Below, piece after piece: positions 1 to 64,000 of a stretch of 64,000 nucleotides of DNA. Below the pieces are notes generated by a model. The model did no database searches. It was given only the letters and a program-made list of their open reading frames with translations, and was not told the DNA's origin. Positions within the stretch are counted from its first letter, which is position 1; every line of letters begins with the position of its first letter. The translations under genes were made by a program, and so were the position numbers. The DNA comes from Paracoccus wurundjeri (GTDB taxonomy: Bacteria > Pseudomonadota > Alphaproteobacteria > Rhodobacterales > Rhodobacteraceae), in NCBI RefSeq assembly GCF_030678915.1, contig NZ_JAUUTZ010000002.1, positions 309,445 to 373,444 of the forward strand, given 5' to 3'.

Positions 1-965
1 TGCGCAAGGGCAGCTTTTTCAGAAACGGCCCGATCCTTGGAACAGCCATTGCCGCGGTCGAAATTGCCTTGTGGGATATCAAGGGTCAGCGGGCGGGATT
101 GCCGGTATTCGAGTTTCTGGGTGGCAGGGTGCGCGATAATATCCGGTCCTATACATGGATCGGCGGTGACAGCCCCGCCAATGTGGTGAGCCACGCGAAA
201 GAACGGGTCGAACAGGGCTTCGATGCCGTCAAGATGAACGCGACCCCTGCCGTCGCGCATCTGGAATGGCGCGAGGCAACCGAAAACCTTGTTCAACGCA
301 TGGGCAGCCTGCGGGATGCGTTCGGCGGCAGTATCGACATTGCTCTGGATTTCCATGGCCGCGTACCACGCTCCGTGTTGAAACAGATGGTGAAGGAAAT
401 CGAGCCGTTCGATCCGCTGTGGATCGAAGAGCCGTTCCTGCCCGAACATGTCGGGGCCGATGAGCTGATGGCGCGGATATGCCCGCATATCCCCATCGCC
501 ACCGGTGAACGGCTTCTGCATCGATGGGATTTCCAGCGCCTTCTGGAACGCGGAGGCGTGGATGTCATCCAGCCCGACATTTCCATCACGGGCCTGTTCG
601 AGATGGAAAAGATCGCCCGTCTGGCCGAGATTTACGACGTTGGCGTCGCGCCGCATTGTCCCAATGGTCCGATCTCTCTTGCCGCTTCGCTTCAGGTGGA
701 TTTCTGCTGCGCCAATACAGTCATTCAGGAGCAAAGCCTTGGGCTTCACTACAATCAGGGCTATGCCGGACTGCCCCCCGCCGACATCCTGGATTATATC
801 GGGGATCCCGATGTCCTGACGACCAGAAACGGCAGATTCGACTGTCCCTCTGCTCCGGGACTCGGGCTGATCCTCAAAGGCGATACGATCGAGGCGGCGC
901 ATACGGACTGGTCCCTGCCCGATCCCGACTGGCGCCATCGCGACGGGGTTTATGCCGAATGGTGA
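1..965 (+). CDS. dgoD: Galactonate dehydratase-like enzyme (enolase superfamily), 5' end outside window
   Basis: This gene is open from the first in-frame codon (base 3), so the start lies upstream; about 320 residues are present. The order of motifs matches E. coli D-galactonate dehydratase: LDFHGRV (metal Asp and catalytic His), IEEPF (metal Glu), ATGERL (metal Glu), QPDIS, and APHCPNGPI with the second catalytic His, ending in the family's usual AEW. Such enzymes dehydrate a sugar acid to a 2-keto-3-deoxy acid in the cytoplasm. A 2-keto-acid aldolase follows 73 bases downstream, which fits a dehydratase-aldolase pair. Family membership is firm; the exact sugar acid is inferred and could differ from galactonate. 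Confidence 0.82.
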   Translation, partial: RKGSFFRNGPILGTAIAAVEIALWDIKGQRAGLPVFEFLGGRVRDNIRSYTWIGGDSPANVVSHAKERVEQGFDAVKMNATPAVAHLEWREATENLVQRMGSLRDAFGGSIDIALDFHGRVPRSVLKQMVKEIEPFDPLWIEEPFLPEHVGADELMARICPHIPIATGERLLHRWDFQRLLERGGVDVIQPDISITGLFEMEKIARLAEIYDVGVAPHCPNGPISLAASLQVDFCCANTVIQEQSLGLHYNQGYAGLPPADILDYIGDPDVLTTRNGRFDCPSAPGLGLILKGDTIEAAHTDWSLPDPDWRHRDGVYAEW

Positions 966-1038
966 TCCGTGGCGCAGAGCCCCGACCGGCCGTGGCCTGC
1001 CCGGCGATGGTTATCCCTGAACAGATTGGAAAAAACAT

Positions 1039-1830
1039 ATGACAACCCGAAACGATTTCGCAAATCCGTTCCGCCGGGCTTTGGCCGGGAAGAAGGTCCT
1101 GACCGGGATCTGGTCGATGCTGAATTCCACCAATGCGATCGAGGGCCTTGGCTGGGCCGGCTTCGACTGGCTTGTGATCGATGCCGAACATTCGCCGGTC
1201 AGCCTGCATGACGCCATGGCGCATCTGCGCGCGCTAGGCGCGACTCCGACGATCCCGGTGGTGCGGCTGCCGTGGAACGATAACGTGCTGATCAAGCATT
1301 ATCTGGATATCGGCGCACAGACGATCATGCTGCCTCTGATCCAGAATGCCAGGGAAGCACAGGCCGCGGTGCGCGCCATGCGCTATCCGCCCGGCGGGAT
1401 GCGCGGCTTCGCCGCCATGCATCGCGCCAGCCGCTACGGCCATATCCCGCAATATGTGGAACGCGCCGAGGAAACCCTGTTCATGATCGTGCAGGTAGAG
1501 ACCGTCGAGGCGCTGGATCGGCTGGACGAGATCGCATCCGTCGAAGGTGTCGACGCCGTGTTCTTTGGCCCCGGGGATTTGTCCGCAAGCATGGGTTTGC
1601 TGGGCAAGCCGGGTCAGACCGAAGTGTTCGACAGAATCGTCGAGGCATCGAAGACCGTGCAGAGGCTTGGCAAGAGTACCGGGGTTCTGGCGCCAAGCAT
1701 CGGTCACGCCAAAAGCTATTGCAGCGCGGGCGTGAATTTCGTGTCGGTGGCGACCGATTGCGCCCTTCTGTTTCGTAACGCCGACGCACTGGCCGCTGAT
1801 TTCGCGGCCTTCACGGCGGCGGCAACATAG
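1039..1830 (+). CDS. HpcH/HpaI family 2-keto-3-deoxy acid aldolase
   Basis: The 263-residue product is a class II pyruvate aldolase of the HpcH/HpaI TIM-barrel family. Visible signatures are DWLVIDAEH near residue 43, the RYG segment, VQVET with the metal-binding Glu, and FFGPGDLSASMG with the metal-binding Asp. These enzymes cleave 2-keto-3-deoxy sugar acids or 4-hydroxy-2-oxo acids to pyruvate and an aldehyde using a divalent metal. Its place after the dehydratase and before a lactonase suggests it cleaves that dehydratase's product. Length is normal for the family (about 255-265). The specific substrate cannot be read from sequence. A second family member lies at 9346-10134. Confidence 0.88.
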   Translation: MTTRNDFANPFRRALAGKKVLTGIWSMLNSTNAIEGLGWAGFDWLVIDAEHSPVSLHDAMAHLRALGATPTIPVVRLPWNDNVLIKHYLDIGAQTIMLPLIQNAREAQAAVRAMRYPPGGMRGFAAMHRASRYGHIPQYVERAEETLFMIVQVETVEALDRLDEIASVEGVDAVFFGPGDLSASMGLLGKPGQTEVFDRIVEASKTVQRLGKSTGVLAPSIGHAKSYCSAGVNFVSVATDCALLFRNADALAADFAAFTAAAT

Positions 1831-1844
1831 GCAGGGCGGATCCC

Positions 1845-2759
1845 ATGCCGCGCGTGATCGATATCTGGCAGGTCGAAAGGCCCGAATTGCCGCGCAGCCT
1901 GTTGGGCGAAACTGTCCGGTGGCATGCGCGGTCGGGACGGGTGATCTATGCCGATATCATGGGGCGGAAATTGCTCGCCTATGATCCGCTGACCGGCCAG
2001 CAGGATGATTGGAGCTTCGAGGCCCCGGTGGGCGGCTGGTTTCCGACCATCCGCGATGAAATCATCCTTGCGGTCGGGCAGAACCTCGACTGGTTCGACA
2101 TGAAAACGGGCTCGCGGCGCCCTTTGGCTTCGCTTGTCGGCGAGGATGCCGATATCCGTTTCAATGACGGTCGGTGTGACCCTGCCGGACGGCTGTGGAT
2201 CTCGACGATGAGCATGTCGGGAAATCCGCCTCCGCCCAGGGGCCGGCTGTTCCGTCTGGACCCGCCCGGCATATTGACTCCGGTCATCGACGGGCTGCGC
2301 ATTCCCAATACGCTGGCATGGTCGCCGGATGGGAACAGCATGTATTTCGCGGATTCACTGACCCGCGAAACCGGTCGATACGGCTATGATCCGCAAAACG
2401 GAGAGTTGGGTACCCGGTCGGTTCTGTTCCGGTTTTCCGATGCGGTAAGCGGCATTCCCGATGGTGCCTGCGTGGATGAGGAAGGCGGGATCTGGATTGC
2501 CGTGCCGCGCGGATCACGGGTCGAAAGGCGAATGCCCGACGGTTCTCTGGACACGGTTATCCTGCTGCCCGCCGAAAGACCGACCATGTGTGCTTTTGGC
2601 GGCGCGGACCGGGATATCCTGTTCATCACCAGCCAGTCCCTTTTCCTGTCGGAAGAAGAGCGGCGGTTCCGGGTGAATGACGGTGCATTTTTCGCCGTCC
2701 GGCCCGGAGTCACCGGATTGCCGGAAGCGCAATTCGACCCGGACACGATCAGGAACTGA
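1845..2759 (+). CDS. SMP-30/gluconolactonase/LRE family sugar lactonase
   Basis: The 304-residue product is a six-bladed beta-propeller of the SMP-30/LRE lactonase family. It has the early Glu of an LLGETVRWH-type strand, RFNDGRCDPAGRLW (metal-binding Asn and Asp), IPNTLAWSPDGNSMYFADS with the catalytic-site Asn and Asp, and IPDGACVDEEGGIW. These enzymes open sugar lactones to sugar acids. The gene begins 14 bases after the aldolase and is the last plus-strand gene of this group, so the three plus-strand genes read as lactonase, dehydratase and aldolase of one sugar-acid route. A GC-rich repeat begins 36 bases after the stop. Substrate is not determinable. Confidence 0.87.
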   Translation: MPRVIDIWQVERPELPRSLLGETVRWHARSGRVIYADIMGRKLLAYDPLTGQQDDWSFEAPVGGWFPTIRDEIILAVGQNLDWFDMKTGSRRPLASLVGEDADIRFNDGRCDPAGRLWISTMSMSGNPPPPRGRLFRLDPPGILTPVIDGLRIPNTLAWSPDGNSMYFADSLTRETGRYGYDPQNGELGTRSVLFRFSDAVSGIPDGACVDEEGGIWIAVPRGSRVERRMPDGSLDTVILLPAERPTMCAFGGADRDILFITSQSLFLSEEERRFRVNDGAFFAVRPGVTGLPEAQFDPDTIRN

Positions 2760-2795
2760 CCGCCTGAAGCATATCGGACTTGGCCGGATTCGTGT

Positions 2796-2903
2796 CCTCC
2801 CCTTCTTCTTTGCGGTAAATACCTCGGGGGTCCGGGGGGCAGCGCCCCCGGCCATTGCGGGACGCATTTAACCGGCGTTTCCGATGCGGCGCGACAGGCT
2901 CTA
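2796..2903 (-). repeat. GC-rich 3'-end repeat, copy 1 (short form)
   Basis: This is a 108-base copy of a sequence also found at 20433-20577, 29249-29392 and, in the other orientation, 63862-63912. Read on the minus strand it starts with TAGAGCCTGTCGCG, continues through a GGAAACGCCGGTT block and a GCGTCCCGC block, then a GGGGGCGCTGCCCC hairpin, a CGAGGTATTT block and GAAGAAGGGGAGG. Its first three bases are the TAG stop codon of the SDR gene. It separates two convergent genes and may work as a terminator. This copy lacks the extra nested hairpin of copies 2 and 3. Confidence 0.85.
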
Positions 2904-3647
2904 GAGAAGCCCGCCATCCGCCCGGATGGTTCGTCCGGTAATCCATCCGGCATCGTCAGAGACAAGAAAGGCCACCAATCCGCTGATATCGCCCGGTTGC
3001 CCGATCCGGCGAAGCGGCGTCCGGCTGCGCATCGCATCTCCGCGCTCCCTGACGGCTGCTGCGGTCATGTCGGTTTCGATCAGGCCCGGCGCGATTGCAT
3101 TGATGGTGATGCCGCGCGGACCCAGTTCCTGGCTCAGGGCAAGCGCCAGTGCCGATACGGCCGCCTTCGAGGCGGCATAGACCGAAGTGCCGGGCATCGG
3201 GGATTCCGCAAGCCGGGATGAGAAATGGATGATCCGGCCGGGGGTTTCCATGACGGCGGCGGCGGCGCGGGTCACGGACAGGGCGCCCAGGACGTTGGTT
3301 GCGAACATCGCATGATAATGATCGGCGTCGGCCTGCTCCAGAGGCCGGTATGTGGCGACCCCCGCCGCATTGACCAGAATATCGAGCCGGCCGAATATCT
3401 CGACGCATTCGCGAGCAAGCCGTTCGCAATCTTCCGGGCAAGAGATATCCGCCGCGAAGGCACAAGCCCTTGCCCCGGCCGCCTTCAGGTCTTCGACGAC
3501 CCTGTCGGCCGACGCCTTGTCGCTGCGATAAGCGATCGCGATTGTTGCGCCCTCGGCCCCAAGGCGACGGGCCACTTCCGCGCCGATTCCGCGCGACCCG
3601 CCGGTGACCAAAGCCGTTTTTCCAGAAAGCGCCGGCTTGCCGTTCAT
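2901..3647 (-). CDS. Short-chain dehydrogenase/reductase (SDR), FabG-like
   Basis: The 248-residue product is a classical SDR. It has the NAD(P)-binding TGGSRGIG motif near residue 15, the NAAG motif, the catalytic YAASK, and a C-terminal ITGRTIRADGG of the FabG type. The ATG at 3647 was chosen because GGAGAC lies just upstream and the preceding codons overlap the neighbouring gene's 3' end without SDR sequence. It is the last gene of a minus-strand run from about 10134 down to here. It probably oxidises a hydroxyl or reduces a keto group of a sugar-acid intermediate, which is inference. The stop codon is formed by the repeat at 2796-2903. Confidence 0.85.
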   Translation of the reverse strand: MNGKPALSGKTALVTGGSRGIGAEVARRLGAEGATIAIAYRSDKASADRVVEDLKAAGARACAFAADISCPEDCERLARECVEIFGRLDILVNAAGVATYRPLEQADADHYHAMFATNVLGALSVTRAAAAVMETPGRIIHFSSRLAESPMPGTSVYAASKAAVSALALALSQELGPRGITINAIAPGLIETDMTAAAVRERGDAMRSRTPLRRIGQPGDISGLVAFLVSDDAGWITGRTIRADGGLL

Positions 3648-3681
3648 GTCCTGTCTCCTTGTTCCTGCGCGTAGGCCGGTG

Positions 3682-4410
3682 TCAGCCCGGCCGCGCCCAC
3701 GCGGCTTCGGGCGCCGTATCGAGTGCATGCAGGTAATCATTAGTTCGGGTCACGGGCTGCCTTGCCAAAGCAAGTGCGGCGCTGGAAAATCCGGCAAGAT
3801 GATCCCGCCGCGCCGCTTCGTCGGATCTTGGCACGCCATGCGCGACATAGGGGGCCGCCGCCTCGAACCCCATATATTCAAGCGCCAGCTTTTGCAGCGG
3901 CATCAGGATAGGACCGATCGGGCCGTAAACGCCAGTTTCGGCGAAACGCTCTGGCGTGCCTCCGGTCGTTACGGAAAGCATCGCGCGGCGTCCCCGAAAC
4001 AGCCCGCTGTCAAACCGCCGCCCGTCGACATAACCGAACCCATAGGCCAGAACCCGGTCGATCCAGCCCTTGAGGATCGCCGGCGGGCCGCCCCACCATA
4101 ACGGAAATTGCAGTATGATATTGTCGGCCTTTGCAACCCGCGCCTGTTCCCGGGCGATATCGGGGGCGAAGGCCCCTGCGCGTACCGCCTCTGCCTGCTC
4201 GGTCTGAACATGGAAGCGCCCGGCATCCGCGATGCCGGTCATGTCATGGCGTCCGATATCGGCGCGGAAACCCTCGGCGCAGAGATCGGATATGACGACG
4301 TTGTGGCCCGCCTGCCGAAGCGCCTGCGCCGCGGCATCGGCCATGGCGTGGTTGAAGGATTGCGGCTCGGGATGGGCGACAACGATAAGGATGTGGCGGC
4401 GCTCTGTCAT
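3682..4410 (-). CDS. NAD(P)H-dependent flavodoxin-fold oxidoreductase
   Basis: The 242-residue product belongs to the NAD(P)H:quinone oxidoreductase/modulator of drug activity family with a flavodoxin fold. Signatures are ILIVVAHPEPQSFNHAM at the N-terminus, FPLWWGGPPAILKGWIDRVL in the middle (FMN and dimer contact), and SVTTGG. These FMN or FAD enzymes make two-electron reductions of quinones and related compounds. Only two bases separate its ATG from the upstream BKACE stop, so it is co-transcribed with a catabolic operon; its role there is unclear. Confidence 0.85.
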   Translation of the reverse strand: MTERRHILIVVAHPEPQSFNHAMADAAAQALRQAGHNVVISDLCAEGFRADIGRHDMTGIADAGRFHVQTEQAEAVRAGAFAPDIAREQARVAKADNIILQFPLWWGGPPAILKGWIDRVLAYGFGYVDGRRFDSGLFRGRRAMLSVTTGGTPERFAETGVYGPIGPILMPLQKLALEYMGFEAAAPYVAHGVPRSDEAARRDHLAGFSSAALALARQPVTRTNDYLHALDTAPEAAWARPG

Positions 4411-4412
4411 GA

Positions 4413-5339
4413 TCAGAAATTCACCTTGTCGCCGCCCTTGAGGTTCAGGATCTCGCGGGCCTCATCAGGGGTCGCGACTTCGAACCCCATATGCTCGACC
4501 AGTTCGCGCGCCAGCGTCACCTGTTCCGCATTGCTTTTCGCAAGCCTGCCACGGCCCGCGTAAAGCGAATCCTCAAGACCGACGCGAAGATGACCGCCAA
4601 GCAGGATGGACTGCATCGCCACCGGCATCTGGTGCCGGCCCGCGCCCAGAACGGACCAGCGGTATTCCTCGCCGAACAACCGGTTCGCCGTCCGGCGCAT
4701 ATGCAGCACATCTTCGGAATGCGGCCCGATCCCGCCAAGGATGCCGAAGACCGATTGCACGAAGAAAGGCGGTTTCACGTAACCGCGTCGTACGAAATGC
4801 TCCAGCGTGTAAAGATGACCGATATCATAGCACTCGATCTCGAAACGCGTGTCATTATCGGCGCAGGTCGTAAGGATTCCCTCGATATCGGCGAAGGTGT
4901 TGCGGAAAACCCGATCGCGGGAGCCCTCGATATAGGGTTTCTCCCAATCGTGTTTGAACTCTGTCATCTTGTCGAGGATCGGATAGATGCCGAAATTCAT
5001 GGATCCCATGTTGAGCGAGGCGACCTCGGGCTTGAAGATGGCGGCGGGTTGCAGCCTTTCCTCGACCCGCATCGTCGGCGCGCCGCCGGTCGTGATATTG
5101 ACGACCACATCGGAGCGCTGCTTGATGACCCCCAGAAAGGGCTCATAGGCTTCCGGGGTCTGGTCGGGCTGGCCGGTCCGGGGGTCGCGGGCGTGCAGAT
5201 GAACGATCGCCGCGCCTGCCTCGCGGGCGCCAAGAGCGGCGTCCGCGATCTCGGACGGAGTCACGGGAAGGTAGGGCGACATCGACGGCGTGTGTATCGA
5301 GCCGGTGACGGCACATGTGATGATGATCTTGCGAGACAT
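4413..5339 (-). CDS. BKACE family beta-keto acid cleavage enzyme
   Basis: The 308-residue product is a member of the beta-keto acid cleavage enzyme family (formerly DUF849; founder is 3-keto-5-aminohexanoate cleavage enzyme Kce). It has the zinc-binding VHLHARD motif near residue 47, NITTGG, the MGSMNF segment, and FVQSVFGILGGIG. The family joins acetyl-CoA to beta-keto acids to give acetoacetate and a new acyl-CoA. It sits between the TRAP transporter large subunit (8 bases away) and a flavin oxidoreductase. The association suggests that the transported compound is converted to a beta-keto acid; the identity is unknown. Confidence 0.9.
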   Translation of the reverse strand: MSRKIIITCAVTGSIHTPSMSPYLPVTPSEIADAALGAREAGAAIVHLHARDPRTGQPDQTPEAYEPFLGVIKQRSDVVVNITTGGAPTMRVEERLQPAAIFKPEVASLNMGSMNFGIYPILDKMTEFKHDWEKPYIEGSRDRVFRNTFADIEGILTTCADNDTRFEIECYDIGHLYTLEHFVRRGYVKPPFFVQSVFGILGGIGPHSEDVLHMRRTANRLFGEEYRWSVLGAGRHQMPVAMQSILLGGHLRVGLEDSLYAGRGRLAKSNAEQVTLARELVEHMGFEVATPDEAREILNLKGGDKVNF

Positions 5340-5347
5340 GGATTTCC

Positions 5348-6619
5348 TCAGAACAGCATTTCCGGCACAAACAGCGACATGGCCGGGACAAGCGCGACCA
5401 GCGCAAGGATCGCGATGCAGATCGCGATCAGCGGCATTGCCTCGCGGATTACCCGTGTCACCGGCTCGCCCGATATGGCCGATGCGATGAACAGCAGGAT
5501 CCCGACGGGCGGCGTGGCCATCCCGATCACCACGTTCAGAACCACGACCATCCCGAACTGCACCGGATCCATCCCGATCAATGCCTGGAACTTCAGCAGG
5601 ATCGGCATGGTCAGGATCAGGATCGAGATGGGTTCAAGGAACATGCCCAGGATCAGCAGGAAGATGTTCAGCAACAGAAGGATCAGAAAGGGATGCTCGG
5701 TGATTGTCAGCACCAGGTCGCCGATATGCTGCGGCACCTGTTCCAGCGTGAAGACGAAGGACACGATGGAAGCCATCGAGGTGATGAACAGGATCGAGGC
5801 CGATACAAGCGTCGTGGCGATCAACGCTTCCCAGACACGGCGCAGGCTAAGGTCGCGATACGCGAAACCGATCACCAGCGCATAGGCGACCGCAACCGCC
5901 GCCGCTTCGGTCGGGGTGAATATCCCGGCCTTGATGCCGACAAGGATGATCGCGGGCAGAAGCAGCGCGGGCAGGGTGCGCCCCGTTGCCTTCCACCGGT
6001 CGCGGCCGCCCATTCGTTCGGTCACCGGGAACCCGTCGCGCTTCGCTCGCCATGACGCATAGATCAGCAAGCCGACGGCAATCGCCATTCCCGGAACGAT
6101 GCCGGCCAGAAAAAGCTGCCCGATCGAGGTTCCCGACAGAACGCCATAGATGATCATCGTGATCGACGGCGGAATGATCGGCCCCATGATCGACGACACG
6201 GCGATCAGGGCCGCGGCATAGGCCGGCGGCATTCCCTGCCTGCCCATCGTCGGGATAAGGATCGAACCAAGCGCAGAGGCCTCTGCCGTCGCGCTTCCCG
6301 AAATGCCCGCAAAAAAGCCCGAGGACAGGATCGAGACAGAGGACATGCCGCCGCGGCGATGCCCTACCATGGCGCGGGCGAAATGAACGATCCGGTCGGT
6401 GACGCCGCCGACATTCATCAGGGCTCCGGCCAGAAGAAACAGCGGAATGGTCATCAGAACGAACTGGTCGATGCCCGCCATCATACGCTGGGGCAGCATC
6501 AGGACCATCATGCCATTGCCCGACAGATACAGGTAAGCGGTTCCCGCGATGCCGAGTGTCAGGGCGATCGGAATGCCGCTGGCCAGCAGACCGGCGAATA
6601 TAACGAAAAATGCACCCAT
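5348..6619 (-). CDS. dctM: TRAP transporter large membrane subunit (DctM)
   Basis: The 423-residue product is the large permease of a tripartite ATP-independent periplasmic transporter. It is strongly hydrophobic with about 12 membrane segments and the family landmarks FAGISGSATAEASALGSILIP and MIIYGVLSGTSIGQLFLAGIVPG. It moves a carboxylate-type solute across the inner membrane using an ion gradient. Its ATG overlaps the stop of the small subunit gene (TGATG), so translation is probably coupled. Confidence 0.95.
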   Translation of the reverse strand: MGAFFVIFAGLLASGIPIALTLGIAGTAYLYLSGNGMMVLMLPQRMMAGIDQFVLMTIPLFLLAGALMNVGGVTDRIVHFARAMVGHRRGGMSSVSILSSGFFAGISGSATAEASALGSILIPTMGRQGMPPAYAAALIAVSSIMGPIIPPSITMIIYGVLSGTSIGQLFLAGIVPGMAIAVGLLIYASWRAKRDGFPVTERMGGRDRWKATGRTLPALLLPAIILVGIKAGIFTPTEAAAVAVAYALVIGFAYRDLSLRRVWEALIATTLVSASILFITSMASIVSFVFTLEQVPQHIGDLVLTITEHPFLILLLLNIFLLILGMFLEPISILILTMPILLKFQALIGMDPVQFGMVVVLNVVIGMATPPVGILLFIASAISGEPVTRVIREAMPLIAICIAILALVALVPAMSLFVPEMLF

Positions 6620-7218
6620 CAGCTTTGCCGCCCCCCGGTTCCGGTCAGATCTCCGGTGTCATCCAGCCCGTCCTGCTGTGCGCCTTTTGTCCGGGTGGCG
6701 AAACCTGTCACCAGATCCGCGATGATATGAAGGATCATCAGGGCCGACCCGACAGAGACAGAGATATAGACATATCCGATCGGCAGCCCCAAAGGCCGCC
6801 CGAACAGCGAGCCCCAGATGAAATCCAGCGCCGGGATCGTCTGGCTTGAAAAGCGGGAAGCATAATCCGCGCCATACACCGCGATAAGAGCGAGAAAGGC
6901 GATGACGGGAATGGCGGTTATGACCTTCAGCACCCATTTGCCCCGGTCGGACAGCGCAGCCGGCAGGAAATCCAGCGCCACGAATTCGCCCTTGGAATAG
7001 GCAAGCCCCAGCACCAGGAATGTTTGCCAGATCAACAGATAACGGCAAAGCTCCTCGGCCCAGATCAGCGATCCGCCCAGCACATATCGCGACCAGACCT
7101 GAGCGATCATGACCATGACGATAATCGCCATCGAAATCCCCGCGGCAAAACGCAGGAGCAGAAGGTAGATCGAAATGATCCGGGACAGGGCTGGAGGCAG
7201 TCGCATGGCGTTCTTCAT
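6619..7218 (-). CDS. dctQ: TRAP transporter small membrane subunit (DctQ)
   Basis: The 199-residue product has four hydrophobic segments and the DctQ landmark WAEELCRYLLIWQTFLVLG. It pairs with the large subunit encoded immediately downstream. The start at 7218 gives a short leader (MKNAMRL) before the first helix; a start at 7206 is also possible. The C-terminal 30 residues are hydrophilic and extend past the last helix, slightly longer than usual for the family. Confidence 0.92.
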   Translation of the reverse strand: MKNAMRLPPALSRIISIYLLLLRFAAGISMAIIVMVMIAQVWSRYVLGGSLIWAEELCRYLLIWQTFLVLGLAYSKGEFVALDFLPAALSDRGKWVLKVITAIPVIAFLALIAVYGADYASRFSSQTIPALDFIWGSLFGRPLGLPIGYVYISVSVGSALMILHIIADLVTGFATRTKGAQQDGLDDTGDLTGTGGRQS

Positions 7219-7270
7219 GTTGATCGTGGGATGGCTGCTTCACCTTCGGGGGCGGCGCGAAGCCGATGCA

Positions 7271-8269
7271 TCAGCTTGCCGCCTGCGCGGCTTCGACGAA
7301 CTCGGCGATAAGCGGGTCTTTTTCGGCCCATTCCGCCGTCAGGGGCGCGACGGTTTCCTGCATCTCGGCAAGGTTGTCGAGTTCGATGATCTCGACGCCC
7401 TTGTCGCGCAATTCGTCCCGGCCCGTCAGATCCTGCTCTTTCGCATAGGCAAGCGTAGCGGATGTGGCCTGCCGCCCCGCTTCGCGCATCGCGTCCTTTT
7501 CCTCGTCAGACAGGGTATTCCAGAAGCCGGTCGAAACCACGTTCGAGGCGTGCCACGGATAATGTCCGGTAAGGGTAAGGTTCTTGCCGATCTCCCACAG
7601 GTTTTCACCCAGCATGGAGGATACGTTGATCTCAACCGCATCGATCACACCGGTTTCGAGCGCGCCGTAAACCTCGCCATAAGGCAGACCGACCGGCGAG
7701 GCGCCAAGCGCTTCCCAGATCGACTTATGCAGCGGCACCGGGACGATCCGGGTCTTCAGGCCCTTCATGTCAGCGATAGTCCGGACCTGCGTATTGATCG
7801 AAAGGAAGTTCCGCTGCCCGATATCCGCGGTCGACAGGCCGATGATCCCCGCAGGCTCCAGATCGTCCTGAAGCTTCTGGCCGATCGGACTCAGCGCGAG
7901 TTTCTCGAAATGATCGTAATCGCGGACAAGGAAGGGCAGTTGCCACGCGTCATAGGCCGGACGGCCGGTGACCATCGGAATCAGCACGCCCGAAATCATG
8001 GCCATTTCCAGCGTTCCCGCCACGGCGGATTCAAGGTTCTGCTTGTCGTCTCCCAACTGCCGGTTCGGGAAAATCTGCACCTCGAACGCGCCGGGCAGGA
8101 TTTCGTCCAGCGCCTCCTTGAAACTGGTCGCCAGCTTGTGTCCCGGATGGATCTCGTTCGAGGCATGCGCCAGCCGCACCATCTTGCCTTCGGCGCGGGC
8201 AAGATGAGGCATGGCAAGCGTCGCCCCAAGCGCAGCACCCGTCTGCATCAGAGTTCTTCTGGTAATCAT
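7271..8269 (-). CDS. dctP: TRAP transporter periplasmic substrate-binding protein (DctP)
   Basis: The 332-residue product begins MITRRTLMQTGAALGATLA and ends its export signal at ARA, a Tat-like twin-arginine leader that fits a solute-binding protein. The mature part is a DctP fold with LAHASNEIHPGH at the start, IFPNRQLGDDKQ, and the ligand-site Arg region LKTRIVPVPLHKSIWEALGASPVGLPYGEVYGAL. GGAGAACC lies directly upstream of the ATG. It would bind an organic acid in the periplasm and deliver it to DctQM. Confidence 0.93.
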   Translation of the reverse strand: MITRRTLMQTGAALGATLAMPHLARAEGKMVRLAHASNEIHPGHKLATSFKEALDEILPGAFEVQIFPNRQLGDDKQNLESAVAGTLEMAMISGVLIPMVTGRPAYDAWQLPFLVRDYDHFEKLALSPIGQKLQDDLEPAGIIGLSTADIGQRNFLSINTQVRTIADMKGLKTRIVPVPLHKSIWEALGASPVGLPYGEVYGALETGVIDAVEINVSSMLGENLWEIGKNLTLTGHYPWHASNVVSTGFWNTLSDEEKDAMREAGRQATSATLAYAKEQDLTGRDELRDKGVEIIELDNLAEMQETVAPLTAEWAEKDPLIAEFVEAAQAAS

Positions 8270-8442
8270 GTGGTTCTCCTCCCTTGATTGGGGTCGGCCT
8301 GTGCCGCCCCGAGAATACGGTGCCGCCCTCCGCGGTTCTTCAGCATCGAGTACAGGCCGGCCCTGCCATGCAGCGGCCTGGCGACTTCATTGGTCCGGCA
8401 GCGCTTATGGCAGTCATCTCGTGAACCTCCCCGCGATGGCGG

Positions 8443-9342
8443 TCAGGACGGCATCGGGTAATCGTCAGCATTCAACACCCAGCCCGGTTTTTCGGAAAAA
8501 TCGATGCGCGGGGGACAGAAGATGTCGACAAGCTGATTGCGCTGCGGACCCACGGCCCGGGTCGTGTGAATGACCGGCGGCGGAATGACGAGGGCAGAGG
8601 GCGACCCCATGGTGACAGTCCGGTCTTCCCGCCAATCGGCCATATCCGTCGTCCATGGCCAGCGGAGATAGTGGCTGAACTCTCCGCCGATCGCCAGCGA
8701 ACATTGTTCGAAATCGTCGTGATGATGCGGTGACATCTTCGACGAATCGCGCGGCCCGTCGAACGGGTCCAGCACGTTCACCATCATTGTCGTACAGCGA
8801 AAGATGCGCCCGAACCGGCCGTCTTCTTTCGGGATGTCCAGACTGTAATGCCGGATCTTCCATCCGCCCGTGGGTTCGGGCCAGGGCGAAAATTCCGGGA
8901 TATGCGACCGTGGCACATCATAGCCCCGCGCGTTCGAGCATTGCTTCACCAGATCGTCCGAGCGCGTCGTGAAAAGCCGCGCCATCGGTCCGCCTGCCGG
9001 CAGCGTCACGGTGCTGTCTCCCCCGGGCACGAAGGCGATTGACCAGCCCGGCACATCGGCCTTCTGGCCGTTCCACTCGATGACGGCGCCGGTTTCCGGC
9101 AGCAGAACGGCATATTCATCCACCTGACCGGAGCGTGGGAAACATGCGCCTTCACCCGCCTGCGACCATGCCAGCACGAAGTTATGCCCGCGCAGCAGCC
9201 AGGTCTTTCCGGTGGCGTCGTCGATCTGCGGCGCTTCATTGTAGAAATACGCTTCCTGAGGTTCGGCGACCAGACCCGTTCGCGGGCCGGCGGGCGCATC
9301 TTTCGGGGCCAGGGCAGAGCGTGGATCGGATTTGTCGTACAT
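8443..9342 (-). CDS. Cupin-like protein of unknown function
   Basis: The 299-residue product looks like a bicupin. The first half has a degenerate cupin fold, and the second has a metal-site-like SPHHHDDFEQCSLAIGGE near residue 200 followed by LVIPPPVIHTTRAVG. This suggests a metal-binding isomerase, dioxygenase or lyase acting on a small acid, but no specific family could be named. It lies three bases after the second HpcH/HpaI aldolase in the same operon and 173 bases before dctP; that gap shows no gene. Function is unknown. Confidence 0.7.
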   Translation of the reverse strand: MYDKSDPRSALAPKDAPAGPRTGLVAEPQEAYFYNEAPQIDDATGKTWLLRGHNFVLAWSQAGEGACFPRSGQVDEYAVLLPETGAVIEWNGQKADVPGWSIAFVPGGDSTVTLPAGGPMARLFTTRSDDLVKQCSNARGYDVPRSHIPEFSPWPEPTGGWKIRHYSLDIPKEDGRFGRIFRCTTMMVNVLDPFDGPRDSSKMSPHHHDDFEQCSLAIGGEFSHYLRWPWTTDMADWREDRTVTMGSPSALVIPPPVIHTTRAVGPQRNQLVDIFCPPRIDFSEKPGWVLNADDYPMPS

Positions 9343-9345
9343 CGG

Positions 9346-10134
9346 TCAGCCTTTCCTTGCATGTGTCACGGCGTCAGACATCATTTCCTGTGCCTGCATG
9401 GCGGCATTTCTCAGAAAACCCTGATCGGAAGAGAGGATGAACGCCGTCGATCCCGCCCGGGCCTGCGTCGCCGCATCTTCGGGCGTGCCGGGAAGGATGG
9501 CGACCGTGCGGCCAACCTTGCCGGCGGCGGCATGCACCGCTTCCGTCGCCGCGCGCACCATCGCCGCCGCATCGTCGGAATCCGCATAGGCAGCGGCAAG
9601 GTCGCCGCGGCCGACAAACACCCCATCCAGCCCGTCGACCGCCACGATGTCGTCGATATTGTCGATGGCTTCCGGATCCTCGATCATGGCGATGATCGTG
9701 ACGCGGCGGTCTTCGGTCGCCATATGCTCTGCCTGACCGGCGCGGCCGAAGCCCCCGGCGCGGGTCGTTGGAGCGAAACCACGCTTTCCGCCGCGATATC
9801 GCCCGGCAGCAACGATGTCCCGTGCAGTCGCGGCATCTGTCACATGCGGAACAAGCACGCCGTCCGCCCCGCAGTCGAGCACCGAAAGAATCTGTGCGGG
9901 ATCCTTGCTTTGTACCCGGACGATGGCCGCGATTCCAGCCGCCTTGCAGGCCAGTACGATCCGATCCGTCGTCTCGCGATTGAAGGGAGAGTGCTCTTCA
10001 TCCACGACAACGAAATCATATCCGATGCCGCCAAGGATCTCGGCCGGCATCGTTGCGGGGATCTTCAGGAACGTGCCGTAAAGCGTCTCGCCCGCCAGAA
10101 ACCGGGCGCGGAAGCCGTGCTGGTCGCCTGTCAC
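9346..10134 (-). CDS. HpcH/HpaI family aldolase, second copy
   Basis: The product is 262 residues when started at the GTG at 10134, which has AAGGGAG about 9 bases upstream; an ATG at 10275 would add 47 residues unlike the family and would run through the operator and the IclR start. Motifs are FVVVDEEHSPFN near residue 38, ILSVLDCGADGVLVPHV, AMIEDPEA with the metal-binding Glu, and GVFVGRGDLAAAY with the metal-binding Asp. It probably cleaves or forms a 2-oxo-4-hydroxy acid. It differs clearly from the aldolase at 1039-1830, so the two probably have different substrates. It is the first gene of the minus-strand operon, divergent from the IclR gene. Confidence 0.87.
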   Translation of the reverse strand: MTGDQHGFRARFLAGETLYGTFLKIPATMPAEILGGIGYDFVVVDEEHSPFNRETTDRIVLACKAAGIAAIVRVQSKDPAQILSVLDCGADGVLVPHVTDAATARDIVAAGRYRGGKRGFAPTTRAGGFGRAGQAEHMATEDRRVTIIAMIEDPEAIDNIDDIVAVDGLDGVFVGRGDLAAAYADSDDAAAMVRAATEAVHAAAGKVGRTVAILPGTPEDAATQARAGSTAFILSSDQGFLRNAAMQAQEMMSDAVTHARKG

Positions 10135-10150
10135 TCTTTTTCTCCCTTGT

Positions 10151-10167
10151 GTTCTTCCTATCAGAAC
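10151..10167. promoter_or_regulatory. Candidate IclR operator 1
   Basis: The 17-mer GTTCTTCCTATCAGAAC is an inverted repeat with perfect GTTCT/AGAAC arms. It lies between the divergent aldolase and IclR genes, just upstream of the aldolase ribosome-binding site. It matches 13 of 17 bases of the inverted repeat at 12099-12115 upstream of the DUF6282 gene. Assignment to the local IclR regulator is inference. Confidence 0.6.
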
Positions 10168-10246
10168 GCTATCATTCACAACGGAACATTGAGTGAGACT
10201 GCGCTTAAAGTCAACCCACAGGAATCTGCAAAATAGGTCGCTTGTA

Positions 10247-11047
10247 ATGCCAAAGATCGCCTCGGAAAAAACCACTGGAATTCAAAGCGTAATGCTTGCC
10301 CTTTCGATTCTGGAAACCCTGGGGCGGGTGCGTAGTCCTTTGGGCGTGACCGCGCTGGCTGAGTCGCTTGGCACAACGAAAAGCCGGATTCACCGCCATC
10401 TTCAGACGCTGGTACAGCAGGGCTACATCGTGCAGTCGCCGCTGACCGAACGATACCGGCTGGGCTCTCGGCTGATCGAGTTGGGCAATGCGGCGGCGAA
10501 TGCCTCGGACATCGCCAGCGTTGCGGCACAGCCCATGCGGACCCTTCGCGACAAATCGGAACAGGCGGTCATCCTTGGACAGATCGAGGACGAGGGCATC
10601 CGGATCCTGACAACCCTCAGCGGCAAGATGGCTGTTGAAGTCGGTGTCAGGCCCGGATCGATTCTGGGCTTCAACACCTCGGCGCAGGGAAAGATGGCGC
10701 TGGCCTTCATGCCCGAAAGCGCACGGGAGCGCATTCTGGCCGGACCGCTGGCCGAAGAAACGCCATATTCGATTACCAAACGCGATGTTCTGATGCAGCA
10801 TCTTGAAGATATCCGGAAACGCGGCTGGGCGGATGCCCCTAACGAAGCGGCCATAGGTTTGAACGCATTGTCGTTCCCATTGCTTGGCGCGTCCGGGGAA
10901 CTGGTCGGAAGTCTGGCCATTGTCAGCCTGACGCAGTTCATCGGCTCGCCGCCCTCTGCCGATCAGATCAGGGCCGTCGGCACGGCGGCAGAGGAAATTT
11001 CAAATGCCCTGGGATATATGGGAAACCTGCCGGGCCAATGGCGTTGA
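10247..11047 (+). CDS. IclR family transcriptional regulator
   Basis: The 266-residue product has the IclR winged helix at residues 10-75 (IQSVMLALSILETLG, then GVTALAESLGTTKSRIHRHLQTLVQQGYI) and the effector-binding GAF-like domain after residue 85, with FNTSAQGKMALAFM and GLNALSFPLLGASGELVGSLAIV. The ATG at 10247 was preferred because the fold begins just after it; a GTG at 10193 would add 18 residues. It is divergent from the catabolic operon and probably represses it until a pathway metabolite binds. Confidence 0.9.
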   Translation: MPKIASEKTTGIQSVMLALSILETLGRVRSPLGVTALAESLGTTKSRIHRHLQTLVQQGYIVQSPLTERYRLGSRLIELGNAAANASDIASVAAQPMRTLRDKSEQAVILGQIEDEGIRILTTLSGKMAVEVGVRPGSILGFNTSAQGKMALAFMPESARERILAGPLAEETPYSITKRDVLMQHLEDIRKRGWADAPNEAAIGLNALSFPLLGASGELVGSLAIVSLTQFIGSPPSADQIRAVGTAAEEISNALGYMGNLPGQWR

Positions 11048-11119
11048 TCATTCGATACGGGCGAGGCATGGAGTGGTTGGCAGTCCCCGTGATTGATGCG
11101 GATCCGCCTTGCAATACGT

Positions 11120-12040
11120 TCAGTCCTCGAGCCCGATGACCGAGGCGGCATTGCTCGCGACCATCGCATGGATCTGCGCATCCGAATAGCCAAGCGACAA
11201 GCAGGTAGCGACGCCGCGCCGCAGACCTTCAAGCGGGGCAATCGTGCCGACCTGACCGAGATCAGAGCAAAGGATCGTCCGCTCGGAACCCACGCATTCG
11301 ATGAATTCGCGCAGGTCCTCATTGCTGCGGTTCCGGAATTTCGAACCTTCGATGAAGAAGCCCAGCGAATGCTCCACATAGGCGCCGAGCGCCGCGATTT
11401 CCTTGGTGTCTTGAAGTGATGCGCCCACGATATCCTCGGGGTGGGTGAAGATCAGCCGTTCGATCCCGCGCCTTCTGGCTTCGGCGAAGACGATCCTGGT
11501 CTCGGATACGTGGATATGGCCACTTGCCAAAGCCATGCCGGTCGCGGCGACGATGTCGAGCACATCCAGAACCTCGGGTCGCAGTTTGCCGTCCTCGAAC
11601 AGCGGAACCGGCGAAGCGGGCCGGATTTTCTGGGTCGAGGCCGGATGCGCCCATTCCGATGTTTTTTCCCACTCCAGATGGTTTTCGGCCGCAAGGGTCG
11701 GCAGCCAGACGATCCGGCCATCCATGGCTGCGGTATGCTCTACCGCGTAGGGATTGAATCCGCCAACGACATTGTTCAGCACGATCCCCGAGAAGATGCG
11801 TGTTTTCAGCTCTGGATGATGGTTGCGGATCAACTGGGCGCACATGACGCCCGAATAATCGTGATCCTTGGTGACGACCGCGGCGAAACCCGCGTCGGAC
11901 AGATCTTTCACCAGTTCGAGGTGATCCACCGCACGCGGCGCGATAGAGGGGCCGCTATGCACATGCGGATCGACCGCACCATGCAGGATCTCGCTGATCC
12001 TTGCGGCTTGCTCACGCTCGAACATTTCGATTTCGGTCAT
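11120..12040 (-). CDS. DUF6282 family protein (amidohydrolase-like)
   Basis: The 306-residue product carries DPHVHSGPSIAPR near residue 27, TKDHDYSG, WLPTLAAENHLEW, ASGHIHVSE and IFTHPEDIVGASLQD, a series of His/Asp metal motifs in the order seen in amidohydrolase or PHP-like TIM barrels. I recognise it as the DUF6282 type, which lacks a firm assigned reaction. The ATG at 12040 has GGAGG eight bases upstream. Together with the shared operator at 12099-12115 this places it in the same regulon as the TRAP-aldolase operon. A lactone or amide hydrolase role is possible but unproven. Confidence 0.72.
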   Translation of the reverse strand: MTEIEMFEREQAARISEILHGAVDPHVHSGPSIAPRAVDHLELVKDLSDAGFAAVVTKDHDYSGVMCAQLIRNHHPELKTRIFSGIVLNNVVGGFNPYAVEHTAAMDGRIVWLPTLAAENHLEWEKTSEWAHPASTQKIRPASPVPLFEDGKLRPEVLDVLDIVAATGMALASGHIHVSETRIVFAEARRRGIERLIFTHPEDIVGASLQDTKEIAALGAYVEHSLGFFIEGSKFRNRSNEDLREFIECVGSERTILCSDLGQVGTIAPLEGLRRGVATCLSLGYSDAQIHAMVASNAASVIGLED

Positions 12041-12098
12041 CGTTTTTCCTCCGGTATCTCGATCCAATCCGCAGTAATGTTACGCAGTGCGGATCATA

Positions 12099-12115
12099 GT
12101 TCTGTTGATCAGAAC
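12099..12115. promoter_or_regulatory. Candidate IclR operator 2
   Basis: The 17-mer GTTCTGTTGATCAGAAC has perfect six-base arms (GTTCTG/CAGAAC) around TTGAT. It lies 59 bases upstream of the DUF6282 start and resembles the site at 10151-10167. The rest of the 286-base gap from 12041 to 12326 shows no gene. Confidence 0.6.
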
Positions 12116-12326
12116 ATTTGCAATAGATATTTTTGCCGGATCGCGGTGTCAAGTGACCCTGTTGGAACGGTATCCAGCGGCTGGGCAAACTTTATCGCTG
12201 GATCGTCGGGATGCCGGTGTTTCTACCCGGGGTCGCGGCCGACCGGGTTATCGGAAGCGTCGCAGGCCGGGCACGAGGCCGGCTTGGCTTGACAGGGGAT
12301 ATGCTGATGATAGGGCTGAATAAAAG

Positions 12327-13247
12327 ATGGGGAATTCCGTGGCGACTGGATTTGCGCAGGCCGAACTGATTGCCGTGCTTGCGGCGGTGACGGCGAACGA
12401 GCCCAGGGTCATGACGGTCCAGGCGGGCAAGGCGCTGCCGTCAGGGCCTTTCGAATCCTCGCATCGCAGCCTTCAGGCCGGGTTGCGCGACTGGGTCGAA
12501 AGTCAGACTGGCCATCCCGTAGGGTTTCTGGAACAGCTTTACACCTTTGCCGATGGTGATCGCGATCCGGGTGCCGGAACAGGAATGCGCCGGATCTCGA
12601 TCAGCTATCTGGGGCTGGTGCGCGAACAGGCCGCGCCGGGTGCGGGTCAGCCGGAATGGCATGGCTGGTACGAATATTTCCCGTGGGAGGATCGCCGCGA
12701 CGGGGCCGACGACCGGGCCGGGGGGCTGGACCGTATCGCCGCAAGCCTGACCGCATGGGCCGACAGCCAGCCGCATTTACGGGCGGAACGGCACCAGCGC
12801 GTTGATTTCACCTTTGGTCTGAACGGCATGGACTGGAACGAGGATCTGGTGCTGCAACGGTACGAGTTGATGTATGAGGCTGCACTGATTCCCGAGGCGG
12901 GGGGGCAACCGGGTTTTGGCCAGCCGATGCAGGGCGATCACCGCCGCATTCTGGCCACCGGCATCGCCCGGCTGCGGGCCAAGATCAAATACCGCCCCGT
13001 CGCCTTCGAGATCATGCCCGGCAGTTTCACCCTGCTGCAATTGCAGCGCACGGTAGAGGCTCTGGTGGGGCTGAGCCTGCACAAATCCAACTTCCGCCGG
13101 CAGATCGACCAGCAGGAACTGATCGAGGAAACCGGCGAAACCACGGCCGAAACCCGGGGCCGCCCCGCGATGCTGTTCCGCTATCGCCCCTCGGTGCTGG
13201 AAGCGCGGCAGATGGCCGGAACCCGTCTGCCGATTTCACGGAGTTGA
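12327..13247 (+). CDS. nadQ: NadQ, Nudix-related repressor of NAD biosynthesis
   Basis: The 306-residue product has an N-terminal Nudix-like domain with a degenerate Nudix box (GPFESSHRSLQAGLRDWVESQTG at residues 36-58, where the catalytic REUxEE part is not conserved) and a C-terminal winged-helix region (ALVGLSLHKSNFRRQIDQQELIEETG). This matches the NadQ-type Nudix-related regulators that control nadABC in alphaproteobacteria, related to NrtR. It lies 70 bases upstream of nadA. A GTG at 12339 with GGGGA upstream is an alternative start. The degenerate box implies ligand sensing rather than hydrolysis. Confidence 0.85.
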   Translation: MGNSVATGFAQAELIAVLAAVTANEPRVMTVQAGKALPSGPFESSHRSLQAGLRDWVESQTGHPVGFLEQLYTFADGDRDPGAGTGMRRISISYLGLVREQAAPGAGQPEWHGWYEYFPWEDRRDGADDRAGGLDRIAASLTAWADSQPHLRAERHQRVDFTFGLNGMDWNEDLVLQRYELMYEAALIPEAGGQPGFGQPMQGDHRRILATGIARLRAKIKYRPVAFEIMPGSFTLLQLQRTVEALVGLSLHKSNFRRQIDQQELIEETGETTAETRGRPAMLFRYRPSVLEARQMAGTRLPISRS

Positions 13248-13270
13248 CATAAACTCACTTTGAGCATAAT
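13244..13270 (+). promoter_or_regulatory. nadABC promoter overlapping NadQ operator 1
   Basis: TTGACA at 13244-13249 and CATAAT at 13265-13270 form a sigma-70-like promoter with a 15-base spacer. The segment 13249-13270 matches the strong operator at 13280-13301 at 16 of 22 positions with the same ACTC/GAG spacing, so the spacer itself looks like a weaker operator. It starts inside the nadQ stop region. Confidence 0.6.
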
Positions 13271-13279
13271 CCTGTCTCA

Positions 13280-13301
13280 ATATACTCGAATCGAGTATAA
13301 A
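13280..13301. promoter_or_regulatory. NadQ operator 2 (perfect palindrome)
   Basis: TATACTCGAATCGAGTATA at 13281-13299 is a perfect 9-1-9 palindrome. It lies 31 bases (about three helical turns) downstream of the weaker copy and just upstream of the nadA ribosome-binding site. Position and symmetry fit a repressor site for NadQ. Confidence 0.75.
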
Positions 13302-13317
13302 AGAGGAGGAATGCCAG

Positions 13318-14289
13318 ATGTCCACCGCCCTGCGGCTGCCCGAGCTTTTTGACCGCGTCCGTCAGGTCATTCCCGAACCGGACTGGATGCTGTTCGAGGA
13401 TGATATCGCCGCGATCCTGCGCCTTAAACGGGAACGTAACGCGGTCATTCTGGCCCATAACTATCAGACGCCCGAGATCTTTCACGGTGTGGCTGATATC
13501 GTCGGCGACAGTCTGGCGCTGGCCCGCAAGGCGATTGATGTTGATGCCGATGTGATCGTTCTGGCGGGCGTGCATTTCATGGCCGAGACCGCCAAATTGC
13601 TGAACCCGGACAAGACGGTGCTGATCCCCGATATGGGCGCGGGCTGTTCCCTGGCGGATTCGATCACGCCCGAAGATATCGCGGGTCTGCGCGCGGCCCA
13701 TCCCGGCGTGCCGGTGGTGACCTATGTGAACACCTCGGCTGCGGTGAAGGCGGCGTCCGATATCTGCTGTACCTCGGGCAATGCCCTGCAGGTGGTGGAA
13801 TCGCTGGGGGTGCCCCGCGTATTGATGCTGCCCGACGAATATCTGGCCCGGAACATCGCCAGCCAGACACAGGTTGAACTGCTCACATGGCACGGCCATT
13901 GTGAAGTGCATGAGCGTTTCACCCCCGGCGAAGTGCGCGGGTTTCGCGATGCCTATCCGGGGGTGACGATCCTTGGCCATCCCGAATGCCCGCCCGAGGT
14001 GATTGCCGAGACCGATTATTCCGGCTCGACCGCGGGCATGTCGGAATTCGTCGCCCGGCAGCGACCCGAGCGGGTGCTGTTGCTGACCGAATGTTCCATG
14101 AGCGACAATGTTGCCATTCACCATCCCGAAACCGAGTTCATCCGCCCCTGCAATCTGTGCCCGCATATGAAGCGGATCAGCCTGTCGAATATCCGTCAGG
14201 CGCTTGAGGAAAACCGTCACGAGGTCACTGTCGACCCCGCTATCGCCGCCCCGGCACGCCGCGCGGTGGAACGGATGCTGGCCGTATGA
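13318..14289 (+). CDS. nadA: Quinolinate synthase NadA
   Basis: The 323-residue product condenses iminoaspartate with dihydroxyacetone phosphate to quinolinate using a [4Fe-4S] cluster. It has [13 protein letters not shown] near residue 43, [25 protein letters not shown] (first cluster Cys), [23 protein letters not shown] (second Cys), and [12 protein letters not shown] near the end (third Cys). GAGGAGG lies upstream of the ATG. The stop overlaps the nadB start by four bases, so nadAB are translationally coupled. Confidence 0.97.
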
Positions 14290-15818
14290 GACCTGCGCCA
14301 CCGGAGTTGACCGGTCGGGTCGTCATCATCGGCAGCGGCATCGCCGGGCTGGTGACGGCGCTGGCTCTGGCACCGAAGCCGGTCGTGCTGGTGACGCAGG
14401 GGCGATTGGGGCAAGGTGGTTCGACCGTACTGGCGCAGGGCGGGATCGCGGCGGCCATCGGGCCGGATGACAGCCCGGCACTGCATCTGGCCGATACGCT
14501 GTCGGCGGGCGATGGGCTGTGCAATTCTGCCATCGCCGAAACCATCCTGCGGCAGGCGGGTGAGGCGATCGCCTATCTGGAAAGCCACGGCACGCGTTTC
14601 GATCGCGACGCCTCTGGCGCCCCGGTTCTCGGGTTGGAGGCCGCACATGGCCGCCGACGCATTCTTCACGCGGCAGGCGACGGTTCTGGCGCAGAGATCG
14701 TGCGGGCATTGGTGGCGGCGGTGCGCAGCTGCGCCTCGGTCGCGATACTGGAGGATACCAGCGCGTGCCGTCTGCTGACCCGCGACGGCATGGTTGCGGG
14801 CCTGCTGCTGCAACGCGATGGCGCGGGTATGATCTTGCCCACCGGGCAGGTGGTCATGGCCACGGGCGGCATCGGCGGGCTTTATGACGCGACCACCAAT
14901 CCCGTCGACAACCGGGGACAGGGGATCATGCTGGCGGCGCGCGCTGGTGCCGCGCTGGCGGATATGGAATTCGTGCAGTTCCATCCTACCGCGCTGGCCG
15001 TGGCGCGCGGCCGGCTGCCCCTGATTAGTGAGGCCGTGCGCGGCGAGGGAGCGATTCTGATCAATGATTGTGGGGAACGTTTTCTTACCGGGCATCCCGG
15101 AGAGGAGCTTGCCCCAAGGGACATCGTCGCCCGTGCCATTCATGCCGAAATGATATCGGGGCGACAGGTGTTTCTGAAGGCTGATGATATCGATTTCCCG
15201 ACCCGGTTCCCGGCCATTACCGCGCTGTGTCGCGAGGCGGGGATTGATCCGGCGCGGGAACCGATCCCGGTTCGTCCCGCCCAGCATTATCATATGGGCG
15301 GAATTCATACGGATATCTTTGGACGCAGCACGCTTCCGGGACTGTGGGCCATTGGCGAATGCGCGGCGACCGGCCTGCACGGTGCCAACCGGCTGGCCAG
15401 CAATTCGCTGCTGGAGGCGGCGGTGATGGGCCTGAATGCGGCGCGTGATATCGCCGCCGGTCCCGGTTCGCATCCTGCCATCCCAGCAATGCCGGACCTG
15501 CCGCCCGAAGCCGATCCCGGGCAGGTACGCGCCATCACCTCGCGCCATCTGGGCATTCTGCGGGACGGGGCGTCGCTTCACGCGGCCATTGCCGGGCTGC
15601 TGCCCTTGGCGCTTGGCAGGGGCGGGGCGAGTGATCCCGCCATCACCGCCCTTGCCATCGCCGTTTTTGCCGCTTTGCGACAGGAATCGCGCGGCGCCCA
15701 TGCCCGCACCGATTTTCCCGCCCAAGCCATTCATTCCGTCAGCCGGAGGATGACACTGGATCAGATCATCCAATCCGCCCGTCTGATCCTGTCCGATAAT
15801 CTTGCCCGGAGTGCCTGA
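14286..15818 (+). CDS. nadB: L-aspartate oxidase NadB
   Basis: The 510-residue flavoprotein oxidises L-aspartate to iminoaspartate, the NadA substrate. It has the FAD-binding [17 protein letters not shown] near residue 14, the [17 protein letters not shown] segment, [11 protein letters not shown], the [10 protein letters not shown] active-site Arg region, and [15 protein letters not shown] followed by [16 protein letters not shown]. It is slightly short compared with E. coli NadB (540), mainly at the C-terminus. It lies in a coupled nadABC operon. Confidence 0.97.
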
Positions 15819-15819
15819 T

Positions 15820-16710
15820 ATGACCCTTTCCCCCCTGCCGCGCCTGATGATGGAAGGCCCTGTCCGTATCGCCCTGACCGAGGATCTGGGCCTTGCGGGC
15901 GATCTGACCTCGGCTGCGGTGATCCCTGCGGGTCACCGCTCGACCGTAACGGCGGTGGCCCGGCGCGAAGGAATCGTGGCGGGGCTGGATCTGGCGGCGC
16001 TTGCGTTCGAGCTGGTTGATCCGGCCTGCCGCATGACGCGCCATCTTGCCGATGGCGATCCCGTGCCGGCGGGCGGGCGGATATTCACCGTCGAGGGCCC
16101 CTCTGCCAGCCTGCTGACAGCCGAGCGCACGGCACTGAATTTCCTGTGCCACCTGTCGGGCATCGCCACTGTCACCAACGACATCGTCCGCGCCGTGACC
16201 GGCACAAGCGCCGCCATTGCCTGCACCCGCAAGACCACGCCCGGATTACGGGCGCTGGAGAAATATGCGGTCAGGGCCGGGGGCGGGATGAACCACCGCT
16301 TTGCGTTGTCGGATGCCGTGCTGATCAAGGACAACCATATCGCCATGACCGGCGGCATCCGTCCTGCCATCAAGGCCGCCCGCAGCACTTCCGGCCATAT
16401 GGTCAAGATCGAGGTCGAGGTCGATACGCTGGCGCAGCTGCGCGAAGCGATGGAGGTCGGTGTGGACGCCGTGCTGCTGGACAACATGACGCTGGCTGAA
16501 TTGCGCGAGGCCGTGGATATCGTCGCCGGTCGTGCCCTGACCGAGGCATCCGGAGGCATCACGCTTGACAGCGCCGCCGCGATCGCCGCGACCGGGGTCG
16601 ATCTGATCTCTGTCGGCTGGATCACCCATAGCGCGCCGATTCTGGATATCGGTCTGGATTATGTCGCCGAAGATACCCCTGTCCCCGAGCGGCTGTCGAA
16701 CAGGTCATAG
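15820..16710 (+). CDS. nadC: Nicotinate-nucleotide diphosphorylase NadC
   Basis: The 296-residue enzyme converts quinolinate and PRPP to nicotinate mononucleotide, pyrophosphate and carbon dioxide. Motifs are LTEDLGLAGDLTS near residue 18, AERTALNFLCHLSGIAT, CTRKTTPGLRALEKYAV (PRPP and quinolinate contacts), GGGMNHRFALSDAVLIKDNH, VEVEVDTLAQL and SGGITLDSAA. The ATG at 15820 follows the nadB stop by one base; an upstream GTG would only add a non-conserved tail. It completes the de novo NAD pathway in this operon. Confidence 0.97.
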   Translation: MTLSPLPRLMMEGPVRIALTEDLGLAGDLTSAAVIPAGHRSTVTAVARREGIVAGLDLAALAFELVDPACRMTRHLADGDPVPAGGRIFTVEGPSASLLTAERTALNFLCHLSGIATVTNDIVRAVTGTSAAIACTRKTTPGLRALEKYAVRAGGGMNHRFALSDAVLIKDNHIAMTGGIRPAIKAARSTSGHMVKIEVEVDTLAQLREAMEVGVDAVLLDNMTLAELREAVDIVAGRALTEASGGITLDSAAAIAATGVDLISVGWITHSAPILDIGLDYVAEDTPVPERLSNRS

Positions 16711-16837
16711 GCGCATTTTCCCGTCGCTTCGCTTCCGTAACCGTCTGGAGGCTGGACAGGTCCGTTCGCATCTTCGTATTCTTGCGGTCCAGGATGGAAA
16801 CGGTGACGCCCGATCATCGAAACAGGGAGATGGAAGC

Positions 16838-17227
16838 ATGGTTCGCAGGGATTTCGACCCGGACACGGTGCAGCCCGATGGGCGTTCTGCGGTCAAGGCG
16901 ACGCTTTTTCCCCGTGACGCCGCCGGTCCCTGGCGTGGCTCCTGTCCGGGCGAAGCTTTGGGCGGGCAGATCACGGTACTGGCCTATGGCAACGAAACCC
17001 CCGGCGAAGGCCCAAGGCTGCATGTCCATCCCTATGATGAAACATTCATCGTCATTGCGGGCCGGGCGCGTTTCTTCGTCGGCGACGATGTCATCGAGGC
17101 AACCGCGGGAGAGGTTGTTCTTGGCCCCAAAGGCGTGCCTCACAGGTTCGAAAATATCGGACCGGGAAGGTTGCAGACAATCGACATCCATCATTCACCT
17201 GTCTGGCTGCAAACGGATCTGGAATAA
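16838..17227 (+). CDS. Single-domain cupin protein
   Basis: The 129-residue product is a small cupin. The first cupin motif reads PRLHVHPYDETFIVIAGRARF and the second GPKGVPHRFENIG, with three His and one Glu placed to bind a metal. The ATG at 16838 has GGGAGATGG upstream. Such proteins bind small ligands or act as isomerases, and no reaction can be assigned here. It stands alone between nadC and the AsnC gene, about 130 bases from nadC. Confidence 0.8.
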   Translation: MVRRDFDPDTVQPDGRSAVKATLFPRDAAGPWRGSCPGEALGGQITVLAYGNETPGEGPRLHVHPYDETFIVIAGRARFFVGDDVIEATAGEVVLGPKGVPHRFENIGPGRLQTIDIHHSPVWLQTDLE

Positions 17228-17325
17228 TCCGGATCTGATGGAACGGTTGCCCTGATCGGCATCATCCGCAATGCGAACACGCAGCCGGCGGCATGCCGGA
17301 ATATGGGGCCACGCGGCGTACGGCG

Positions 17326-17769
17326 TCAGATCGTGGATAGCAGCATGCTGGTTTCGCTGTTGCGGATACCGTCTACGATGCGCACCTCGCGCAGGATGCG
17401 GTCGAATTCGGCAAGATTCTCGACCACGATTTCCGCCACCAGATCCCATTTGCCGCTTGTCGTATGGAGGCGGCGAAGCTCTGGCAGACCGCGCAGGCTG
17501 TTGATGACATGGGTCGTATTGCGGCCCTCGACCTCGATCATCATCACGGCCCGCACCGCACTGTCTTCGTGATCGTCGCGCACTCGTGCGGTGAAGCCCA
17601 AAAGCGCGCCCGCATCAAGCAACCGGTCGATCCTGGCCTGCACGGTTCCCCGCGCGACTCCAAGGATATCGGCAAGTTTCGACACCGGCGCACGCCCATC
17701 CGCGCGCAGCAGGCTGACAAGTCTGCGGTCAAGATCGTCAAGGCTGTATTTGGCGGCGTGGCGTTTCAT
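17326..17769 (-). CDS. Lrp/AsnC family transcriptional regulator
   Basis: The 147-residue product has the AsnC helix-turn-helix at residues 10-60 (LDDLDRRLVSLLRADGR, then VSKLADILGVARGTVQARIDRL) followed by the RAM ligand-binding domain with LRRLHTTSGKWDLVAEI. It is divergent from the ornithine cyclodeaminase and ctlX genes, so it probably responds to ornithine, arginine or citrulline and controls them. The 113-base intergenic region is AT-richer than its surroundings. Confidence 0.92.
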   Translation of the reverse strand: MKRHAAKYSLDDLDRRLVSLLRADGRAPVSKLADILGVARGTVQARIDRLLDAGALLGFTARVRDDHEDSAVRAVMMIEVEGRNTTHVINSLRGLPELRRLHTTSGKWDLVAEIVVENLAEFDRILREVRIVDGIRNSETSMLLSTI

Positions 17770-17882
17770 CGGCTAACTATTTGCTCAATTGTTCTGATCA
17801 ATCTGTCCAGTTCTATCGCAAATGTCCAGCAACTTCGCCATTTTGCTAGCATTCTGCACAGTGGATACTCTTGGTAAATCGC

Positions 17883-18962
17883 ATGTCCACAGGAATCGCC
17901 ATGTCCGCCCCAAAACCTTCCGATCTTGCCTTCGTGCCCTTTATCAGTGTCGAGAACATGATGCGGCTTCTGCACCGGATCGGCATCCCTGACGCCCTGA
18001 CCGGCCTTGCCGCCTATATCGAAGAGGATTTCCGGCGATGGGAGCTTTTCGACAAGACGCCGCGGGTGGCTGCGCATTCCAGCGATGGCGTCATTGAACT
18101 GATGCCGACCTCTGACGGAACGAGTTATGCGTTCAAATATGTCAACGGGCATCCAAAGAATACGCGTGACGGGTTGCAGACCGTCACCGCGTTCGGCCTG
18201 CTGGCCGAAGTCGCGACGGGCTATCCGCTGCTGCTGTCGGAAATGACCTTACTGACGGCTTTGCGTACGGCAGCAACTTCGGCATTGGTGGCAAAATATC
18301 TTGCGCCCGAAGGGGCGGACACGATGGCCCTGATCGGCAATGGTGCACAATCCGAGTTTCAGGCGCTTGCCATGAAGGCGGTTTGCGGCATCGCGCATCT
18401 GCGCCTTTACGATATCGACCCGAAGGCCACCGAAAAAGCGATGCGCAATCTTGCCGGTCATGGCTTCACGCTGACTGCCTGCGCGTCGGTGCAGGAGGCG
18501 GTCGAGGGCGCACAGATCATCACCACCTGTACCGCCGATAAGCAATTCGCGACGATCCTGACAGACAATCTGGTTGGCGCGGGCGTTCATATCAACGCCA
18601 TCGGCGGCGATTGCCCGGGCAAGACCGAGTTGCACAGGGATATCCTGAGCCGCGCCGATGTCTTTGTGGAATATCCCCCGCAGACCCGGATCGAGGGCGA
18701 GATCCAGCAGATGCCAGAGGATTTTCCGGTCACCGAGTTCTGGCAGGTCGTGACCGCCGCCGCGCCCGGTCGGCGCAATGATCGCCAGATCACGCTTTTC
18801 GACGGGGTGGGCTTTGCGACCGAGGATTTCTCGGCCCTGCGCTATATCCGCGACCGGCTTGAGGGCACCGGGTTTTATCAGGCGCTTGATCTGCTTGCCG
18901 ATCCTGATGATCCCCGCGATCTTTTCGGCATGCTCCAGCGCGCGAATGATGGCGCAGCATGA
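17883..18962 (+). CDS. Ornithine cyclodeaminase
   Basis: The roughly 359-residue product belongs to the ornithine cyclodeaminase/mu-crystallin family. Landmarks are FVPFISVENMMRLLHRIG near the start, FKYVNGHPKNT, LLSEMTLLTALRTAATSALVAKYLAP, the NAD-binding ALIGNGAQSEFQALA near residue 150, and NAIGGDCPGKTELHRDIL with the catalytic Asp. The enzyme converts L-ornithine to L-proline and ammonia with bound NAD. The start is ambiguous among 17871 (TTG), 17883 and 17901. Its stop overlaps the ctlX start by four bases. Confidence 0.92.
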   Translation: MSTGIAMSAPKPSDLAFVPFISVENMMRLLHRIGIPDALTGLAAYIEEDFRRWELFDKTPRVAAHSSDGVIELMPTSDGTSYAFKYVNGHPKNTRDGLQTVTAFGLLAEVATGYPLLLSEMTLLTALRTAATSALVAKYLAPEGADTMALIGNGAQSEFQALAMKAVCGIAHLRLYDIDPKATEKAMRNLAGHGFTLTACASVQEAVEGAQIITTCTADKQFATILTDNLVGAGVHINAIGGDCPGKTELHRDILSRADVFVEYPPQTRIEGEIQQMPEDFPVTEFWQVVTAAAPGRRNDRQITLFDGVGFATEDFSALRYIRDRLEGTGFYQALDLLADPDDPRDLFGMLQRANDGAA

Positions 18963-19888
18963 GCCGCCCCTCTGTTCAGGCTCCGGCTGCCGTTGTCATG
19001 GTGCGCCCTCACCATTTCTCGGTGAATACCGAAACCGCGCAGGATAATGCTTTTCAGGCGAACCATGGCGACGCCGACAGCGCCCAGCTTGCCCGCCGCG
19101 CCTATGATGAACACAGCGCCGCCGTCGCCGAACTGGAACGCCACGGCGTCCGGGTGCATGTCTTCGAGGGCGACGATGCCGCCACGCCGGATTGCGTCTT
19201 TCCGAATAACTGGTTCTCGACCCATGCAGGCGGGCATGTCGCCATCTACCCGATGAAGGCGATGAACCGCAGGCGCGAAAGGCGCAGCGACATCATCGAG
19301 ATGCTGAAGACCAGATATCGGGTACAGGATGTGATCGATTATTCGGGGCTGGAGCCTGACGGCCTGTTTCTTGAGGGAACCGGGGCGATGGTGCTGGACC
19401 ATATCGGGCGGATCGCCTACGCGGTCGCGTCCGAGCGGACCAATCCGATCGCGCTGGAACGGTTTTGCACACATTTCGGCTTCGAGCCGATGGTCTTTCC
19501 GGCGGCGGATGCGCGAGGGACGCCGATCTATCACACAAATGTCCTGATGTGCATCGGTACGGATTTCGCACTGATCGGCGACGGAATGATAACGGATCGC
19601 GCGCGCCGGAAAGAGGTGGTCGCGCGACTTGAAGAATCGGGGCGCAGGGTGGTCCGGCTGACCGAGGCGCAGATCGGCGCCTTCGCCGGCAACGCCATCG
19701 AATTGCAGGGGCGGGATGCGCGATTACTGGCATTGTCGCGAACCGCGTTCGATGCATTGACGGTGACCCAGCGGGCAACCATCACGGAAAGCGCGACACT
19801 GGTACCGCTGTCGATCCCCACGCTGGAAATGGCGGGCGGATCGGTTCGTTGCACGATGGCCGGTATTCATCTTGCGCCGCGTCGCTGA
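18959..19888 (+). CDS. ctlX: Citrulline utilization hydrolase CtlX (guanidine-modifying superfamily)
   Basis: The 309-residue product is an arginine deiminase-like enzyme of the CtlX type. It shows VMVRPHHFSVN, DCVFPNNWFSTH near residue 80, LEGTGAMVLDH, IYHTNVLMCIG with the catalytic His, and a C-terminal SVRCTMAGIHLA with the catalytic Cys. The family hydrolyses citrulline or a similar ureido/guanidino compound. Coupled to ornithine cyclodeaminase, it gives a route citrulline to ornithine to proline. Family placement is strong; citrulline specificity is by analogy. Confidence 0.87.
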   Translation: MSRPSVQAPAAVVMVRPHHFSVNTETAQDNAFQANHGDADSAQLARRAYDEHSAAVAELERHGVRVHVFEGDDAATPDCVFPNNWFSTHAGGHVAIYPMKAMNRRRERRSDIIEMLKTRYRVQDVIDYSGLEPDGLFLEGTGAMVLDHIGRIAYAVASERTNPIALERFCTHFGFEPMVFPAADARGTPIYHTNVLMCIGTDFALIGDGMITDRARRKEVVARLEESGRRVVRLTEAQIGAFAGNAIELQGRDARLLALSRTAFDALTVTQRATITESATLVPLSIPTLEMAGGSVRCTMAGIHLAPRR

Positions 19889-20033
19889 TTGCGGGTGGAG
19901 ATATGACGGAGCTAGGTCGTCAGTGTTCCGTTTCCGTTGAATGCGAAACCGCGCCAAGCCGGAAAATTGCGGGAACTGCATAGCGACAATCAAATCTGGC
20001 CAGGGCGAAAATTCGCCCCGGCCAAGGCTGGCA

Positions 20034-20234
20034 TCAGGATTTGTCGCGTATGAAATCGTCGATACGACGCTCGGCATCGTCTTTTGCCCAGCCGTATTTC
20101 TCTTGCAGCTTTCCGGAAAGCTGGTCCCGGTTGCCGTCGATCTGATCGATCTCGTCGTCGGTCAGATCTCCCCATTTCTCCTTGACCGACCCTTTGAACT
20201 GTTGCCATTTACCTTGAATGATATCCCAATTCAT
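20034..20234 (-). CDS. CsbD family stress protein
   Basis: The 66-residue acidic product is the classic CsbD form: [39 protein letters not shown] and [19 protein letters not shown]. CsbD proteins are small helical proteins induced in general stress in many bacteria; their molecular role is not known. GGAGC lies eight bases before the ATG. It stands alone, with the 145 bases back to ctlX empty. Confidence 0.93.
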
Positions 20235-20432
20235 CTCGCACTGCTCCTTTCAGCATGTGTGGTGACGAAATCGGACGCGCGTCCACTCTCTCGTGTCGCA
20301 ATTGCAGGATCAAAACGTCCGGAGGGCAGGAAAGTTCCGGGATTTTGCCCCGCCGATAGCTGCGATACCCCCGAGCGGACGGGTTTTCACGCATGGCAAG
20401 AGGGCTTTTCGGGGGGGATTCGCTTTCCCTCT

Positions 20433-20577
20433 CTTCCCCTTCTTCTTTGCGGTAAATACCTCGGGAGTCGCCGGCAGGTGCGCCACTGGTTCGAGAGCCA
20501 ACCGGCGACGGGGCAGCGCCCCCGGCTATCGCGGGACGCAAATAACCGGCGTTTCCGCTTCGGCAAAACGCGCTCTA
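20433..20577 (-). repeat. GC-rich 3'-end repeat, copy 2 (long form)
   Basis: This copy lies in the 449-base gap between csbD and cspA, the rest of which (20235-20432 and 20578-20683) shows no gene. It has the same blocks as copy 1 plus about 40 extra bases that form a nested hairpin (CGCCGG arms around a CTGGTTC/GAGCCAA stem). The outer edge reads ATAGAGCGCG on the minus strand, diverged from TAGAGCCTGTCGCG. It is downstream of cspA but about 100 bases from its stop. Confidence 0.82.
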
Positions 20578-20683
20578 TGGCACCAGCCATTCCGGACGCC
20601 GCTTTTGCCCTGTCGTCGTTTCCGACGTCCAAAGTCGATTTCCGGCCCCTTGGACGGGCCGGAAATCCATAGGTAAAGCGGGC

Positions 20684-20890
20684 TTATGCCAAAGCAAGAT
20701 TGACAGCGGATTCCCGGCCGTCGCGACCAGCTTCGATGTCATAGGTGACGGCTTGACCGTCATTCAGCTGGCTCAGGCCCGACCGTTCCACGGCCGAGAC
20801 ATGCACAAAAACATCACGTCCGCCATCTGCGGGGGCGATAAAACCGAAACCTTTGGTAGAGTTGAACCATTTCACGGTGCCATTGGCCAT
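20684..20890 (-). CDS. cspA: Cold-shock protein (CspA family)
   Basis: The 68-residue product is a single cold-shock domain with both RNA-binding motifs, KGFGFIAP and [10 protein letters not shown], and the usual [10 protein letters not shown] start. AGGAG lies about 9 bases upstream of the ATG at 20890, which excludes a 12-residue extension. It binds single-stranded RNA or DNA and melts RNA structure. The start is 228 bases from the next gene, leaving room for the long leader typical of csp mRNAs. Confidence 0.95.
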
Positions 20891-21009
20891 CGTGTCGTCT
20901 CCTGTAATATTTGCTGCCCACAACATGCGGCAGCCCGGCTCAGCGTCGTCATTGGAACGTCTGAAGCCGAATGGAGACAGAGGGTCGAAAGAAGAACGTT
21001 TGCAGCGCC

Positions 21010-21037
21010 CGTATAAATATTATCGCCACGAATGCAA
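21010..21037 (-). promoter_or_regulatory. Candidate promoter of cspA
   Basis: On the minus strand TTGCAT (21037-21032) and TATACG (21015-21010) are 16 bases apart in an AT-rich patch. This would give cspA a leader of roughly 110 bases. It is a motif match only. Confidence 0.35.
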
Positions 21038-21118
21038 GTCATTCCGAATTCAGGCCCGCATATGTGACGCATCATCCGTCTGCCGGAACCGCCGATCGGA
21101 AAATATATGCCGGGGGAT

Positions 21119-22024
21119 TCAGCGATCCGCGATCCTGCCATATGCGAACTGGCGCACCAGAAAATCCAGAAAAGCACGAATTTTAGGCGCGAGATGCTGG
21201 CGCGACGGATAGACCGCGTAATGCGTGACTTCCGTCGTCCGCCACGCGTCCAGCGCGGTTTCGAGCCGCCCCTCTTGCAAATCCGTTTCCACATATTGAT
21301 GCGGGATCAGGCTGACCCCGAAGCCCGCGCGAAGCGCGTCACGGACCGCTAGGCTTGACGACACCGAATAGCGCGCGGCGACCGCTATACGTTCTATCTG
21401 CCCGTCTTTTCTGAATTCCCAGATATCGGCGTTCGGACCATGCGGAAAGCGGATATGGTCCAGCTTCGCCAGGTCGGACGGGGTTTGCGGTTTTCCATGC
21501 GCCGCGAAATAAGAACGGGTCGCGCAAAGCACATGTGACATCACCCCCAGTTTTCGCGCAATCAGACTTGAATCCTCCAGATTGCTATATCCCCTGATGG
21601 CAAGATCGAACCCTTCGCGGATGATATCCACGCGGCGGTCGTCAAGATGCAATTCAAGGCGCAAATCGGGATGGCGCGACAGGAATTCCGGTATCGCCTC
21701 GGACAGCCGGATAAGCGCGACTGTCATCGGCGCGCTTACCCTGAGCGTGCCGACCGGCGACGATCTGGTCGAAGAAAGCGCCGTTTCGCCTTCGATCAGG
21801 GCATCAAGGCCGCGCGAGACATGTTCAAGATAGGTCTTGCCCTCTTCAGTTAACGCCATGCGCCGCGTTGTCCGGTTGATCAGGCGCACGCCCAGATGCG
21901 CTTCCAGTTCCGCGATGTTCTTGCTGATGGCCGGTGGTGACAGACCAAGCTTTCTTCCGGCTTCGGCAAAGCTGCCTTGCTCGGCCACCTGTCGAAAAAC
22001 CCGCAATGCCGTGAAGCGATCCAT
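21119..22024 (-). CDS. LysR family transcriptional regulator
   Basis: The 301-residue product has the LysR N-terminal helix-turn-helix (MDRFTALRVFRQVAEQGSFAEAGRKLGLSPPAISKNIAELEAHLGVRLINRTTRRM) and a substrate-binding-like domain with GTLRVSAPMT and HPDLRLELHLDD, of the AaeR/DsdC-like CrgA subgroup. It is divergent from a nitroreductase and an EamA exporter, separated by an AT-rich 98-107 base gap, and probably controls them. Confidence 0.92.
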   Translation of the reverse strand: MDRFTALRVFRQVAEQGSFAEAGRKLGLSPPAISKNIAELEAHLGVRLINRTTRRMALTEEGKTYLEHVSRGLDALIEGETALSSTRSSPVGTLRVSAPMTVALIRLSEAIPEFLSRHPDLRLELHLDDRRVDIIREGFDLAIRGYSNLEDSSLIARKLGVMSHVLCATRSYFAAHGKPQTPSDLAKLDHIRFPHGPNADIWEFRKDGQIERIAVAARYSVSSSLAVRDALRAGFGVSLIPHQYVETDLQEGRLETALDAWRTTEVTHYAVYPSRQHLAPKIRAFLDFLVRQFAYGRIADR

Positions 22025-22131
22025 TTTATTGTTCTCTGATAGTAAATGATTTCTTATAAAATTACCATATTATCGCATTTTGGCAAATTCCTTATCTCTG
22101 CTGTCATCAACTACAGCCAAGAGTGAACCAG

Positions 22132-22749
22132 ATGACCCATCCGACAATCGATCTTATCGAAAAGCGCGTTTCGGCCAATCGTTTCGATCCCTCGCATCTT
22201 CTGACGGATGCCGAGATCGCGGAACTCGTCCGCCTCGCGACCTGCGCGCCGACGGCCTATAATCTTCAGAACTGGCGGTTCATCGCGGTCCGCAGGTCAG
22301 AGGCGAAAGCGAAACTATGCGACCTCGCCTATGGTCAGGCCAAGGTCGCCGATGCGGCCGTGACCTTCATCATCTGCGGCCAGAAGCCCGATCATATCAG
22401 CCTGGCGGAACGGTTGCAGCCATTCGTCGCATCCGGTCATATGCCGCCTGACATGGCGGCCGCCTGGCAGGAAAACGTGCGCGCGACCTATGCCGGCGAT
22501 CCCCAGGCGGCCCGTGATGAAGCGATCCGTTCCGCCACATTCGGCGTGGCAACGCTGATCCACGCGGCCGAGGCGATGGAGCTCGTCTCTGGCCCGATGG
22601 TCGGGTTCGACGCGGATGCAGTGGCCCGCGAATTCGGACTCGCGCAGGACGAAATGCCTGTCATGCTTCTTCCTGTCGGCCGCGCCGCGCCGGGCAACTG
22701 GCCGCAGAAGCCGCGCCGCCCGCTTTCCGAGGTTCTTCAGTTATCATGA
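22132..22749 (+). CDS. Nitroreductase family FMN oxidoreductase
   Basis: The roughly 205-residue product is a nitroreductase-fold flavoprotein: LATCAPTAYNLQNWRFIAV near residue 38, ATFGVATLIHAAEAMELVSGPMVGFD in the middle, and EMPVMLLPVGRAAPGNWPQKPRRPLSEV at the end. These enzymes reduce nitro compounds, quinones or enones with NAD(P)H. A GTG at 22123 is an alternative start. The stop overlaps the EamA start by four bases. Confidence 0.9.
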   Translation: MTHPTIDLIEKRVSANRFDPSHLLTDAEIAELVRLATCAPTAYNLQNWRFIAVRRSEAKAKLCDLAYGQAKVADAAVTFIICGQKPDHISLAERLQPFVASGHMPPDMAAAWQENVRATYAGDPQAARDEAIRSATFGVATLIHAAEAMELVSGPMVGFDADAVAREFGLAQDEMPVMLLPVGRAAPGNWPQKPRRPLSEVLQLS

Positions 22750-23594
22750 AAGCCAATCTCTCGGATCTGTCACTTACCGCTATCGCGCCGATTGTCTGGG
22801 GCAGCACCTATCTTGTCACGACCCAGTTCCTGCCCGGATTTTCGCCGATGACCGTCGCCATGCTGCGCGCGCTGCCGGCCGGGCTTCTGCTGCTGGTGAT
22901 CATGCGTCAGTTGCCAGCCGGGATCTGGTGGCTGCGGGCCTTTGTCCTTGGCGCTCTTAATATCTCGATCTTTCTCAGCATGTTATTCGTCGCGGCATAC
23001 AGGCTTCCCGGCGGTGTGGCGGGCACGGTGCTTTCCGCCCAGCCACTGATCGTCGTCTTCCTGGCCGCATTCCTGTTATCCGGCAGGTTACGTCCGCTGA
23101 CAGTCGTGGCCGCGCTGGTTGGCATGGGCGGCGTTGCCTTGCTGGTGCTGACCCCAAGCGCCTCGCTTGACGCAATCGGCATCGCGGCCGGTCTGGCGGG
23201 GGCGACATCCATGGCGCTGGGAAGCATCCTGGCGCGCAAATGGCAGCCTCCGGTATCGCCGCTTACCTTTACGGCATGGCAACTGACTTGTGGCGGGTTG
23301 CTCCTACTTCCGGTCGTTCTGGTTGTCGATCATGCCATTCCTGTTCCGACGGTTTCCAACCTGCTGGGCCTTGTCTGGCTGGGCCTGATCGGAGCGGCCG
23401 TGACCTATGCGCTCTGGTTCCGCGGAATCGGACGGCTGGCGCCTTCAGTCGTATCTTCGCTGCTATTCCTCAGCCCGCTGACCGCTGTGCTGCTTGGATG
23501 GGTTTTTCTGGGACAGACGCTGAGCATATTGCAGATAACCGGAATCGCGCTTGTCATCGGAAGCATCTGGCTTAGCCAGCGGGCGAATGGCTAG
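22746..23594 (+). CDS. EamA/DMT family membrane exporter
   Basis: The 282-residue product has about ten hydrophobic segments in two EamA repeats. Landmarks are IAPIVWGSTYLVTTQFLPG at the start, GAATSMALGSILARKW in the middle, and LLFLSPLTAVLLGWVFLGQTLS in the second repeat. It is a drug/metabolite transporter of the RhaT/YdcZ-like group. Coupling to the nitroreductase and divergence from a LysR gene suggest a detoxification unit. Confidence 0.9.
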   Translation: MKANLSDLSLTAIAPIVWGSTYLVTTQFLPGFSPMTVAMLRALPAGLLLLVIMRQLPAGIWWLRAFVLGALNISIFLSMLFVAAYRLPGGVAGTVLSAQPLIVVFLAAFLLSGRLRPLTVVAALVGMGGVALLVLTPSASLDAIGIAAGLAGATSMALGSILARKWQPPVSPLTFTAWQLTCGGLLLLPVVLVVDHAIPVPTVSNLLGLVWLGLIGAAVTYALWFRGIGRLAPSVVSSLLFLSPLTAVLLGWVFLGQTLSILQITGIALVIGSIWLSQRANG

Positions 23595-23762
23595 TCGGGG
23601 CGCAAGGATAACTTTGCCCGGATGCGCAAGGGCCGGTTTCAAGGTAAAAGACAAGACGGTCATGCCACTCGTCTCGTCCATAATCTGCCCAAGTGATCGG
23701 CAGTCTGCCTAAAATTTTGCCTACCGTCGGAAAGCCTTCGTTTCCGTCATCCCGCAGGGACG

Positions 23763-24617
23763 ATGCGTGGTTGCAGCCGCAGGGTCATGGCTTTCATTGG
23801 CGCCATGTTCGACTCGACAGGTTCAACAGTTTTGCAGCGAAGCCACGGACTGGCCCGGATCATGCTGGGGCCCAGGGGGCTGATCGATCTTGCGCAAGCG
23901 GGTTCGGCCAAGGTCATGATGCCGCATGTCGTGGCAAAATGCCCCGAGGTCGTTTTTCTGAACACCTCGGGCGGAATGGCCTCTGGCGACCGGCTGGAAT
24001 ATCATGTCGGGATGCGGGCCGGTTGCCGGGCCGTGGCGACCACCCAGACCGCCGAACGCGCCTATCGCGCGAATGATCTTCCTGCGCGGGCACAGGTCCG
24101 GCTGACGCTTGGCCCGGGAAGCTGGCTCGATTGGCTGCCGCAGGAAACCATCCTCTTTGACGGTGCAAGGCTGGAGCGCGTGACTCGTGTCGATCTGGGG
24201 CCGGGGGCGGGCTGCATGTTGCTGGAGATGATCGTGCTGGGCCGTCAGGCGATGGGCGAGCAGCTATCGCATCTGCATCTGCGCGATCGCCGCGAAATAT
24301 GGCAGGGGGGGCGGGTCATTCACCATGACGCGCTGTCGCTGGACGACGCGGCGCTGCCTCGCTTGCAGGATCCGGCCATTCTGAACGGCGCGAAGGCGAT
24401 GGCGACATTGGCGGTGATTGCCTCGCATGCGCCGGACTTGCTGGGCTGCGCACGCGCGGTTCTGGATGAACCCGGCGTAACTGCGGCGGCAAGTGCGCCG
24501 CCCGGACGGCTGATCCTGCGGCTGCTTGCCTCTGACGGATGGCCTTTGCGGCGGCAGATCAACCGGTTGCTCGGGGCGCTTCGTCCCGATCCCTTACCAC
24601 GTATCTGGCAGGTCTGA
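23763..24617 (+). CDS. ureD: Urease accessory protein UreD
   Basis: The product (284 residues from the first ATG) has the UreD landmarks LARIMLGPRGLIDLAQAGSAK, VFLNTSGGMASGDRLEY, TQTAERAYRA, WLPQETILFDGARL and GWPLRRQINRLLGALRPDPLPRIWQV. UreD docks on the urease apoprotein and with UreF and UreG delivers nickel. Starts at 23763, 23787 or 23802 are all possible. It is the first gene of ureDAJBCEFG; the 168 bases upstream contain no gene. Confidence 0.95.
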   Translation: MRGCSRRVMAFIGAMFDSTGSTVLQRSHGLARIMLGPRGLIDLAQAGSAKVMMPHVVAKCPEVVFLNTSGGMASGDRLEYHVGMRAGCRAVATTQTAERAYRANDLPARAQVRLTLGPGSWLDWLPQETILFDGARLERVTRVDLGPGAGCMLLEMIVLGRQAMGEQLSHLHLRDRREIWQGGRVIHHDALSLDDAALPRLQDPAILNGAKAMATLAVIASHAPDLLGCARAVLDEPGVTAAASAPPGRLILRLLASDGWPLRRQINRLLGALRPDPLPRIWQV

Positions 24618-24620
24618 TCC

Positions 24621-24932
24621 ATGAATCTTTCTCCTCGTGAACGCGAGAAACTGTTGGTCTCACTCGCCGCGATGGTCGCCCGGGGGCGATTGCAGCGCGG
24701 CGTCAGGCTGAACCTCCCCGAGGCCATCGCCCTGATCACCGATTTCGTCGTCGAGGGGGCCCGCGACGGGCGTAGCGTTGCCGATCTGATGCAGGCGGGC
24801 GCGCATGTCATAACCGCAGATCAATGCATGCAGGGCGTGCCCGAGATGATCGAGGCGGTACAGGTCGAGGCCACTTTTCCCGATGGCACCAAGCTGGTCA
24901 CCGTCCATCATCCGATCCGTCAGGAGGCTTGA
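24621..24932 (+). CDS. ureA: Urease gamma subunit UreA
   Basis: The 103-residue product is a normal gamma subunit: [66 protein letters not shown] and the C-terminal VTVHHPI. It combines with UreB and UreC to form the nickel enzyme that hydrolyses urea to ammonia and carbamate. It lies three bases after ureD. Confidence 0.97.
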
Positions 24933-25496
24933 ATGAAAAGATTTTCTATTATCACCACCACGATCTTCTTCCTGCCCGGATCGGCATTCGCGCATCCCGG
25001 CCATGAAAGCGGGCAGTTCATCGGCGGGCTGTCCCATCCCATCGCTGGGGCGGATCACCTGCTGGCCATGATCGCGCTTGGCCTTTTGGCGGCGCAGCTT
25101 GGCGGGCGGGCGCTTTGGGCGCTGCCTGCCGGATTCGTTGCCGCGATGATCGCGGGCGGTCTATGGGGCTGGGCGGGGCTGCCCTTCCCCGGCGCCGAGC
25201 CGATGATCCTTGCCTCGGTCGTCATCCTTGGCGCCTTGGTCGCCATGGTCATGCGGCTGCCTCTGTCAGTACTGCTTCCCGGCGTTGCGCTGTTCGGCTT
25301 TGCACATGGCTGGGCGCATGGCGCGGAAGGTCCCGCGCAAGGGGTGATCACCTATGCCATCGGCTTTGCTGCCGCGACCATGGGGCTGCATCTTCTGGGT
25401 ATCGCCATGGGCAGGCTGATCGGGCGCGGGGCGCTGTTGCGGGGGCTTGGGGGCGGCACGGTGCTGGCTGGCCTTGCGCTGGCGGTTGCGGGCTAG
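24933..25496 (+). CDS. ureJ: HupE/UreJ family membrane protein, probable nickel permease
   Basis: The 187-residue product has a signal sequence ending SAFA, then HPGHESGQFIGGLSHPIAGADHLLAM, the His-rich face of HupE/UreJ proteins, and about six membrane helices including FAHGWAHGAEGPAQG. HupE/UreJ proteins are linked to hydrogenase and urease operons and are thought to bring in nickel. It begins directly after the ureA stop and lies four bases before ureB, which fits urease metal supply. Confidence 0.92.
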   Translation: MKRFSIITTTIFFLPGSAFAHPGHESGQFIGGLSHPIAGADHLLAMIALGLLAAQLGGRALWALPAGFVAAMIAGGLWGWAGLPFPGAEPMILASVVILGALVAMVMRLPLSVLLPGVALFGFAHGWAHGAEGPAQGVITYAIGFAAATMGLHLLGIAMGRLIGRGALLRGLGGGTVLAGLALAVAG

Positions 25497-25499
25497 GCC

Positions 25500-25805
25500 A
25501 TGATCCCCGGTGAAATCTTTCCCGCAAAAGGCGACATCGTGCTGAACGAGGGCCGCGAAACGATTGTTCTGTCGGTCGCCAATACAGGCGACCGCCCGAT
25601 CCAGGTCGGCAGCCATTACCATTTCGCGGAAACCAATCCGGCCCTGCAATTCGACCGCACCGCTGCACGCGGCATGCGCCTGTGTATCCCGGCAGGTACC
25701 GCCGTCCGGTTCGAGCCGGGGCAATCGCGCGAGGTCCGGTTGATCCCTTATGCCGGGCAGCGGATCGTGCAGGGGTTCCGCAAAGCTGTCATGGGGGCAC
25801 TGTGA
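25500..25805 (+). CDS. ureB: Urease beta subunit UreB
   Basis: The 101-residue product has [63 protein letters not shown] and [10 protein letters not shown], all diagnostic of the beta subunit. It shares one base with the ureC start (TGATG), so translation is coupled. Confidence 0.97.
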
Positions 25806-27490
25806 TGGTGACCCTGTCCCGTGCCGATTATGCGGCGATGTATGGCCCGACGCGCGGCGACCGCATCCGGCTGGCCGATACGGAACTGGTGATCGAAGTC
25901 GAGCGCGATCTGACCATTCCCGGCGAAGAGGTCAAATTCGGCGGCGGCAAGGTCGTCCGCGACGGGATGGGGCAATCGCAGGTTACGCGCGAAGGCGGTG
26001 CAATGGATACCGTCATTACCGGTGTCGTGCTGTTCGATCATCAGGGCATCATCAAGGCCGATATCGGGCTGAAGGATGGCCGCATCGCCGGGATCGGCAA
26101 GGCGGGCAATCCCGACACCCAACCCGGCGTCACCCTGATCATCGGCCCGGGAACCGAGATCATCGCGGGCGAGGGCCGCATCCTGACCCCCGGCGGCTTC
26201 GACTGCCATATCCATTACATCTGCCCGCAACAGGTCGATCACGCGCTGCATTCCGGCGTAACCACGCTGCTAGGCGGCGGCACCGGCCCCGCGCATGGGA
26301 CTTTGGCCACGACCTGCACCCCCGGGCCGTGGCATATCGCCCGGATGCTGGAAGCCTGCGCCGATCTGCCCGTCAATATCGGCGTGGCGGGCAAGGGGAA
26401 TGCCTCGCGCCCCGCACCATTGGAGGAACAGATCCGCGCCGGGGCCTGCGCGTTGAAACTGCACGAGGATTGGGGAACCACCCCCGCCGCCATCGACAAT
26501 TGCCTGAGCGTGGCCGACGCGATGGATGTGCAGGTGATGATCCATACCGACACGCTGAACGAATCCGGCTTTGTCGAGGATACGATGGCCGCCATCGCAG
26601 GCCGCACGATCCACGCCTATCACACCGAGGGCGCTGGCGGCGGTCATGCGCCGGACATTATCCGCATGGTGGGCATGGGCAATGTGCTGCCCTCATCCAC
26701 CAACCCGACGCGGCCCTATACCGGCAATACCATCGAAGAGCATCTGGACATGCTGATGGTCTGCCATCACCTTGACCGCCGGGTGCCCGAGGATGTGGCC
26801 TTCGCCGAAAGCCGCATCCGGCGCGAAACCATTGCGGCCGAGGATATCCTGCACGATCTGGGCGCCTTCAGCGTGATTTCCTCGGACAGTCAGGCGATGG
26901 GCCGGATCGGCGAGGTCATCATCCGCACATGGCAGACCGCCGACAAGATGCGCCGCCAGCATGGGCGGCTTGATGGCGAGCAGGGCAAGAACGACAATCT
27001 GCGCGCCCGCCGCTATATCGCAAAATACACGATCAACCCGGCCATCGCGCATGGCGTCTCTGCCCATATCGGCAGCATCACCCCCGGCAAGCGCGCCGAT
27101 CTTGTCCTGTGGTCCCCGGCATTTTTCGGCGTCAAGCCCGAGATGGTGCTGATCGGCGGTCAGATCAGCGTGGCGCAGATGGGCGATCCGAACGGTTCGA
27201 TCCCGGTGCAGCCGGTCTTCAGCCGCCCGATGTGGGGGCATTCGCGCCGTGCCTCGGCACTGTTCGTCTCGGGCGCGGGGCTGGAAGCCGGAGCGGGCGA
27301 TGGCTTGGACAAAACGCTGATCGCGGTCGCGAATACGCGTGACATCGGCAAGGCGGATATGGTGCTGAACGATTCCATGCCCGAAATCGAGGTCGATCCC
27401 GAAACATACGAGGTGCGGGCGAATGGCGAATTGCTGAGCTGCGAACCCGCGACTGAACTGCCGATGGCGCAACGCTATTTCCTGTATTGA
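25805..27490 (+). CDS. ureC: Urease alpha subunit UreC
   Basis: The 561-residue catalytic subunit has every expected active-site residue: His135 and His137 (DCHIHYI), Lys218 ([10 protein letters not shown], carbamylated to bridge two nickel ions), His247, His273 ([14 protein letters not shown]), flap Cys320 (MVCHHLD) and Asp361 ([10 protein letters not shown]). It hydrolyses urea to ammonia and carbamate. The ATG at 25805 overlaps the ureB stop; longer in-frame starts inside ureB are rejected. Length is close to the usual 567. Confidence 0.98.
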
Positions 27491-27497
27491 GGCGAAC

Positions 27498-27968
27498 ATG
27501 ATCCCGCACAGCCACCATATCCTGCGTAACGCCAAGGCTCCCTTCGATGCGGAAGTCGTGCTGGACTATGATTCCCGCCTGCTGCGCCGCAAACGTCTGG
27601 ACTGTGCGGGCGGCGATTTCCTCGTCGATCTGCCCGAGACGGCCAGCCTGAACGATGGTGATGCCTTTGAACTGTCAGACGGTCGGCGCATTGTCGTGCG
27701 TGCCGCGCCCGAGCCGGTTCTGCTCATTCATGGCGATCTGCCCCGCCTCGCCTGGCATATCGGCAACCGCCACACCCCCTGCCGGATCGAACCCGACCGG
27801 CTGATCATCCGCGCCGATCACGTGCTGGAGGCGATGCTGCATAAACTGGGCGCGCAGACGAAGCATGCGATGCTGCCTTTCAGCCCCGAAGGTGGGGCTT
27901 ATGGTCACGGGCGGACCTTTGGGCATGATCACGGGCACTCTCATACCCATGCGCACGATCACGCCTGA
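27498..27968 (+). CDS. ureE: Urease nickel metallochaperone UreE
   Basis: The 156-residue product has a UreE N-terminal domain (RKRLDCAGGDFLVDLPETASL) and a metal-binding domain with LAWHIGNRHTPC. Its tail is His-rich: [15 protein letters not shown]. UreE carries nickel to the UreDFG-apoenzyme complex. Its last 20 bases overlap ureF. Confidence 0.96.
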   Translation: MIPHSHHILRNAKAPFDAEVVLDYDSRLLRRKRLDCAGGDFLVDLPETASLNDGDAFELSDGRRIVVRAAPEPVLLIHGDLPRLAWHIGNRHTPCRIEPDRLIIRADHVLEAMLHKLGAQTKHAMLPFSPEGGAYGHGRTFGHDHGHSHTHAHDHA

Positions 27969-28596
27969 CGCCGCCCGCCTGCGGCTGGCGCAATATCTGT
28001 CGCCGGCTTTCCCGGTTGGCGGTTTTGCATGGTCGCAGGGATTGGAATGGGCGATGGATCGGGGAATCGTGACCCGCGCCACCTTGGCCCAATGGCTGGC
28101 CGATTGGCTGGATCACGGCTGCGGCTGGACCGATGCCGTACTGGTCGCCCTGTCGCTGCGCCCCGGTGCCGAATACCCGGTGCTGGACGATCTTGCCCGT
28201 GCCGCCTGCATGAGCGGGCAACGCCTGTCCGAAACGGCCGAGCAGGGCGCGGCCTTTGCCGGAAATGTCGCCACGATCACCGGGGAGCATCATCCCGCCG
28301 CTGCCCTGCCAGTGGCATTCGGGCGGGCCTGCGCGGGATTTCCGCTGCCCGCCGCCGAAATCATCGCGGCGTTCCTGCAAGCGCAGGCAACGACGTTGAT
28401 CTCTGCCGCGATACGTTTCATGCCGCTTGGCCCCATCGATGGGCAGGCGATGCTGTCCCGCCTTCAACCCGCGATCATCGCAATCGCCGAACGCGCCGCC
28501 ACGGCCAGCAAAGCCGAACTGACCAGCGCGACGTGGGGGGCCGATATCGCCGCCATGTCGCATGAAACCATGAGCACAAGGATATTCCGGTCATGA
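27949..28596 (+). CDS. ureF: Urease accessory protein UreF
   Basis: The 215-residue product has the family core [38 protein letters not shown], and a C-terminal [32 protein letters not shown]. The ATG at 27949 was preferred; the upstream in-frame codons overlap ureE in another frame. UreF activates the UreG GTPase step during nickel insertion. Its stop overlaps ureG by four bases. Confidence 0.95.
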
Positions 28597-29225
28597 GCCA
28601 AAACGGCCCGCTTCGTGTCGGCATCGGCGGTCCCGTCGGCGCGGGCAAGACTACCCTGACCGAGCAAATCGCCCGGGCACTTGCCCCGCGCCTGTCGATG
28701 GCGGTCATCACCAATGATATCTACACGCGAGAGGATGCCGAGGCCCTGATGCGCGCGCAGGTGTTGCCGGGCGAACGGATCCGGGGTGTCGAAACCGGCG
28801 GCTGCCCGCATACCGCGATCCGCGAGGATGCCAGCATCAATCTTGCGGCGATCGCCGATCTGAACGCCGCCTTCCCCGATCTGGAACTGGTGCTGATCGA
28901 GTCGGGGGGCGATAACCTGGCGGCGACATTCTCGCCCGAGCTGGCGGATCTGACCATCTATGTCATCGATACTGCCGCCGGTCAGGACATTCCCCGCAAA
29001 CGCGGCCCCGGGCTGGCGCGCTCGGATCTGCTGGTGGTGAACAAGACCGATCTTGCGCCGCATGTGGGCGTCGATGCCGGGTTGCTGGAAACTGATGCCC
29101 GCCATGCCCGGGGATCGCGGCCGGTCGTGATGGCATCGTTGCGTGCCGGCAGGGGCGTCGATCCGATCGTCGATTTCCTGATCCGCGAAGGCGGGCTGCA
29201 ACCACGGCAATCACCTTCCCGCTAA
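28593..29225 (+). CDS. ureG: Urease accessory GTPase UreG
   Basis: The 210-residue product is a SIMIBI GTPase with P-loop [70 protein letters not shown], and [12 protein letters not shown]. UreG hydrolyses GTP to drive nickel transfer. It is the last gene of the urease operon; repeat copy 3 begins 24 bases after its stop. Confidence 0.97.
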
Positions 29226-29248
29226 AGCATGCCGCAGCTGTCTCGCTT

Positions 29249-29392
29249 CCTCCCCTTCTTCTTTGTCCAAATACCTCGGGGGTCGCCGGCAGGTGCGCCA
29301 CTGGTTCGAGAACCAGCCGGCGGCGGGGCAGCGCCCCCGGCTATCGCGGGACGCAAATAACCAGCGTTTCCGATTGAGCGCGACAGGCTCTA
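29249..29392 (-). repeat. GC-rich 3'-end repeat, copy 3 (long form)
   Basis: This copy lies between the convergent ureG and AraC genes. On the minus strand it reads TAGAGCCTGTCGCG, GGAAACGCTGGTT, TTGCGTCCCGCG, the GGGGGCGCTGCCCC hairpin, a nested hairpin with perfect CTGGTTC/GAACCAG stem inside CGCCGG arms, then CGAGGTATTT and GAAGAAGGGGAGG. Its first three bases are the TAG stop of the AraC gene. Confidence 0.85.
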
Positions 29393-30355
29393 GGATGCGA
29401 TCCTGCGCCTGTGGTTTCCCGGCGAGACACCGATCACCCGTTTGAAGGCGCGGGTGAAAGCAGCCTGCGAGCCATAGCCCATCTTATGCGCCACGGCTGC
29501 CACCGAGCTGCCCTCTTGTTCCAGCCATTGCGCGGCAATCCGCATCCGCAGATCGGTGACATAACGCAGCGGACTTACACCCACGACCGTTACGAAGCGA
29601 TCCGAGAACACGGATCGCGAAGCGCCCATCAGGCCCGCCATTGTCGGAATATCCCAGTCGCGACCGGGATCCTTGTGCAGTTCGGCCAGTACCCGGGCAA
29701 GGCGGGGATCGCGCAACCCGGTAATCACGCCCGACAGGTTGTCACAGCCGCATTCCACCCATCCGCGAACGATCAATGCGGCGATGACATCCGCAAGCCG
29801 GGCAAGGATACCCGCCGAGCCGGGGCGGTCCTGTGCCATCTCGCTTTCCATTGCGGCAAGGATCGCATGCATCTCGGGCTGACGGTCAAGAAGCGCGCCG
29901 ACGGACATCGCATCGGGCATCAGGCCAACCAGAGGATGCATCGTGACCAGATCAAGCTCCATCGCGCCGGTCAGGACGATCGTGTCCCTCGTCCGGCAGG
30001 TGGCCGCGTCACAGGCTTTGACCTCGCAGAACGCCCGGCAGATCTGTTCCGGTTCGTAACTGCCGAAATCCCGCGCCGCCACCCGGGGGCCTGACAGCAA
30101 TTGATGTGGCTGAGCACGCGGGATCAGCACCGCATCTCCGGCCTGCATGAGTCGGGGCGCTGCATCGGGAAGAAGCAGCAGCGCCTCTCCCTGGCCGATG
30201 AAGTGAAACCGCGCCCCGTCATCGGCGCGGAAGTTGATCCCGAAAGGGGATGACAGGCGCAGACGCCAATAGCTTGCCCCGCGCAGGCGCATCCCAAGCA
30301 GTACCTCGCTGATGGCGTCAGGTTTATTTTGCGTATCGGTGTTTCGATCAAACAT
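29390..30355 (-). CDS. AraC family transcriptional regulator with cupin-type sensor domain
   Basis: The 321-residue product has an N-terminal AraC-binding cupin-like domain (ASYWRLRLSSPFGINFRADDGARFHFI and DAVLIPRAQPHQLLSGP) and a C-terminal pair of helix-turn-helices (DIPTMAGLMGASRSVFSDRF and SSVAAVAHKMGYGSQAAFTRAFKR). A CxxxxC-like Cys cluster (VKACDAATCRTR) lies between, possibly redox or metal sensing. A start further upstream would run through the divergent MFS gene, so 30355 was chosen. It probably controls that exporter. Confidence 0.88.
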   Translation of the reverse strand: MFDRNTDTQNKPDAISEVLLGMRLRGASYWRLRLSSPFGINFRADDGARFHFIGQGEALLLLPDAAPRLMQAGDAVLIPRAQPHQLLSGPRVAARDFGSYEPEQICRAFCEVKACDAATCRTRDTIVLTGAMELDLVTMHPLVGLMPDAMSVGALLDRQPEMHAILAAMESEMAQDRPGSAGILARLADVIAALIVRGWVECGCDNLSGVITGLRDPRLARVLAELHKDPGRDWDIPTMAGLMGASRSVFSDRFVTVVGVSPLRYVTDLRMRIAAQWLEQEGSSVAAVAHKMGYGSQAAFTRAFKRVIGVSPGNHRRRIAS

Positions 30356-30434
30356 GCCGGATAAACTGGCATGGATTGTCCGGATTTCCAAGCCAAATTC
30401 GATCCGGGGAATGTTCAGGACAAAGGGACAGAAT

Positions 30435-31643
30435 ATGGCTACGGATATATCGCTGATCGATGCGCCGGACCGGGCAACCGCCGAAAGGCCGCTGGCACAG
30501 GATCGCCCGGCCTGGGGTGCGGTCTTTTCAATGTCGCTGGGCGTGTTTGCGCTGGTGACCGCCGAATTTCTTCCTGCAAGCCTTTTGACGCCTTTGGCCG
30601 AGGGATTGCAGATCAGCAAGGGCGCGGCCGGACAGGCGGTCACGGCGACGGCACTGGTCGCCTTGATAACCAGCCTGTTCATCTCAGTCGCCACGCGCGG
30701 CCTCGATCGAAGATGGGTGCTGATGGGATTTTCGGTTCTGCTGGTGATCTCGAACCTGATCGTTGCCGGCGCGCCGGGTCTTGCCATGCTGCTGGTCGGG
30801 CGGATTCTGATGGGCATCGCCCTGGGCGGATTCTGGAGCTTGTCTGTCGCGACCGTCATGCGGCTGGTCCCCGAGCAGGCGATCCCGCGCGCGCTTGCGA
30901 TCATGTTCATGGGGGTTTCCGCGGCAACCGTGTTTGCGGTGCCTGTCGGCAGCTATCTGGGCGCGTTGATCGGCTGGCGCGGGGTGTTCGTCGCGGCGAC
31001 CGGGCTGGCGCTGCTGGCATTGCTTGTCCAGTATATCACCCTGCCGTCACTGCCCGCACGCGGCAACAACCGGCTGGGTGCATTGGTCCAGGTTCTTGGC
31101 CGCCCGGGGATCGGCATCGGCATGCTTGCGGTTCTTCTGGTTTTCGCGGGGCATTTCACCTTTTTCACCTATATTCGCCCGTTTCTGGAAAATGTCACTT
31201 CGGTCGGGATTGAAGGCGTGACCGTCATCCTGTTCGGATTCGGGCTGGCGAATTTCGCCGGAACCTATCTGGTCGCCTTCGTAATCGAGCGTTCCCTGCG
31301 TCTGGCGCTGCTGCTGATGCCGCTGGTCATGGCCGTTATCGCCCTGTTGCTGACAACGATCGGAGGGGTCGCGCTTCTGGACGCATCGCTGATCGCGCTT
31401 TGGGGACTGGTCTTTGCCGGCGTGCCGGTATCCTGGTCGACATGGATCACCCGCGCATTGCCCGATGAGGCCGAGGCCGGCGGCGGTCTTATCGTCGCCG
31501 CGATCAACTTCGCTATTGCCACAGGGGCCGGAATCGGCGGCGCATTGCTGGAATTCACAGGGCCCAGAGGCGTCTTTCTTGCAAGCGGCGTCATATTGGT
31601 CGTGGCGGTGGTCACCATCGCGGGTCGGGTCAGACCGGAATGA
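30435..31643 (+). CDS. MFS efflux transporter
   Basis: The 402-residue product has twelve membrane segments in the AraJ/YdhP-like sugar and drug efflux branch: FSMSLGVFALVTAEFLPASLLTPLAEGLQ at the start, LLVGRILMGIALGGFWSL, and FGFGLANFAGTYL. AAAGGGA precedes the ATG at 30435; an upstream start is not supported. It is divergent from an AraC regulator. Confidence 0.9.
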   Translation: MATDISLIDAPDRATAERPLAQDRPAWGAVFSMSLGVFALVTAEFLPASLLTPLAEGLQISKGAAGQAVTATALVALITSLFISVATRGLDRRWVLMGFSVLLVISNLIVAGAPGLAMLLVGRILMGIALGGFWSLSVATVMRLVPEQAIPRALAIMFMGVSAATVFAVPVGSYLGALIGWRGVFVAATGLALLALLVQYITLPSLPARGNNRLGALVQVLGRPGIGIGMLAVLLVFAGHFTFFTYIRPFLENVTSVGIEGVTVILFGFGLANFAGTYLVAFVIERSLRLALLLMPLVMAVIALLLTTIGGVALLDASLIALWGLVFAGVPVSWSTWITRALPDEAEAGGGLIVAAINFAIATGAGIGGALLEFTGPRGVFLASGVILVVAVVTIAGRVRPE

Positions 31644-31711
31644 CAATCGCGCGGGCCCGGCAGGGATCGGGCCTGCGCTTTCCGGCCGTGCCCGGAATGC
31701 GGGTGACGATA

Positions 31712-32136
31712 TCACCCCGCCGCTGGCGGTATTTCCGGGTTCCAGACGATTTCCCACAGATGCCCGTCAGGATCACGAAAATACCCGGCATAACCGCCAT
31801 AGAACGTGTCCTGCGGCGTCTTGATGATCTCTGCTCCTGCGCGTCTTGCGGTCTCCATCACCTCGTCGACCTCTTCGCGGCGCAGGACGTTATGCCCGAT
31901 GCTGACGGCCGTGGAACTGACGGGCTGTTTCGGCAGGCCGGTATCGTGGGAAATATCGTCCTGCGCCCAAAGCGCGAGTATCAATCCGCCCGACAATTCG
32001 AAAAAGACCACCGCGCCATGCTCGAACTCTGACCGATGATGCCCCTGGTCGGCAGGCCAAGACCGTCGCGATAGAAGATCAGCGATTGTTCAAGATCGGC
32101 AACGCCAAGCGTGAGAACGGAGATTACAGGTTTCAT
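31712..32136 (-). pseudogene. VOC (glyoxalase-like) family protein, single-base frameshift
   Basis: The N-terminal half (MKPVISVLTLGVADLEQSL, then FYRDGLGLPTRGIIGQ) and the C-terminal half (VVFFELSGGLILALWAQDD, GGYAGYFRDPDGHLWEIVW) are in different frames that meet at about 32028. One missing base restores the expected GIIGQ-EFEHGAVVFFEL junction and a 141-residue protein of normal length. The ATG at 32136 has AGGG eight bases upstream. VOC proteins are metal-binding glyoxalase, dioxygenase or resistance folds. The break is either a real mutation or a one-base sequence error. Confidence 0.85.
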
Positions 32137-32154
32137 GTCCATACCCTTTCTATC

Positions 32155-32177
32155 GGTGCCTGCAAGATGCAGGCACC
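32155..32177. promoter_or_regulatory. Perfect hairpin in the VOC gene leader
   Basis: GGTGCCTGCA and TGCAGGCACC form ten perfect base pairs around a three-base loop, 19 bases upstream of the VOC start. Outer CTATC/GATAG bases could extend the stem. It may be an RNA hairpin in the leader. Confidence 0.55.
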
Positions 32178-32248
32178 CTGATAGTCCTGGGCCGTCACCA
32201 AAGTAACGGAAGGACCCGCCACGCGGGGGCCGGGCCAACCTTCCCGAG

Positions 32249-32280
32249 CCTAACCTGTTTCGGACGTATAAAAGGTTAGG
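32249..32280. promoter_or_regulatory. Inverted repeat flanking a promoter-like AT block
   Basis: CCTAACC (32249-32255) and GGTTAGG (32274-32280) are seven-base arms around 18 bases that include CGTATAAAA. This resembles an operator of a TetR-like repressor over a promoter. No cognate regulator is adjacent. Confidence 0.4.
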
Positions 32281-32329
32281 TCGGCCGGTGCGAGGTGTCA
32301 ATCTTGCCCCGCATGGCACCCGTATGCCG

Positions 32330-33190
32330 TTACCAATCGCTGACAATCGCCGCCCCTATTCGTGCGATCTGTTCGTTCCGTTCATCCAGTGTGGCCTCTG
32401 TTTCGGTCATGTAGACCACGACGATACGTCCCGGCTGGCCATCCGGCCCCAATGCCGCCACGATCCCGCGCGCGCCGCGGGCACCCGCGCCGGATTTGTC
32501 GGCGATATACCAGCCCTGCGGCAGCGCCGCGCGGATCAGGGCATCGGCCACGCGATCATTCTCCATCCATGTCAGAAGCTGCTTGCGCGATTCCGGGGAA
32601 AGAGCGTCACCGAACAACAGCCGGTTCAGCGTTTCGGCCATCGCGCCCGGCGTGGTCGTGTCGCGCGGGTCGCCGGGCTCGGCGCTGTTCAGCTCGGTTT
32701 CCCAGCGATCCAGCCGGCTTGTGGCGTCCCCGATCGCGCGCAGGAAATCCGTCAGCCCCTGCGGGCCATCCACCGCCGCAAGCAGCAGGTTGCCGGCGGT
32801 GTTGTCGCTCATGGTGATCGCCGCCTCGCACAGCGCATCAAGCGTCATGCCAGTGCCGACATGTTTTTCGGTGACGGGAGAATATTCCACAAGCTGCGAA
32901 GCCTGATAACCGACGTGGCGATCAAGCCGATCCTCGCCCGCATCGACACGGGCAAGCACCGCAGCACAGACAAGAACCTTGAAGGTGCTAAGCATCGGGA
33001 AACGCTCATCGATGCGGTAGCCCTGAATGCGGCCCGAGGCCAGATCCAGAGACGCATAGCCGGCGCGGGCATCAAGTGCGGCCTCGGCCTGCCGGACAGC
33101 GGCAAGGGTCGCATCTTCGGCATCCCCGGCAGCGGCGGGGCCACCCGACAACGCCAGCATGGCAATCACGGCAAGGCGCATGAATTTCAT
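32330..33190 (-). CDS. bla: Class A beta-lactamase
   Basis: The 286-residue secreted protein has a signal sequence ending PAAAG and all class A motifs: S68-T-F-K71 (nucleophile), S128-D-N130, the omega-loop E164-TELN, and K232-S-G. It hydrolyses penicillins and possibly early cephalosporins in the periplasm; spectrum cannot be read from these motifs. Its ATG overlaps the ampC stop by four bases (ATGA), so it is the second gene of an AmpR-linked operon. Confidence 0.93.
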
Positions 33191-34362
33191 TGCTTCATCT
33201 CCAATACGGATTCGATCAGCGTCAGCCCGGCATCCACGCGGGCAGGAAGCGGAACATTGCGGTTGGACAGGATCACAAGGCCAAGATCCTTGTCCGGGAT
33301 GAAGGCGACGTAACCGCCGAAGCCATTGGTCGATCCCGTCTTGCTGAACAGGACCTCTTGATCGGACGTCTCGGGTTCCGCAAGCCTTGTCGCGGGCTGG
33401 CTTTCGGTAACCATCTCGGGCGCATTTCCGGCAAGCAGCTGCTCACGCGGCACCGGCCAGGGATAGCGTTCCCAGATCATGGCCTGATCGAAATGCCGGG
33501 TCCGGGTCTGGGCCGCATGGGTTTTCGCCACCGAGTCCTGCAATTCCGGCGGGATCTTCACATCGCCCAGATTGATCTGCAGGAAGCGCAGCATGTCGCG
33601 CAGATTCGATTTGAGACCATAAGCCTCGGAATCCAGTACACCCGGATTCACCCGGACAGGGCTGTCATCCTTGCGCGAATAGCCAAAGGCATATTGCGGC
33701 ATCTGTGCCTGAGGCACATCGACATAAGTGTTTTCCAGGCCCATCGGATGCAGGATTTGATCCCGCAGAACCGTGGTATAGTCACCGCCAAAGGCTTCGG
33801 CGGAAGCGCGGCCCAGCAGGCCGATGCTGATATTCGAATAAGAGCGTTCACCCGCGCCGGGAACGGGTTGCCAGGTTTGAAGCCAGCGCATTAGGGCGCT
33901 GTCGTCCTGCGCCTCGTCCGGTACCTGCAAAGGCAGGCCGCCGGTCTGATGGGTGGCAAGATCCATCAGGGTCACAGCCCCAAGCGCGCTGTCCTTCAGA
34001 TCCGGCAGCCGAACCGAGGCCGGGTCCGAAAGCGACATATGCCCCTGTTGTTCCGCCAGCGCGGCAAGCGCCACGTTGAAGGTCTTGCTGATCGAGCCCA
34101 GTTCGAACAGCGTCTTGTCCGTGACCGGTTTATCTGCCGCACGGTCGGCCATGCCTGTGGTGTAAACGTAATCCCGGCCCTGCCATGTCAGACCGACGGC
34201 CAGTCCCGGAACGTCATATTCCGCAATGACGGGCGCAAATATCTCGGCGGCCGCCTTCTGGAACTCTGTTTCAGTCATTGCCGATACCGGCATCGCCGAT
34301 AGGGGCATTACAAAACCTGTTGCGAACAGGCCAAGGCCCGCGCATCCATAAATCATTCTCAT
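33187..34362 (-). CDS. ampC: Class C beta-lactamase AmpC
   Basis: The 391-residue product has a signal segment ([19 protein letters not shown]) and the class C motifs S90-ISK93, Y176-S-N178 and K342-T-G344 in [15 protein letters not shown]. It hydrolyses cephalosporins in the periplasm. The ATG at 34362 was preferred over 34440 because the signal starts there. It is divergent from ampR with 126 bases between, the classic arrangement for beta-lactam induction. Confidence 0.93.
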
Positions 34363-34488
34363 CTTTTCGCTCTGCTCATTTGGACACGGCGATTGCTTCG
34401 CCGGCAAGGACAGGGTTACGGTGAAAACCTGCTGATGCACAAACGATCATATTTCACTTGAGCCATAAGATAATCTAATCTCGATACG

Positions 34489-35364
34489 ATGGATCGCCCG
34501 CAACTCCCCCTGAATGCCCTGCGCGCTTTCGAAGCCGCCTCGCGCCATCTTAACCTGACCCGCGCCGCCATCGAGCTTTGCGTAACCCAGGCGGCACTGA
34601 GCCATCAGATCCGGGGGCTGGAAGAGCGTCTGGGCGTCAGGCTGTTCCGTCGTGTTCCGCGGGGGCTTGTGCTGACCGAAGAGGGGATCATGCTGGCCCC
34701 GGTCCTGACCCGGAGTTTCGATGAGATGTCCGACACGCTGGACCGTTTCGCCGCAGGTCATTATCACGAGACGATCAATCTGGGCGTCGTCAACAGTTTC
34801 GCGACCGAATGGCTGATTCCGCGCATCGCGGATTTTCACCGGCTTCATCCCTCGATCGATCTGCGCATCCACACGAATAACAACCGCGTCGATCTGGCCG
34901 GAGAGGGACTTGATCTGGCGATCCGTTTCGGCGACGGAAGCTGGCATGGCGTCGCTGCAACCAGATTGATGAGCGGCGCGATGACGGCAGTCTGCAGTCC
35001 CGAACTGGCGACCCGGCTGCGCAGGGTCGAAGATTTGTTATCCGCGCCCCTGTTGCGATCCTATCGCGCCAGCGAATGGGAACGGTGGTTCAGCATGCAC
35101 GGCCTGCCCACGCCACAGTTGCGCGGGCCGGTCTTCGATACCTCTCTGGCCATCGCAGAGATGGCCGCGCGCGGGCATGGCGTCGGGTTTGTGCCGGTCG
35201 CGCTGTTCTCTGCCTGGGTCGAGACGGGCCGGCTGGTGCGGCCATTCGAGGCCCAGCTTGCGGCAGGGGATTATTGGCTGACACGTCTGCATGCCAATCC
35301 TGACACGGCGGGGCAGGCCGCTTTCGCGGATTGGATCGTCGCCACCGCATCAGGGTCGAAGTAA
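34489..35364 (+). CDS. ampR: LysR-type regulator AmpR
   Basis: The 291-residue product begins PLNALRAFEAASRHLNLTRAA and continues VTQAALSHQIRGLEERLGVRLF, closely following Citrobacter and Enterobacter AmpR, with later matches at HIDLRIHTNNNRVDLAGEGLDLAIR-type sequence, LLRSYRASEWERW and YWLTRL. AmpR senses muropeptides from wall recycling and switches ampC on. It is divergent from ampC-bla. Confidence 0.92.
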   Translation: MDRPQLPLNALRAFEAASRHLNLTRAAIELCVTQAALSHQIRGLEERLGVRLFRRVPRGLVLTEEGIMLAPVLTRSFDEMSDTLDRFAAGHYHETINLGVVNSFATEWLIPRIADFHRLHPSIDLRIHTNNNRVDLAGEGLDLAIRFGDGSWHGVAATRLMSGAMTAVCSPELATRLRRVEDLLSAPLLRSYRASEWERWFSMHGLPTPQLRGPVFDTSLAIAEMAARGHGVGFVPVALFSAWVETGRLVRPFEAQLAAGDYWLTRLHANPDTAGQAAFADWIVATASGSK

Positions 35365-35427
35365 GGCGTTTTGCCGCTGCCGGTCGCTGTGGTTCACGAT
35401 GCAGGGCGCAATCGCCCATCCGCCGGA

Positions 35428-35877
35428 TCACACCGACGGGCTGCTGCGGGGCGGGGGCGTTTTCGTCGGGGCAGGGCTGTTCCGCCCGCCGGGTTGCGCA
35501 AGATCGCCAAGGATCGGGCAATCGGGCCGCTGATCGCCCGCGCAGGCATCGGCCAGCGTCGCCAGCGTGGTCATCATGCCCTCCATTTCAGCGATCCGGC
35601 TTCGCAATTCCTCGATATGCTGAAGAGCGATGCGTTTCACATCGCCGCTTTGGCGGTCGCGGTCGCGCCAAAGGCTCAGCAGTTCCTCTATCTCGGAGAC
35701 CGAGAAGCCAAGATCCCGCGCACGGCGGATAAAGCACAGCGTGTGGACATCGGTATCCGAGTAATCGCGGTAACCCGATGCCGTCCTGTCGGCCGCAGGG
35801 ATAAGGCCGATCTGTTCGTAATAACGGATCATCTTCGCCGAAATACCCGAGGCTTTGGCTGCTATTCCGATATTCAT
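35428..35877 (-). CDS. cueR: Cu(I)-responsive MerR-family regulator CueR
   Basis: The 149-residue product has the MerR winged helix ([26 protein letters not shown]), the dimer coiled coil and a metal loop [12 protein letters not shown] with two Cys seven residues apart, the CueR spacing for monovalent copper. The C-terminus is Pro/Ser-rich and about 15 residues longer than E. coli CueR. Its start overlaps the copA stop by four bases, so it is the second gene of copA-cueR. Confidence 0.93.
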
Positions 35878-38402
35878 GCGTGGCTCCTCTGGTTAAGTGG
35901 CACGGCAGGCATTTCGGTGGCGGGCGGAGTTGCGTCGGTGCTTATCGGTGGCATGAAACGGCGCAACCGCAGGGCATTGCCAAGCACGAATACCGACGAA
36001 AGCGCCATTGCCCCCGCTGCAAAGACGGGCGACAGGAGCATTCCGTAAAACGGGTAAAGCACACCCGCCGCAACCGGGATCAGGGCCGCATTATAGGCGA
36101 AAGCCCAGAACAGGTTCTGGCGGATATTTCCGATCGTCGCCTTGGACAGCGCAATTGCGTTCGGCACGCCCTGCAAGCTGCCCGACATCAGCACCACATC
36201 CGCCGCCTCGATGGCGATATCGGTGCCGGTGCCGATGGCAAGCCCGATATCCGCCTGAGCCAGCGCGGGCGCGTCGTTGATGCCATCGCCAACGAAGGCA
36301 AGCGTGCCATGCGCGTCTTTCAGACGCCGCACGGCATCGACCTTGCCATCCGGCAGCACCTCGGCCACGACCTCGTCGATCCCAAGATGCCGCGCGATGG
36401 CCTGCGCGGTCCGCGCGTTGTCGCCGGTGATCATCGCGACTTTCAGGCCCAGATCATGCAGCGCCCGGATCGCTTGCGGAGTGGTTTCCTTGACCGGATC
36501 CGACACCGCGACGATGGCGGCAAGTTTTCCGTCGATGGCGGCGTAAAGCGGCGATTTGCCTTCGGTCGCAAGCCGTTCGGCGGTGGCGGCAAAGGGCAGC
36601 ACATCCAGTCCCAATTGGGTCATGTAGCGATCGGCCCCGATCTCGACCCGCTGACCACCCGCGACGGCCGTCACGCCAAAGCCGGTAACGGACTGGAATT
36701 CCGCGACCTGCGGCAATTCCGTGCCCTCGGCCCTGGCGGCATCCACGATGGCCTGCGCGATCGGATGTTCAGATTTCGCCTCTGTGGCGGCGATCAGCCC
36801 CAGAACCGTTGCCCGGTCAAAGCCTTCGGCCAGTTCCAGATCCGTCAGTGATGGTTTGCCCTCGGTCAGGGTGCCGGTCTTGTCCAGCGCGACGACCTGC
36901 GCATCACGAAGAAGCTGCAACGCTTCGCCCTTGCGGAACAATACGCCCAGCTCCGCCCCGCGCCCGGTTCCGACCATGATCGAGGTGGGCGTCGCCAGAC
37001 CCATGGCGCATGGGCAGGCGATGATCAGCACGGCAACGGCGTTCACCAGCGCGAAGGTCAGGGCCGGCGACGGGCCAAAGAAAAGCCATCCGGCGAATGT
37101 CAGCACCGCGATCCCCATGACGACCGGCACGAACCACATCGTCACCCGGTCCACCGCCGCTTGTATCGGCAATTTGGAGGCCTGCGCCTGTTCCACCATC
37201 CGGATAATCTGCGACAGAACCGTATTGCCGCCGACTGCGGTTGCGCGGAACGCCAAGGCGCCCTTCTGGTTGACCGTGCCGCCGACCAATTCGCTGTCGG
37301 GTTTCTTGGCAACCGGAAGCGGTTCGCCCGTGATCATGGATTCATCGACATAGCTTTCGCCTTCGATGACCCGGCCATCGACCGGGATCCGTTCTCCGGG
37401 ACGCAGTTCGATCACATCGCCCGAGACGACCAGATCGATGGGAACCTCTTCCACCCGCCCGTCGCGGCGGACCCGCGCCGATTTTGCCTGAAGCCCGACA
37501 AGGCGTTTGATCGCCTGAGAGGTGCGGCCTTTGGCGCGTGCTTCCAGCAAGCGGCCAAGCAGGATCAGGGTGACGATGACGGCGGCGGCCTCGTAATAGA
37601 CATTGACCGTGCCGGCAGGCAGAAGACCCGGCGCGAATGTTGCCGCAAGCGAATATCCGTAAGCCGCAAGCGTTCCGACCGCGACCAGTGAATTCATGTC
37701 CGGCGCCAGCCGGGCAAGCGCCGGAAGCCCCTTTCTGTAGAACCGGAGTCCCGGCCCGAACAGGATAAGCGTGGTCAGGGCGAACTGGATATACCAGCTT
37801 GCCTGCATCCCGATCGTTGCCGCAATCAGACGATGGATGCCGGGAACAAGATGCGCCCCCATCTCCAGCACGAAGACCGGTAATGTCAGGGCCAATGCCA
37901 GTGTGAAATCTCGTTTGAGTTCCCGTTGTTCGGTCTCTTTCCGCTCTTCCGCGCCGGTATCGCCGCCGGTCTGCGGGCCAGACAGGGTGGCGTCATAGCC
38001 AACCTTCCGAATGGCAGCGATCAGGCTGTCCGGAGCGGCGGCCCCCTCTACAGTGGCGCGTTCGGTGGCAAGGTTCACGGCAGCGCGCGTCACCCCCGGC
38101 ACGGCGGTCAGGGCGCGCTCCACCCGTCCCACGCAGGAAGCGCAGCTCATGCCCTGAACCGACAGTTCAACCGGCGCAGCGGGCACGGCATAACCCGCTT
38201 TCTCGATGGCCTGCACAAGCATTGGACGGTCTACCCCGTTTCCGGCGGCGATATCCGCGCGTTCGGTGGCAAGGTTGACGATGGCGGAATCGACTCCGGG
38301 AACGGATTTCAACGCCTTTTCGACACGACCGACGCAGGAGGCGCAGGACATGCCCTCAATCGGAATGCTGAAGGTTTCGGTCTTTTTCGGGGAAGCGGGC
38401 AT
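35874..38402 (-). CDS. copA: Copper-exporting P1B-type ATPase CopA
   Basis: The 842-residue product has two N-terminal heavy-metal domains, each with [12 protein letters not shown] (near residues 18 and 86), eight membrane helices, the CPC transport motif in [13 protein letters not shown], the phosphorylation DKTGTLTEG, the SEHPIAQAI motif and the hinge [12 protein letters not shown]. It pumps Cu(I) out of the cytoplasm. A CueR operator lies about 40-70 bases upstream. Confidence 0.97.
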
Positions 38403-38439
38403 CGCTGACTCCTTTGCATCAGAACCAAGGTCAGCAAGA

Positions 38440-38470
38440 CATATAATGGTTCCAACGATGGGAAGGTCAA
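38440..38470 (-). promoter_or_regulatory. CueR-regulated promoter of copA-cueR
   Basis: On the minus strand TTGACC (38470-38465) is followed by ACCTTCC-N7-GGAACCA (38467-38447) and a TTATAT or TATATG -10 after 18-19 bases. The long spacer and ACCTTCC half-site are hallmarks of CueR/MerR promoters, where activator twisting realigns the promoter. Confidence 0.8.
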
Positions 38471-38530
38471 GGGCAGGATTCAGGAAAATTACCCACGATT
38501 CTGTCGCGCCATGCCGGTATCGCGGATGCG

Positions 38531-39631
38531 TTATCGCTCTTCGTGTCCACCCCCACCGATCGCCGAGGGCGCGACGGATACGGTTTTGATGATCGCATGG
38601 ACCTGCGCGCCCGGCACAAGCTCCAGCGCCTGCACCGAACGGCGTGTGATCCGCGCAAGCAGCCGGCCCGCTTGCGTCTCGATTGCGATGATCGCGCCGG
38701 GACCTTCGCCAAGGTGGATTTCCTGCGCCACGCCCGGCAGGATATTGAGCGCCGACAGTCCGTCGGGCCGGTTGCGGGAAAGCATGACATCATGCGCGGC
38801 GATGCGCACCCGGACCATCTCGCCCGGTTTCCGGTCTATATGCGGCAGGAAAAGCGGCACATTTTTCGCATCCAGTTCGGTCAGCCCGTCTGAATGATGG
38901 GCAACGACCCTTGCGGTCAGGATCGCGCCTGCCTCGCGGGCGCCCATCGGCAGCACGGCAGGATCACCCAGAACCTCTGTCGCCTGACCCTGCCGGACCA
39001 CCTGCCCCGATTCCAGCACCGCAACGGTCGTCGCCAGCCGTGCAACCTCGGTTGCCGAATGGCTCACGTAAAGGATGGGAATAGAGACCTCATCGCGCAG
39101 CCGTTCGAAATAGGGCAGGATCTCGGCCTTGCGTTCTTCGTCAAGCGCGGCAAGCGGCTCGTCGGCAAGGATCAGACGGGGGGCTGAAAGAAGCGCCCGC
39201 CCGATGGCGACACGCTGTTTCTCTCCGCCGGAAAGCGCGGCGGGGCGGCGGTCGAGAAGCGGGCCGATCCCAAGCATGTCCACCACATGGTCCATCTTCT
39301 CACGTGGGGCATTTTTAGGGGCGAACCACGCGCCGTAACCCAGATTCTGGCGCACGGTCATATGCGGAAACAGCCGGCCTTCCTGAAAGATATAGCCAAG
39401 ACGACGCTGATATGGCCGCAGACGGATGCCGCGCCCGGTGTCCAGAAGCACCCAGTCCCCCGATGCGATCCGGCCCTCATCCGGGATCAGAAGCCCCGCC
39501 ACCGCATTCACGATGGTCGTCTTGCCGGCGCCCGAGCGGCCAAACAGGACCGTCACGCCCGGAGGGGCCTTGATGGCCGCATTCAGCGTGAAGCCCGGAA
39601 ATGCGTGGCGGAGGGTGATTTCAAGCATCAT
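38531..39631 (-). CDS. modC: Molybdate ABC transporter ATP-binding protein ModC
   Basis: The 366-residue product has Walker [17 protein letters not shown] near residue 36, the Q-loop [13 protein letters not shown], signature [16 protein letters not shown], Walker [13 protein letters not shown], and a C-terminal Mop/TOBE molybdate-sensing domain from about residue 290 ([14 protein letters not shown]). The ATG at 39631 overlaps the modB stop by four bases. It powers molybdate uptake. Confidence 0.95.
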
Positions 39632-40323
39632 CTGCCCTCCAGCCGGGCCGCCACACGACGACTGACGATCTCGGAAAGAAGCAATGCGCTCATCGCGATC
39701 ACGATCGAGACGATCACCAGCTTCAGTGCCGAATCCTCGCCCCCCGGAACCTGAAGGAACGCATAGATCGCCGAGGGAATGGTGCGGGTCTGGCCGGGGA
39801 TGTTCGAAACGAAGGTAATCGTCGCGCCGAACTCGCCCATTGCCTTGGCGAAGGCAAGGATGGCCCCGACGAGGATTCCGGGCAAGGTCATAGGCAGGGT
39901 CACCGTCAGAAAAACCCAAAGCGGCGAGGCGCCCAGCGTGGCGCCTGCCTGTTCCAGTCTGGGATCCACCGCCTCGATGGACAGCCGGATCGCGCGCACC
40001 ATAAGCGGGAAAGCCATGACGCCCGCGGCCAGCGCGGCACCTGTCCAGCGGAAGGCGAAGACAATCCCCGCCTCGGCCAGCAAACCGCCTATCGGTCCCT
40101 TTGTGCCCATCGTCAGCAACAGGAGATAGCCCGTGACCACCGGCGGCAGGATCAGCGGCAGATGGACAAGACCATTCAGCAACTGCTTGCCCGGGAAGTT
40201 CCAGCGGGCCAGCGCATAGGCGACGAAAACGCCCAGCGGCAAACTGACAAGCGTCGCCCAGAAAGAAACCTGAAGGGAAAGCGCGACGGCGCTCCATTCG
40301 TCGGGGCCAAGCCAGTTCGTCAT
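39628..40323 (-). CDS. modB: Molybdate ABC transporter permease ModB
   Basis: The 231-residue membrane protein has five to six helices and the permease EAA-like loop (VDPRLEQAGATLGASPLWVFLTVTLPMTLPGILVG) plus LAFAKAMGEFGATITF typical of ModB. It follows modA by six bases and overlaps modC. Confidence 0.96.
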   Translation of the reverse strand: MTNWLGPDEWSAVALSLQVSFWATLVSLPLGVFVAYALARWNFPGKQLLNGLVHLPLILPPVVTGYLLLLTMGTKGPIGGLLAEAGIVFAFRWTGAALAAGVMAFPLMVRAIRLSIEAVDPRLEQAGATLGASPLWVFLTVTLPMTLPGILVGAILAFAKAMGEFGATITFVSNIPGQTRTIPSAIYAFLQVPGGEDSALKLVIVSIVIAMSALLLSEIVSRRVAARLEGR

Positions 40324-40329
40324 TCCGGT

Positions 40330-41118
40330 TTATCGCGGGATGACGACAAAGCCCTGACCCTCGAAGGCTGCTTTTGCTTCGGGACCGCGAAGATATTCAA
40401 GAAACTCGGTCTCTCCGGGAATGTCGCGGGTATTGAGATCGGCCACCGGGTAGACGATGGGCGGATGGCTGTCGGAAGGGAAGGTGCCGACGACCGTCAC
40501 ATCGTCTTCGGCCACGGCATCAGTAGCATAGACGATACCATAGGGGGCCTCGCCCGTCGCCACCAGTTGCAGTGCCGCGCGCACATTATCGGCCTGCGCC
40601 ACCTGATCCTCGACATCTTCCCACAGACCAAGGCTTTCCAGCGATGCCTTGCCATAGACGCCCGCCGGCACCGCATCGACCAGCGCCATGGCAAGCTTGC
40701 CGCCGTCAAGCAGGCCCGGCAGGTCCATATCGGGCGTGATCTCGACCGGCGCGGCATCGGTGCCGGAAGCAACCAGCACGATAGAGTTTTCTAGAAGGTC
40801 AAAGCGCGTATCCGCTTCCAGCAGGCCGTCCTCTTCCACGGCATCCATCCATTCCGGGCTGGCCGAGATGAAAATATCGGCGGGCGCACCCTCCTGGATC
40901 TGACGCGCCAGAGCCGAGGAGCCGGCAAGCGAGACCACGACATCATGATCGGTTTCGGCCTCGAAACTCTCTTCGATTTCGGCAAGGGCATTGGTCAGGC
41001 TTGCAGCCGCGAAAACGGTGATTTCATCTGCCTCCGCCGCCGCCGGAAGAATTGCGGGGAGGGATAGCATGAATACAGCGATGCCGGCGGTCGGGCGAAG
41101 GCGGAGTTTGACGGACAT
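40330..41118 (-). CDS. modA: Molybdate-binding periplasmic protein ModA
   Basis: The 262-residue product has a signal sequence ending AAAEA, then EITVFAAASLTNALAEIE, VVSLAGSSALARQIQEGAPADIFISAS (oxyanion site), and YGIVYATDAVAEDDVTVVG. AGGAAG precedes the ATG at 41118. It binds molybdate or tungstate for ModBC. Confidence 0.95.
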   Translation of the reverse strand: MSVKLRLRPTAGIAVFMLSLPAILPAAAEADEITVFAAASLTNALAEIEESFEAETDHDVVVSLAGSSALARQIQEGAPADIFISASPEWMDAVEEDGLLEADTRFDLLENSIVLVASGTDAAPVEITPDMDLPGLLDGGKLAMALVDAVPAGVYGKASLESLGLWEDVEDQVAQADNVRAALQLVATGEAPYGIVYATDAVAEDDVTVVGTFPSDSHPPIVYPVADLNTRDIPGETEFLEYLRGPEAKAAFEGQGFVVIPR

Positions 41119-41135
41119 GCGAATCTTCCTGCGTT

Positions 41136-41159
41136 TGATATAGCCAGGAAAACATATCG
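41136..41159. promoter_or_regulatory. Candidate ModE box upstream of modA
   Basis: The minus strand reads CGATATG-TTTTCCTGG-CTATATCA, an imperfect inverted repeat with CGATAT/ATATC arms. It resembles molybdenum boxes and lies 18 bases upstream of modA in the 66-base modE-modA gap. Confidence 0.5.
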
Positions 41160-41184
41160 CAACCCCGGTCAGATCGATCAAGCG

Positions 41185-41568
41185 TTATTTTCCTTCGGGA
41201 ATATCCCGCAGCATCGCGCGGATACTGCTGATCCGCGCCGCTCCGGCCTCTGCCATGATTTCTTCGAGCTTGCGGTAATTTTCCAGCACCTCTGCCCCGG
41301 CCTCGGTCAGTGACGCGCCGCCTCCCTTTGCGCCGCCACGCGACGGGTCGACAAGAGGGGTCTTGAACGCCCTGTTCATTTCCTCCACCAGAGACCATGC
41401 GCGCTTGTAACTCATGCTCATCGAGCGCCCGGCGGCCGCAATCGACCCGAATTGCTGAATCCGTTCCAGAAGATCGACCTTTCCAGGACCGAGCATCAGG
41501 GCTTCACCGAACAGGATCCGGATACGAAGGCGGGGGGCATCGGTGTCGTCTGTCATGTTATTGCGCAT
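41185..41568 (-). CDS. modE: ModE-type molybdate-responsive regulator (DNA-binding domain only)
   Basis: The 127-residue product matches the ModE N-terminal winged helix: RIRILFGEALMLGPGKVDLLERIQ, GSIAAAGRSMSMSYKRAWSLVEEMN and GGAKGGGASLTEAGAEVLENY. It lacks the C-terminal TOBE molybdate-binding domains of E. coli ModE, so metal sensing must occur by another means or partner. Starts at 41568 or 41556 are both possible. It is encoded just upstream of modABC on the same strand. Confidence 0.88.
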   Translation of the reverse strand: MRNNMTDDTDAPRLRIRILFGEALMLGPGKVDLLERIQQFGSIAAAGRSMSMSYKRAWSLVEEMNRAFKTPLVDPSRGGAKGGGASLTEAGAEVLENYRKLEEIMAEAGAARISSIRAMLRDIPEGK

Positions 41569-41692
41569 GGGCGTGAATATGCCAGCATGGCGACAAGCTG
41601 GGCAAGTCATATCCTTCAGCGAATGGCGGACAGGCGGGGATTGATGCGGGATCCCGGCAATTGTGCCACGCTTTGCCCTGAACCGGCCTTGT

Positions 41693-42076
41693 TCAGTCCC
41701 GCCAATAGGGCAGGTTCCGCTGGCAAAAATTCGTCGCGGCCATCCCCGCCGACAGGGAGCCGTCCCTTGGTCCGGAACCAAACTGGGACAGCCCCGCGCC
41801 TTCCGCTTTCCTGGCGGCATCAAGCGTAAAGATGATGCCCTTTCCTGCCTCGCGCGGCTTGGGCGAGGCCCGCCAGATCCGGGTCTCGCTTGGCAATCCC
41901 AGAACGCGCCGTGTGAAATCGCCCGCAGCGCACCAATATTCGGTGTCGTCCCGCCGCACTTCATGATGAACCTCGATCTCGGTCGGGCTGATCTGCGTCG
42001 CTATCATGCCGTTCTTGGCCATAAAGGCCGCCGCGGGCATCGGCAGCAACAGCAGGACAAGAAACATCAATCGCAT
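41693..42076 (-). CDS. Small secreted protein of unknown function
   Basis: The 126-residue product starts MRLMFLVLLLLPMPAAAF, a clear signal sequence with AGGAG about 9 bases upstream. The mature part has two Cys (YWCAAGDFTRRVLG and TNFCQRNLPYW), probably one disulfide, and the phrase SETRIWRASPKPREAGKGIIFTLDA. I do not recognise a named family. It lies between modE and the siderophore locus on the opposite strand to the latter. Confidence 0.7.
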   Translation of the reverse strand: MRLMFLVLLLLPMPAAAFMAKNGMIATQISPTEIEVHHEVRRDDTEYWCAAGDFTRRVLGLPSETRIWRASPKPREAGKGIIFTLDAARKAEGAGLSQFGSGPRDGSLSAGMAATNFCQRNLPYWRD

Positions 42077-42116
42077 CGCAAGCTCCTGGGCAACTGACAC
42101 AGGATCGCGCTGTGGC

Positions 42117-42371
42117 TTATTCTTGGCAAGTGTGAATGTCGGATTGAGATACGGCGAAATGCAGGATTCGAGTGATGTTCCGCCGCGGTGACGAAGACCA
42201 TCTGCAACAGCCGGCATCATATCGAGAGCATTTCACCCCTTCGGGCAGAACCCGCCCCGGTTCGAAATACTCGTGCGGCGGGGCAGGGCGGAGGTCCCAA
42301 TGCTCCGGATTCTGCCAACGCGGGCATGTCCTGCCTAATGGCACTTTACATGGGGGATGTTTGGGTGGCAT
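42117..42371 (-). CDS. Possible small Cys/Pro-rich protein (doubtful)
   Basis: An 84-residue reading frame starts at an ATG with AAGGA five bases upstream. It has TCPRWQNPEHW, PHEYFEPGRVL and GVKCSRYDAGCC, which look protein-like, but the C-terminal third has poor codon use. It may be a decayed gene. The surrounding gap 42077-42490 otherwise holds only the palindrome at 42447-42463. Confidence 0.25.
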   Translation of the reverse strand: MPPKHPPCKVPLGRTCPRWQNPEHWDLRPAPPHEYFEPGRVLPEGVKCSRYDAGCCRWSSSPRRNITRILHFAVSQSDIHTCQE

Positions 42372-42446
42372 ACGATCCTTATTAAATTTGTAGGTTAAGC
42401 AAGGTGAGGACGACGTAACCGCCAGTCCGCCCAAGCCAAAACGGGA

Positions 42447-42463
42447 GCGATTGTAACAATCGC
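42447..42463. promoter_or_regulatory. Perfect palindrome upstream of the salicylate ligase gene
   Basis: GCGATTGTAACAATCGC has perfect seven-base arms around TAA and ends 27 bases before the ATG at 42491. It may be an operator or a leader hairpin of the siderophore operon. It does not match a known iron box. Confidence 0.5.
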
Positions 42464-42490
42464 GGATGTTTTGCGCGAAAGGATGGCGAC

Positions 42491-44113
42491 ATGTCCCAGA
42501 CTCCACCGGGGTGGCAGGCTCTCTGCCCATTTTGGCCCGCCGAGATTGCGGAGACCTATCGCAAGGCCGGGCTTTGGCAGGCCCGAACCTTCAGCGACAT
42601 TCTGGACGATCTGGCTGCGACTCATGATGACCGGCTGGCAGTGATCGACGGAACGCGCCGCTTCGGCTATGCGGATTTGCGTGATCGCTCGCTGGCGCTT
42701 GCCTGCGGGTTGTACGGGCTGGGCTTGCGGCGCGGCGATCGGGTTATCGTCCAGCTTCCCAACTGCGCCGAATTCATCGAACTGTGCTTTGCGCTGTTCC
42801 GATTGGGGGTGGTGCCGGTCCTGGCCTTGCCCGCCCATCGTGATCTGGAAATCGGCCAGTTCGCCGCGTTTTCCGAAGCGACGGCCTGCTTCATTCCCGC
42901 CAGCGTCGAGGGGTTCGACATGGTGGCGATGGCGCGCCGGGTTCAGAAGGCCACGCCTTCATTGCGCCATATCGTCGTGCTGGGGTCGGATCTTGATGCG
43001 CTTTACCAGCAGGACGAGCCCCCCGAATGGGAGGCACCCGATGCCGAGGATGTCGCCTGTTTCCAGATTTCGGGCGGCACAACCGGCGTTCCCAAGCTGA
43101 TCCCGCGCAGACATATGGAATATATCTACAACGTGCGCTGCGCCGCGCGTGCCAGCGGATTTTCGCAGGCGACCCGTTATCTGTGCGCGTTGCCGATGTC
43201 GCATAATTTCCCGATGGCCTGTCCCGGATTTATCGGCGCGTTGATGTCGGGCGGCACCGTGGTGATCGCGCCCAATCCATCGCCCGATACCTGTTTCGGG
43301 CTGATCGCAGAACATGGCGTTACCGTCACCGCTCTGGTTCCGCCGCTGGTGCTTCTGTGGCTGGAATCGGTGAAAGCCCCCCTGTCGCTGGAACTGCTGC
43401 AGGTCGGCGGCGCCAAGCTCAATCCCTCGACGGCACGGCGGATCCTGCCGGAACTGGGTTGTCGTCTTCAGCAGGTACTGGGCATGGCCGAGGGGCTGAT
43501 CTGCTATACCGGGCTGGACGACCCGGAGCTGCGGGTTATCCAGACCCAGGGCAGGCCCATGTCCGAATGGGACGAGTTGCGGGTGATCCGCCCCGACGGG
43601 ACCGAGGCCGGGCCGGGTCAGACCGGCGAGTTGCAGGTACGCGGCCCCTATACGATCCGGGGCTATTTCAACCGCCCCGATGTCGATCGCGAATCCTTCA
43701 CGCCGGACGGGTTCTATCGCAGCGGCGATATCGTCAGCCGCAATGAAGACGGCTATCTGACCGTCGAGGGGCGTGACAAGGATCAGATCAATTGCGGCGG
43801 TGAAAAGATCGGCGTCGACGAGGTCGAGGATCTGCTGCTTTATCACCCTTCGGTCGTGGATGCCGCAGTGGTGGCCCGCCCTGACGCCAGGATGGGCGAG
43901 CGCGCCTGCGCCATCGTCATCCCTCGCGACCCGCGCCCTTCCGCGCTGTCGCTGCGCCGTCATCTGCGCGACGCGGGTCTTGCCGGCTTCAAGATCCCCG
44001 ACGAGGTGATCTTTGTCGCCTCTTTCCCGCAGACCGGCGTCGGCAAGGTCAATAAACGGCAATTACGCGAAATGCTGCGGCAAGAGCATTTCGGCGGGGA
44101 GGTGACAGCATGA
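42491..44113 (+). CDS. pchD: Salicylate-AMP ligase (PchD/YbtE-like)
   Basis: The 540-residue protein is an aryl-acid adenylating enzyme of the EntE/PchD family: ISGGTTGVPKLIPRRH (A3), QQVLGMAEGLICYT (A5), GYFNRPDVDRESFTPDGFYRSGDI and DQINCGGEKIGVDEVE (A8), VGKVNKRQL (A10). Pocket residues are HNF-PMACPG (N239, F240, C244) and GLICYT, matching the salicylate pattern N-F-C with I/L-C rather than DHB's N-Y-S with V-N. It should make salicyl-AMP and load an aryl carrier protein. It is followed by the pchB-like gene with a four-base overlap. Confidence 0.88.
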   Translation: MSQTPPGWQALCPFWPAEIAETYRKAGLWQARTFSDILDDLAATHDDRLAVIDGTRRFGYADLRDRSLALACGLYGLGLRRGDRVIVQLPNCAEFIELCFALFRLGVVPVLALPAHRDLEIGQFAAFSEATACFIPASVEGFDMVAMARRVQKATPSLRHIVVLGSDLDALYQQDEPPEWEAPDAEDVACFQISGGTTGVPKLIPRRHMEYIYNVRCAARASGFSQATRYLCALPMSHNFPMACPGFIGALMSGGTVVIAPNPSPDTCFGLIAEHGVTVTALVPPLVLLWLESVKAPLSLELLQVGGAKLNPSTARRILPELGCRLQQVLGMAEGLICYTGLDDPELRVIQTQGRPMSEWDELRVIRPDGTEAGPGQTGELQVRGPYTIRGYFNRPDVDRESFTPDGFYRSGDIVSRNEDGYLTVEGRDKDQINCGGEKIGVDEVEDLLLYHPSVVDAAVVARPDARMGERACAIVIPRDPRPSALSLRRHLRDAGLAGFKIPDEVIFVASFPQTGVGKVNKRQLREMLRQEHFGGEVTA

Positions 44114-44496
44114 GCAGGCTCACGCGTGACGAGCCCGGGCTGCATCCGGTTTTGCCGGACGATGCACGTTCCCTTGACGATATCCGCGAGGGAATCGACG
44201 GCATTGATCGCCGGGTAATCGAACTGCTGGCGCTGCGTCTCGACTATGTCCAGCGCGCAGCCGATTTCAAACCCGATCTCGCCTCGGTCCCCGCGCCCGA
44301 GCGGGTTCGCGCGATGCTGGACGACCGCGCCGAATGGGCGGCTTCCCTTGGCCTGTCCTCGGATTTCATCGCTCCGCTTTTTGCGCAGGTCAGCGAGTGG
44401 TTCATCCGCCAGCAGGTCGCGCATTGGCCCGACCGCAATCCCGTCACCCGCGAAAGCAAGTCCGGCACGACCTCTGCTTCCGGGGTGGATAACTAA
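44110..44496 (+). CDS. pchB: Isochorismate pyruvate lyase (PchB-like)
   Basis: The 128-residue chorismate-mutase-fold protein follows Pseudomonas PchB closely: DIREGIDGIDRRVIELLALRLDYVQ, AADFK with the catalytic-loop Lys, VPAPERVRAMLDDRAEWA, LGLSSDFIAPLF and WFIRQQVAHW. PchB splits isochorismate to salicylate and pyruvate. It is longer at both ends than PchB (101 residues). It links the isochorismate synthase to the salicylate ligase. Confidence 0.88.
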   Translation: MSRLTRDEPGLHPVLPDDARSLDDIREGIDGIDRRVIELLALRLDYVQRAADFKPDLASVPAPERVRAMLDDRAEWAASLGLSSDFIAPLFAQVSEWFIRQQVAHWPDRNPVTRESKSGTTSASGVDN

Positions 44497-44507
44497 AGGA
44501 ATTTTCC

Positions 44508-45674
44508 ATGACTTCGATGCTGCAAGACTTCATGCCCGACAGGGCAGAAACGACTTTGCCCTATTTCACCTTTGGCGGCGCACGCGGATTTGTCGCCGGC
44601 CGCGGCGTGGCGCGCCCGGTCGCGCGTGGGCCGGCGGAAACGCTGGAAGAACGCGTGACCACAGCGCTGTCTTCCGCCGGCGCAGATGCGGCGATCGGCG
44701 GCGCGCTGCCCTTTGATCGCGATGCGGATGACTACCTGTGGCTGACCGACCGTCTCAGCTATGAAATTTCACCCGCCACCGACCGGGCGCCCGCATCCAC
44801 GGTCGGAGTGCAGGCGGAACCTTCGGCAGGGATCTATGCGGAGGCCGTCGCCCGGGCGCTGCGGATCATGGAGGACGAGACAGGAGACGAACGGCTGCGC
44901 AAGATCGTGCTTGCCCGCACATTGGCGGTTCAGGCTGAACGCTCCATCTCGTTGCCGGGGCTGCTGTCGCGACTGACCGAAGACCCGGCGGCCACCGCCT
45001 ATCAGGTTGCCTTGCCCCATAGCCCCGAACGGCAGGGCAGGTTCCTTGTCGGAGCGACGCCCGAATTGTTGGTGGAGAAGTCCGGCTCGCGCGTGTCGTC
45101 CTTCCCCCTTGCCGGATCGGCGCGGCGCAGCCGGGACCCGCAGGCGGATGCCGCGGCGGCAAGCGGCCTTGCCGCATCGGAAAAAGACCGGCGCGAACAT
45201 GCGATGGTGGTGGAATATATCCTCGACACATTGTCGCCTTATTGCCGTGAACTCGGCGCGCCCGAAGGCACCGGCCTGACCTCGACCCGCAGCATGTGGC
45301 ATCTGGGTACGCGCCTTGAAGGGGTGCTGAAAGAAACCGACATCCCTTCGGTGGTACTGGCAGGCTGTCTGCATCCCACCCCCGCCGTCTGCGGACTTCC
45401 GCGTGAACGTGCCGCCGGGCTGATCCGCGATCTTGAGCCGGTGGACCGCGATTTCTACGCCGGAGCGGTCGGCTGGAGTACCGCGAATGGCGACGGCTCA
45501 TGGTATGTCGCGATCCGTTGCGCGGAAATCTGCGGAAGCCAGGCCCGTCTTTACGCGGGGGCGGGGATCGTGCCCGGCTCGGACCCGGCGGCAGAAGCGG
45601 CCGAGACTGCCGCCAAATTCGAAGCATTGCTCAGGGCTTTCGGCCTGCCCTCCGCAACCGGCATCGCCCAGTAA
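44508..45674 (+). CDS. entC: Isochorismate synthase (EntC/DhbC-like)
   Basis: The 388-residue protein is an isochorismate synthase: LRKIVLARTL, QGRFLVGATPELLVEKSG, FPLAGSARRSRD, EKDRREHAMVVEYILDTLSPYC, LAGCLHPTPAVCGLPRERA and DFYAGAVGW. It isomerises chorismate to isochorismate, the branch point for salicylate and DHB here. The length matches EntC (391) rather than fused salicylate synthases, consistent with the separate PchB. Confidence 0.93.
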   Translation: MTSMLQDFMPDRAETTLPYFTFGGARGFVAGRGVARPVARGPAETLEERVTTALSSAGADAAIGGALPFDRDADDYLWLTDRLSYEISPATDRAPASTVGVQAEPSAGIYAEAVARALRIMEDETGDERLRKIVLARTLAVQAERSISLPGLLSRLTEDPAATAYQVALPHSPERQGRFLVGATPELLVEKSGSRVSSFPLAGSARRSRDPQADAAAASGLAASEKDRREHAMVVEYILDTLSPYCRELGAPEGTGLTSTRSMWHLGTRLEGVLKETDIPSVVLAGCLHPTPAVCGLPRERAAGLIRDLEPVDRDFYAGAVGWSTANGDGSWYVAIRCAEICGSQARLYAGAGIVPGSDPAAEAAETAAKFEALLRAFGLPSATGIAQ

Positions 45675-45693
45675 CATCGACCGGAGTATCTTG

Positions 45694-46338
45694 ATGTCTC
45701 TTCCTACCATCGCCGCCTATGATCTGCCCACCCCGCGCGAGTTGCCGGACTCGAAAGCGCCGTGGCAGGCGGAATCCGGGCGGATGGCCCTGCTGGTGCA
45801 TGACATGCAGCAGTATTTCTGTGCCGCCTACAAACAGGACACGGTCCCGCTTTCCGGGGTGATCGCGAATATCGGACGACTGCTGCAATCGGCGCGGCAG
45901 CATGATGTGCCGGTCTTCTACACGGCGCAGAAAGGCAATCAGCTTCTGGCGGATCGCGGCTTGCAGGCCGATCTCTGGGGGCCGGGGATGAAGGCCGTGC
46001 CAGAGCATGAAGATATCCTGCCCGAACTTGCCCCCGCGGCGGGCGATATCGTGCTGGTCAAGCATCGTTACAGCGCGTTCCAACGCTCGAATCTCGAACA
46101 TCTGATGCGCGCCCGAGGGCGGGATCAACTGGCGATTGCCGGGATCTATGCGCATATCGGCTGTTTCGCGACCGCGGTCGAGGCCTTCCAGCGCGACATC
46201 CAGCCATTTGTCATTGCGGATGCCCAGGCCGATTTCGATCGCGCCGGGCATGACATGGCGATGTCGATGGCGGCGGGTTACAGCGGCGTGGTCACAGGAA
46301 CGGATGCGTTGATCGCGGCATTGGAGGCGACAGCATGA
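45694..46338 (+). CDS. entB: Isochorismatase (EntB-like, without carrier domain)
   Basis: The 214-residue protein hydrolyses isochorismate to 2,3-dihydro-2,3-dihydroxybenzoate. It has the catalytic Asp (LLVHDMQQYF), Lys (VLVKHRYSAF) and a Cys-containing nucleophile region (GIYAHIGCFATAVEAF). EntB and VibB are about 285 residues with a C-terminal aryl carrier; here that domain is missing and is encoded separately at 47692-47931. The ATG at 45694 begins the family homology. Confidence 0.94.
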   Translation: MSLPTIAAYDLPTPRELPDSKAPWQAESGRMALLVHDMQQYFCAAYKQDTVPLSGVIANIGRLLQSARQHDVPVFYTAQKGNQLLADRGLQADLWGPGMKAVPEHEDILPELAPAAGDIVLVKHRYSAFQRSNLEHLMRARGRDQLAIAGIYAHIGCFATAVEAFQRDIQPFVIADAQADFDRAGHDMAMSMAAGYSGVVTGTDALIAALEATA

Positions 46339-47114
46339 AACTGGAAGGTTTTTCCAATCGCGCCGCTTTCGTAACCGGCGCGGCGGGCGGCATCGGTCTT
46401 GCCCTGGTCGCGGCCCTGCATGCGGCGGGCGCAAGGGTATTTGCGACCGATATCCCCGAGGCGCTGGACGGGCTGCCGGAACGGGACAGCAGCAACGAGG
46501 CCGTTCACTGGCACGGGCTGGATGTCAGCGATCCCCTTGCCGTCGCGGATTGCGTCGCGCTGGCCGAGGAAACCGTGGGGCCGTTATCGCTTGCCGTGCA
46601 TGCGGCCGGGATATTGTCCACGACATCCGTTCTTGACCTGACCCCGGCCGAATGGGAACGGGTGATGAGCGTCAATGCCGGAGGCTGTTTCAACGTTCTG
46701 CAAGCTTTGGGCCGGGTCATGCTGCCGCGCGGCAAGGGATCAATCGTCGTGGTCGGTTCGAATGCCGCGGGGGTTCCCCGGCAGAACATGGCGGCCTATG
46801 CGGCGTCGAAAGCGGCAATTGCGATGCTGACGCGCTGCGTGGGGCTGGAACTCGCGGGACACGGCATCCGCTGCAATATCCTTGCCCCTGGATCGACGCT
46901 GACGCCGATGCAGACCGGGATGTGGGCCGATGAAAGCGGCGCCGCCAAGGTGATCGCCGGCGACCCGTCCAGCTATCGCACCGGCATTCCGCTGGGCAAG
47001 CTGGCCGCGCCCGAGGATATCGCCGCCGCCGCGATGTTCCTGCTATCCGATCAGGCCGGGCAGATCACCATGACGGATCTTTATGTGGATGGCGGGGCGA
47101 CATTGCGCGCCTGA
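46335..47114 (+). CDS. entA: 2,3-dihydro-2,3-dihydroxybenzoate dehydrogenase (EntA-like)
   Basis: The 259-residue SDR has AFVTGAAGGIGLALVAAL at the start, AGILS, the catalytic YAASKAA and a TLTPMQ segment seen in EntA/DhbA. It oxidises dihydro-DHB to 2,3-dihydroxybenzoate with NAD. It is coupled to the isochorismatase gene by a four-base overlap and is the last plus-strand gene of this set; its 3' end overlaps the convergent PPTase gene by 34 bases. Confidence 0.92.
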   Translation: MKLEGFSNRAAFVTGAAGGIGLALVAALHAAGARVFATDIPEALDGLPERDSSNEAVHWHGLDVSDPLAVADCVALAEETVGPLSLAVHAAGILSTTSVLDLTPAEWERVMSVNAGGCFNVLQALGRVMLPRGKGSIVVVGSNAAGVPRQNMAAYAASKAAIAMLTRCVGLELAGHGIRCNILAPGSTLTPMQTGMWADESGAAKVIAGDPSSYRTGIPLGKLAAPEDIAAAAMFLLSDQAGQITMTDLYVDGGATLRA

Positions 47115-47695
47115 AGCGCGATCCATGTCAGAACCCGCCCGCGCCCGATCCGGTAATGCACCGCAAAGCGATGGCCCGCAGGCCAGTCGGGCGACAAATC
47201 CCGCGTCAGGACAAGCGAGCAGGGGGCGTCGAACCGCGCCGCCTGAAAGCCGAAATAGCCGACATGCGGGTACAGCGCCTTGAACAGGCTTTCCTTGGCC
47301 GAAAAGGCCAGCGTCAGGCTTAGCGGATCCTTTTCCGCGACCGGACCGATCACAGGGATCACGTCGCGCGCGACCGAGGTGTCCATTACCGTTTCGATAT
47401 CGATCCCGGCTGCGTGATAGCGCCGCGCACAGGCGACCAGCGCGACCGCGTTCCGGCGATTGTGGCTGATCGAGCCGATGGTACCCTTGGGCCACAGGGG
47501 CAGGCGATCCGGCCCCATACCGATCAGGGCGGCCTGCCCGGTCAGTCGCCGCAACGCCGCCCGCGCCGCCATCCGGCCCGCGGCATATTCGGCCCGCCGC
47601 CGGGGCCGGGCCGCGGCGATTTCCGCGGGCAGGAGGGGTGGTTCCTCCTCATCGCCCACCTGCCGCAGCGCAAAGGCAAGGCCGCCGTCGTTCAC
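47081..47695 (-). CDS. Phosphopantetheinyl transferase (EntD/Sfp type)
   Basis: The product is 204 residues from the GTG at 47695, which overlaps the carrier-protein stop (GTGA); an ATG at 47728 would add 11 residues inside the carrier gene. Motifs are GSISHNRRNAVALVA, GIDIETV with the magnesium-binding residues, and LAFSAKESLFKALYP. It attaches the phosphopantetheine arm to the Ser of the carrier proteins. It lies downstream of the DHB ligase and ArCP genes in one operon. Confidence 0.9.
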   Translation of the reverse strand: MNDGGLAFALRQVGDEEEPPLLPAEIAAARPRRRAEYAAGRMAARAALRRLTGQAALIGMGPDRLPLWPKGTIGSISHNRRNAVALVACARRYHAAGIDIETVMDTSVARDVIPVIGPVAEKDPLSLTLAFSAKESLFKALYPHVGYFGFQAARFDAPCSLVLTRDLSPDWPAGHRFAVHYRIGRGRVLTWIALQARNVAPPST

Positions 47696-47931
47696 CCGGC
47701 GCGGCGTTCGCGGATCAGGTCCGACCATGCGGTCAGGGTGGGATTGCGGGCCAGTTCTTCGAAGCTGATCTGAATGCCCCGCTCTTTCAACTCTCCGGCC
47801 AAAGTCATGATGCGGATGGAATCAAGGCCGTAGAAGATCAGGCTTTCCTCGGGGTCGATACAGTCCTCATCCTCGATCAGTTCGGTGACGCGGGCTTGCA
47901 GCCAATCGGCATCGGTAAGCGTCTCAGTCAT
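47692..47931 (-). CDS. Free-standing aryl carrier protein (ArCP)
   Basis: The roughly 79-residue product is a small acidic carrier protein with FYGLDSIRIM, where Ser38 is the phosphopantetheine site. It resembles the ArCP domain at the end of EntB/VibB, here as its own gene. It should carry the aryl acid to the Cy and C domains. It is the only discrete aryl carrier in the cluster although two ligases with different acids are present. Confidence 0.88.
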   Translation of the reverse strand: MTETLTDADWLQARVTELIEDEDCIDPEESLIFYGLDSIRIMTLAGELKERGIQISFEELARNPTLTAWSDLIRERRAG

Positions 47932-47968
47932 TCCGGAAAATCCTTCCATTCCGATTGTGATTTTGAAA

Positions 47969-49585
47969 TCATGCGCATGCGGCATCTTCCTGCAGAAGCA
48001 TGTCGCGCAGTCTGACCTTGTCGGTCTTGCCCACCGGAGTCAGCGGCATCTGGTCGATGAAGCGAACCCGGTCGGGCAGTTTGTATTCGGCGATCCCCAG
48101 CGTCATCAGATGCCGCCGCAATTCAACCGCCCTCAGCTTCTCGCGCGGGACGATGAAGGCGCAGCTGCGTTCGCCCAGACGTGCATCGCCCATCGCCACA
48201 AGCGCGGCGGCGTGAACGGCGGGATGACGTTGCAACAGATGCTCGATCTCTTCGGCGGCGATCTTCTCTCCGCCGCGATTGATCTGATCCTTGACCCGGC
48301 CGACGACGCGCAGATAGCCCTCGGGCGTGCGCTCGACGATATCGCCGGTGAAATAGAACCCGTCGGCATCGAAGCTGCGGGCGTTATGTTCGGGGCTGCG
48401 ATAATAGCCGCGGAACGTATAAGGCCCCCGCGTTGCCAGCAATCCGGCCTCGCCATCCGGCAGGTCCTGACCGTCCGGGCCAACCACGCGAACCTCGTCA
48501 TCGGGGCTGATCGGGCGGCCCTGCGTGGTAAGGATACGCTCGGCGGGATCGTCAAGGCGGGTATAGTTCACCAGACCCTCGGCCATGCCGAAGACCTGCT
48601 GCAATGCGCAGCCCAGCTTTTCGGGTACCCGGCGGGCGGTGGCCTCGGCAAAGCTTGCCCCGCCCACCTGCACCAGTCGCAGTGAAGTCAGGGCGGAATT
48701 GTCGCGCTCGGCCGCCTCAAGCCATAACAGTACCGCCGAAGGCACCAGCGCTGCCATCGTCACGCGATGACGCTTGACCAGATCGAAGCACAGCGCCGGA
48801 TCCGGGTTTGCCGCCAGAACAACGGTCCCGCCCGCATGGAACACGCCAAGCGCGCCGGGTGAACTCATCAGGTAATTATGCGGCGCGGGCATGGCGCAGA
48901 GATAGCGGGTCTCGGGCGTCAGCCCGCAGATCACGGCGCTTTCGCGGATGCTGTAATCGTAATCGTCATGGGTGCGCGGAATCAGTTTTGGCGTGCCGGT
49001 GCTGCCGCCTGATAGCTGAAAGAAGGCCACGCCATCCGCAGGGGTTGGCATTTCCGTGAAATCCTGTGGCACCGGCCCCGAAAGCCAATGTTGCAGCGAT
49101 CTTTTGGTGTCGTCCTCGCCATGAAACAGCGCCAGCATATCCGGCGCGTTCTGCCGCAATTCCCCGGCAAACCTGTCATCTCCGAACAATTCATGGCTGC
49201 GCGAGGCAATCAGCAGGCGTGGCCGGATCTGTTCGGCATAGGCGGTAAGCTCTGCCCGGCGATGGGTGAACAGCGCGTTCAGCGGCACGATTCCCGCCTT
49301 CATGAGCGCTAGGAACACCATGTAGAATTCCGCGACATTCGGCATTTGCACCAGGGCGGTATCGTCACGCCGCAATCCGGCCGCCTGCAACCGCGCGGCC
49401 AGTGCCGAGGAGGCGCGGTCCAGTTCGCGATAGCTGATCTTGCGCCCGTCGCAGATCACCGCAATTGCGTCGGGCCGTTGCCGCGCCTGACGGTCGACTG
49501 CATGATGCAGGGGCTTGCCGATCCAGTAACCAAGCTTGCGATAACGATCGGCAAATGCCTCCGGCCATGGAGTAAACTCAACCAT
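47969..49585 (-). CDS. entE: 2,3-dihydroxybenzoate-AMP ligase (EntE/DhbE/VibE-like)
   Basis: The 538-residue enzyme adenylates DHB and loads the adjacent ArCP. It has LSGGSTGTPKLIPRTH (A3), FGMAEGLVNYTRLDDP (A5), TRGPYTFRGYYRSPEHNARSFDADGFYFTGDI and DQINRGGEKIAAEEIE (A8), and VGKTDKVRL (A10). Its pocket reads HNY-LMSSPG (N237, Y238, S242) and GLVNYT, the DHB pattern of EntE. It starts a minus-strand operon entE-ArCP-PPTase. Confidence 0.93.
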   Translation of the reverse strand: MVEFTPWPEAFADRYRKLGYWIGKPLHHAVDRQARQRPDAIAVICDGRKISYRELDRASSALAARLQAAGLRRDDTALVQMPNVAEFYMVFLALMKAGIVPLNALFTHRRAELTAYAEQIRPRLLIASRSHELFGDDRFAGELRQNAPDMLALFHGEDDTKRSLQHWLSGPVPQDFTEMPTPADGVAFFQLSGGSTGTPKLIPRTHDDYDYSIRESAVICGLTPETRYLCAMPAPHNYLMSSPGALGVFHAGGTVVLAANPDPALCFDLVKRHRVTMAALVPSAVLLWLEAAERDNSALTSLRLVQVGGASFAEATARRVPEKLGCALQQVFGMAEGLVNYTRLDDPAERILTTQGRPISPDDEVRVVGPDGQDLPDGEAGLLATRGPYTFRGYYRSPEHNARSFDADGFYFTGDIVERTPEGYLRVVGRVKDQINRGGEKIAAEEIEHLLQRHPAVHAAALVAMGDARLGERSCAFIVPREKLRAVELRRHLMTLGIAEYKLPDRVRFIDQMPLTPVGKTDKVRLRDMLLQEDAACA

Positions 49586-49673
49586 ATCTCACCCGACGTG
49601 ATTTTGTTCTGAGGTCTGGCTAAGGGCCGAAATCTGCCCGTGGCTTCGGTGCGTGTTGACCGCAGGATATAAC

Positions 49674-49688
49674 TGAGTATTTTTATCA
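49674..49688 (+). promoter_or_regulatory. TGA-N9-TCA motif near the NRPS start
   Basis: TGA (49674-49676) and TCA (49686-49688) are spaced by nine bases in an AT-rich stretch, the iron-responsive operator pattern of RirA. The motif is short and could be chance; it is placed where iron control of the NRPS would be expected. Confidence 0.25.
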
Positions 49689-52600
49689 TGATTTGTCAAC
49701 CATCCCGACAGGACATCATGCAGGACTTGACCGCGATGCAAGCCGCCTATTGGGTCTGGGGCCATTCCCCCCGCGCGACCGAGGGCGTTTCCGCGCATCT
49801 TTATGCTGAATTCGACACTGGATTACTGGATGAAGACCGGCTGCGCGATGCTCTTCGGCAGGTTTTCGCCTGCCACCCGGCTCTGGCGCTTGGTGTAGAT
49901 GCCGAGGGCGCGCCGCTTGATGTGCCGCCACCTCCGCTGGAAGTCGAGGATCTGCGCGATCAGCCCTCTGCCGGGCAAGAGCGCAGGCTTGCGGAAATCC
50001 GGCATGAGAAATCCCATCAGCGGCTTGCTTTGGATCGGGGCGCGGGAATGCAGATCTCGCTTAGCCTTCTGGGACAGGATCGGGCGCGGCTGCATCTTGA
50101 TCTGGACATGATCACCGCGGACCCATCCTGTTTCGGGCAGATTGTCGAAGATCTCGCGCGTGCTTATGAAGGCGAGGAACTGACATATCTTGCCGCGCCG
50201 TCGCCGCGCCGGATTTGCCCCCAAGATCGCGACTGGTGGCGCGACCGGCTGGAATCTTTGCCCGCGACGCCGGTTTTACCGGACGGCACTGGCGGCGCAC
50301 CGGCCAGCACGCGCCTGTTTGCGATGCTGACCCCGGATGAGGTGCAGGCGCTGCGGCATGTCGCCCGGCAAAGCCGCGTTACATTTTCGGCAATGATGAT
50401 GACGCTGTTTGCAGCGCATTTGGGGCAGGCCACCGGGCAGCGGCAATTCCGCCTGAATCTGCCAACCTTTCTACGTGAAAAGGGCGATCCGGCGGCGGTG
50501 GGCGATGTGTCCGACCTGATCGTGCTGGGAATCGAGCTGGCCGACCTTCCCTTTCGGGTCTTGTGCCAACGTCAGCAAGAGATCCTGTTCGCGGCATTGT
50601 CACATCATGGCTATTCCGGCACGGCGGTATTGCGCGACCTGTCGCGGCTGCGTGGAACGGTCGAAACCGCGCCGGTGGTGTTTTCCGCCGGGCTGGATCT
50701 GCCGGGACGGGTGATCCTTGGGCCGGCGGCCTCGCGGTTGTTCGGACCGATGGTCTGGGTGATGTCGCAGGCGCCACAAGTTGCGCTGGATGTGCAGTTC
50801 GGCATGCTGACCGAGGGCCTTCTGATCAACTGGGACCTGCGGACGGATCGGGTGGACGAGCCATGGGCACGCGATCTCTTCGACCGTTTCACCGCCGACG
50901 CCCGCCATCTGGCGACCAGTCCAGAGGCGGCGGAGCTGCCGCTTGCTGTCTGGCGTGATGCCCCGCGGCAGCCTCTGACGGTTCTGCAACAGGCCTATCT
51001 GATGGGACGGGGTGCACATTTGCCGCTGGGCGGCGTGGCGATGCAGAAATTCCGCGAATACCGGGGCGAATTCCAGATCGACAGGCTTCGGGCGCGGCTG
51101 ACCGATATGATGTCGCGTTACCCCGCCCTGCGCAGCCGGATCGACCCGGCCAGCCTGATGTTGTCCGAATTGCCATCGGCAGAGACGGCATCAGGCGGGG
51201 CCGGGACCGGATTGCCGTTTGACGTGACGGATCTGCGCCATCTGCCGCCCGCCGAAGCCGGGGCGCGGGTGGACGGGCTGCGCGATGATTATGCCCATGC
51301 AATGTTCGATCTTGACGGTCCGCTTTGGCATGTCCGGGCATTCCTGATGCCCGAAGAATGCGATCCGGTGGTGATTTTCACCCGTTTCGATGCGTTGATC
51401 CTTGACGGGCAGTCGATCTGTTCCCTGCTGGCGCGGATGTTTGACGAGGCCCCGCTTGCGGCGCAGGCTCCGGTTCCCCGGCCGCGCCCGGATACGACCG
51501 CACGCCGCAAGGCCGCCGCTTACTGGAAAGATTATCTGGCCGGCGTCGAAACCCCGCCGCGCCTGCCCTGGCTTGTTCCGCTGGAAAAGATCGGCAACTC
51601 CCGCTATCGCCGCCAGACCCTGCGTTTGCCTTGTGATCTGCTTGGGCAGTTGCGGCGTATCGGTGCGGCAGAGGGCCTGTTCCTGAACTCGGTACTGACC
51701 GCGATCCTGCTGGATGTGGTGGCCCGCTGGACGGCTGACGGTCAGCTATGCGTCGCGGTTCCGGTGACACCGCCCGATGCCGCAACGGGAAAGGCCGGAA
51801 CGCAGAATGCCTCGACCTTCATCCCGCTGCGTTTCGATGCAACCAAAGGTACATTGTCCGAACGGGCTGCGGGTTGTCAGTCGGACATGATGGCCGGGCT
51901 GGAACAGACCGCCTTCAGCGGTCCCGAGATCGGGCGGCTGTTGATGAATAACGGCGGCGGCGCATTGCCGCTGCCGGTTGTGCTGACCAATGGCATGGGC
52001 TGGGAACGCCCCGCGCCTGCCCCGATGCGGCTGATCCGTGGCCTGACCCAGACTCCGCAGGTCGCGCTGGATTTGCGGCTTGCGCTGGATGCCGAAGGTG
52101 GGCTGGAGCTGAATATCGATCATGCCGAACGGGCGGTGGGCGCGCGGCTTGCACAGGATATGCTGGATGCCATGGGCCGGGCGATCCTGGTCATCTGCGA
52201 CAGGGGCACACTGAAGCTTGAGTCCCATGAGGTTCTGGCACTGGATCATTATCGCCATAATGCCGCGCCGGACATGCTGGCCGAACCGGAAGCGGATTTC
52301 CTGACGGCCATCGCCCGCAACCTCTTTGAGACGGGCGGCGCCCGCCCGGCACTGCATTTCGGCGAGGAATGCCTAAGCTATGCCGGGCTTGGCCGCATGG
52401 TCGCATCGGCGATTAGCGGATTGCGGGCGCGGGGATTGGCCGAGGGCGATGTGGTGGCGATCTGCCTGCCGCGCGGGCCCGAACATCTGGCGCTGCAACT
52501 CGCCTGTGCGCTGGAGGGGCTGATCTGGGTGCCTATCGACGCCTCGGCCCCGCAGGAACGGCGTTGTTATCTGCTGGAGAATTGCAGTCCCGCCCTGATC

Positions 52601-54031
52601 GTCGCGGCGACACGAACAGATGGCTTCCCCTCGGTCCCGGCAGAGACGATATTCGCCGCATCGCCGGATGCCCGCCCCGCCGAATCCGGGACGCTTCGCC
52701 GCCGCAGCCTGTCAGAGCAGCCGGGCTATTACCTTTACACCTCGGGCACGACCGGGCGCCCCAAATGCGTGGTGCTGAACAATCGCGCCACCGCCAACAC
52801 CATCGCCGCAACCAGGCAAAACTGGCGGCTCGGCACCGAGGATGTGACGATCTCGGTCACGCCGCTGCATCACGACATGTCGGTTTTCGATCTGTTCGGC
52901 AGCCTGTCCGCCGGCGCGACACTGGTCATGCCGGATCATGAGAAAGACGCGATCCATTGGTGCCGTCTGGTCCGCAGGCATGGGGTAACGATCTGGTGCT
53001 CGGTCCCGGCGATTCTTGAAATGCTGCTGGCCTGCCGCCAGTCCGGCGATCTGGATAGCCTGCGGCTGGTCGCGCAGGGTGGTGATTATATCAAGCCCGC
53101 GACAATCGCGACCCTGCGCGAATTACTGCCCCAAGCGCGGCTGATCTCGCTTGGCGGGCCGACCGAAACCACGATCTGGAGCATCTGGCATGAAATCGCC
53201 GCAGGCGATACCGGCACCGTCCCCTATGGCCGCCCCCTGCCGGGCAACAGCTATTTCATCTGCACGGATTCAGGCGAACATTGCCCGGCCGGCATTGTCG
53301 GGCGCATCCATACCGCCGGGGTGAATATTGCGCTGGGATATCTGTCCGGCGGGCAGATCGGGGGCGATGATTTCGTGACGCTGAACGACGATCGGGGGCG
53401 GCCGGTCCGGGCGTTCCGCACGGGTGACCGGGGATATTACCGCGATGACGGCAGCATCATCTTTGCCGAGCGCGTGGGCGGCTATATCAAGATCCGTGGC
53501 GTGCGCCTGTCGCTTGCCGATGTCGAGATCGGCCTGATCGGTCACCCCGACATCCGCCATGTCATCGCGGTGGATTGCGGCGAGGGGGCCGATGTCACGC
53601 TGGCGGCGCTTTATGTCGCCGACAGAATGATCTCGGCCGCCGATCTGCGTGCCCACGCCCGCGAGCATCTTCCGGAATCGCATATCCCCTCGCGCTTCCT
53701 GCGGGTCGACGCGCTTCCCCTGTCGGCGAATGGCAAACCCGACCGCAACCGGGCGCGGCAGATGCTGACCGAACCCGCGCAACCCGATATCCCGGCCCCG
53801 CAATCGGGCGACACGGCGCAGAATGTGCTGGCTATCTGTCTTCGCGTCATCGGCCCTGCGCCGGACGCCACCCCCGATCAGCCGCTGCTGTCGCTGGGCT
53901 TGCGGCCCGCCCATCTCAAACCCATCGCCGACGGTCTGTCTGCCGCTTATGGAAAGCCGCTCCGTCCGGCCCAGCTCAGCCGCTGCCGCACGGCCCGCGA
54001 CATGTCGCAGCTATGCCTTGAAACCGCCTGA
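49688..54031 (+). CDS. NRPS Cy-Cy-A-(degenerate carrier), N-half of a VibF-like synthetase
   Basis: The 1447-residue product has two tandem heterocyclization domains, an adenylation domain and a carrier remnant. Cy1 spans about 15-425 with DMITADPS (140-147), PVVFSAGL and SQAPQVALD. Cy2 spans about 427-840 with the canonical DALILDGQS (568-576), PVVLTNGM and TQTPQVALD. The A domain (870-1355) has YLYTSGTTGRPK and LSANGKPDR; my hand-aligned pocket code is D-M-F-C-A-G-L-I-W-K. The final 75 residues resemble a carrier fold but have LGLRPAHL where GGDSL should be, so there is no Ser to prime. A start at 49718 has the better ribosome-binding site. VibF has the same Cy-Cy-A order. Confidence 0.9.
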   Translation: MICQPSRQDIMQDLTAMQAAYWVWGHSPRATEGVSAHLYAEFDTGLLDEDRLRDALRQVFACHPALALGVDAEGAPLDVPPPPLEVEDLRDQPSAGQERRLAEIRHEKSHQRLALDRGAGMQISLSLLGQDRARLHLDLDMITADPSCFGQIVEDLARAYEGEELTYLAAPSPRRICPQDRDWWRDRLESLPATPVLPDGTGGAPASTRLFAMLTPDEVQALRHVARQSRVTFSAMMMTLFAAHLGQATGQRQFRLNLPTFLREKGDPAAVGDVSDLIVLGIELADLPFRVLCQRQQEILFAALSHHGYSGTAVLRDLSRLRGTVETAPVVFSAGLDLPGRVILGPAASRLFGPMVWVMSQAPQVALDVQFGMLTEGLLINWDLRTDRVDEPWARDLFDRFTADARHLATSPEAAELPLAVWRDAPRQPLTVLQQAYLMGRGAHLPLGGVAMQKFREYRGEFQIDRLRARLTDMMSRYPALRSRIDPASLMLSELPSAETASGGAGTGLPFDVTDLRHLPPAEAGARVDGLRDDYAHAMFDLDGPLWHVRAFLMPEECDPVVIFTRFDALILDGQSICSLLARMFDEAPLAAQAPVPRPRPDTTARRKAAAYWKDYLAGVETPPRLPWLVPLEKIGNSRYRRQTLRLPCDLLGQLRRIGAAEGLFLNSVLTAILLDVVARWTADGQLCVAVPVTPPDAATGKAGTQNASTFIPLRFDATKGTLSERAAGCQSDMMAGLEQTAFSGPEIGRLLMNNGGGALPLPVVLTNGMGWERPAPAPMRLIRGLTQTPQVALDLRLALDAEGGLELNIDHAERAVGARLAQDMLDAMGRAILVICDRGTLKLESHEVLALDHYRHNAAPDMLAEPEADFLTAIARNLFETGGARPALHFGEECLSYAGLGRMVASAISGLRARGLAEGDVVAICLPRGPEHLALQLACALEGLIWVPIDASAPQERRCYLLENCSPALIVAATRTDGFPSVPAETIFAASPDARPAESGTLRRRSLSEQPGYYLYTSGTTGRPKCVVLNNRATANTIAATRQNWRLGTEDVTISVTPLHHDMSVFDLFGSLSAGATLVMPDHEKDAIHWCRLVRRHGVTIWCSVPAILEMLLACRQSGDLDSLRLVAQGGDYIKPATIATLRELLPQARLISLGGPTETTIWSIWHEIAAGDTGTVPYGRPLPGNSYFICTDSGEHCPAGIVGRIHTAGVNIALGYLSGGQIGGDDFVTLNDDRGRPVRAFRTGDRGYYRDDGSIIFAERVGGYIKIRGVRLSLADVEIGLIGHPDIRHVIAVDCGEGADVTLAALYVADRMISAADLRAHAREHLPESHIPSRFLRVDALPLSANGKPDRNRARQMLTEPAQPDIPAPQSGDTAQNVLAICLRVIGPAPDATPDQPLLSLGLRPAHLKPIADGLSAAYGKPLRPAQLSRCRTARDMSQLCLETA

Positions 54032-54088
54032 CCGGCAAAACCCATCCGCCAGCCCGCATGCCAGCGTTCCAAGCTTGAAGGATACCCG

Positions 54089-55435
54089 ATGACCGATCTG
54101 CATGGTGACCAGCATGACGGCTGGATGCCGCTGACCCTCGCGCAACTCGATTTCTGGGAGGAGTTCTGTTTTCACTCCGACAAGCCGATTTCGACCGTTG
54201 CCCATTACGTGACCATCGACGGCCTTGCCGATCCGGCGGCGCTGGCCGAGGCGATTTCCCGCACCATTGCCGAGGCGGATGCCCTGTCCCTGCGCTTTAA
54301 GGAACTGCCGGACGGTCGTGTCCGCCAGCGGCACGACTCTGCCTATGCGCCCCGGCTGGCGCAGTTCGATCTGCGGGATGAACCCGATCCGGATGGCACG
54401 GCCATGGCAAGAATGCGCGGGGATTTCGAAGCGGTTCTGGATCTGCGCCGCGATCCCCTGTCCGTGCAATGGCTGTTCCGCACCGGAGAGGCCCGATGGA
54501 TCTGGTATAATCGTGGGCATCACGCGGTGCTGGACGGCTATAGCATGCTGCTTTTGGAACAACGCTGCGCACGGCTCTATCGCCATCTGACCGGTAAGGG
54601 GCCGGCGGGCGATCCTTTCCTGCCTTTCGCCCGCTTCATCGAGGAAGATCAGGCTTATGCGCAGGGATCCCGTTTCCCGAAAGACCGGGACTATTGGGCC
54701 GGCTATCTCAGCGGCGAGCTGTCATTCCCGGTCCTGAAAAAGGGCGGCGAGGATTATGGTATCGACGGTCTGACGGCGTTTTGCGCCTTGCCCGAGGATT
54801 TTCCGCAACGGATGAAAAGCTGTGCCGAGCGGCTGAAAACCGGCTGGCCCGATCTTCTGGTGCTGTTGGCGGGGGCCTATCTTGCGCGGCGATTACCTTA
54901 TTCCGGCGCCGCCCTGCCATTATGGCTGCCCTATATGAGCAGGCTTGGCAGTGCCGCGGCGATGATCCCCTCGCTTGCGGTGAATATCCTGCCGCTGCTG
55001 GTCGATGTCCCGGATAATGAAACGCTGGAAGATCATGTCGCGCGGCTCTCCGGCGATCTGCGCAGCCTTCGGAAACACGGGCGTTACCGGGTCGAGCAGC
55101 TTGCCGCCGATCGCGGCATCGGCGAGGGCAGCCGGTTCTTCTTTTCACCACTGGTCAATCTGCTGCCGTTCGATCCGCCGGAATTCGATGGCTGCATCTG
55201 CGAACGTCACGTTCTGTCGAACGGTCCGGCGGACGGGTTCAACATCACCTTCCGCTCGGGCGGCGATGGCGGCGGCATGTCGCTTTACCTCGAAGCCGAT
55301 CCGACCATGACCTCCGCCACCGAGTTCGACCGGCATTGCCGGGACCTGCCCGCCTTCCTGTCGCGTGCGCTTGATCCCGCCAATGCCGCGCGCGCTATCG
55401 TGGCGCTGCTGGACGAAGAACCCGCGCCGGCGTGA
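54089..55435 (+). CDS. Free-standing condensation enzyme (VibH-like)
   Basis: The 448-residue product is a single NRPS condensation domain with no A or carrier domain. It has the active-site HHAVLDG (144-150) and a normal C-domain length. VibH, the free condensation enzyme of vibriobactin synthesis, joins carrier-bound DHB to a polyamine primary amine. Here the analogous reaction would be DHB-ArCP plus spermidine. It lies 57 bases after the Cy-Cy-A gene on the same strand. Confidence 0.88.
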   Translation: MTDLHGDQHDGWMPLTLAQLDFWEEFCFHSDKPISTVAHYVTIDGLADPAALAEAISRTIAEADALSLRFKELPDGRVRQRHDSAYAPRLAQFDLRDEPDPDGTAMARMRGDFEAVLDLRRDPLSVQWLFRTGEARWIWYNRGHHAVLDGYSMLLLEQRCARLYRHLTGKGPAGDPFLPFARFIEEDQAYAQGSRFPKDRDYWAGYLSGELSFPVLKKGGEDYGIDGLTAFCALPEDFPQRMKSCAERLKTGWPDLLVLLAGAYLARRLPYSGAALPLWLPYMSRLGSAAAMIPSLAVNILPLLVDVPDNETLEDHVARLSGDLRSLRKHGRYRVEQLAADRGIGEGSRFFFSPLVNLLPFDPPEFDGCICERHVLSNGPADGFNITFRSGGDGGGMSLYLEADPTMTSATEFDRHCRDLPAFLSRALDPANAARAIVALLDEEPAPA

Positions 55436-55448
55436 AAGCGCGGCAGGG

Positions 55449-55484
55449 GCCAGCGCGGGACGCAAAATCAATCCCGCCATCCTA
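55449..55484 (-). repeat. Possible remnant of the GC-rich 3'-end repeat
   Basis: On the minus strand TAG of the NRPS stop is followed by a short divergent stretch and then TTGCGTCCCGCG, the most conserved block of the repeat family. The large hairpin is absent. Confidence 0.4.
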
Positions 55485-58139
55485 TCGCAACGCGCGCGCC
55501 GCCAATTCGCTTAACGGCAGTGCCGCCTGCGCCGGATCGGCCAGAAGCCGGAAGGTTTCGCCGACGGTCGCGGTGATGCGTTTCACATCCGTTTCGCCAT
55601 AACGATCCGAACGGTAACTCATCATCACGCGCAGGCTTCGTTCCTGACCGATGACATCCTCGACAACCTCGAATTGCAGGCCAAGGATCGACTCGGCCTT
55701 TTCCGGATCGATCTGACGGAAGCGGATGCGCTTGCCATCGGGCAGGTCAAAGCTGCCATTCATGGGATTGCGGGCATGGATCTGGATGAATGCCTCGAAG
55801 ATGCGATCCATTGGCTGCGGCTGCCCGGTCAGCCTTTCACTGACCAGATCCAACGGAATATCGGCCTGCGGCATCGAGCCGTTGATCATGTCGCGGACCT
55901 GACCCACCAGTGCCCGGGCCGTCACGCCCTTGGCAAAGCGGGTGCGGTGGGCGACCATGGTGGTAAAATAACCGATCGTGTCGAAGAATTCCGCCTCCAG
56001 CCGGCCCGAGGCGGATGTTCCGATCAGCAGGTCGTCTATCCCGCCCAACCAGTGCAGCGCCGCCGCGATTCCGGCATAGACCACGTTGAAGGGCGATGCG
56101 TTCTCGGCCTTGGCGAGCGCGTAAAGCCCTTCGGCAATCTCCGGCTCGACGCGCAATTCGACCCATCCGCCCGCCGGAGAGCTGTCGCCCTCGGCGCTAC
56201 CGAACAGCGGCGCGGCTTCGGGGGCGCCGCGCAGCATTTCGGCCCAGAAACCCAGATGCGCCTCATTCGGGCCTGCTGCGTCCTGACGTGCCGCGAATTC
56301 ATGGAACGGCGCGGGCGTTTCGGGCCAGACCGGGGCGTTTCCGGCTGCACGGCTGGCATAGGCCCGGGCGAGATCCCCGATCAGCAGGCCCACGGACCAC
56401 TCGTCCAGCACGACATGGTGGAACAGCATCGACAGGATCTGTTCGCCATTCTCGGCAAGAAACCGCAGGCGCAGCGGCAATTCGCGGGCAAGATCGAAGA
56501 CATGGGCGGCCTCGGTTGAACGGGTTGCGCCATCTGCCTCGGATGAGGACCAGAACCAGCGATAGCTGTCCAGATCGGCCATCGGCACGACGGTCTGGCG
56601 CGGCTTGCCCCCCTTGTCCGAGAACAGGCTGCGCAGGACGGGGTGACGTTCCAGAACATCGCGAAATGCCTGTGCGAATACCGTTTCGTCCACCGGATCA
56701 AGGAAGCGCAGGCCGAAAGGGATATTGAAGATATCGCCATAGCCAAAGCCCGCATAAGCGCGCCACAGCGACGCCTGAGCCAGCGATAAGGGCGCAGAGA
56801 CGGGCGCATCGGATGCCGGTTCCGGTTGCGCCGGAACCTCCCCGCATGGTTCCGGCCCGGTTCTTGTCGCCCGCCCGGCCAGAGACGCCGCGCTTGAGTG
56901 GCTGAACAGATCGCAAAGATGGATCTCGATCCCGTGCTTGTCCAGCAGCCGGCCGATAACGCGGGTTGCGGTCAGGGAATGACCGCCGAAATCGAAGAAA
57001 TCATCTTCCGGTCCCAGATTATCGTCATGCAATGCCGCGCGAAATTCGCTTAGGATGACCTGTTGCAGATCAGGGCTGGCATTGGCGGCAGGAACGGTGG
57101 CTTCGGCGGTCGTGACAGGGATCGATGGTACAACCGAAGGAATATCGGCCGCCCCCGATTTCAGCCGCGCGGCGCAGCGTTCCAGCACCAATCCCGCGGC
57201 CATAGGTGAGATATCGTGCCCGGCCAGCATTTCCAGCCCGGTATTCCCGCGCAGCCCGACCAGCAATCCCGTGCCGGTGAATGCCGTGTCCAGCGGCTGG
57301 CGCGTGACCGTCACTCTGTCAAGTGAAAGCGCGGGATGGGTCAGTTGCGCCACCGCAAGCGATGATTCCAGCGGCAATGCCAGGGCAAGATCGGGCAGGG
57401 GGTGCGCGACGGTTTCGATATCGGGGGCAGGCGTGCCGGTAACTTCGGTGAAGGCGGCGGCAAGCTGATTGGCAAGCTCGGCCGTCGAGGTCGTTGTTTC
57501 CAGGACAAGACGGATCGGTTGCGGCAGCGCTACCCTGATGTCCGAGCGCAGCCCTGCCAGCGCATCGGCGCCGGGAGGGTGTTTCCCTTGCGGCAGCGCA
57601 GGCCCCGGCTTGACCGCATATGGAAGCGGGCTGCCGTTATAAAGGGCCGTCAGGGCGTGCAGGCCTGCATTTGCCACCTCTGCCCCGCCAGCAAGCGCGT
57701 GAAAGGCCAGCCCCAGCATCGCCCCGTCGGGCAGCAGGACCAATGCGCATCGGAACGGCGTTTCGGATTCCGGATCCCAGGGGGCGGTTTGCAACTCCTG
57801 CAGCGCCAGGACCGCTTCGGATTCAGAGATGGCGTGATGCAGACGGGCCGATACATGGGCGGGGCGGGCGCAAAGCTCTCCGTCATCGGTCATGACCAGA
57901 GAGTGCGCCAATTGCGGTATCGCGGCGGGAAGTTCCTCCAAGGCGCGGATCAACCGCGTCGCGTCCAGCTTTCCTGTCAGGCGGAAACCCAGCAACGCGG
58001 CCAGAACCGTGCCGGGCTCCTGCTGCTGCTGCAACCAGATATGTTCATGCCGCTCGGTGATTGAAACCGCGCTTTGCGGCAAAGCAGAATCCCGTGCCGA
58101 ACCCGGCGCGATTGCAATATCGGAGAAATTATTTGGCAT
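55482..58139 (-). CDS. NRPS (degenerate C)-PCP-C, C-half of a VibF-like synthetase
   Basis: The 885-residue product has three parts. Residues 28-325 are a shortened condensation-like domain whose HHxxxDG is replaced by FHALAGG (146-152), so it is probably non-catalytic. Residues 355-425 are a peptidyl carrier with FDFGGHSL and Ser388. Residues 448-870 are a condensation domain with HHVVLDEW (574-581). This C-PCP-C order, with an inactive first C, equals the C-terminal half of VibF. It should receive the amino acid activated by the Cy-Cy-A protein and pass the oxazoline to the polyamine. It is on the strand opposite its partner. Confidence 0.9.
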   Translation of the reverse strand: MPNNFSDIAIAPGSARDSALPQSAVSITERHEHIWLQQQQEPGTVLAALLGFRLTGKLDATRLIRALEELPAAIPQLAHSLVMTDDGELCARPAHVSARLHHAISESEAVLALQELQTAPWDPESETPFRCALVLLPDGAMLGLAFHALAGGAEVANAGLHALTALYNGSPLPYAVKPGPALPQGKHPPGADALAGLRSDIRVALPQPIRLVLETTTSTAELANQLAAAFTEVTGTPAPDIETVAHPLPDLALALPLESSLAVAQLTHPALSLDRVTVTRQPLDTAFTGTGLLVGLRGNTGLEMLAGHDISPMAAGLVLERCAARLKSGAADIPSVVPSIPVTTAEATVPAANASPDLQQVILSEFRAALHDDNLGPEDDFFDFGGHSLTATRVIGRLLDKHGIEIHLCDLFSHSSAASLAGRATRTGPEPCGEVPAQPEPASDAPVSAPLSLAQASLWRAYAGFGYGDIFNIPFGLRFLDPVDETVFAQAFRDVLERHPVLRSLFSDKGGKPRQTVVPMADLDSYRWFWSSSEADGATRSTEAAHVFDLARELPLRLRFLAENGEQILSMLFHHVVLDEWSVGLLIGDLARAYASRAAGNAPVWPETPAPFHEFAARQDAAGPNEAHLGFWAEMLRGAPEAAPLFGSAEGDSSPAGGWVELRVEPEIAEGLYALAKAENASPFNVVYAGIAAALHWLGGIDDLLIGTSASGRLEAEFFDTIGYFTTMVAHRTRFAKGVTARALVGQVRDMINGSMPQADIPLDLVSERLTGQPQPMDRIFEAFIQIHARNPMNGSFDLPDGKRIRFRQIDPEKAESILGLQFEVVEDVIGQERSLRVMMSYRSDRYGETDVKRITATVGETFRLLADPAQAALPLSELAARALR

Positions 58140-58482
58140 CTTGGTCTTTCGGAATATCGATTCATGAGGCCCCGAAGGTCAGCGGCCAACCGAAAGCACA
58201 GACAGGGGGGTACTTGCCCGACCGCGCCACCGGAATGGCTGCATGACGCGCCTTGCGGGTCGGGCTGGGGCATCAGGAACAGGCGCAGTCAATGCGCAGA
58301 CTTGCCCGCTGTCAACCCCGGCGACCAGTCGTTTGAAGGAACTGGCAGGATCGCGCGGCAACATCCCTGTTCGTGACGCGCGTGCAAACAGGTTGCGCCG
58401 CGCGGTTCCTGTGCCGTGGCGGCATGCAATCCTGATTTCAGGGGGCGGGTACGCAATGCGCCCACCCTTGGAATTGACCGGC
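58140..58482. other. Intergenic gap between NRPS and ssuB
   Basis: These 343 bases hold no convincing gene. Long plus-strand reading frames here are the shadow of ssuB. No iron box, terminator or clear promoter was recognised. Confidence 0.6.
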
Positions 58483-59259
58483 TCAGACCTCGGCGAGGAT
58501 ACGGGATCGCAGCGTCACCGTGGCGGCGTCTCCGGTGTCGCGGCGGGAACGCGGAAGCTCTACCTGCACGTCCAGCGCCACGCCCTGATCGCGCAGGACG
58601 ATCACCCGGTCAGCAAGCCTGAGCGCCTCGGAAACGTCATGGGTGATCAGGACGGTCGTGAAGCCATGCTCGTGCCAGATACGCTCAAGCAGGCGGTGCA
58701 TCTCGCCACGGGTAAGCGCGTCAAGAGCGCCAAAGGGCTCGTCGAGCAGCAGGACGCCGGGATGGCTGACCAGCGCGCGCGCCAGGGCGACCCGCTGACG
58801 CTGGCCGCCCGAAAGCACCGCGGGCCAGTCATTCGCGCGATCGGCCAGCCCGACATCTTCAAGTGCAACCGTCGCCGCCTTGCGCCAACCTTCTTGACGG
58901 GCGATGCCGACATTGCCGATCACCCGCTGCCACGGAAGCAGTCGCGCATCCTGAAACAGCAGGCGGGTGCTTGGCTGAAGCGACTCGACGATCCGGTCAC
59001 CGACGATGATCTTTCCCGCGGTCGCCTGATCAAGTCCCGCGATCAGGCGCAGAAGCGTCGATTTCCCACAGCCGGAACGGCCGACGATTGCCACGAATTG
59101 CCCCGCCGGAATGGTAAGGTCGATATCCGAAAGCACGCGCCGGTCGCCGAAGGATTTGCTCATGCCGTCGATCACGATCGATTGGGCCTTCGACGGGTGC
59201 TCCGATTGCGATTCCCGGATATCCGTTCTGACCGGCGAAATGGCTGCGCTCATATTCAT
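58483..59259 (-). CDS. ssuB: Aliphatic sulfonate ABC transporter ATP-binding protein SsuB
   Basis: The 258-residue protein has Walker A GRSGCGKSTLLRLIAGL, Q-loop LLFQDARLLPW, signature LSGGQRQRVALARALV, Walker B VLLLDEPFGALDALTR and the H-loop LITHDVSEA. The LPW after the Q-loop is typical of SsuB/TauB/NrtD-like subunits. Its ATG overlaps the ssuC stop by four bases. It is last in ssuADCB. Confidence 0.92.
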   Translation of the reverse strand: MNMSAAISPVRTDIRESQSEHPSKAQSIVIDGMSKSFGDRRVLSDIDLTIPAGQFVAIVGRSGCGKSTLLRLIAGLDQATAGKIIVGDRIVESLQPSTRLLFQDARLLPWQRVIGNVGIARQEGWRKAATVALEDVGLADRANDWPAVLSGGQRQRVALARALVSHPGVLLLDEPFGALDALTRGEMHRLLERIWHEHGFTTVLITHDVSEALRLADRVIVLRDQGVALDVQVELPRSRRDTGDAATVTLRSRILAEV

Positions 59260-60074
59260 CCTGTCGTCCTTTCCTTTGCCTGATAGGCCGGGTGCCAGGC
59301 GAGTGCCTTTGACTCAAGCGCGCGCGTGGCCGAGTCGGCAAGCTTGCCAAGCAGCGCGTAGACGATGATCCCAAGCACGACGATATCGGTTTGCAGGAAT
59401 TCGCGGGCATTCATCGTCATATAGCCGATGCCGGAACTTGCCGAGATCGTTTCCGCCACGATCAGCGTCAGCCACATGATGCCAAGCGCATAGCGCAATC
59501 CGACCAGGATCGAGGGCATCGCCCCGGGCAGGATGACCCGCCAGTACAGTGCGAAACGGCCCAGTCCATATACCCGCGCCATCTCGATCAGGCCGCTATC
59601 GACCGTGCGGATGCCGTGGAAGGTATTAAGATAGATCGGAAAGGCGCTGCCAATGGCCACAAGGAAGATTTTCGCCTCCTCGCCGATACCGAACCACATG
59701 ATCACCAGCGGGATGATCGCCAGATGCGGCACGTTCCGCAGCATCTGCATCGAGGAATCGAACAATGTTTCGGCAGGCCGCGAGATGCCGCACAGAACGC
59801 CAAGCACGAAACCGGTACCGCCGCCGATAAGAAGGCCCTTGAACGCGCGTTCGGTCGAGATCGCGGTATGGGTCAGCAGCGTGCCGTTCCAGAGGCTTTC
59901 CCAGAACGCCGCGAATACAGCGCTTGGGGCAGGCAGAAGCCGGCTTTCGATAAGCCCGCTTCGGGCCATGATCTCCCATGCGATCAGAAGGACGAGGGGC
60001 AGGGCCCAGGGCGCAAGCGTCCGAAGCACCGCCGAACGTCCGCCGTGGAACCGCTTCAGCACCGTTGCAATCAT
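59256..60074 (-). CDS. ssuC: Aliphatic sulfonate ABC transporter permease SsuC
   Basis: The 272-residue membrane protein has about six helices and the permease loop ([35 protein letters not shown]) of the SsuC/TauC family, plus [16 protein letters not shown]. It overlaps ssuD and ssuB by four bases on each side. Confidence 0.93.
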
Positions 60075-61243
60075 GATGTCGCCGCCGCTGGTCGCCGGTC
60101 ATTGGCGATGGTCTCGCCGAATGGCCCGGTATTGACGCCGACCGCCGGGCGTTCCGGGGCATGCGCCAGCGGCAGCAGCGGAAACACCAGTTCGGCGAAA
60201 CGATAGGCTTCTTCGAGATGCGGGTAGCCGGACAGGATGAAGCTGTCGACGCCGACCGCGCGATATTCTTCCATCCTCGCCGCGACCTCCTCGGCCGAAC
60301 CGACCAGCGCCGTACCGGCACCGCCGCGCACAAGGCCAACGCCCGCCCACAGATTGGGGCCGACGACAAGCTTGTCGCGCTTGCCGCCATGCAGCGCGCT
60401 CATCCGGCTTTGGCCGACCGAATCCATGCGGGCGAAGATCGATTGCGCCTGCGCAATGGTCTTGTCGTCGAGGTTGGCGATAAGCCGGTCCGCCGCCGCC
60501 CATGCCTCTTCCGAGGTTTCCCGGACGATGACATGCAGACGAATGCCGAAGCTAACCTTGCGACCAAGTTTGCCTGCCGCGGCTTTGACCTTGGCGATCT
60601 TTTCGCCCACCATCGCCGGAGGCTCGCCCCAGGTCAGGTATTTATCGACCGTTTCCGCCGCGACGTCGATCGCGGCCTCGGACGAGCCGCCGAAATAAAG
60701 CGGCGGGTTCGGTGCCTGCACCGGCGGATACAGCAATTGCCCGTCTTCGATACGAATATGTTTGCCGCTGGTCGTGACGGTTTCTCCGGCAAGCAGCGCC
60801 TTGTAGACATGCAGGAATTCCCGCGTGACCTCGTAACGCTCGGCATGGCTCATGAAAATGCCATCGCCCTTGTTCTCGATCGGATCACCGCCGGTCACGA
60901 CATTGATCAGCAGCCGCCCACCCGAAAGCCGGTCAAGAGTCGCTGTCATGCGCGCGGCAAGCGTCGGCGGCTGCAACCCGGGCCGGACAGCCACAAGGAA
61001 ACGCAGCTGTCTGGTCAGCGGCACCAGCGTCGAGGCGACGATCCAGGCGTCTTCACAGCTTTTCCCGGTCGGCAGAAGCGCACCGTAATAGCCAAGCTGA
61101 TCGGCGGCACGCGCGATCTGGCTGAGATAATCAAGATCCGTGGCCCGGCCTCCGGTGGCGGTTCCAAGATATCTGCCATCGCCATGGGTCGGGATGAACC
61201 AAAAGACATTCACGCTGGACGGGGTGTTTTGCGAAATACTCAC
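60071..61243 (-). CDS. ssuD: FMNH2-dependent alkanesulfonate monooxygenase SsuD
   Basis: The 390-residue luciferase-like enzyme starts at a GTG overlapping the ssuA stop (GTGA). Landmarks are [58 protein letters not shown] and [17 protein letters not shown]. It splits alkanesulfonates to aldehyde and sulfite using reduced FMN. No ssuE reductase lies in this operon, so FMNH2 must come from elsewhere. Confidence 0.95.
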
Positions 61244-62193
61244 GACTTGCCCTCCTTGGTGGCATCCGCGATCGAAATCGCGGTTGGAATGAGCTCAAGT
61301 TCAAAGAAAACGTCGGCGATCGCTTGCTGCGCCGCGATTATCTCGGGGGTGATCGGCTCCACCCCATAGGTCCGCCGTTCTACCGCGACGTTCAGAATTT
61401 CCGCAGGCATTCCCACAGAGGGCGCGAATTGCTCGGCGACCTCACTGTGATTCTCGTTGATCCAGCCATCGACCTTATCGATCGCTTCAAGGATGGCGTC
61501 GACAGCCGCCGGATCGCCATCGACGAAATCACGGGAGGCAAGATAATATTCCCGGTTTTCGACAATATCCGTGCCATCGGCAAGTTGCCTTGCCCCGGTC
61601 GCGGCTTCTGCGGCGGCCAGGAACGGCTCCCAGATCACCCAAGCGTCAAGGGCACCTTTCTCGAATGCCGCCCGTCCATCCGCGGGGGTCAGGAAGGCGA
61701 CCTCGACATCCGAATAAGAAAGGCCCGCGGCTTCAAGCGCCTTCACCAGCAGATAATGGACATTCGAACCCTTGTTCAGCCCCACGGTCTTGCCCTTAAG
61801 GTCGGCGACCGATTGAAGGGGGCTGTCTTCGGGAACAAGGATCGCCTCGGCTTTGGGGGCGGGTGGCTCGACCCCGACATAGACAAGCGGCGCACCCGCA
61901 GCCTGCGCGAAGATCGGCGGCGCTTCGCCGGTCGTGCCGAAATCGACGGCGCCGACATTCATTGCCTCGAGCAATTGCGGCCCGGCGGGAAATTCGGTCC
62001 ATTCGACCGTGTAGCCCTGCGGTTCCAGCTTTTCTTCCAGCAGACCCTGTGCCTTCACAAGAATGAGGGTGCCGTATTTCTGAAAACCGATACGGACTGT
62101 CTTACCCTCTGCATGGGCGGCGGAAATGATCATGCCGGCGGCAACCGTGCCGGCAAGCGCGAATTTTGAAATTGCTCCGAGCAAGGAGTTCAT
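61240..62193 (-). CDS. ssuA: Aliphatic sulfonate-binding protein SsuA
   Basis: The 317-residue product has a signal sequence ending SAAHA and the SsuA/NMT1 fold: [58 protein letters not shown], and [23 protein letters not shown] precedes the ATG at 62193. It captures sulfonates in the periplasm. Two inverted repeats lie upstream. Confidence 0.94.
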
Positions 62194-62226
62194 ATTCTGC
62201 GTCCTTCTTGAAGTTGCATTCCGATA

Positions 62227-62243
62227 TGCCCGGATTCCGGGCA
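62227..62243. promoter_or_regulatory. Palindrome proximal to ssuA
   Basis: TGCCCGGATTCCGGGCA has perfect seven-base arms around ATT and lies 33 bases upstream of the ssuA ATG. It could be an operator or a leader hairpin. Confidence 0.45.
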
Positions 62244-62260
62244 ATGCTCGCTGATAACAT

Positions 62261-62285
62261 AATCACGATATTCTTGATCGTGATT
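62261..62285. promoter_or_regulatory. Inverted repeat upstream of ssuA
   Basis: AATCACGAT and ATCGTGATT are perfect nine-base arms around seven bases, in an AT-rich patch of the 331-base gap 62194-62524. The symmetry suggests a repressor or activator site controlling ssu. The same gap also holds the ECF41 promoter. Confidence 0.55.
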
Positions 62286-62464
62286 GTTGAGATAAATTGA
62301 TTCGAGTCAACTCCGAAGTAGAATGGGGCGGTTTCCAGCAAATTCCTGCCAAGAAATACCGGGGGCAGCAGTTCTGATGCCGTCCGGTTCGCGCGGTGAT
62401 ATGGGTTGCATGCCCGCCGTTTCGGGTGGCATTGATCGGCAGGCACAAATATTTTCCGTGCGCA

Positions 62465-62491
62465 TGTCACATCTGCGGATCCTGAATCGTC
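62465..62491 (+). promoter_or_regulatory. ECF41-type promoter
   Basis: TGTCACA (62465-62471), sixteen bases, then CGTC (62488-62491) exactly matches the published ECF41 promoter pattern TGTCACA-N16-CGTC. It lies 33 bases upstream of the CMD gene, which is co-transcribed with an ECF41 sigma factor, implying autoregulation. Confidence 0.85.
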
Positions 62492-62524
62492 ATCAGTATC
62501 GGAACCAACAGAAGGAACCGAACC

Positions 62525-63004
62525 ATGACTGCAAAACTGAACCCCGTAGCTGCGGCACCCGACCTTATGACAGGCTGGTACAAGATTTCGGTCGCCGTTA
62601 ATCAGAGCCTCGAGCCGAGTTTGACCGAACTGGTCAAAATCCGCGCCTCGCAGATCAATGGCTGTGCCAATTGCATCAATATGCACACCATCGAGGCCCG
62701 CGAGCAGGGAGAGACCGAACAGCGTATCTACCTGTTGTCAGCATGGCGCGAAGCGCCTTGCTATACCGATCGCGAACGTGCCGCGCTTGGCTGGACCGAG
62801 GCATTGACCAGGCTTTCGGAAGCGCATCGGCACGAAGAGGCCTATGCCGCTCTGGAGGCGCAGTTCACCGAAGAGGAGCGCGTGAAGCTGACCCTGATCA
62901 TCAACATCATCAATGGCTGGAACCGTATAGCGGTTGGTTTCGGCGGGTTTATCGATCCGAAGGATGCAAAGACCCTTTGGGCTGAAACCCGGGCGGTTGC
63001 CTGA
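62525..63004 (+). CDS. Carboxymuconolactone decarboxylase/AhpD-like protein
   Basis: The 159-residue product is a CMD-family protein with the redox motif NGCANCINMH near residue 47 (CxxC plus His), as in AhpD-type disulfide reductases, and IINIINGWNRIAVGF at the end. AAGGA lies upstream of the ATG. CMD genes are the usual partners of ECF41 sigma factors. Its stop overlaps the sigma start (TGATG). Its substrate is unknown; a peroxidase-linked role is possible. Confidence 0.92.
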   Translation: MTAKLNPVAAAPDLMTGWYKISVAVNQSLEPSLTELVKIRASQINGCANCINMHTIEAREQGETEQRIYLLSAWREAPCYTDRERAALGWTEALTRLSEAHRHEEAYAALEAQFTEEERVKLTLIINIINGWNRIAVGFGGFIDPKDAKTLWAETRAVA

Positions 63005-63864
63005 TGGCAGAGGCAGGGCAAGAGGATGCAACGGTCGGTTTCGATCCGTTGCGTCCAAAGCTCATGCGGGTCGCTTACCGTATGCTTGGCTCTGTCGCTG
63101 ATGCCGAGGATATGGTGCAGGAGGCCTTCATCCGCTGGATGAAGGCCGACCGCAGCGAGGTGCGCGAGCCCGAAGCCTATCTGCGCCGTATGATCATGCG
63201 GCTTTGCCTGGATCAGCTGAAATCGGCGCGCCGCCAGCGCGAGACCTATATCGGGCCATGGCTTCCCGATCCTGTCCTTGATGAAGAGGACGAAGACGAG
63301 GATATAACGCTGCCGCTGATGCTTGCATTGGAACGCCTTTCGCCTTTGGAACGGGCGGCTTTCCTGCTGCATGACGTGTTCGGGATGGATTTCGAGGAAG
63401 TCGCGGCCACCATTCAGCGGGAACCGGCGGCATGTCGTCAGCTTGCGGTCCGGGCGCGTGGCCATGTCCGCAATGCCCGACCCCGTTTCCAGATCGGGAA
63501 ACAGCGCGGGCTTGAGTTCGCGGAAGCCTTTTTCAACGCCTCGCGCAGTGGCGATATGAAGGTGCTGGGCGATATGCTTGCCGCCGATGTCAGCTTTCAC
63601 ACTGATAGCGGCGGCAAGCGCCCTGCCGCAAAACGGCCGATCATCGGTTTCGATGCCGTGCTGAACCTGCACGAATATCTGTCCGCCCACTACCTGAAAA
63701 ACGGCTCGGCGCTACTGCGGGTCGGGTTGGTCAACGGGCTGCCGGGTTTCGTCACGAGGGAAGCGGATGGCGAGATTCAGACAACCGCGCTGGAGATCGA
63801 AGAAGGCAGGGTGGTCGCAATCTATATCATGCGAAATCCCGACAAGTTACGGCATCTGCACTAG
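63004..63864 (+). CDS. ECF41 family RNA polymerase sigma factor (SigJ-like)
   Basis: The 286-residue product has sigma region 2 (AYRMLGSVADAEDMVQEAFIRWM), region 4 (LSPLERAAFLLHDVFGMDFEEVAATI) and a SnoaL-like C-terminal domain. The ECF41 signatures are present as WLPDP, DSGGKR and NPDKL. In ECF41 proteins the C-terminal domain senses or restrains activity in place of an anti-sigma factor. The TAG stop is formed by repeat copy 4. Confidence 0.94.
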   Translation: MAEAGQEDATVGFDPLRPKLMRVAYRMLGSVADAEDMVQEAFIRWMKADRSEVREPEAYLRRMIMRLCLDQLKSARRQRETYIGPWLPDPVLDEEDEDEDITLPLMLALERLSPLERAAFLLHDVFGMDFEEVAATIQREPAACRQLAVRARGHVRNARPRFQIGKQRGLEFAEAFFNASRSGDMKVLGDMLAADVSFHTDSGGKRPAAKRPIIGFDAVLNLHEYLSAHYLKNGSALLRVGLVNGLPGFVTREADGEIQTTALEIEEGRVVAIYIMRNPDKLRHLH

Positions 63865-63912
63865 GGTCGGGTCGCGCTGCATCGGAAAGGCCGGTTATTT
63901 GCGTCCCGCGAT
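63862..63912 (+). repeat. GC-rich 3'-end repeat, copy 4 (truncated)
   Basis: TAG, then GTCGCGC, CATCGGAAAGGCCGGTT and TTGCGTCCCGCGAT match the start of the repeat in the orientation of the sigma gene. The expected next block is the GC-rich hairpin, but the sequence turns into unbroken G at that point. Confidence 0.75.

Positions 63913-64000
<88 letters not shown>

Follow-up and report, generated by a model that had tools for sequence, protein, structure and literature searches.

The window, a 64,000-nucleotide stretch of Paracoccus wurundjeri DNA, carries 11 contiguous siderophore genes (42491-58139), and we consider it likely that they direct the synthesis of parabactin or a very close analogue, in which spermidine would bear two DHB, one salicylate and one threonine. 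Parabactin is a long-known iron-scavenging spermidine siderophore, described in the 1970s. From gene content, motifs, homologies, the co-occurrence of the salicylate genes with the Cy-Cy-A synthetase, and the presence of orthologues and the same kinds of enzyme in P. denitrificans, a known producer species, we infer the same product that an earlier, sequence-only reading of this DNA had proposed.

Organization of the locus

All predicted enzymes are open frames at the following coordinates.

42437..42473, no strand: near-palindrome with 18-nt arms, 78% complementary (repeat search); possible operator or RNA hairpin
42491..44113, + strand: salicylate-AMP ligase (PchD-like), 540 aa; best PDB match PchD 7tyb
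44110..44496, + strand: PchB-like isochorismate pyruvate lyase, 128 aa; PchB 2h9d match
44508..45674, + strand: isochorismate synthase, 388 aa; TIGR00543, 255 bits against a cut-off of 224.75
45694..46338, + strand: isochorismatase (EntB N-domain type), 214 aa; PF00857, 144 bits
46335..47114, + strand: EntA; TIGR04316, 306.6 against a cut-off of 300
47081..47728, - strand: 4'-phosphopantetheinyl transferase (PPTase; EntD-like); PF17837 and PF01648 above cut-off
47692..47931, - strand: free aryl carrier protein (ArCP), 79 aa, GLDSIR site; PF00550
47969..49585, - strand: DhbE-type (DHB) ligase; NF008192, 867 against a cut-off of 783; best PDB matches 3o82 and EntE
49688..54031, + strand: Cy-Cy-A synthetase (VibF front half), 1447 aa; PF00501/PF00668
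54089..55435, + strand: VibH-like amide synthase (stand-alone C domain), HHAVLDG; VibH 1l5a, 215 bits
55482..58139, - strand: X-PCP-C protein (VibF back half), 885 aa; Pfam and motifs

The salicylate arm, comprising the PchD-like ligase and PchB-like lyase, forms the head of the DHB operon, and downstream of it lies an otherwise agrobactin-type set of free aryl carrier, VibH-like amide synthase and split Cy-Cy-A / X-PCP-C synthetase. Open frames, Pfam and NCBIfam families and the closest PDB structures bear out the enzyme list that had been drawn up for 42491..58139 from sequence, the Pfam check covering all of the locus but the ligase at 47969, and the NCBIfam check all but the VibH-like gene. 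The near-palindrome sits upstream of the PchD-like ligase gene; sigma-70 promoter and terminator scans returned counts at chance level.

Synthesis and activation of the two aryl acids

Among solved structures, the ligase at 47969 is closest to 3o82, which we take to be BasE (711 bits), and to EntE (666), against 501 for PchD. The ligase at 42491 scores higher with PchD 7tyb (619 bits) than with DhbE (583), falls below the cut-off of the NCBIfam DHB-ligase model (644 against 723.55), and has a pocket, HNFPMACPG, with cysteine where DhbE has Ser240. A survey of the pocket drew on four of the 16 Paracoccus genomes in which the ligase is matched at 49-52%, and on matches scoring at least 330 bits. 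This DHB/salicylate switch position holds cysteine in all 10 rows of PchB-linked ligases (duplicates and the window's own counted), and serine in all 24 proteobacterial rows scoring better with DhbE (again counting the window's own). At a second pocket position the window's salicylate ligase has Ile, and six of seven P. denitrificans-type rows have Val, the residue found in DHB ligases. A tree of 52 of 54 rows, from which L049 and L111, of the same species (P. denitrificans) as L009, were left out, unites the eight rows of PchB-linked ligases in a single clade (SH-aLRT 100). NCBIfam scores, PDB matches and pocket residues together rule out that both enzymes are DHB ligases. A Ser-to-Cys exchange at the switch position of BasE is reported to shift the enzyme toward salicylate, which the wild type also accepts, roughly threefold less well than DHB (PMC12005286).

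The lyase gene, whose start overlaps the stop of the ligase gene, encodes a protein with PchB 2h9d as its closest solved structure (92.5 bits) and a score some 4 bits below the cut-off of the NCBIfam isochorismate lyase model (122 against 126). With this pair, genes for making and activating salicylate are present at the locus. The closest solved relatives of both are the products of pyochelin pchD and pchB; pyochelin, to our knowledge, contains neither DHB nor a polyamine.

Genes for making and activating DHB are also present, the isochorismatase being assigned by generic family and homology: it matches PF00857, with no EntB equivalog among its NCBIfam matches, and is 67% identical to the copy at the P. 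denitrificans DHB locus. No carrier is fused to this 214-aa protein, the carrier being encoded by the separate ArCP gene, which has one match in the window's genome against two in P. denitrificans. The isochorismate synthase is the single clear copy in the genome (two other matches, at 31% and 33%, are partial), and the PPTase scores 78 bits with the EntD model, below its cut-off of 169.

Assembly enzymes

The candidate heterocyclising synthetase comprises a Cy-Cy-A protein that keeps DxxxxD in both Cy domains (71-row comparison), a PCP and a C domain; specificity for threonine is predicted by homology. The C-terminal tail of Cy-Cy-A (LGLRPAH, ~53825-54007) aligns with the carrier domain of the P. 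denitrificans protein, but the serine of that domain is missing from it and Pfam recognizes no carrier there. The 71-row comparison of this serine-less tail has two exceptions, both enteric rows.

The partner protein had been described as C-PCP-C, of which the PCP (GGHS, residues 362-422) and the last C domain (HHVVLDE, residues 449-863) are upheld. In its N-terminal domain (residues ~1-340), neither a Pfam family (E 0.001) nor an HHxxxD motif was found, and we therefore prefer the name X-PCP-C. An AlphaFold2 model of the X domain (13 rows, mean pLDDT 74.5) nevertheless suggests a condensation-type fold, with a TM of ~0.6 to the best Foldseek matches.

The free C enzyme, which keeps HHxxxDG and has the amide synthase VibH (1l5a, 215 bits) as its closest solved structure, is predicted to join aryl acid to polyamine. 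Its HHAVLDG motif lacks the Ile of HHIxxDG, a residue kept in 40 of 42 relatives among the matches listed, and present in all polyamine amide synthases examined in a 2021 paper (PMC7962358).

Distribution and relatives

Across 125 Paracoccus genomes, scanned by scoring per genome the best 11 (ligase) and best four (Cy-Cy-A) first-look candidates, the lyase occurs in seven, and the ligase, at 65% or above, in the same seven. All of these fall among the ten genomes in which Cy-Cy-A is matched (partially in two cases), a co-occurrence with a hypergeometric probability of 1.5e-9 when relatedness is ignored. VibF-type loci were found in 47 of 75 stretches examined; both salicylate genes accompany five, all in Paracoccus, and are absent from the other 42.

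P. onubensis and P. methylarcula are the nearest named relatives, in a search from which near-identical records may be absent; identity over the 1447-aa Cy-Cy-A is 96% and 80%, respectively, and 48% with P. denitrificans DSM 413, values that rule out P. denitrificans as the source of the window. A lack of X-PCP-C in P. methylarcula, where none stands next to VibH, was ruled out by finding the gene on another contig.

In DSM 413, one contig (C94) holds the ligase (65-66%), the lyase (60-67%), Cy-Cy-A-PCP-C, a second ArCP and a receptor gene, and another (C93) the isochorismate synthase, EntB, EntA, ArCP, DhbE and VibH. This complement, also seen in HAMBI_2443, shares with the window the PchD-like ligase, PchB-like lyase, isochorismate synthase, EntB, EntA, DhbE and VibH, together with Cy-Cy-A, PCP-C and a siderophore receptor. 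It differs in having two loci and two aryl carriers where the window has one of each, in its fused Cy-Cy-A-PCP-C without X or a serine-less tail, and in receptor and transport genes that adjoin the salicylate genes. An unrelated P. denitrificans locus would have counted against the parabactin assignment; instead, this species has the same kinds of enzyme and orthologues of both salicylate genes, although its synthetase is only 48-49% identical to that of the window. Parabactin itself was detected in P. denitrificans PD1222 by mass spectrometry in 2026 (PMC13251462).

The synthetase phylogeny is less straightforward. In the Cy-Cy-A tree (52 of 71 rows, omitting 13 actinobacterial rows, the two enteric rows L069 and L070, and four duplicates), starred branches force at least two label changes, toward which a salicylate-less copy (G056) inside the P. 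denitrificans group counts. A single clade of window and P. denitrificans Cy-Cy-A is doubtful (AU p 0.021; 22 of the 71 rows, near-full-length and proteobacterial), in a test whose group of six rows, the G056 copy included, was set after seeing the 52-row tree. The corresponding PCP-C clade was not rejected (AU p 0.352; 24 chosen rows).

Polyamine supply and uptake

The window's genome contains a pair of the carboxyspermidine dehydrogenase/decarboxylase type (CASDH/CASDC), the decarboxylase scoring 408.6 against a cut-off of 409.05 and the dehydrogenase 401 against 800. When expressed in E. coli, the P. denitrificans pair reportedly yielded spermine, carboxyspermidine being the product of the dehydrogenase (PMC11999265). 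A receptor orthologue (62%) and a FecCD set are present on another contig of the window's genome, which rules out that the genome lacks an uptake system of such a kind; in P. methylarcula the receptor adjoins the displaced X-PCP-C gene.

Discussion

In the pathway we propose, a single isochorismate synthase would feed a branch point for both acids, at which the PchB-like lyase would lead to salicylate, and isochorismatase with EntA to DHB. The sole free aryl carrier, once primed by the PPTase, would receive DHB from the DhbE-type ligase and salicylate from the PchD-like ligase. DHB would then be attached to both terminal amines of spermidine by the VibH-like enzyme, while Cy-Cy-A would activate threonine, a specificity predicted by homology, load it on the PCP of X-PCP-C, condense it with salicylate and close the oxazoline. 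Finally, the last C domain would move the salicyl-threonyl-oxazoline arm to the central amine.

This logic is shared with the VibE, VibB, VibH and VibF assembly of vibriobactin in Vibrio cholerae, whose VibH is matched by the free C enzyme; vibriobactin is built with DHB only, on norspermidine, by a single VibF chain, and carries two oxazolines. Closer in layout is an agrobactin-type, DHB-only plasmid locus of Rhodovulum sulfidophilum, which has the same gene order from isochorismate synthase to VibH, the split synthetase with serine-less tail and the free ArCP, but neither salicylate gene in the stretch examined. Agrobactin has DHB as its sole aryl acid; the window adds salicylate genes and shares the other features.

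The same VibF-type set is common without salicylate genes (20 of the 22 stretches that combine it with DHB genes), and the salicylate genes might accordingly serve another product or free salicylate, leaving the remainder to make an agrobactin-type siderophore. We think this improbable, as the locus offers the ligase no other obvious partner, ligase and lyase are confined within Paracoccus to genomes where Cy-Cy-A is also matched (7 of 7), and they share an operon or locus with Cy-Cy-A both in P. denitrificans and in the P. onubensis lineage. Equally, gene content alone does not fix the number of arms. The vulnibactin cluster of Vibrio vulnificus (VV2_0828-0844), likened here by its description, also unites salicylate and DHB synthesis, lyase, EntA and two ligases, so that the combination is of a known kind, and its product has two salicylates and one DHB (PMC3900857), with norspermidine reported as the polyamine (PMC7962358). 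A polyamine bearing two salicyl-threonyl-oxazoline arms and a single DHB would nonetheless be surprising here, given orthologues in P. denitrificans, which makes a product combining two DHB with one salicylate (PMC13251462), and a candidate polyamine route resembling that of P. denitrificans. Rather less unlikely, and compatible with parabactin as the product, is a mixture of parabactin and an all-DHB agrobactin-type molecule made from one carrier and two ligases. The genome's one ArCP, against two in P. denitrificans, would favour this, as would the laxity of related ligases: BasE takes both acids (PMC12005286), and in V. vulnificus both ligases did so in vitro, where pocket-based prediction failed (PMC3900857). 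Against it, the Cy and amide-synthase domains may themselves select the acid.

For parabactin synthesis from a single carrier, we tentatively suggest that a salicylate cassette joined a single-carrier agrobactin-type cluster in the P. onubensis lineage, that DHB and salicylate share the carrier, and that the split Cy-Cy-A and altered amide synthase (HH[A/S]xxDG) sort the acids, P. denitrificans having instead two carriers and two loci.

A 2021 paper described the parabactin cluster and its amide synthase as yet to be identified (PMC7962358), and section 7 of the 2026 paper measuring parabactin (PMC13251462) names, for P. denitrificans, only the dhb genes and an entF. Since possible earlier assignments are hinted at by 2014 work cited in PMC8273931 and an antiSMASH hit in PMC11537045, we claim no priority for the gene assignment. 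Relative to the literature found, that assignment, the consolidated layout, and the use of one aryl carrier rather than the two of P. denitrificans appear to be new. With genes named for both the window and P. denitrificans, the parabactin pathway becomes testable by single deletions, and the single-carrier arrangement raises the question of how two near-identical acids reach the right amines on an assembly line.

Organization of the Siderophore Locus

Eleven siderophore genes span 42491-58139 of the window, which belongs to a genome of 5.08 Mb in 74 contigs. They are arranged as follows.

42491-44113, + strand: PchD-like ligase
44110-44496, + strand: PchB-like lyase
following these, + strand: isochorismate synthase, isochorismatase and EntA, completing a tight five-gene run
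after the five-gene run, - strand: PPTase, free ArCP (79 aa) and DHB ligase (at 47969)
49688-54031, + strand: Cy-Cy-A protein (1447 aa), resembling the front half of VibF
54089-55435, + strand: VibH-like amide synthase
55482-58139, - strand: X-PCP-C protein (885 aa), resembling the back half of VibF, last of the eleven genes

The limits set by the sequence-only reading stand, because the flanking genes, judged from their translations, look like copper and molybdate transporters at one end and a sulfonate-type ABC system at the other. A near-palindrome of 37 nt (42437-42473) lies upstream of the PchD-like ligase gene and is kept in P. onubensis; the different sequence at this place in P. methylarcula is, by eye, likewise partly palindromic.

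Comparison with P. denitrificans and Nearer Relatives

Parabactin is produced by P. denitrificans, and was measured anew in strain PD1222 in 2026 (PMC13251462). On one contig of P. denitrificans DSM 413 (C94), a PchD-like ligase and a PchB-like lyase adjoin. A receptor gene flanks this pair at one end, and farther along lie a Cy-Cy-A-PCP-C protein, of which the HAMBI_2443 copy has 1905 aa, and an ArCP. The intervening genes are probably an iron ABC set, since the annotated locus of Paracoccus sp. MA is syntenic and a DSM 413 frame begins like its binding protein. A second contig (C93) carries isochorismate synthase, isochorismatase, EntA, another ArCP, DhbE and VibH in window order, with neither a PPTase nor a synthetase within that order. 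Genes that are split over two places in P. denitrificans are thus united in the window. The species differ also in aryl carriers, of which P. denitrificans has two, whereas a single match was found in each of the window genome, P. onubensis and P. methylarcula. As the C94 carrier was itself detected at 49%, a second carrier of its kind in the window genome would have shown, although a more divergent copy could be missed by this search.

Scanning contigs with Cy-Cy-A yielded 69 loci, from which near-identical records may have been left out; the closest were P. onubensis 1011MAR3C25 (96%) and P. methylarcula (80%), whereas the DSM 413 match (48%) was level with those of many VibF-type loci from other genera. 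The window genome therefore appears to be that of a Paracoccus near P. onubensis.

Two Predicted Aryl Acids and Their Ligases

PchD is the top match of the ligase at 42491 (619 bits, against 583 for DhbE). This ligase scores below the DHB-ligase family cut-off, which the ligase at 47969, with 3o82 and EntE as its best matches, exceeds. At the position aligned with Ser240 of DhbE, which discriminates between salicylate and DHB, the former has Cys and the latter Ser. In a 54-row alignment, Cys occupies this position in 10/10 PchB-linked ligases (several from the same species), and Ser in each of the 24 proteobacterial rows to which DhbE gives the higher score; in a tree, the PchB-linked ligases, with 8 rows, form one clade (SH-aLRT 100). 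Actinobacterial rows are mixed, and four Paracoccus ligases of about 50% identity have Ser despite a somewhat higher score with the salicylate ligase. The equivalent Ser-to-Cys change in BasE is reported to shift preference toward salicylate (PMC12005286). However, each of the two V. vulnificus ligases is described as accepting both acids in vitro, contrary to pocket prediction (PMC3900857), which would caution against over-reading this residue in the window ligases. The alignment of the PchB-like lyase to PchB covers residues 16-108. The window genome yielded just one clear isochorismate synthase, and both acids would therefore draw on a single isochorismate pool.

Anatomy of the Split Synthetase

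Both Cy domains of Cy-Cy-A keep DxxxxD, and its adenylation signature stretches are largely common to related VibF rows, so that threonine is predicted from homology rather than decoded from the signature. The protein ends in a serine-less carrier-like tail (LGLRPAH, about 53825-54007), as do the Rhodovulum, Rhizobium and Serratia rows; in the P. denitrificans type, a serine-bearing carrier (GGHSL) and a fused C domain stand at this place. Apart from the P. denitrificans type, the proteobacterial rows have the serine-less tail, the exceptions being enteric L069 and L070, which encode a longer, different synthetase and keep the serine, as do most actinobacterial rows. The tail may dock the X-PCP-C partner, in which the PCP (GGHS) and C (HHVVLDE) motifs are present. 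No Pfam family matches the X part. Its model, built from 13 sequences and with a mean pLDDT of 74.5, resembles condensation-type domains (TM about 0.6), first of all the X-domain of teicoplanin and starter C domains. VibF of V. cholerae carries an inactive C domain at this place. In tree tests, a single clade of the window and P. denitrificans synthetase lineages was doubtful for Cy-Cy-A and not rejected for PCP-C.

The VibH-like amide synthase has the motif HHAVLDG, lacking the Ile of the HHIxxDG signature. Of the 42 relatives listed, 40 have this Ile, P. denitrificans among them; P. onubensis shares the Ala of the window, and P. methylarcula has Ser.

Distribution of the Salicylate Pair

A VibF-type front half (at least 700 bits) was present in 47 of the 75 fetched loci, five of which, all from Paracoccus and two from the same species, carry both salicylate genes; absence from the remaining 42 holds for the fetched stretch, and a copy elsewhere in the genome is possible. 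DHB genes lie in the same stretch in 22/47, joined by the salicylate pair in P. onubensis and P. methylarcula only (2/22). VibF-type, VibH-like and PCP-C genes were also seen in three enteric loci (L014, L046 and L080) with no clear DHB genes within the fetched stretch, for which DHB would come from elsewhere; L014 is a conjugative E. coli plasmid with annotated transport genes.

Among 125 Paracoccus genomes, the lyase was found in seven (E 1e-12). These seven are also the ones with a ligase match of at least 65%; in 16 others the ligase matches reach only 49-52%. Cy-Cy-A was found in ten (E 1e-100), including all seven, its matches being partial in G023, where the pair is on another contig, and in G121. 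The chance of this co-occurrence is 1.5e-9 if relatedness is ignored, the seven genomes representing two lineages. The pair is lacking in three Cy-Cy-A genomes (G056, G102 and G121). In G056, the P. denitrificans-type synthetase (L173:13133-17560, on G056:C4) has only some 210 aa past the carrier region and, with no salicylate pair match in that genome, is apparently a decaying copy.

Candidate Genes for Polyamine Supply and Uptake

A carboxyspermidine dehydrogenase/decarboxylase-type pair was detected in the window genome, the decarboxylase just under its cut-off and the dehydrogenase at 401 against 800; the same kind of pair, without the AdoMet-dependent route, is described for P. denitrificans (PMC11999265). 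Orthologues of the receptor that adjoins the salicylate ligase in P. denitrificans occur at 62% in the window genome, at 63% in P. onubensis and at 53% in P. methylarcula. The window-genome orthologue has TonB-receptor domains and lies near a binding protein and FecCD permeases; in P. methylarcula the orthologue stands next to an orthologous ABC set and to the X-PCP-C gene, which is displaced there. Related receptors also adjoin DHB-only clusters (57% in Rhodovulum), and the receptor alone is therefore no marker of parabactin. An NtaA/DmoA-family FMN monooxygenase, which may act in siderophore handling, adjoins the receptor, the ABC set or the synthetase in three genomes: that of the window (L170:10564-11850, on G000:C2), P. 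methylarcula (L171:3998-5287) and Paracoccus sp. MA (L011:20670-21911).

Relation to Published Work

According to a 2021 paper, neither the cluster for parabactin nor its amide synthase had been identified (PMC7962358). A 2022 paper gives for parabactin an NRPS and the enzymes leading from chorismate to DHB, and names no salicylate gene in that passage (PMC9399729), and the P. denitrificans section of the 2026 paper names dhb genes and entF only (PMC13251462). An earlier assignment or reference entry may nevertheless exist, given that 2014 work of Wang et al. on P. denitrificans and NRPS is cited in PMC8273931, and that a 2024 paper has parabactin among documented clusters in antiSMASH output (PMC11537045). 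No description of the parabactin genes was found in an open-licence paper library.

Vibriobactin, agrobactin and vulnibactin are earlier examples of chemistry of this kind; the variant in the window is a layout with one aryl carrier. Orthology to the genes of a known producer, P. denitrificans, bears out in substance the proposal of the sequence-only reading that this is a candidate parabactin locus. The cluster is of the parabactin type and belongs to a relative of P. onubensis; its product is predicted to be parabactin or a close analogue, and its single aryl carrier would be shared between salicylate and DHB.
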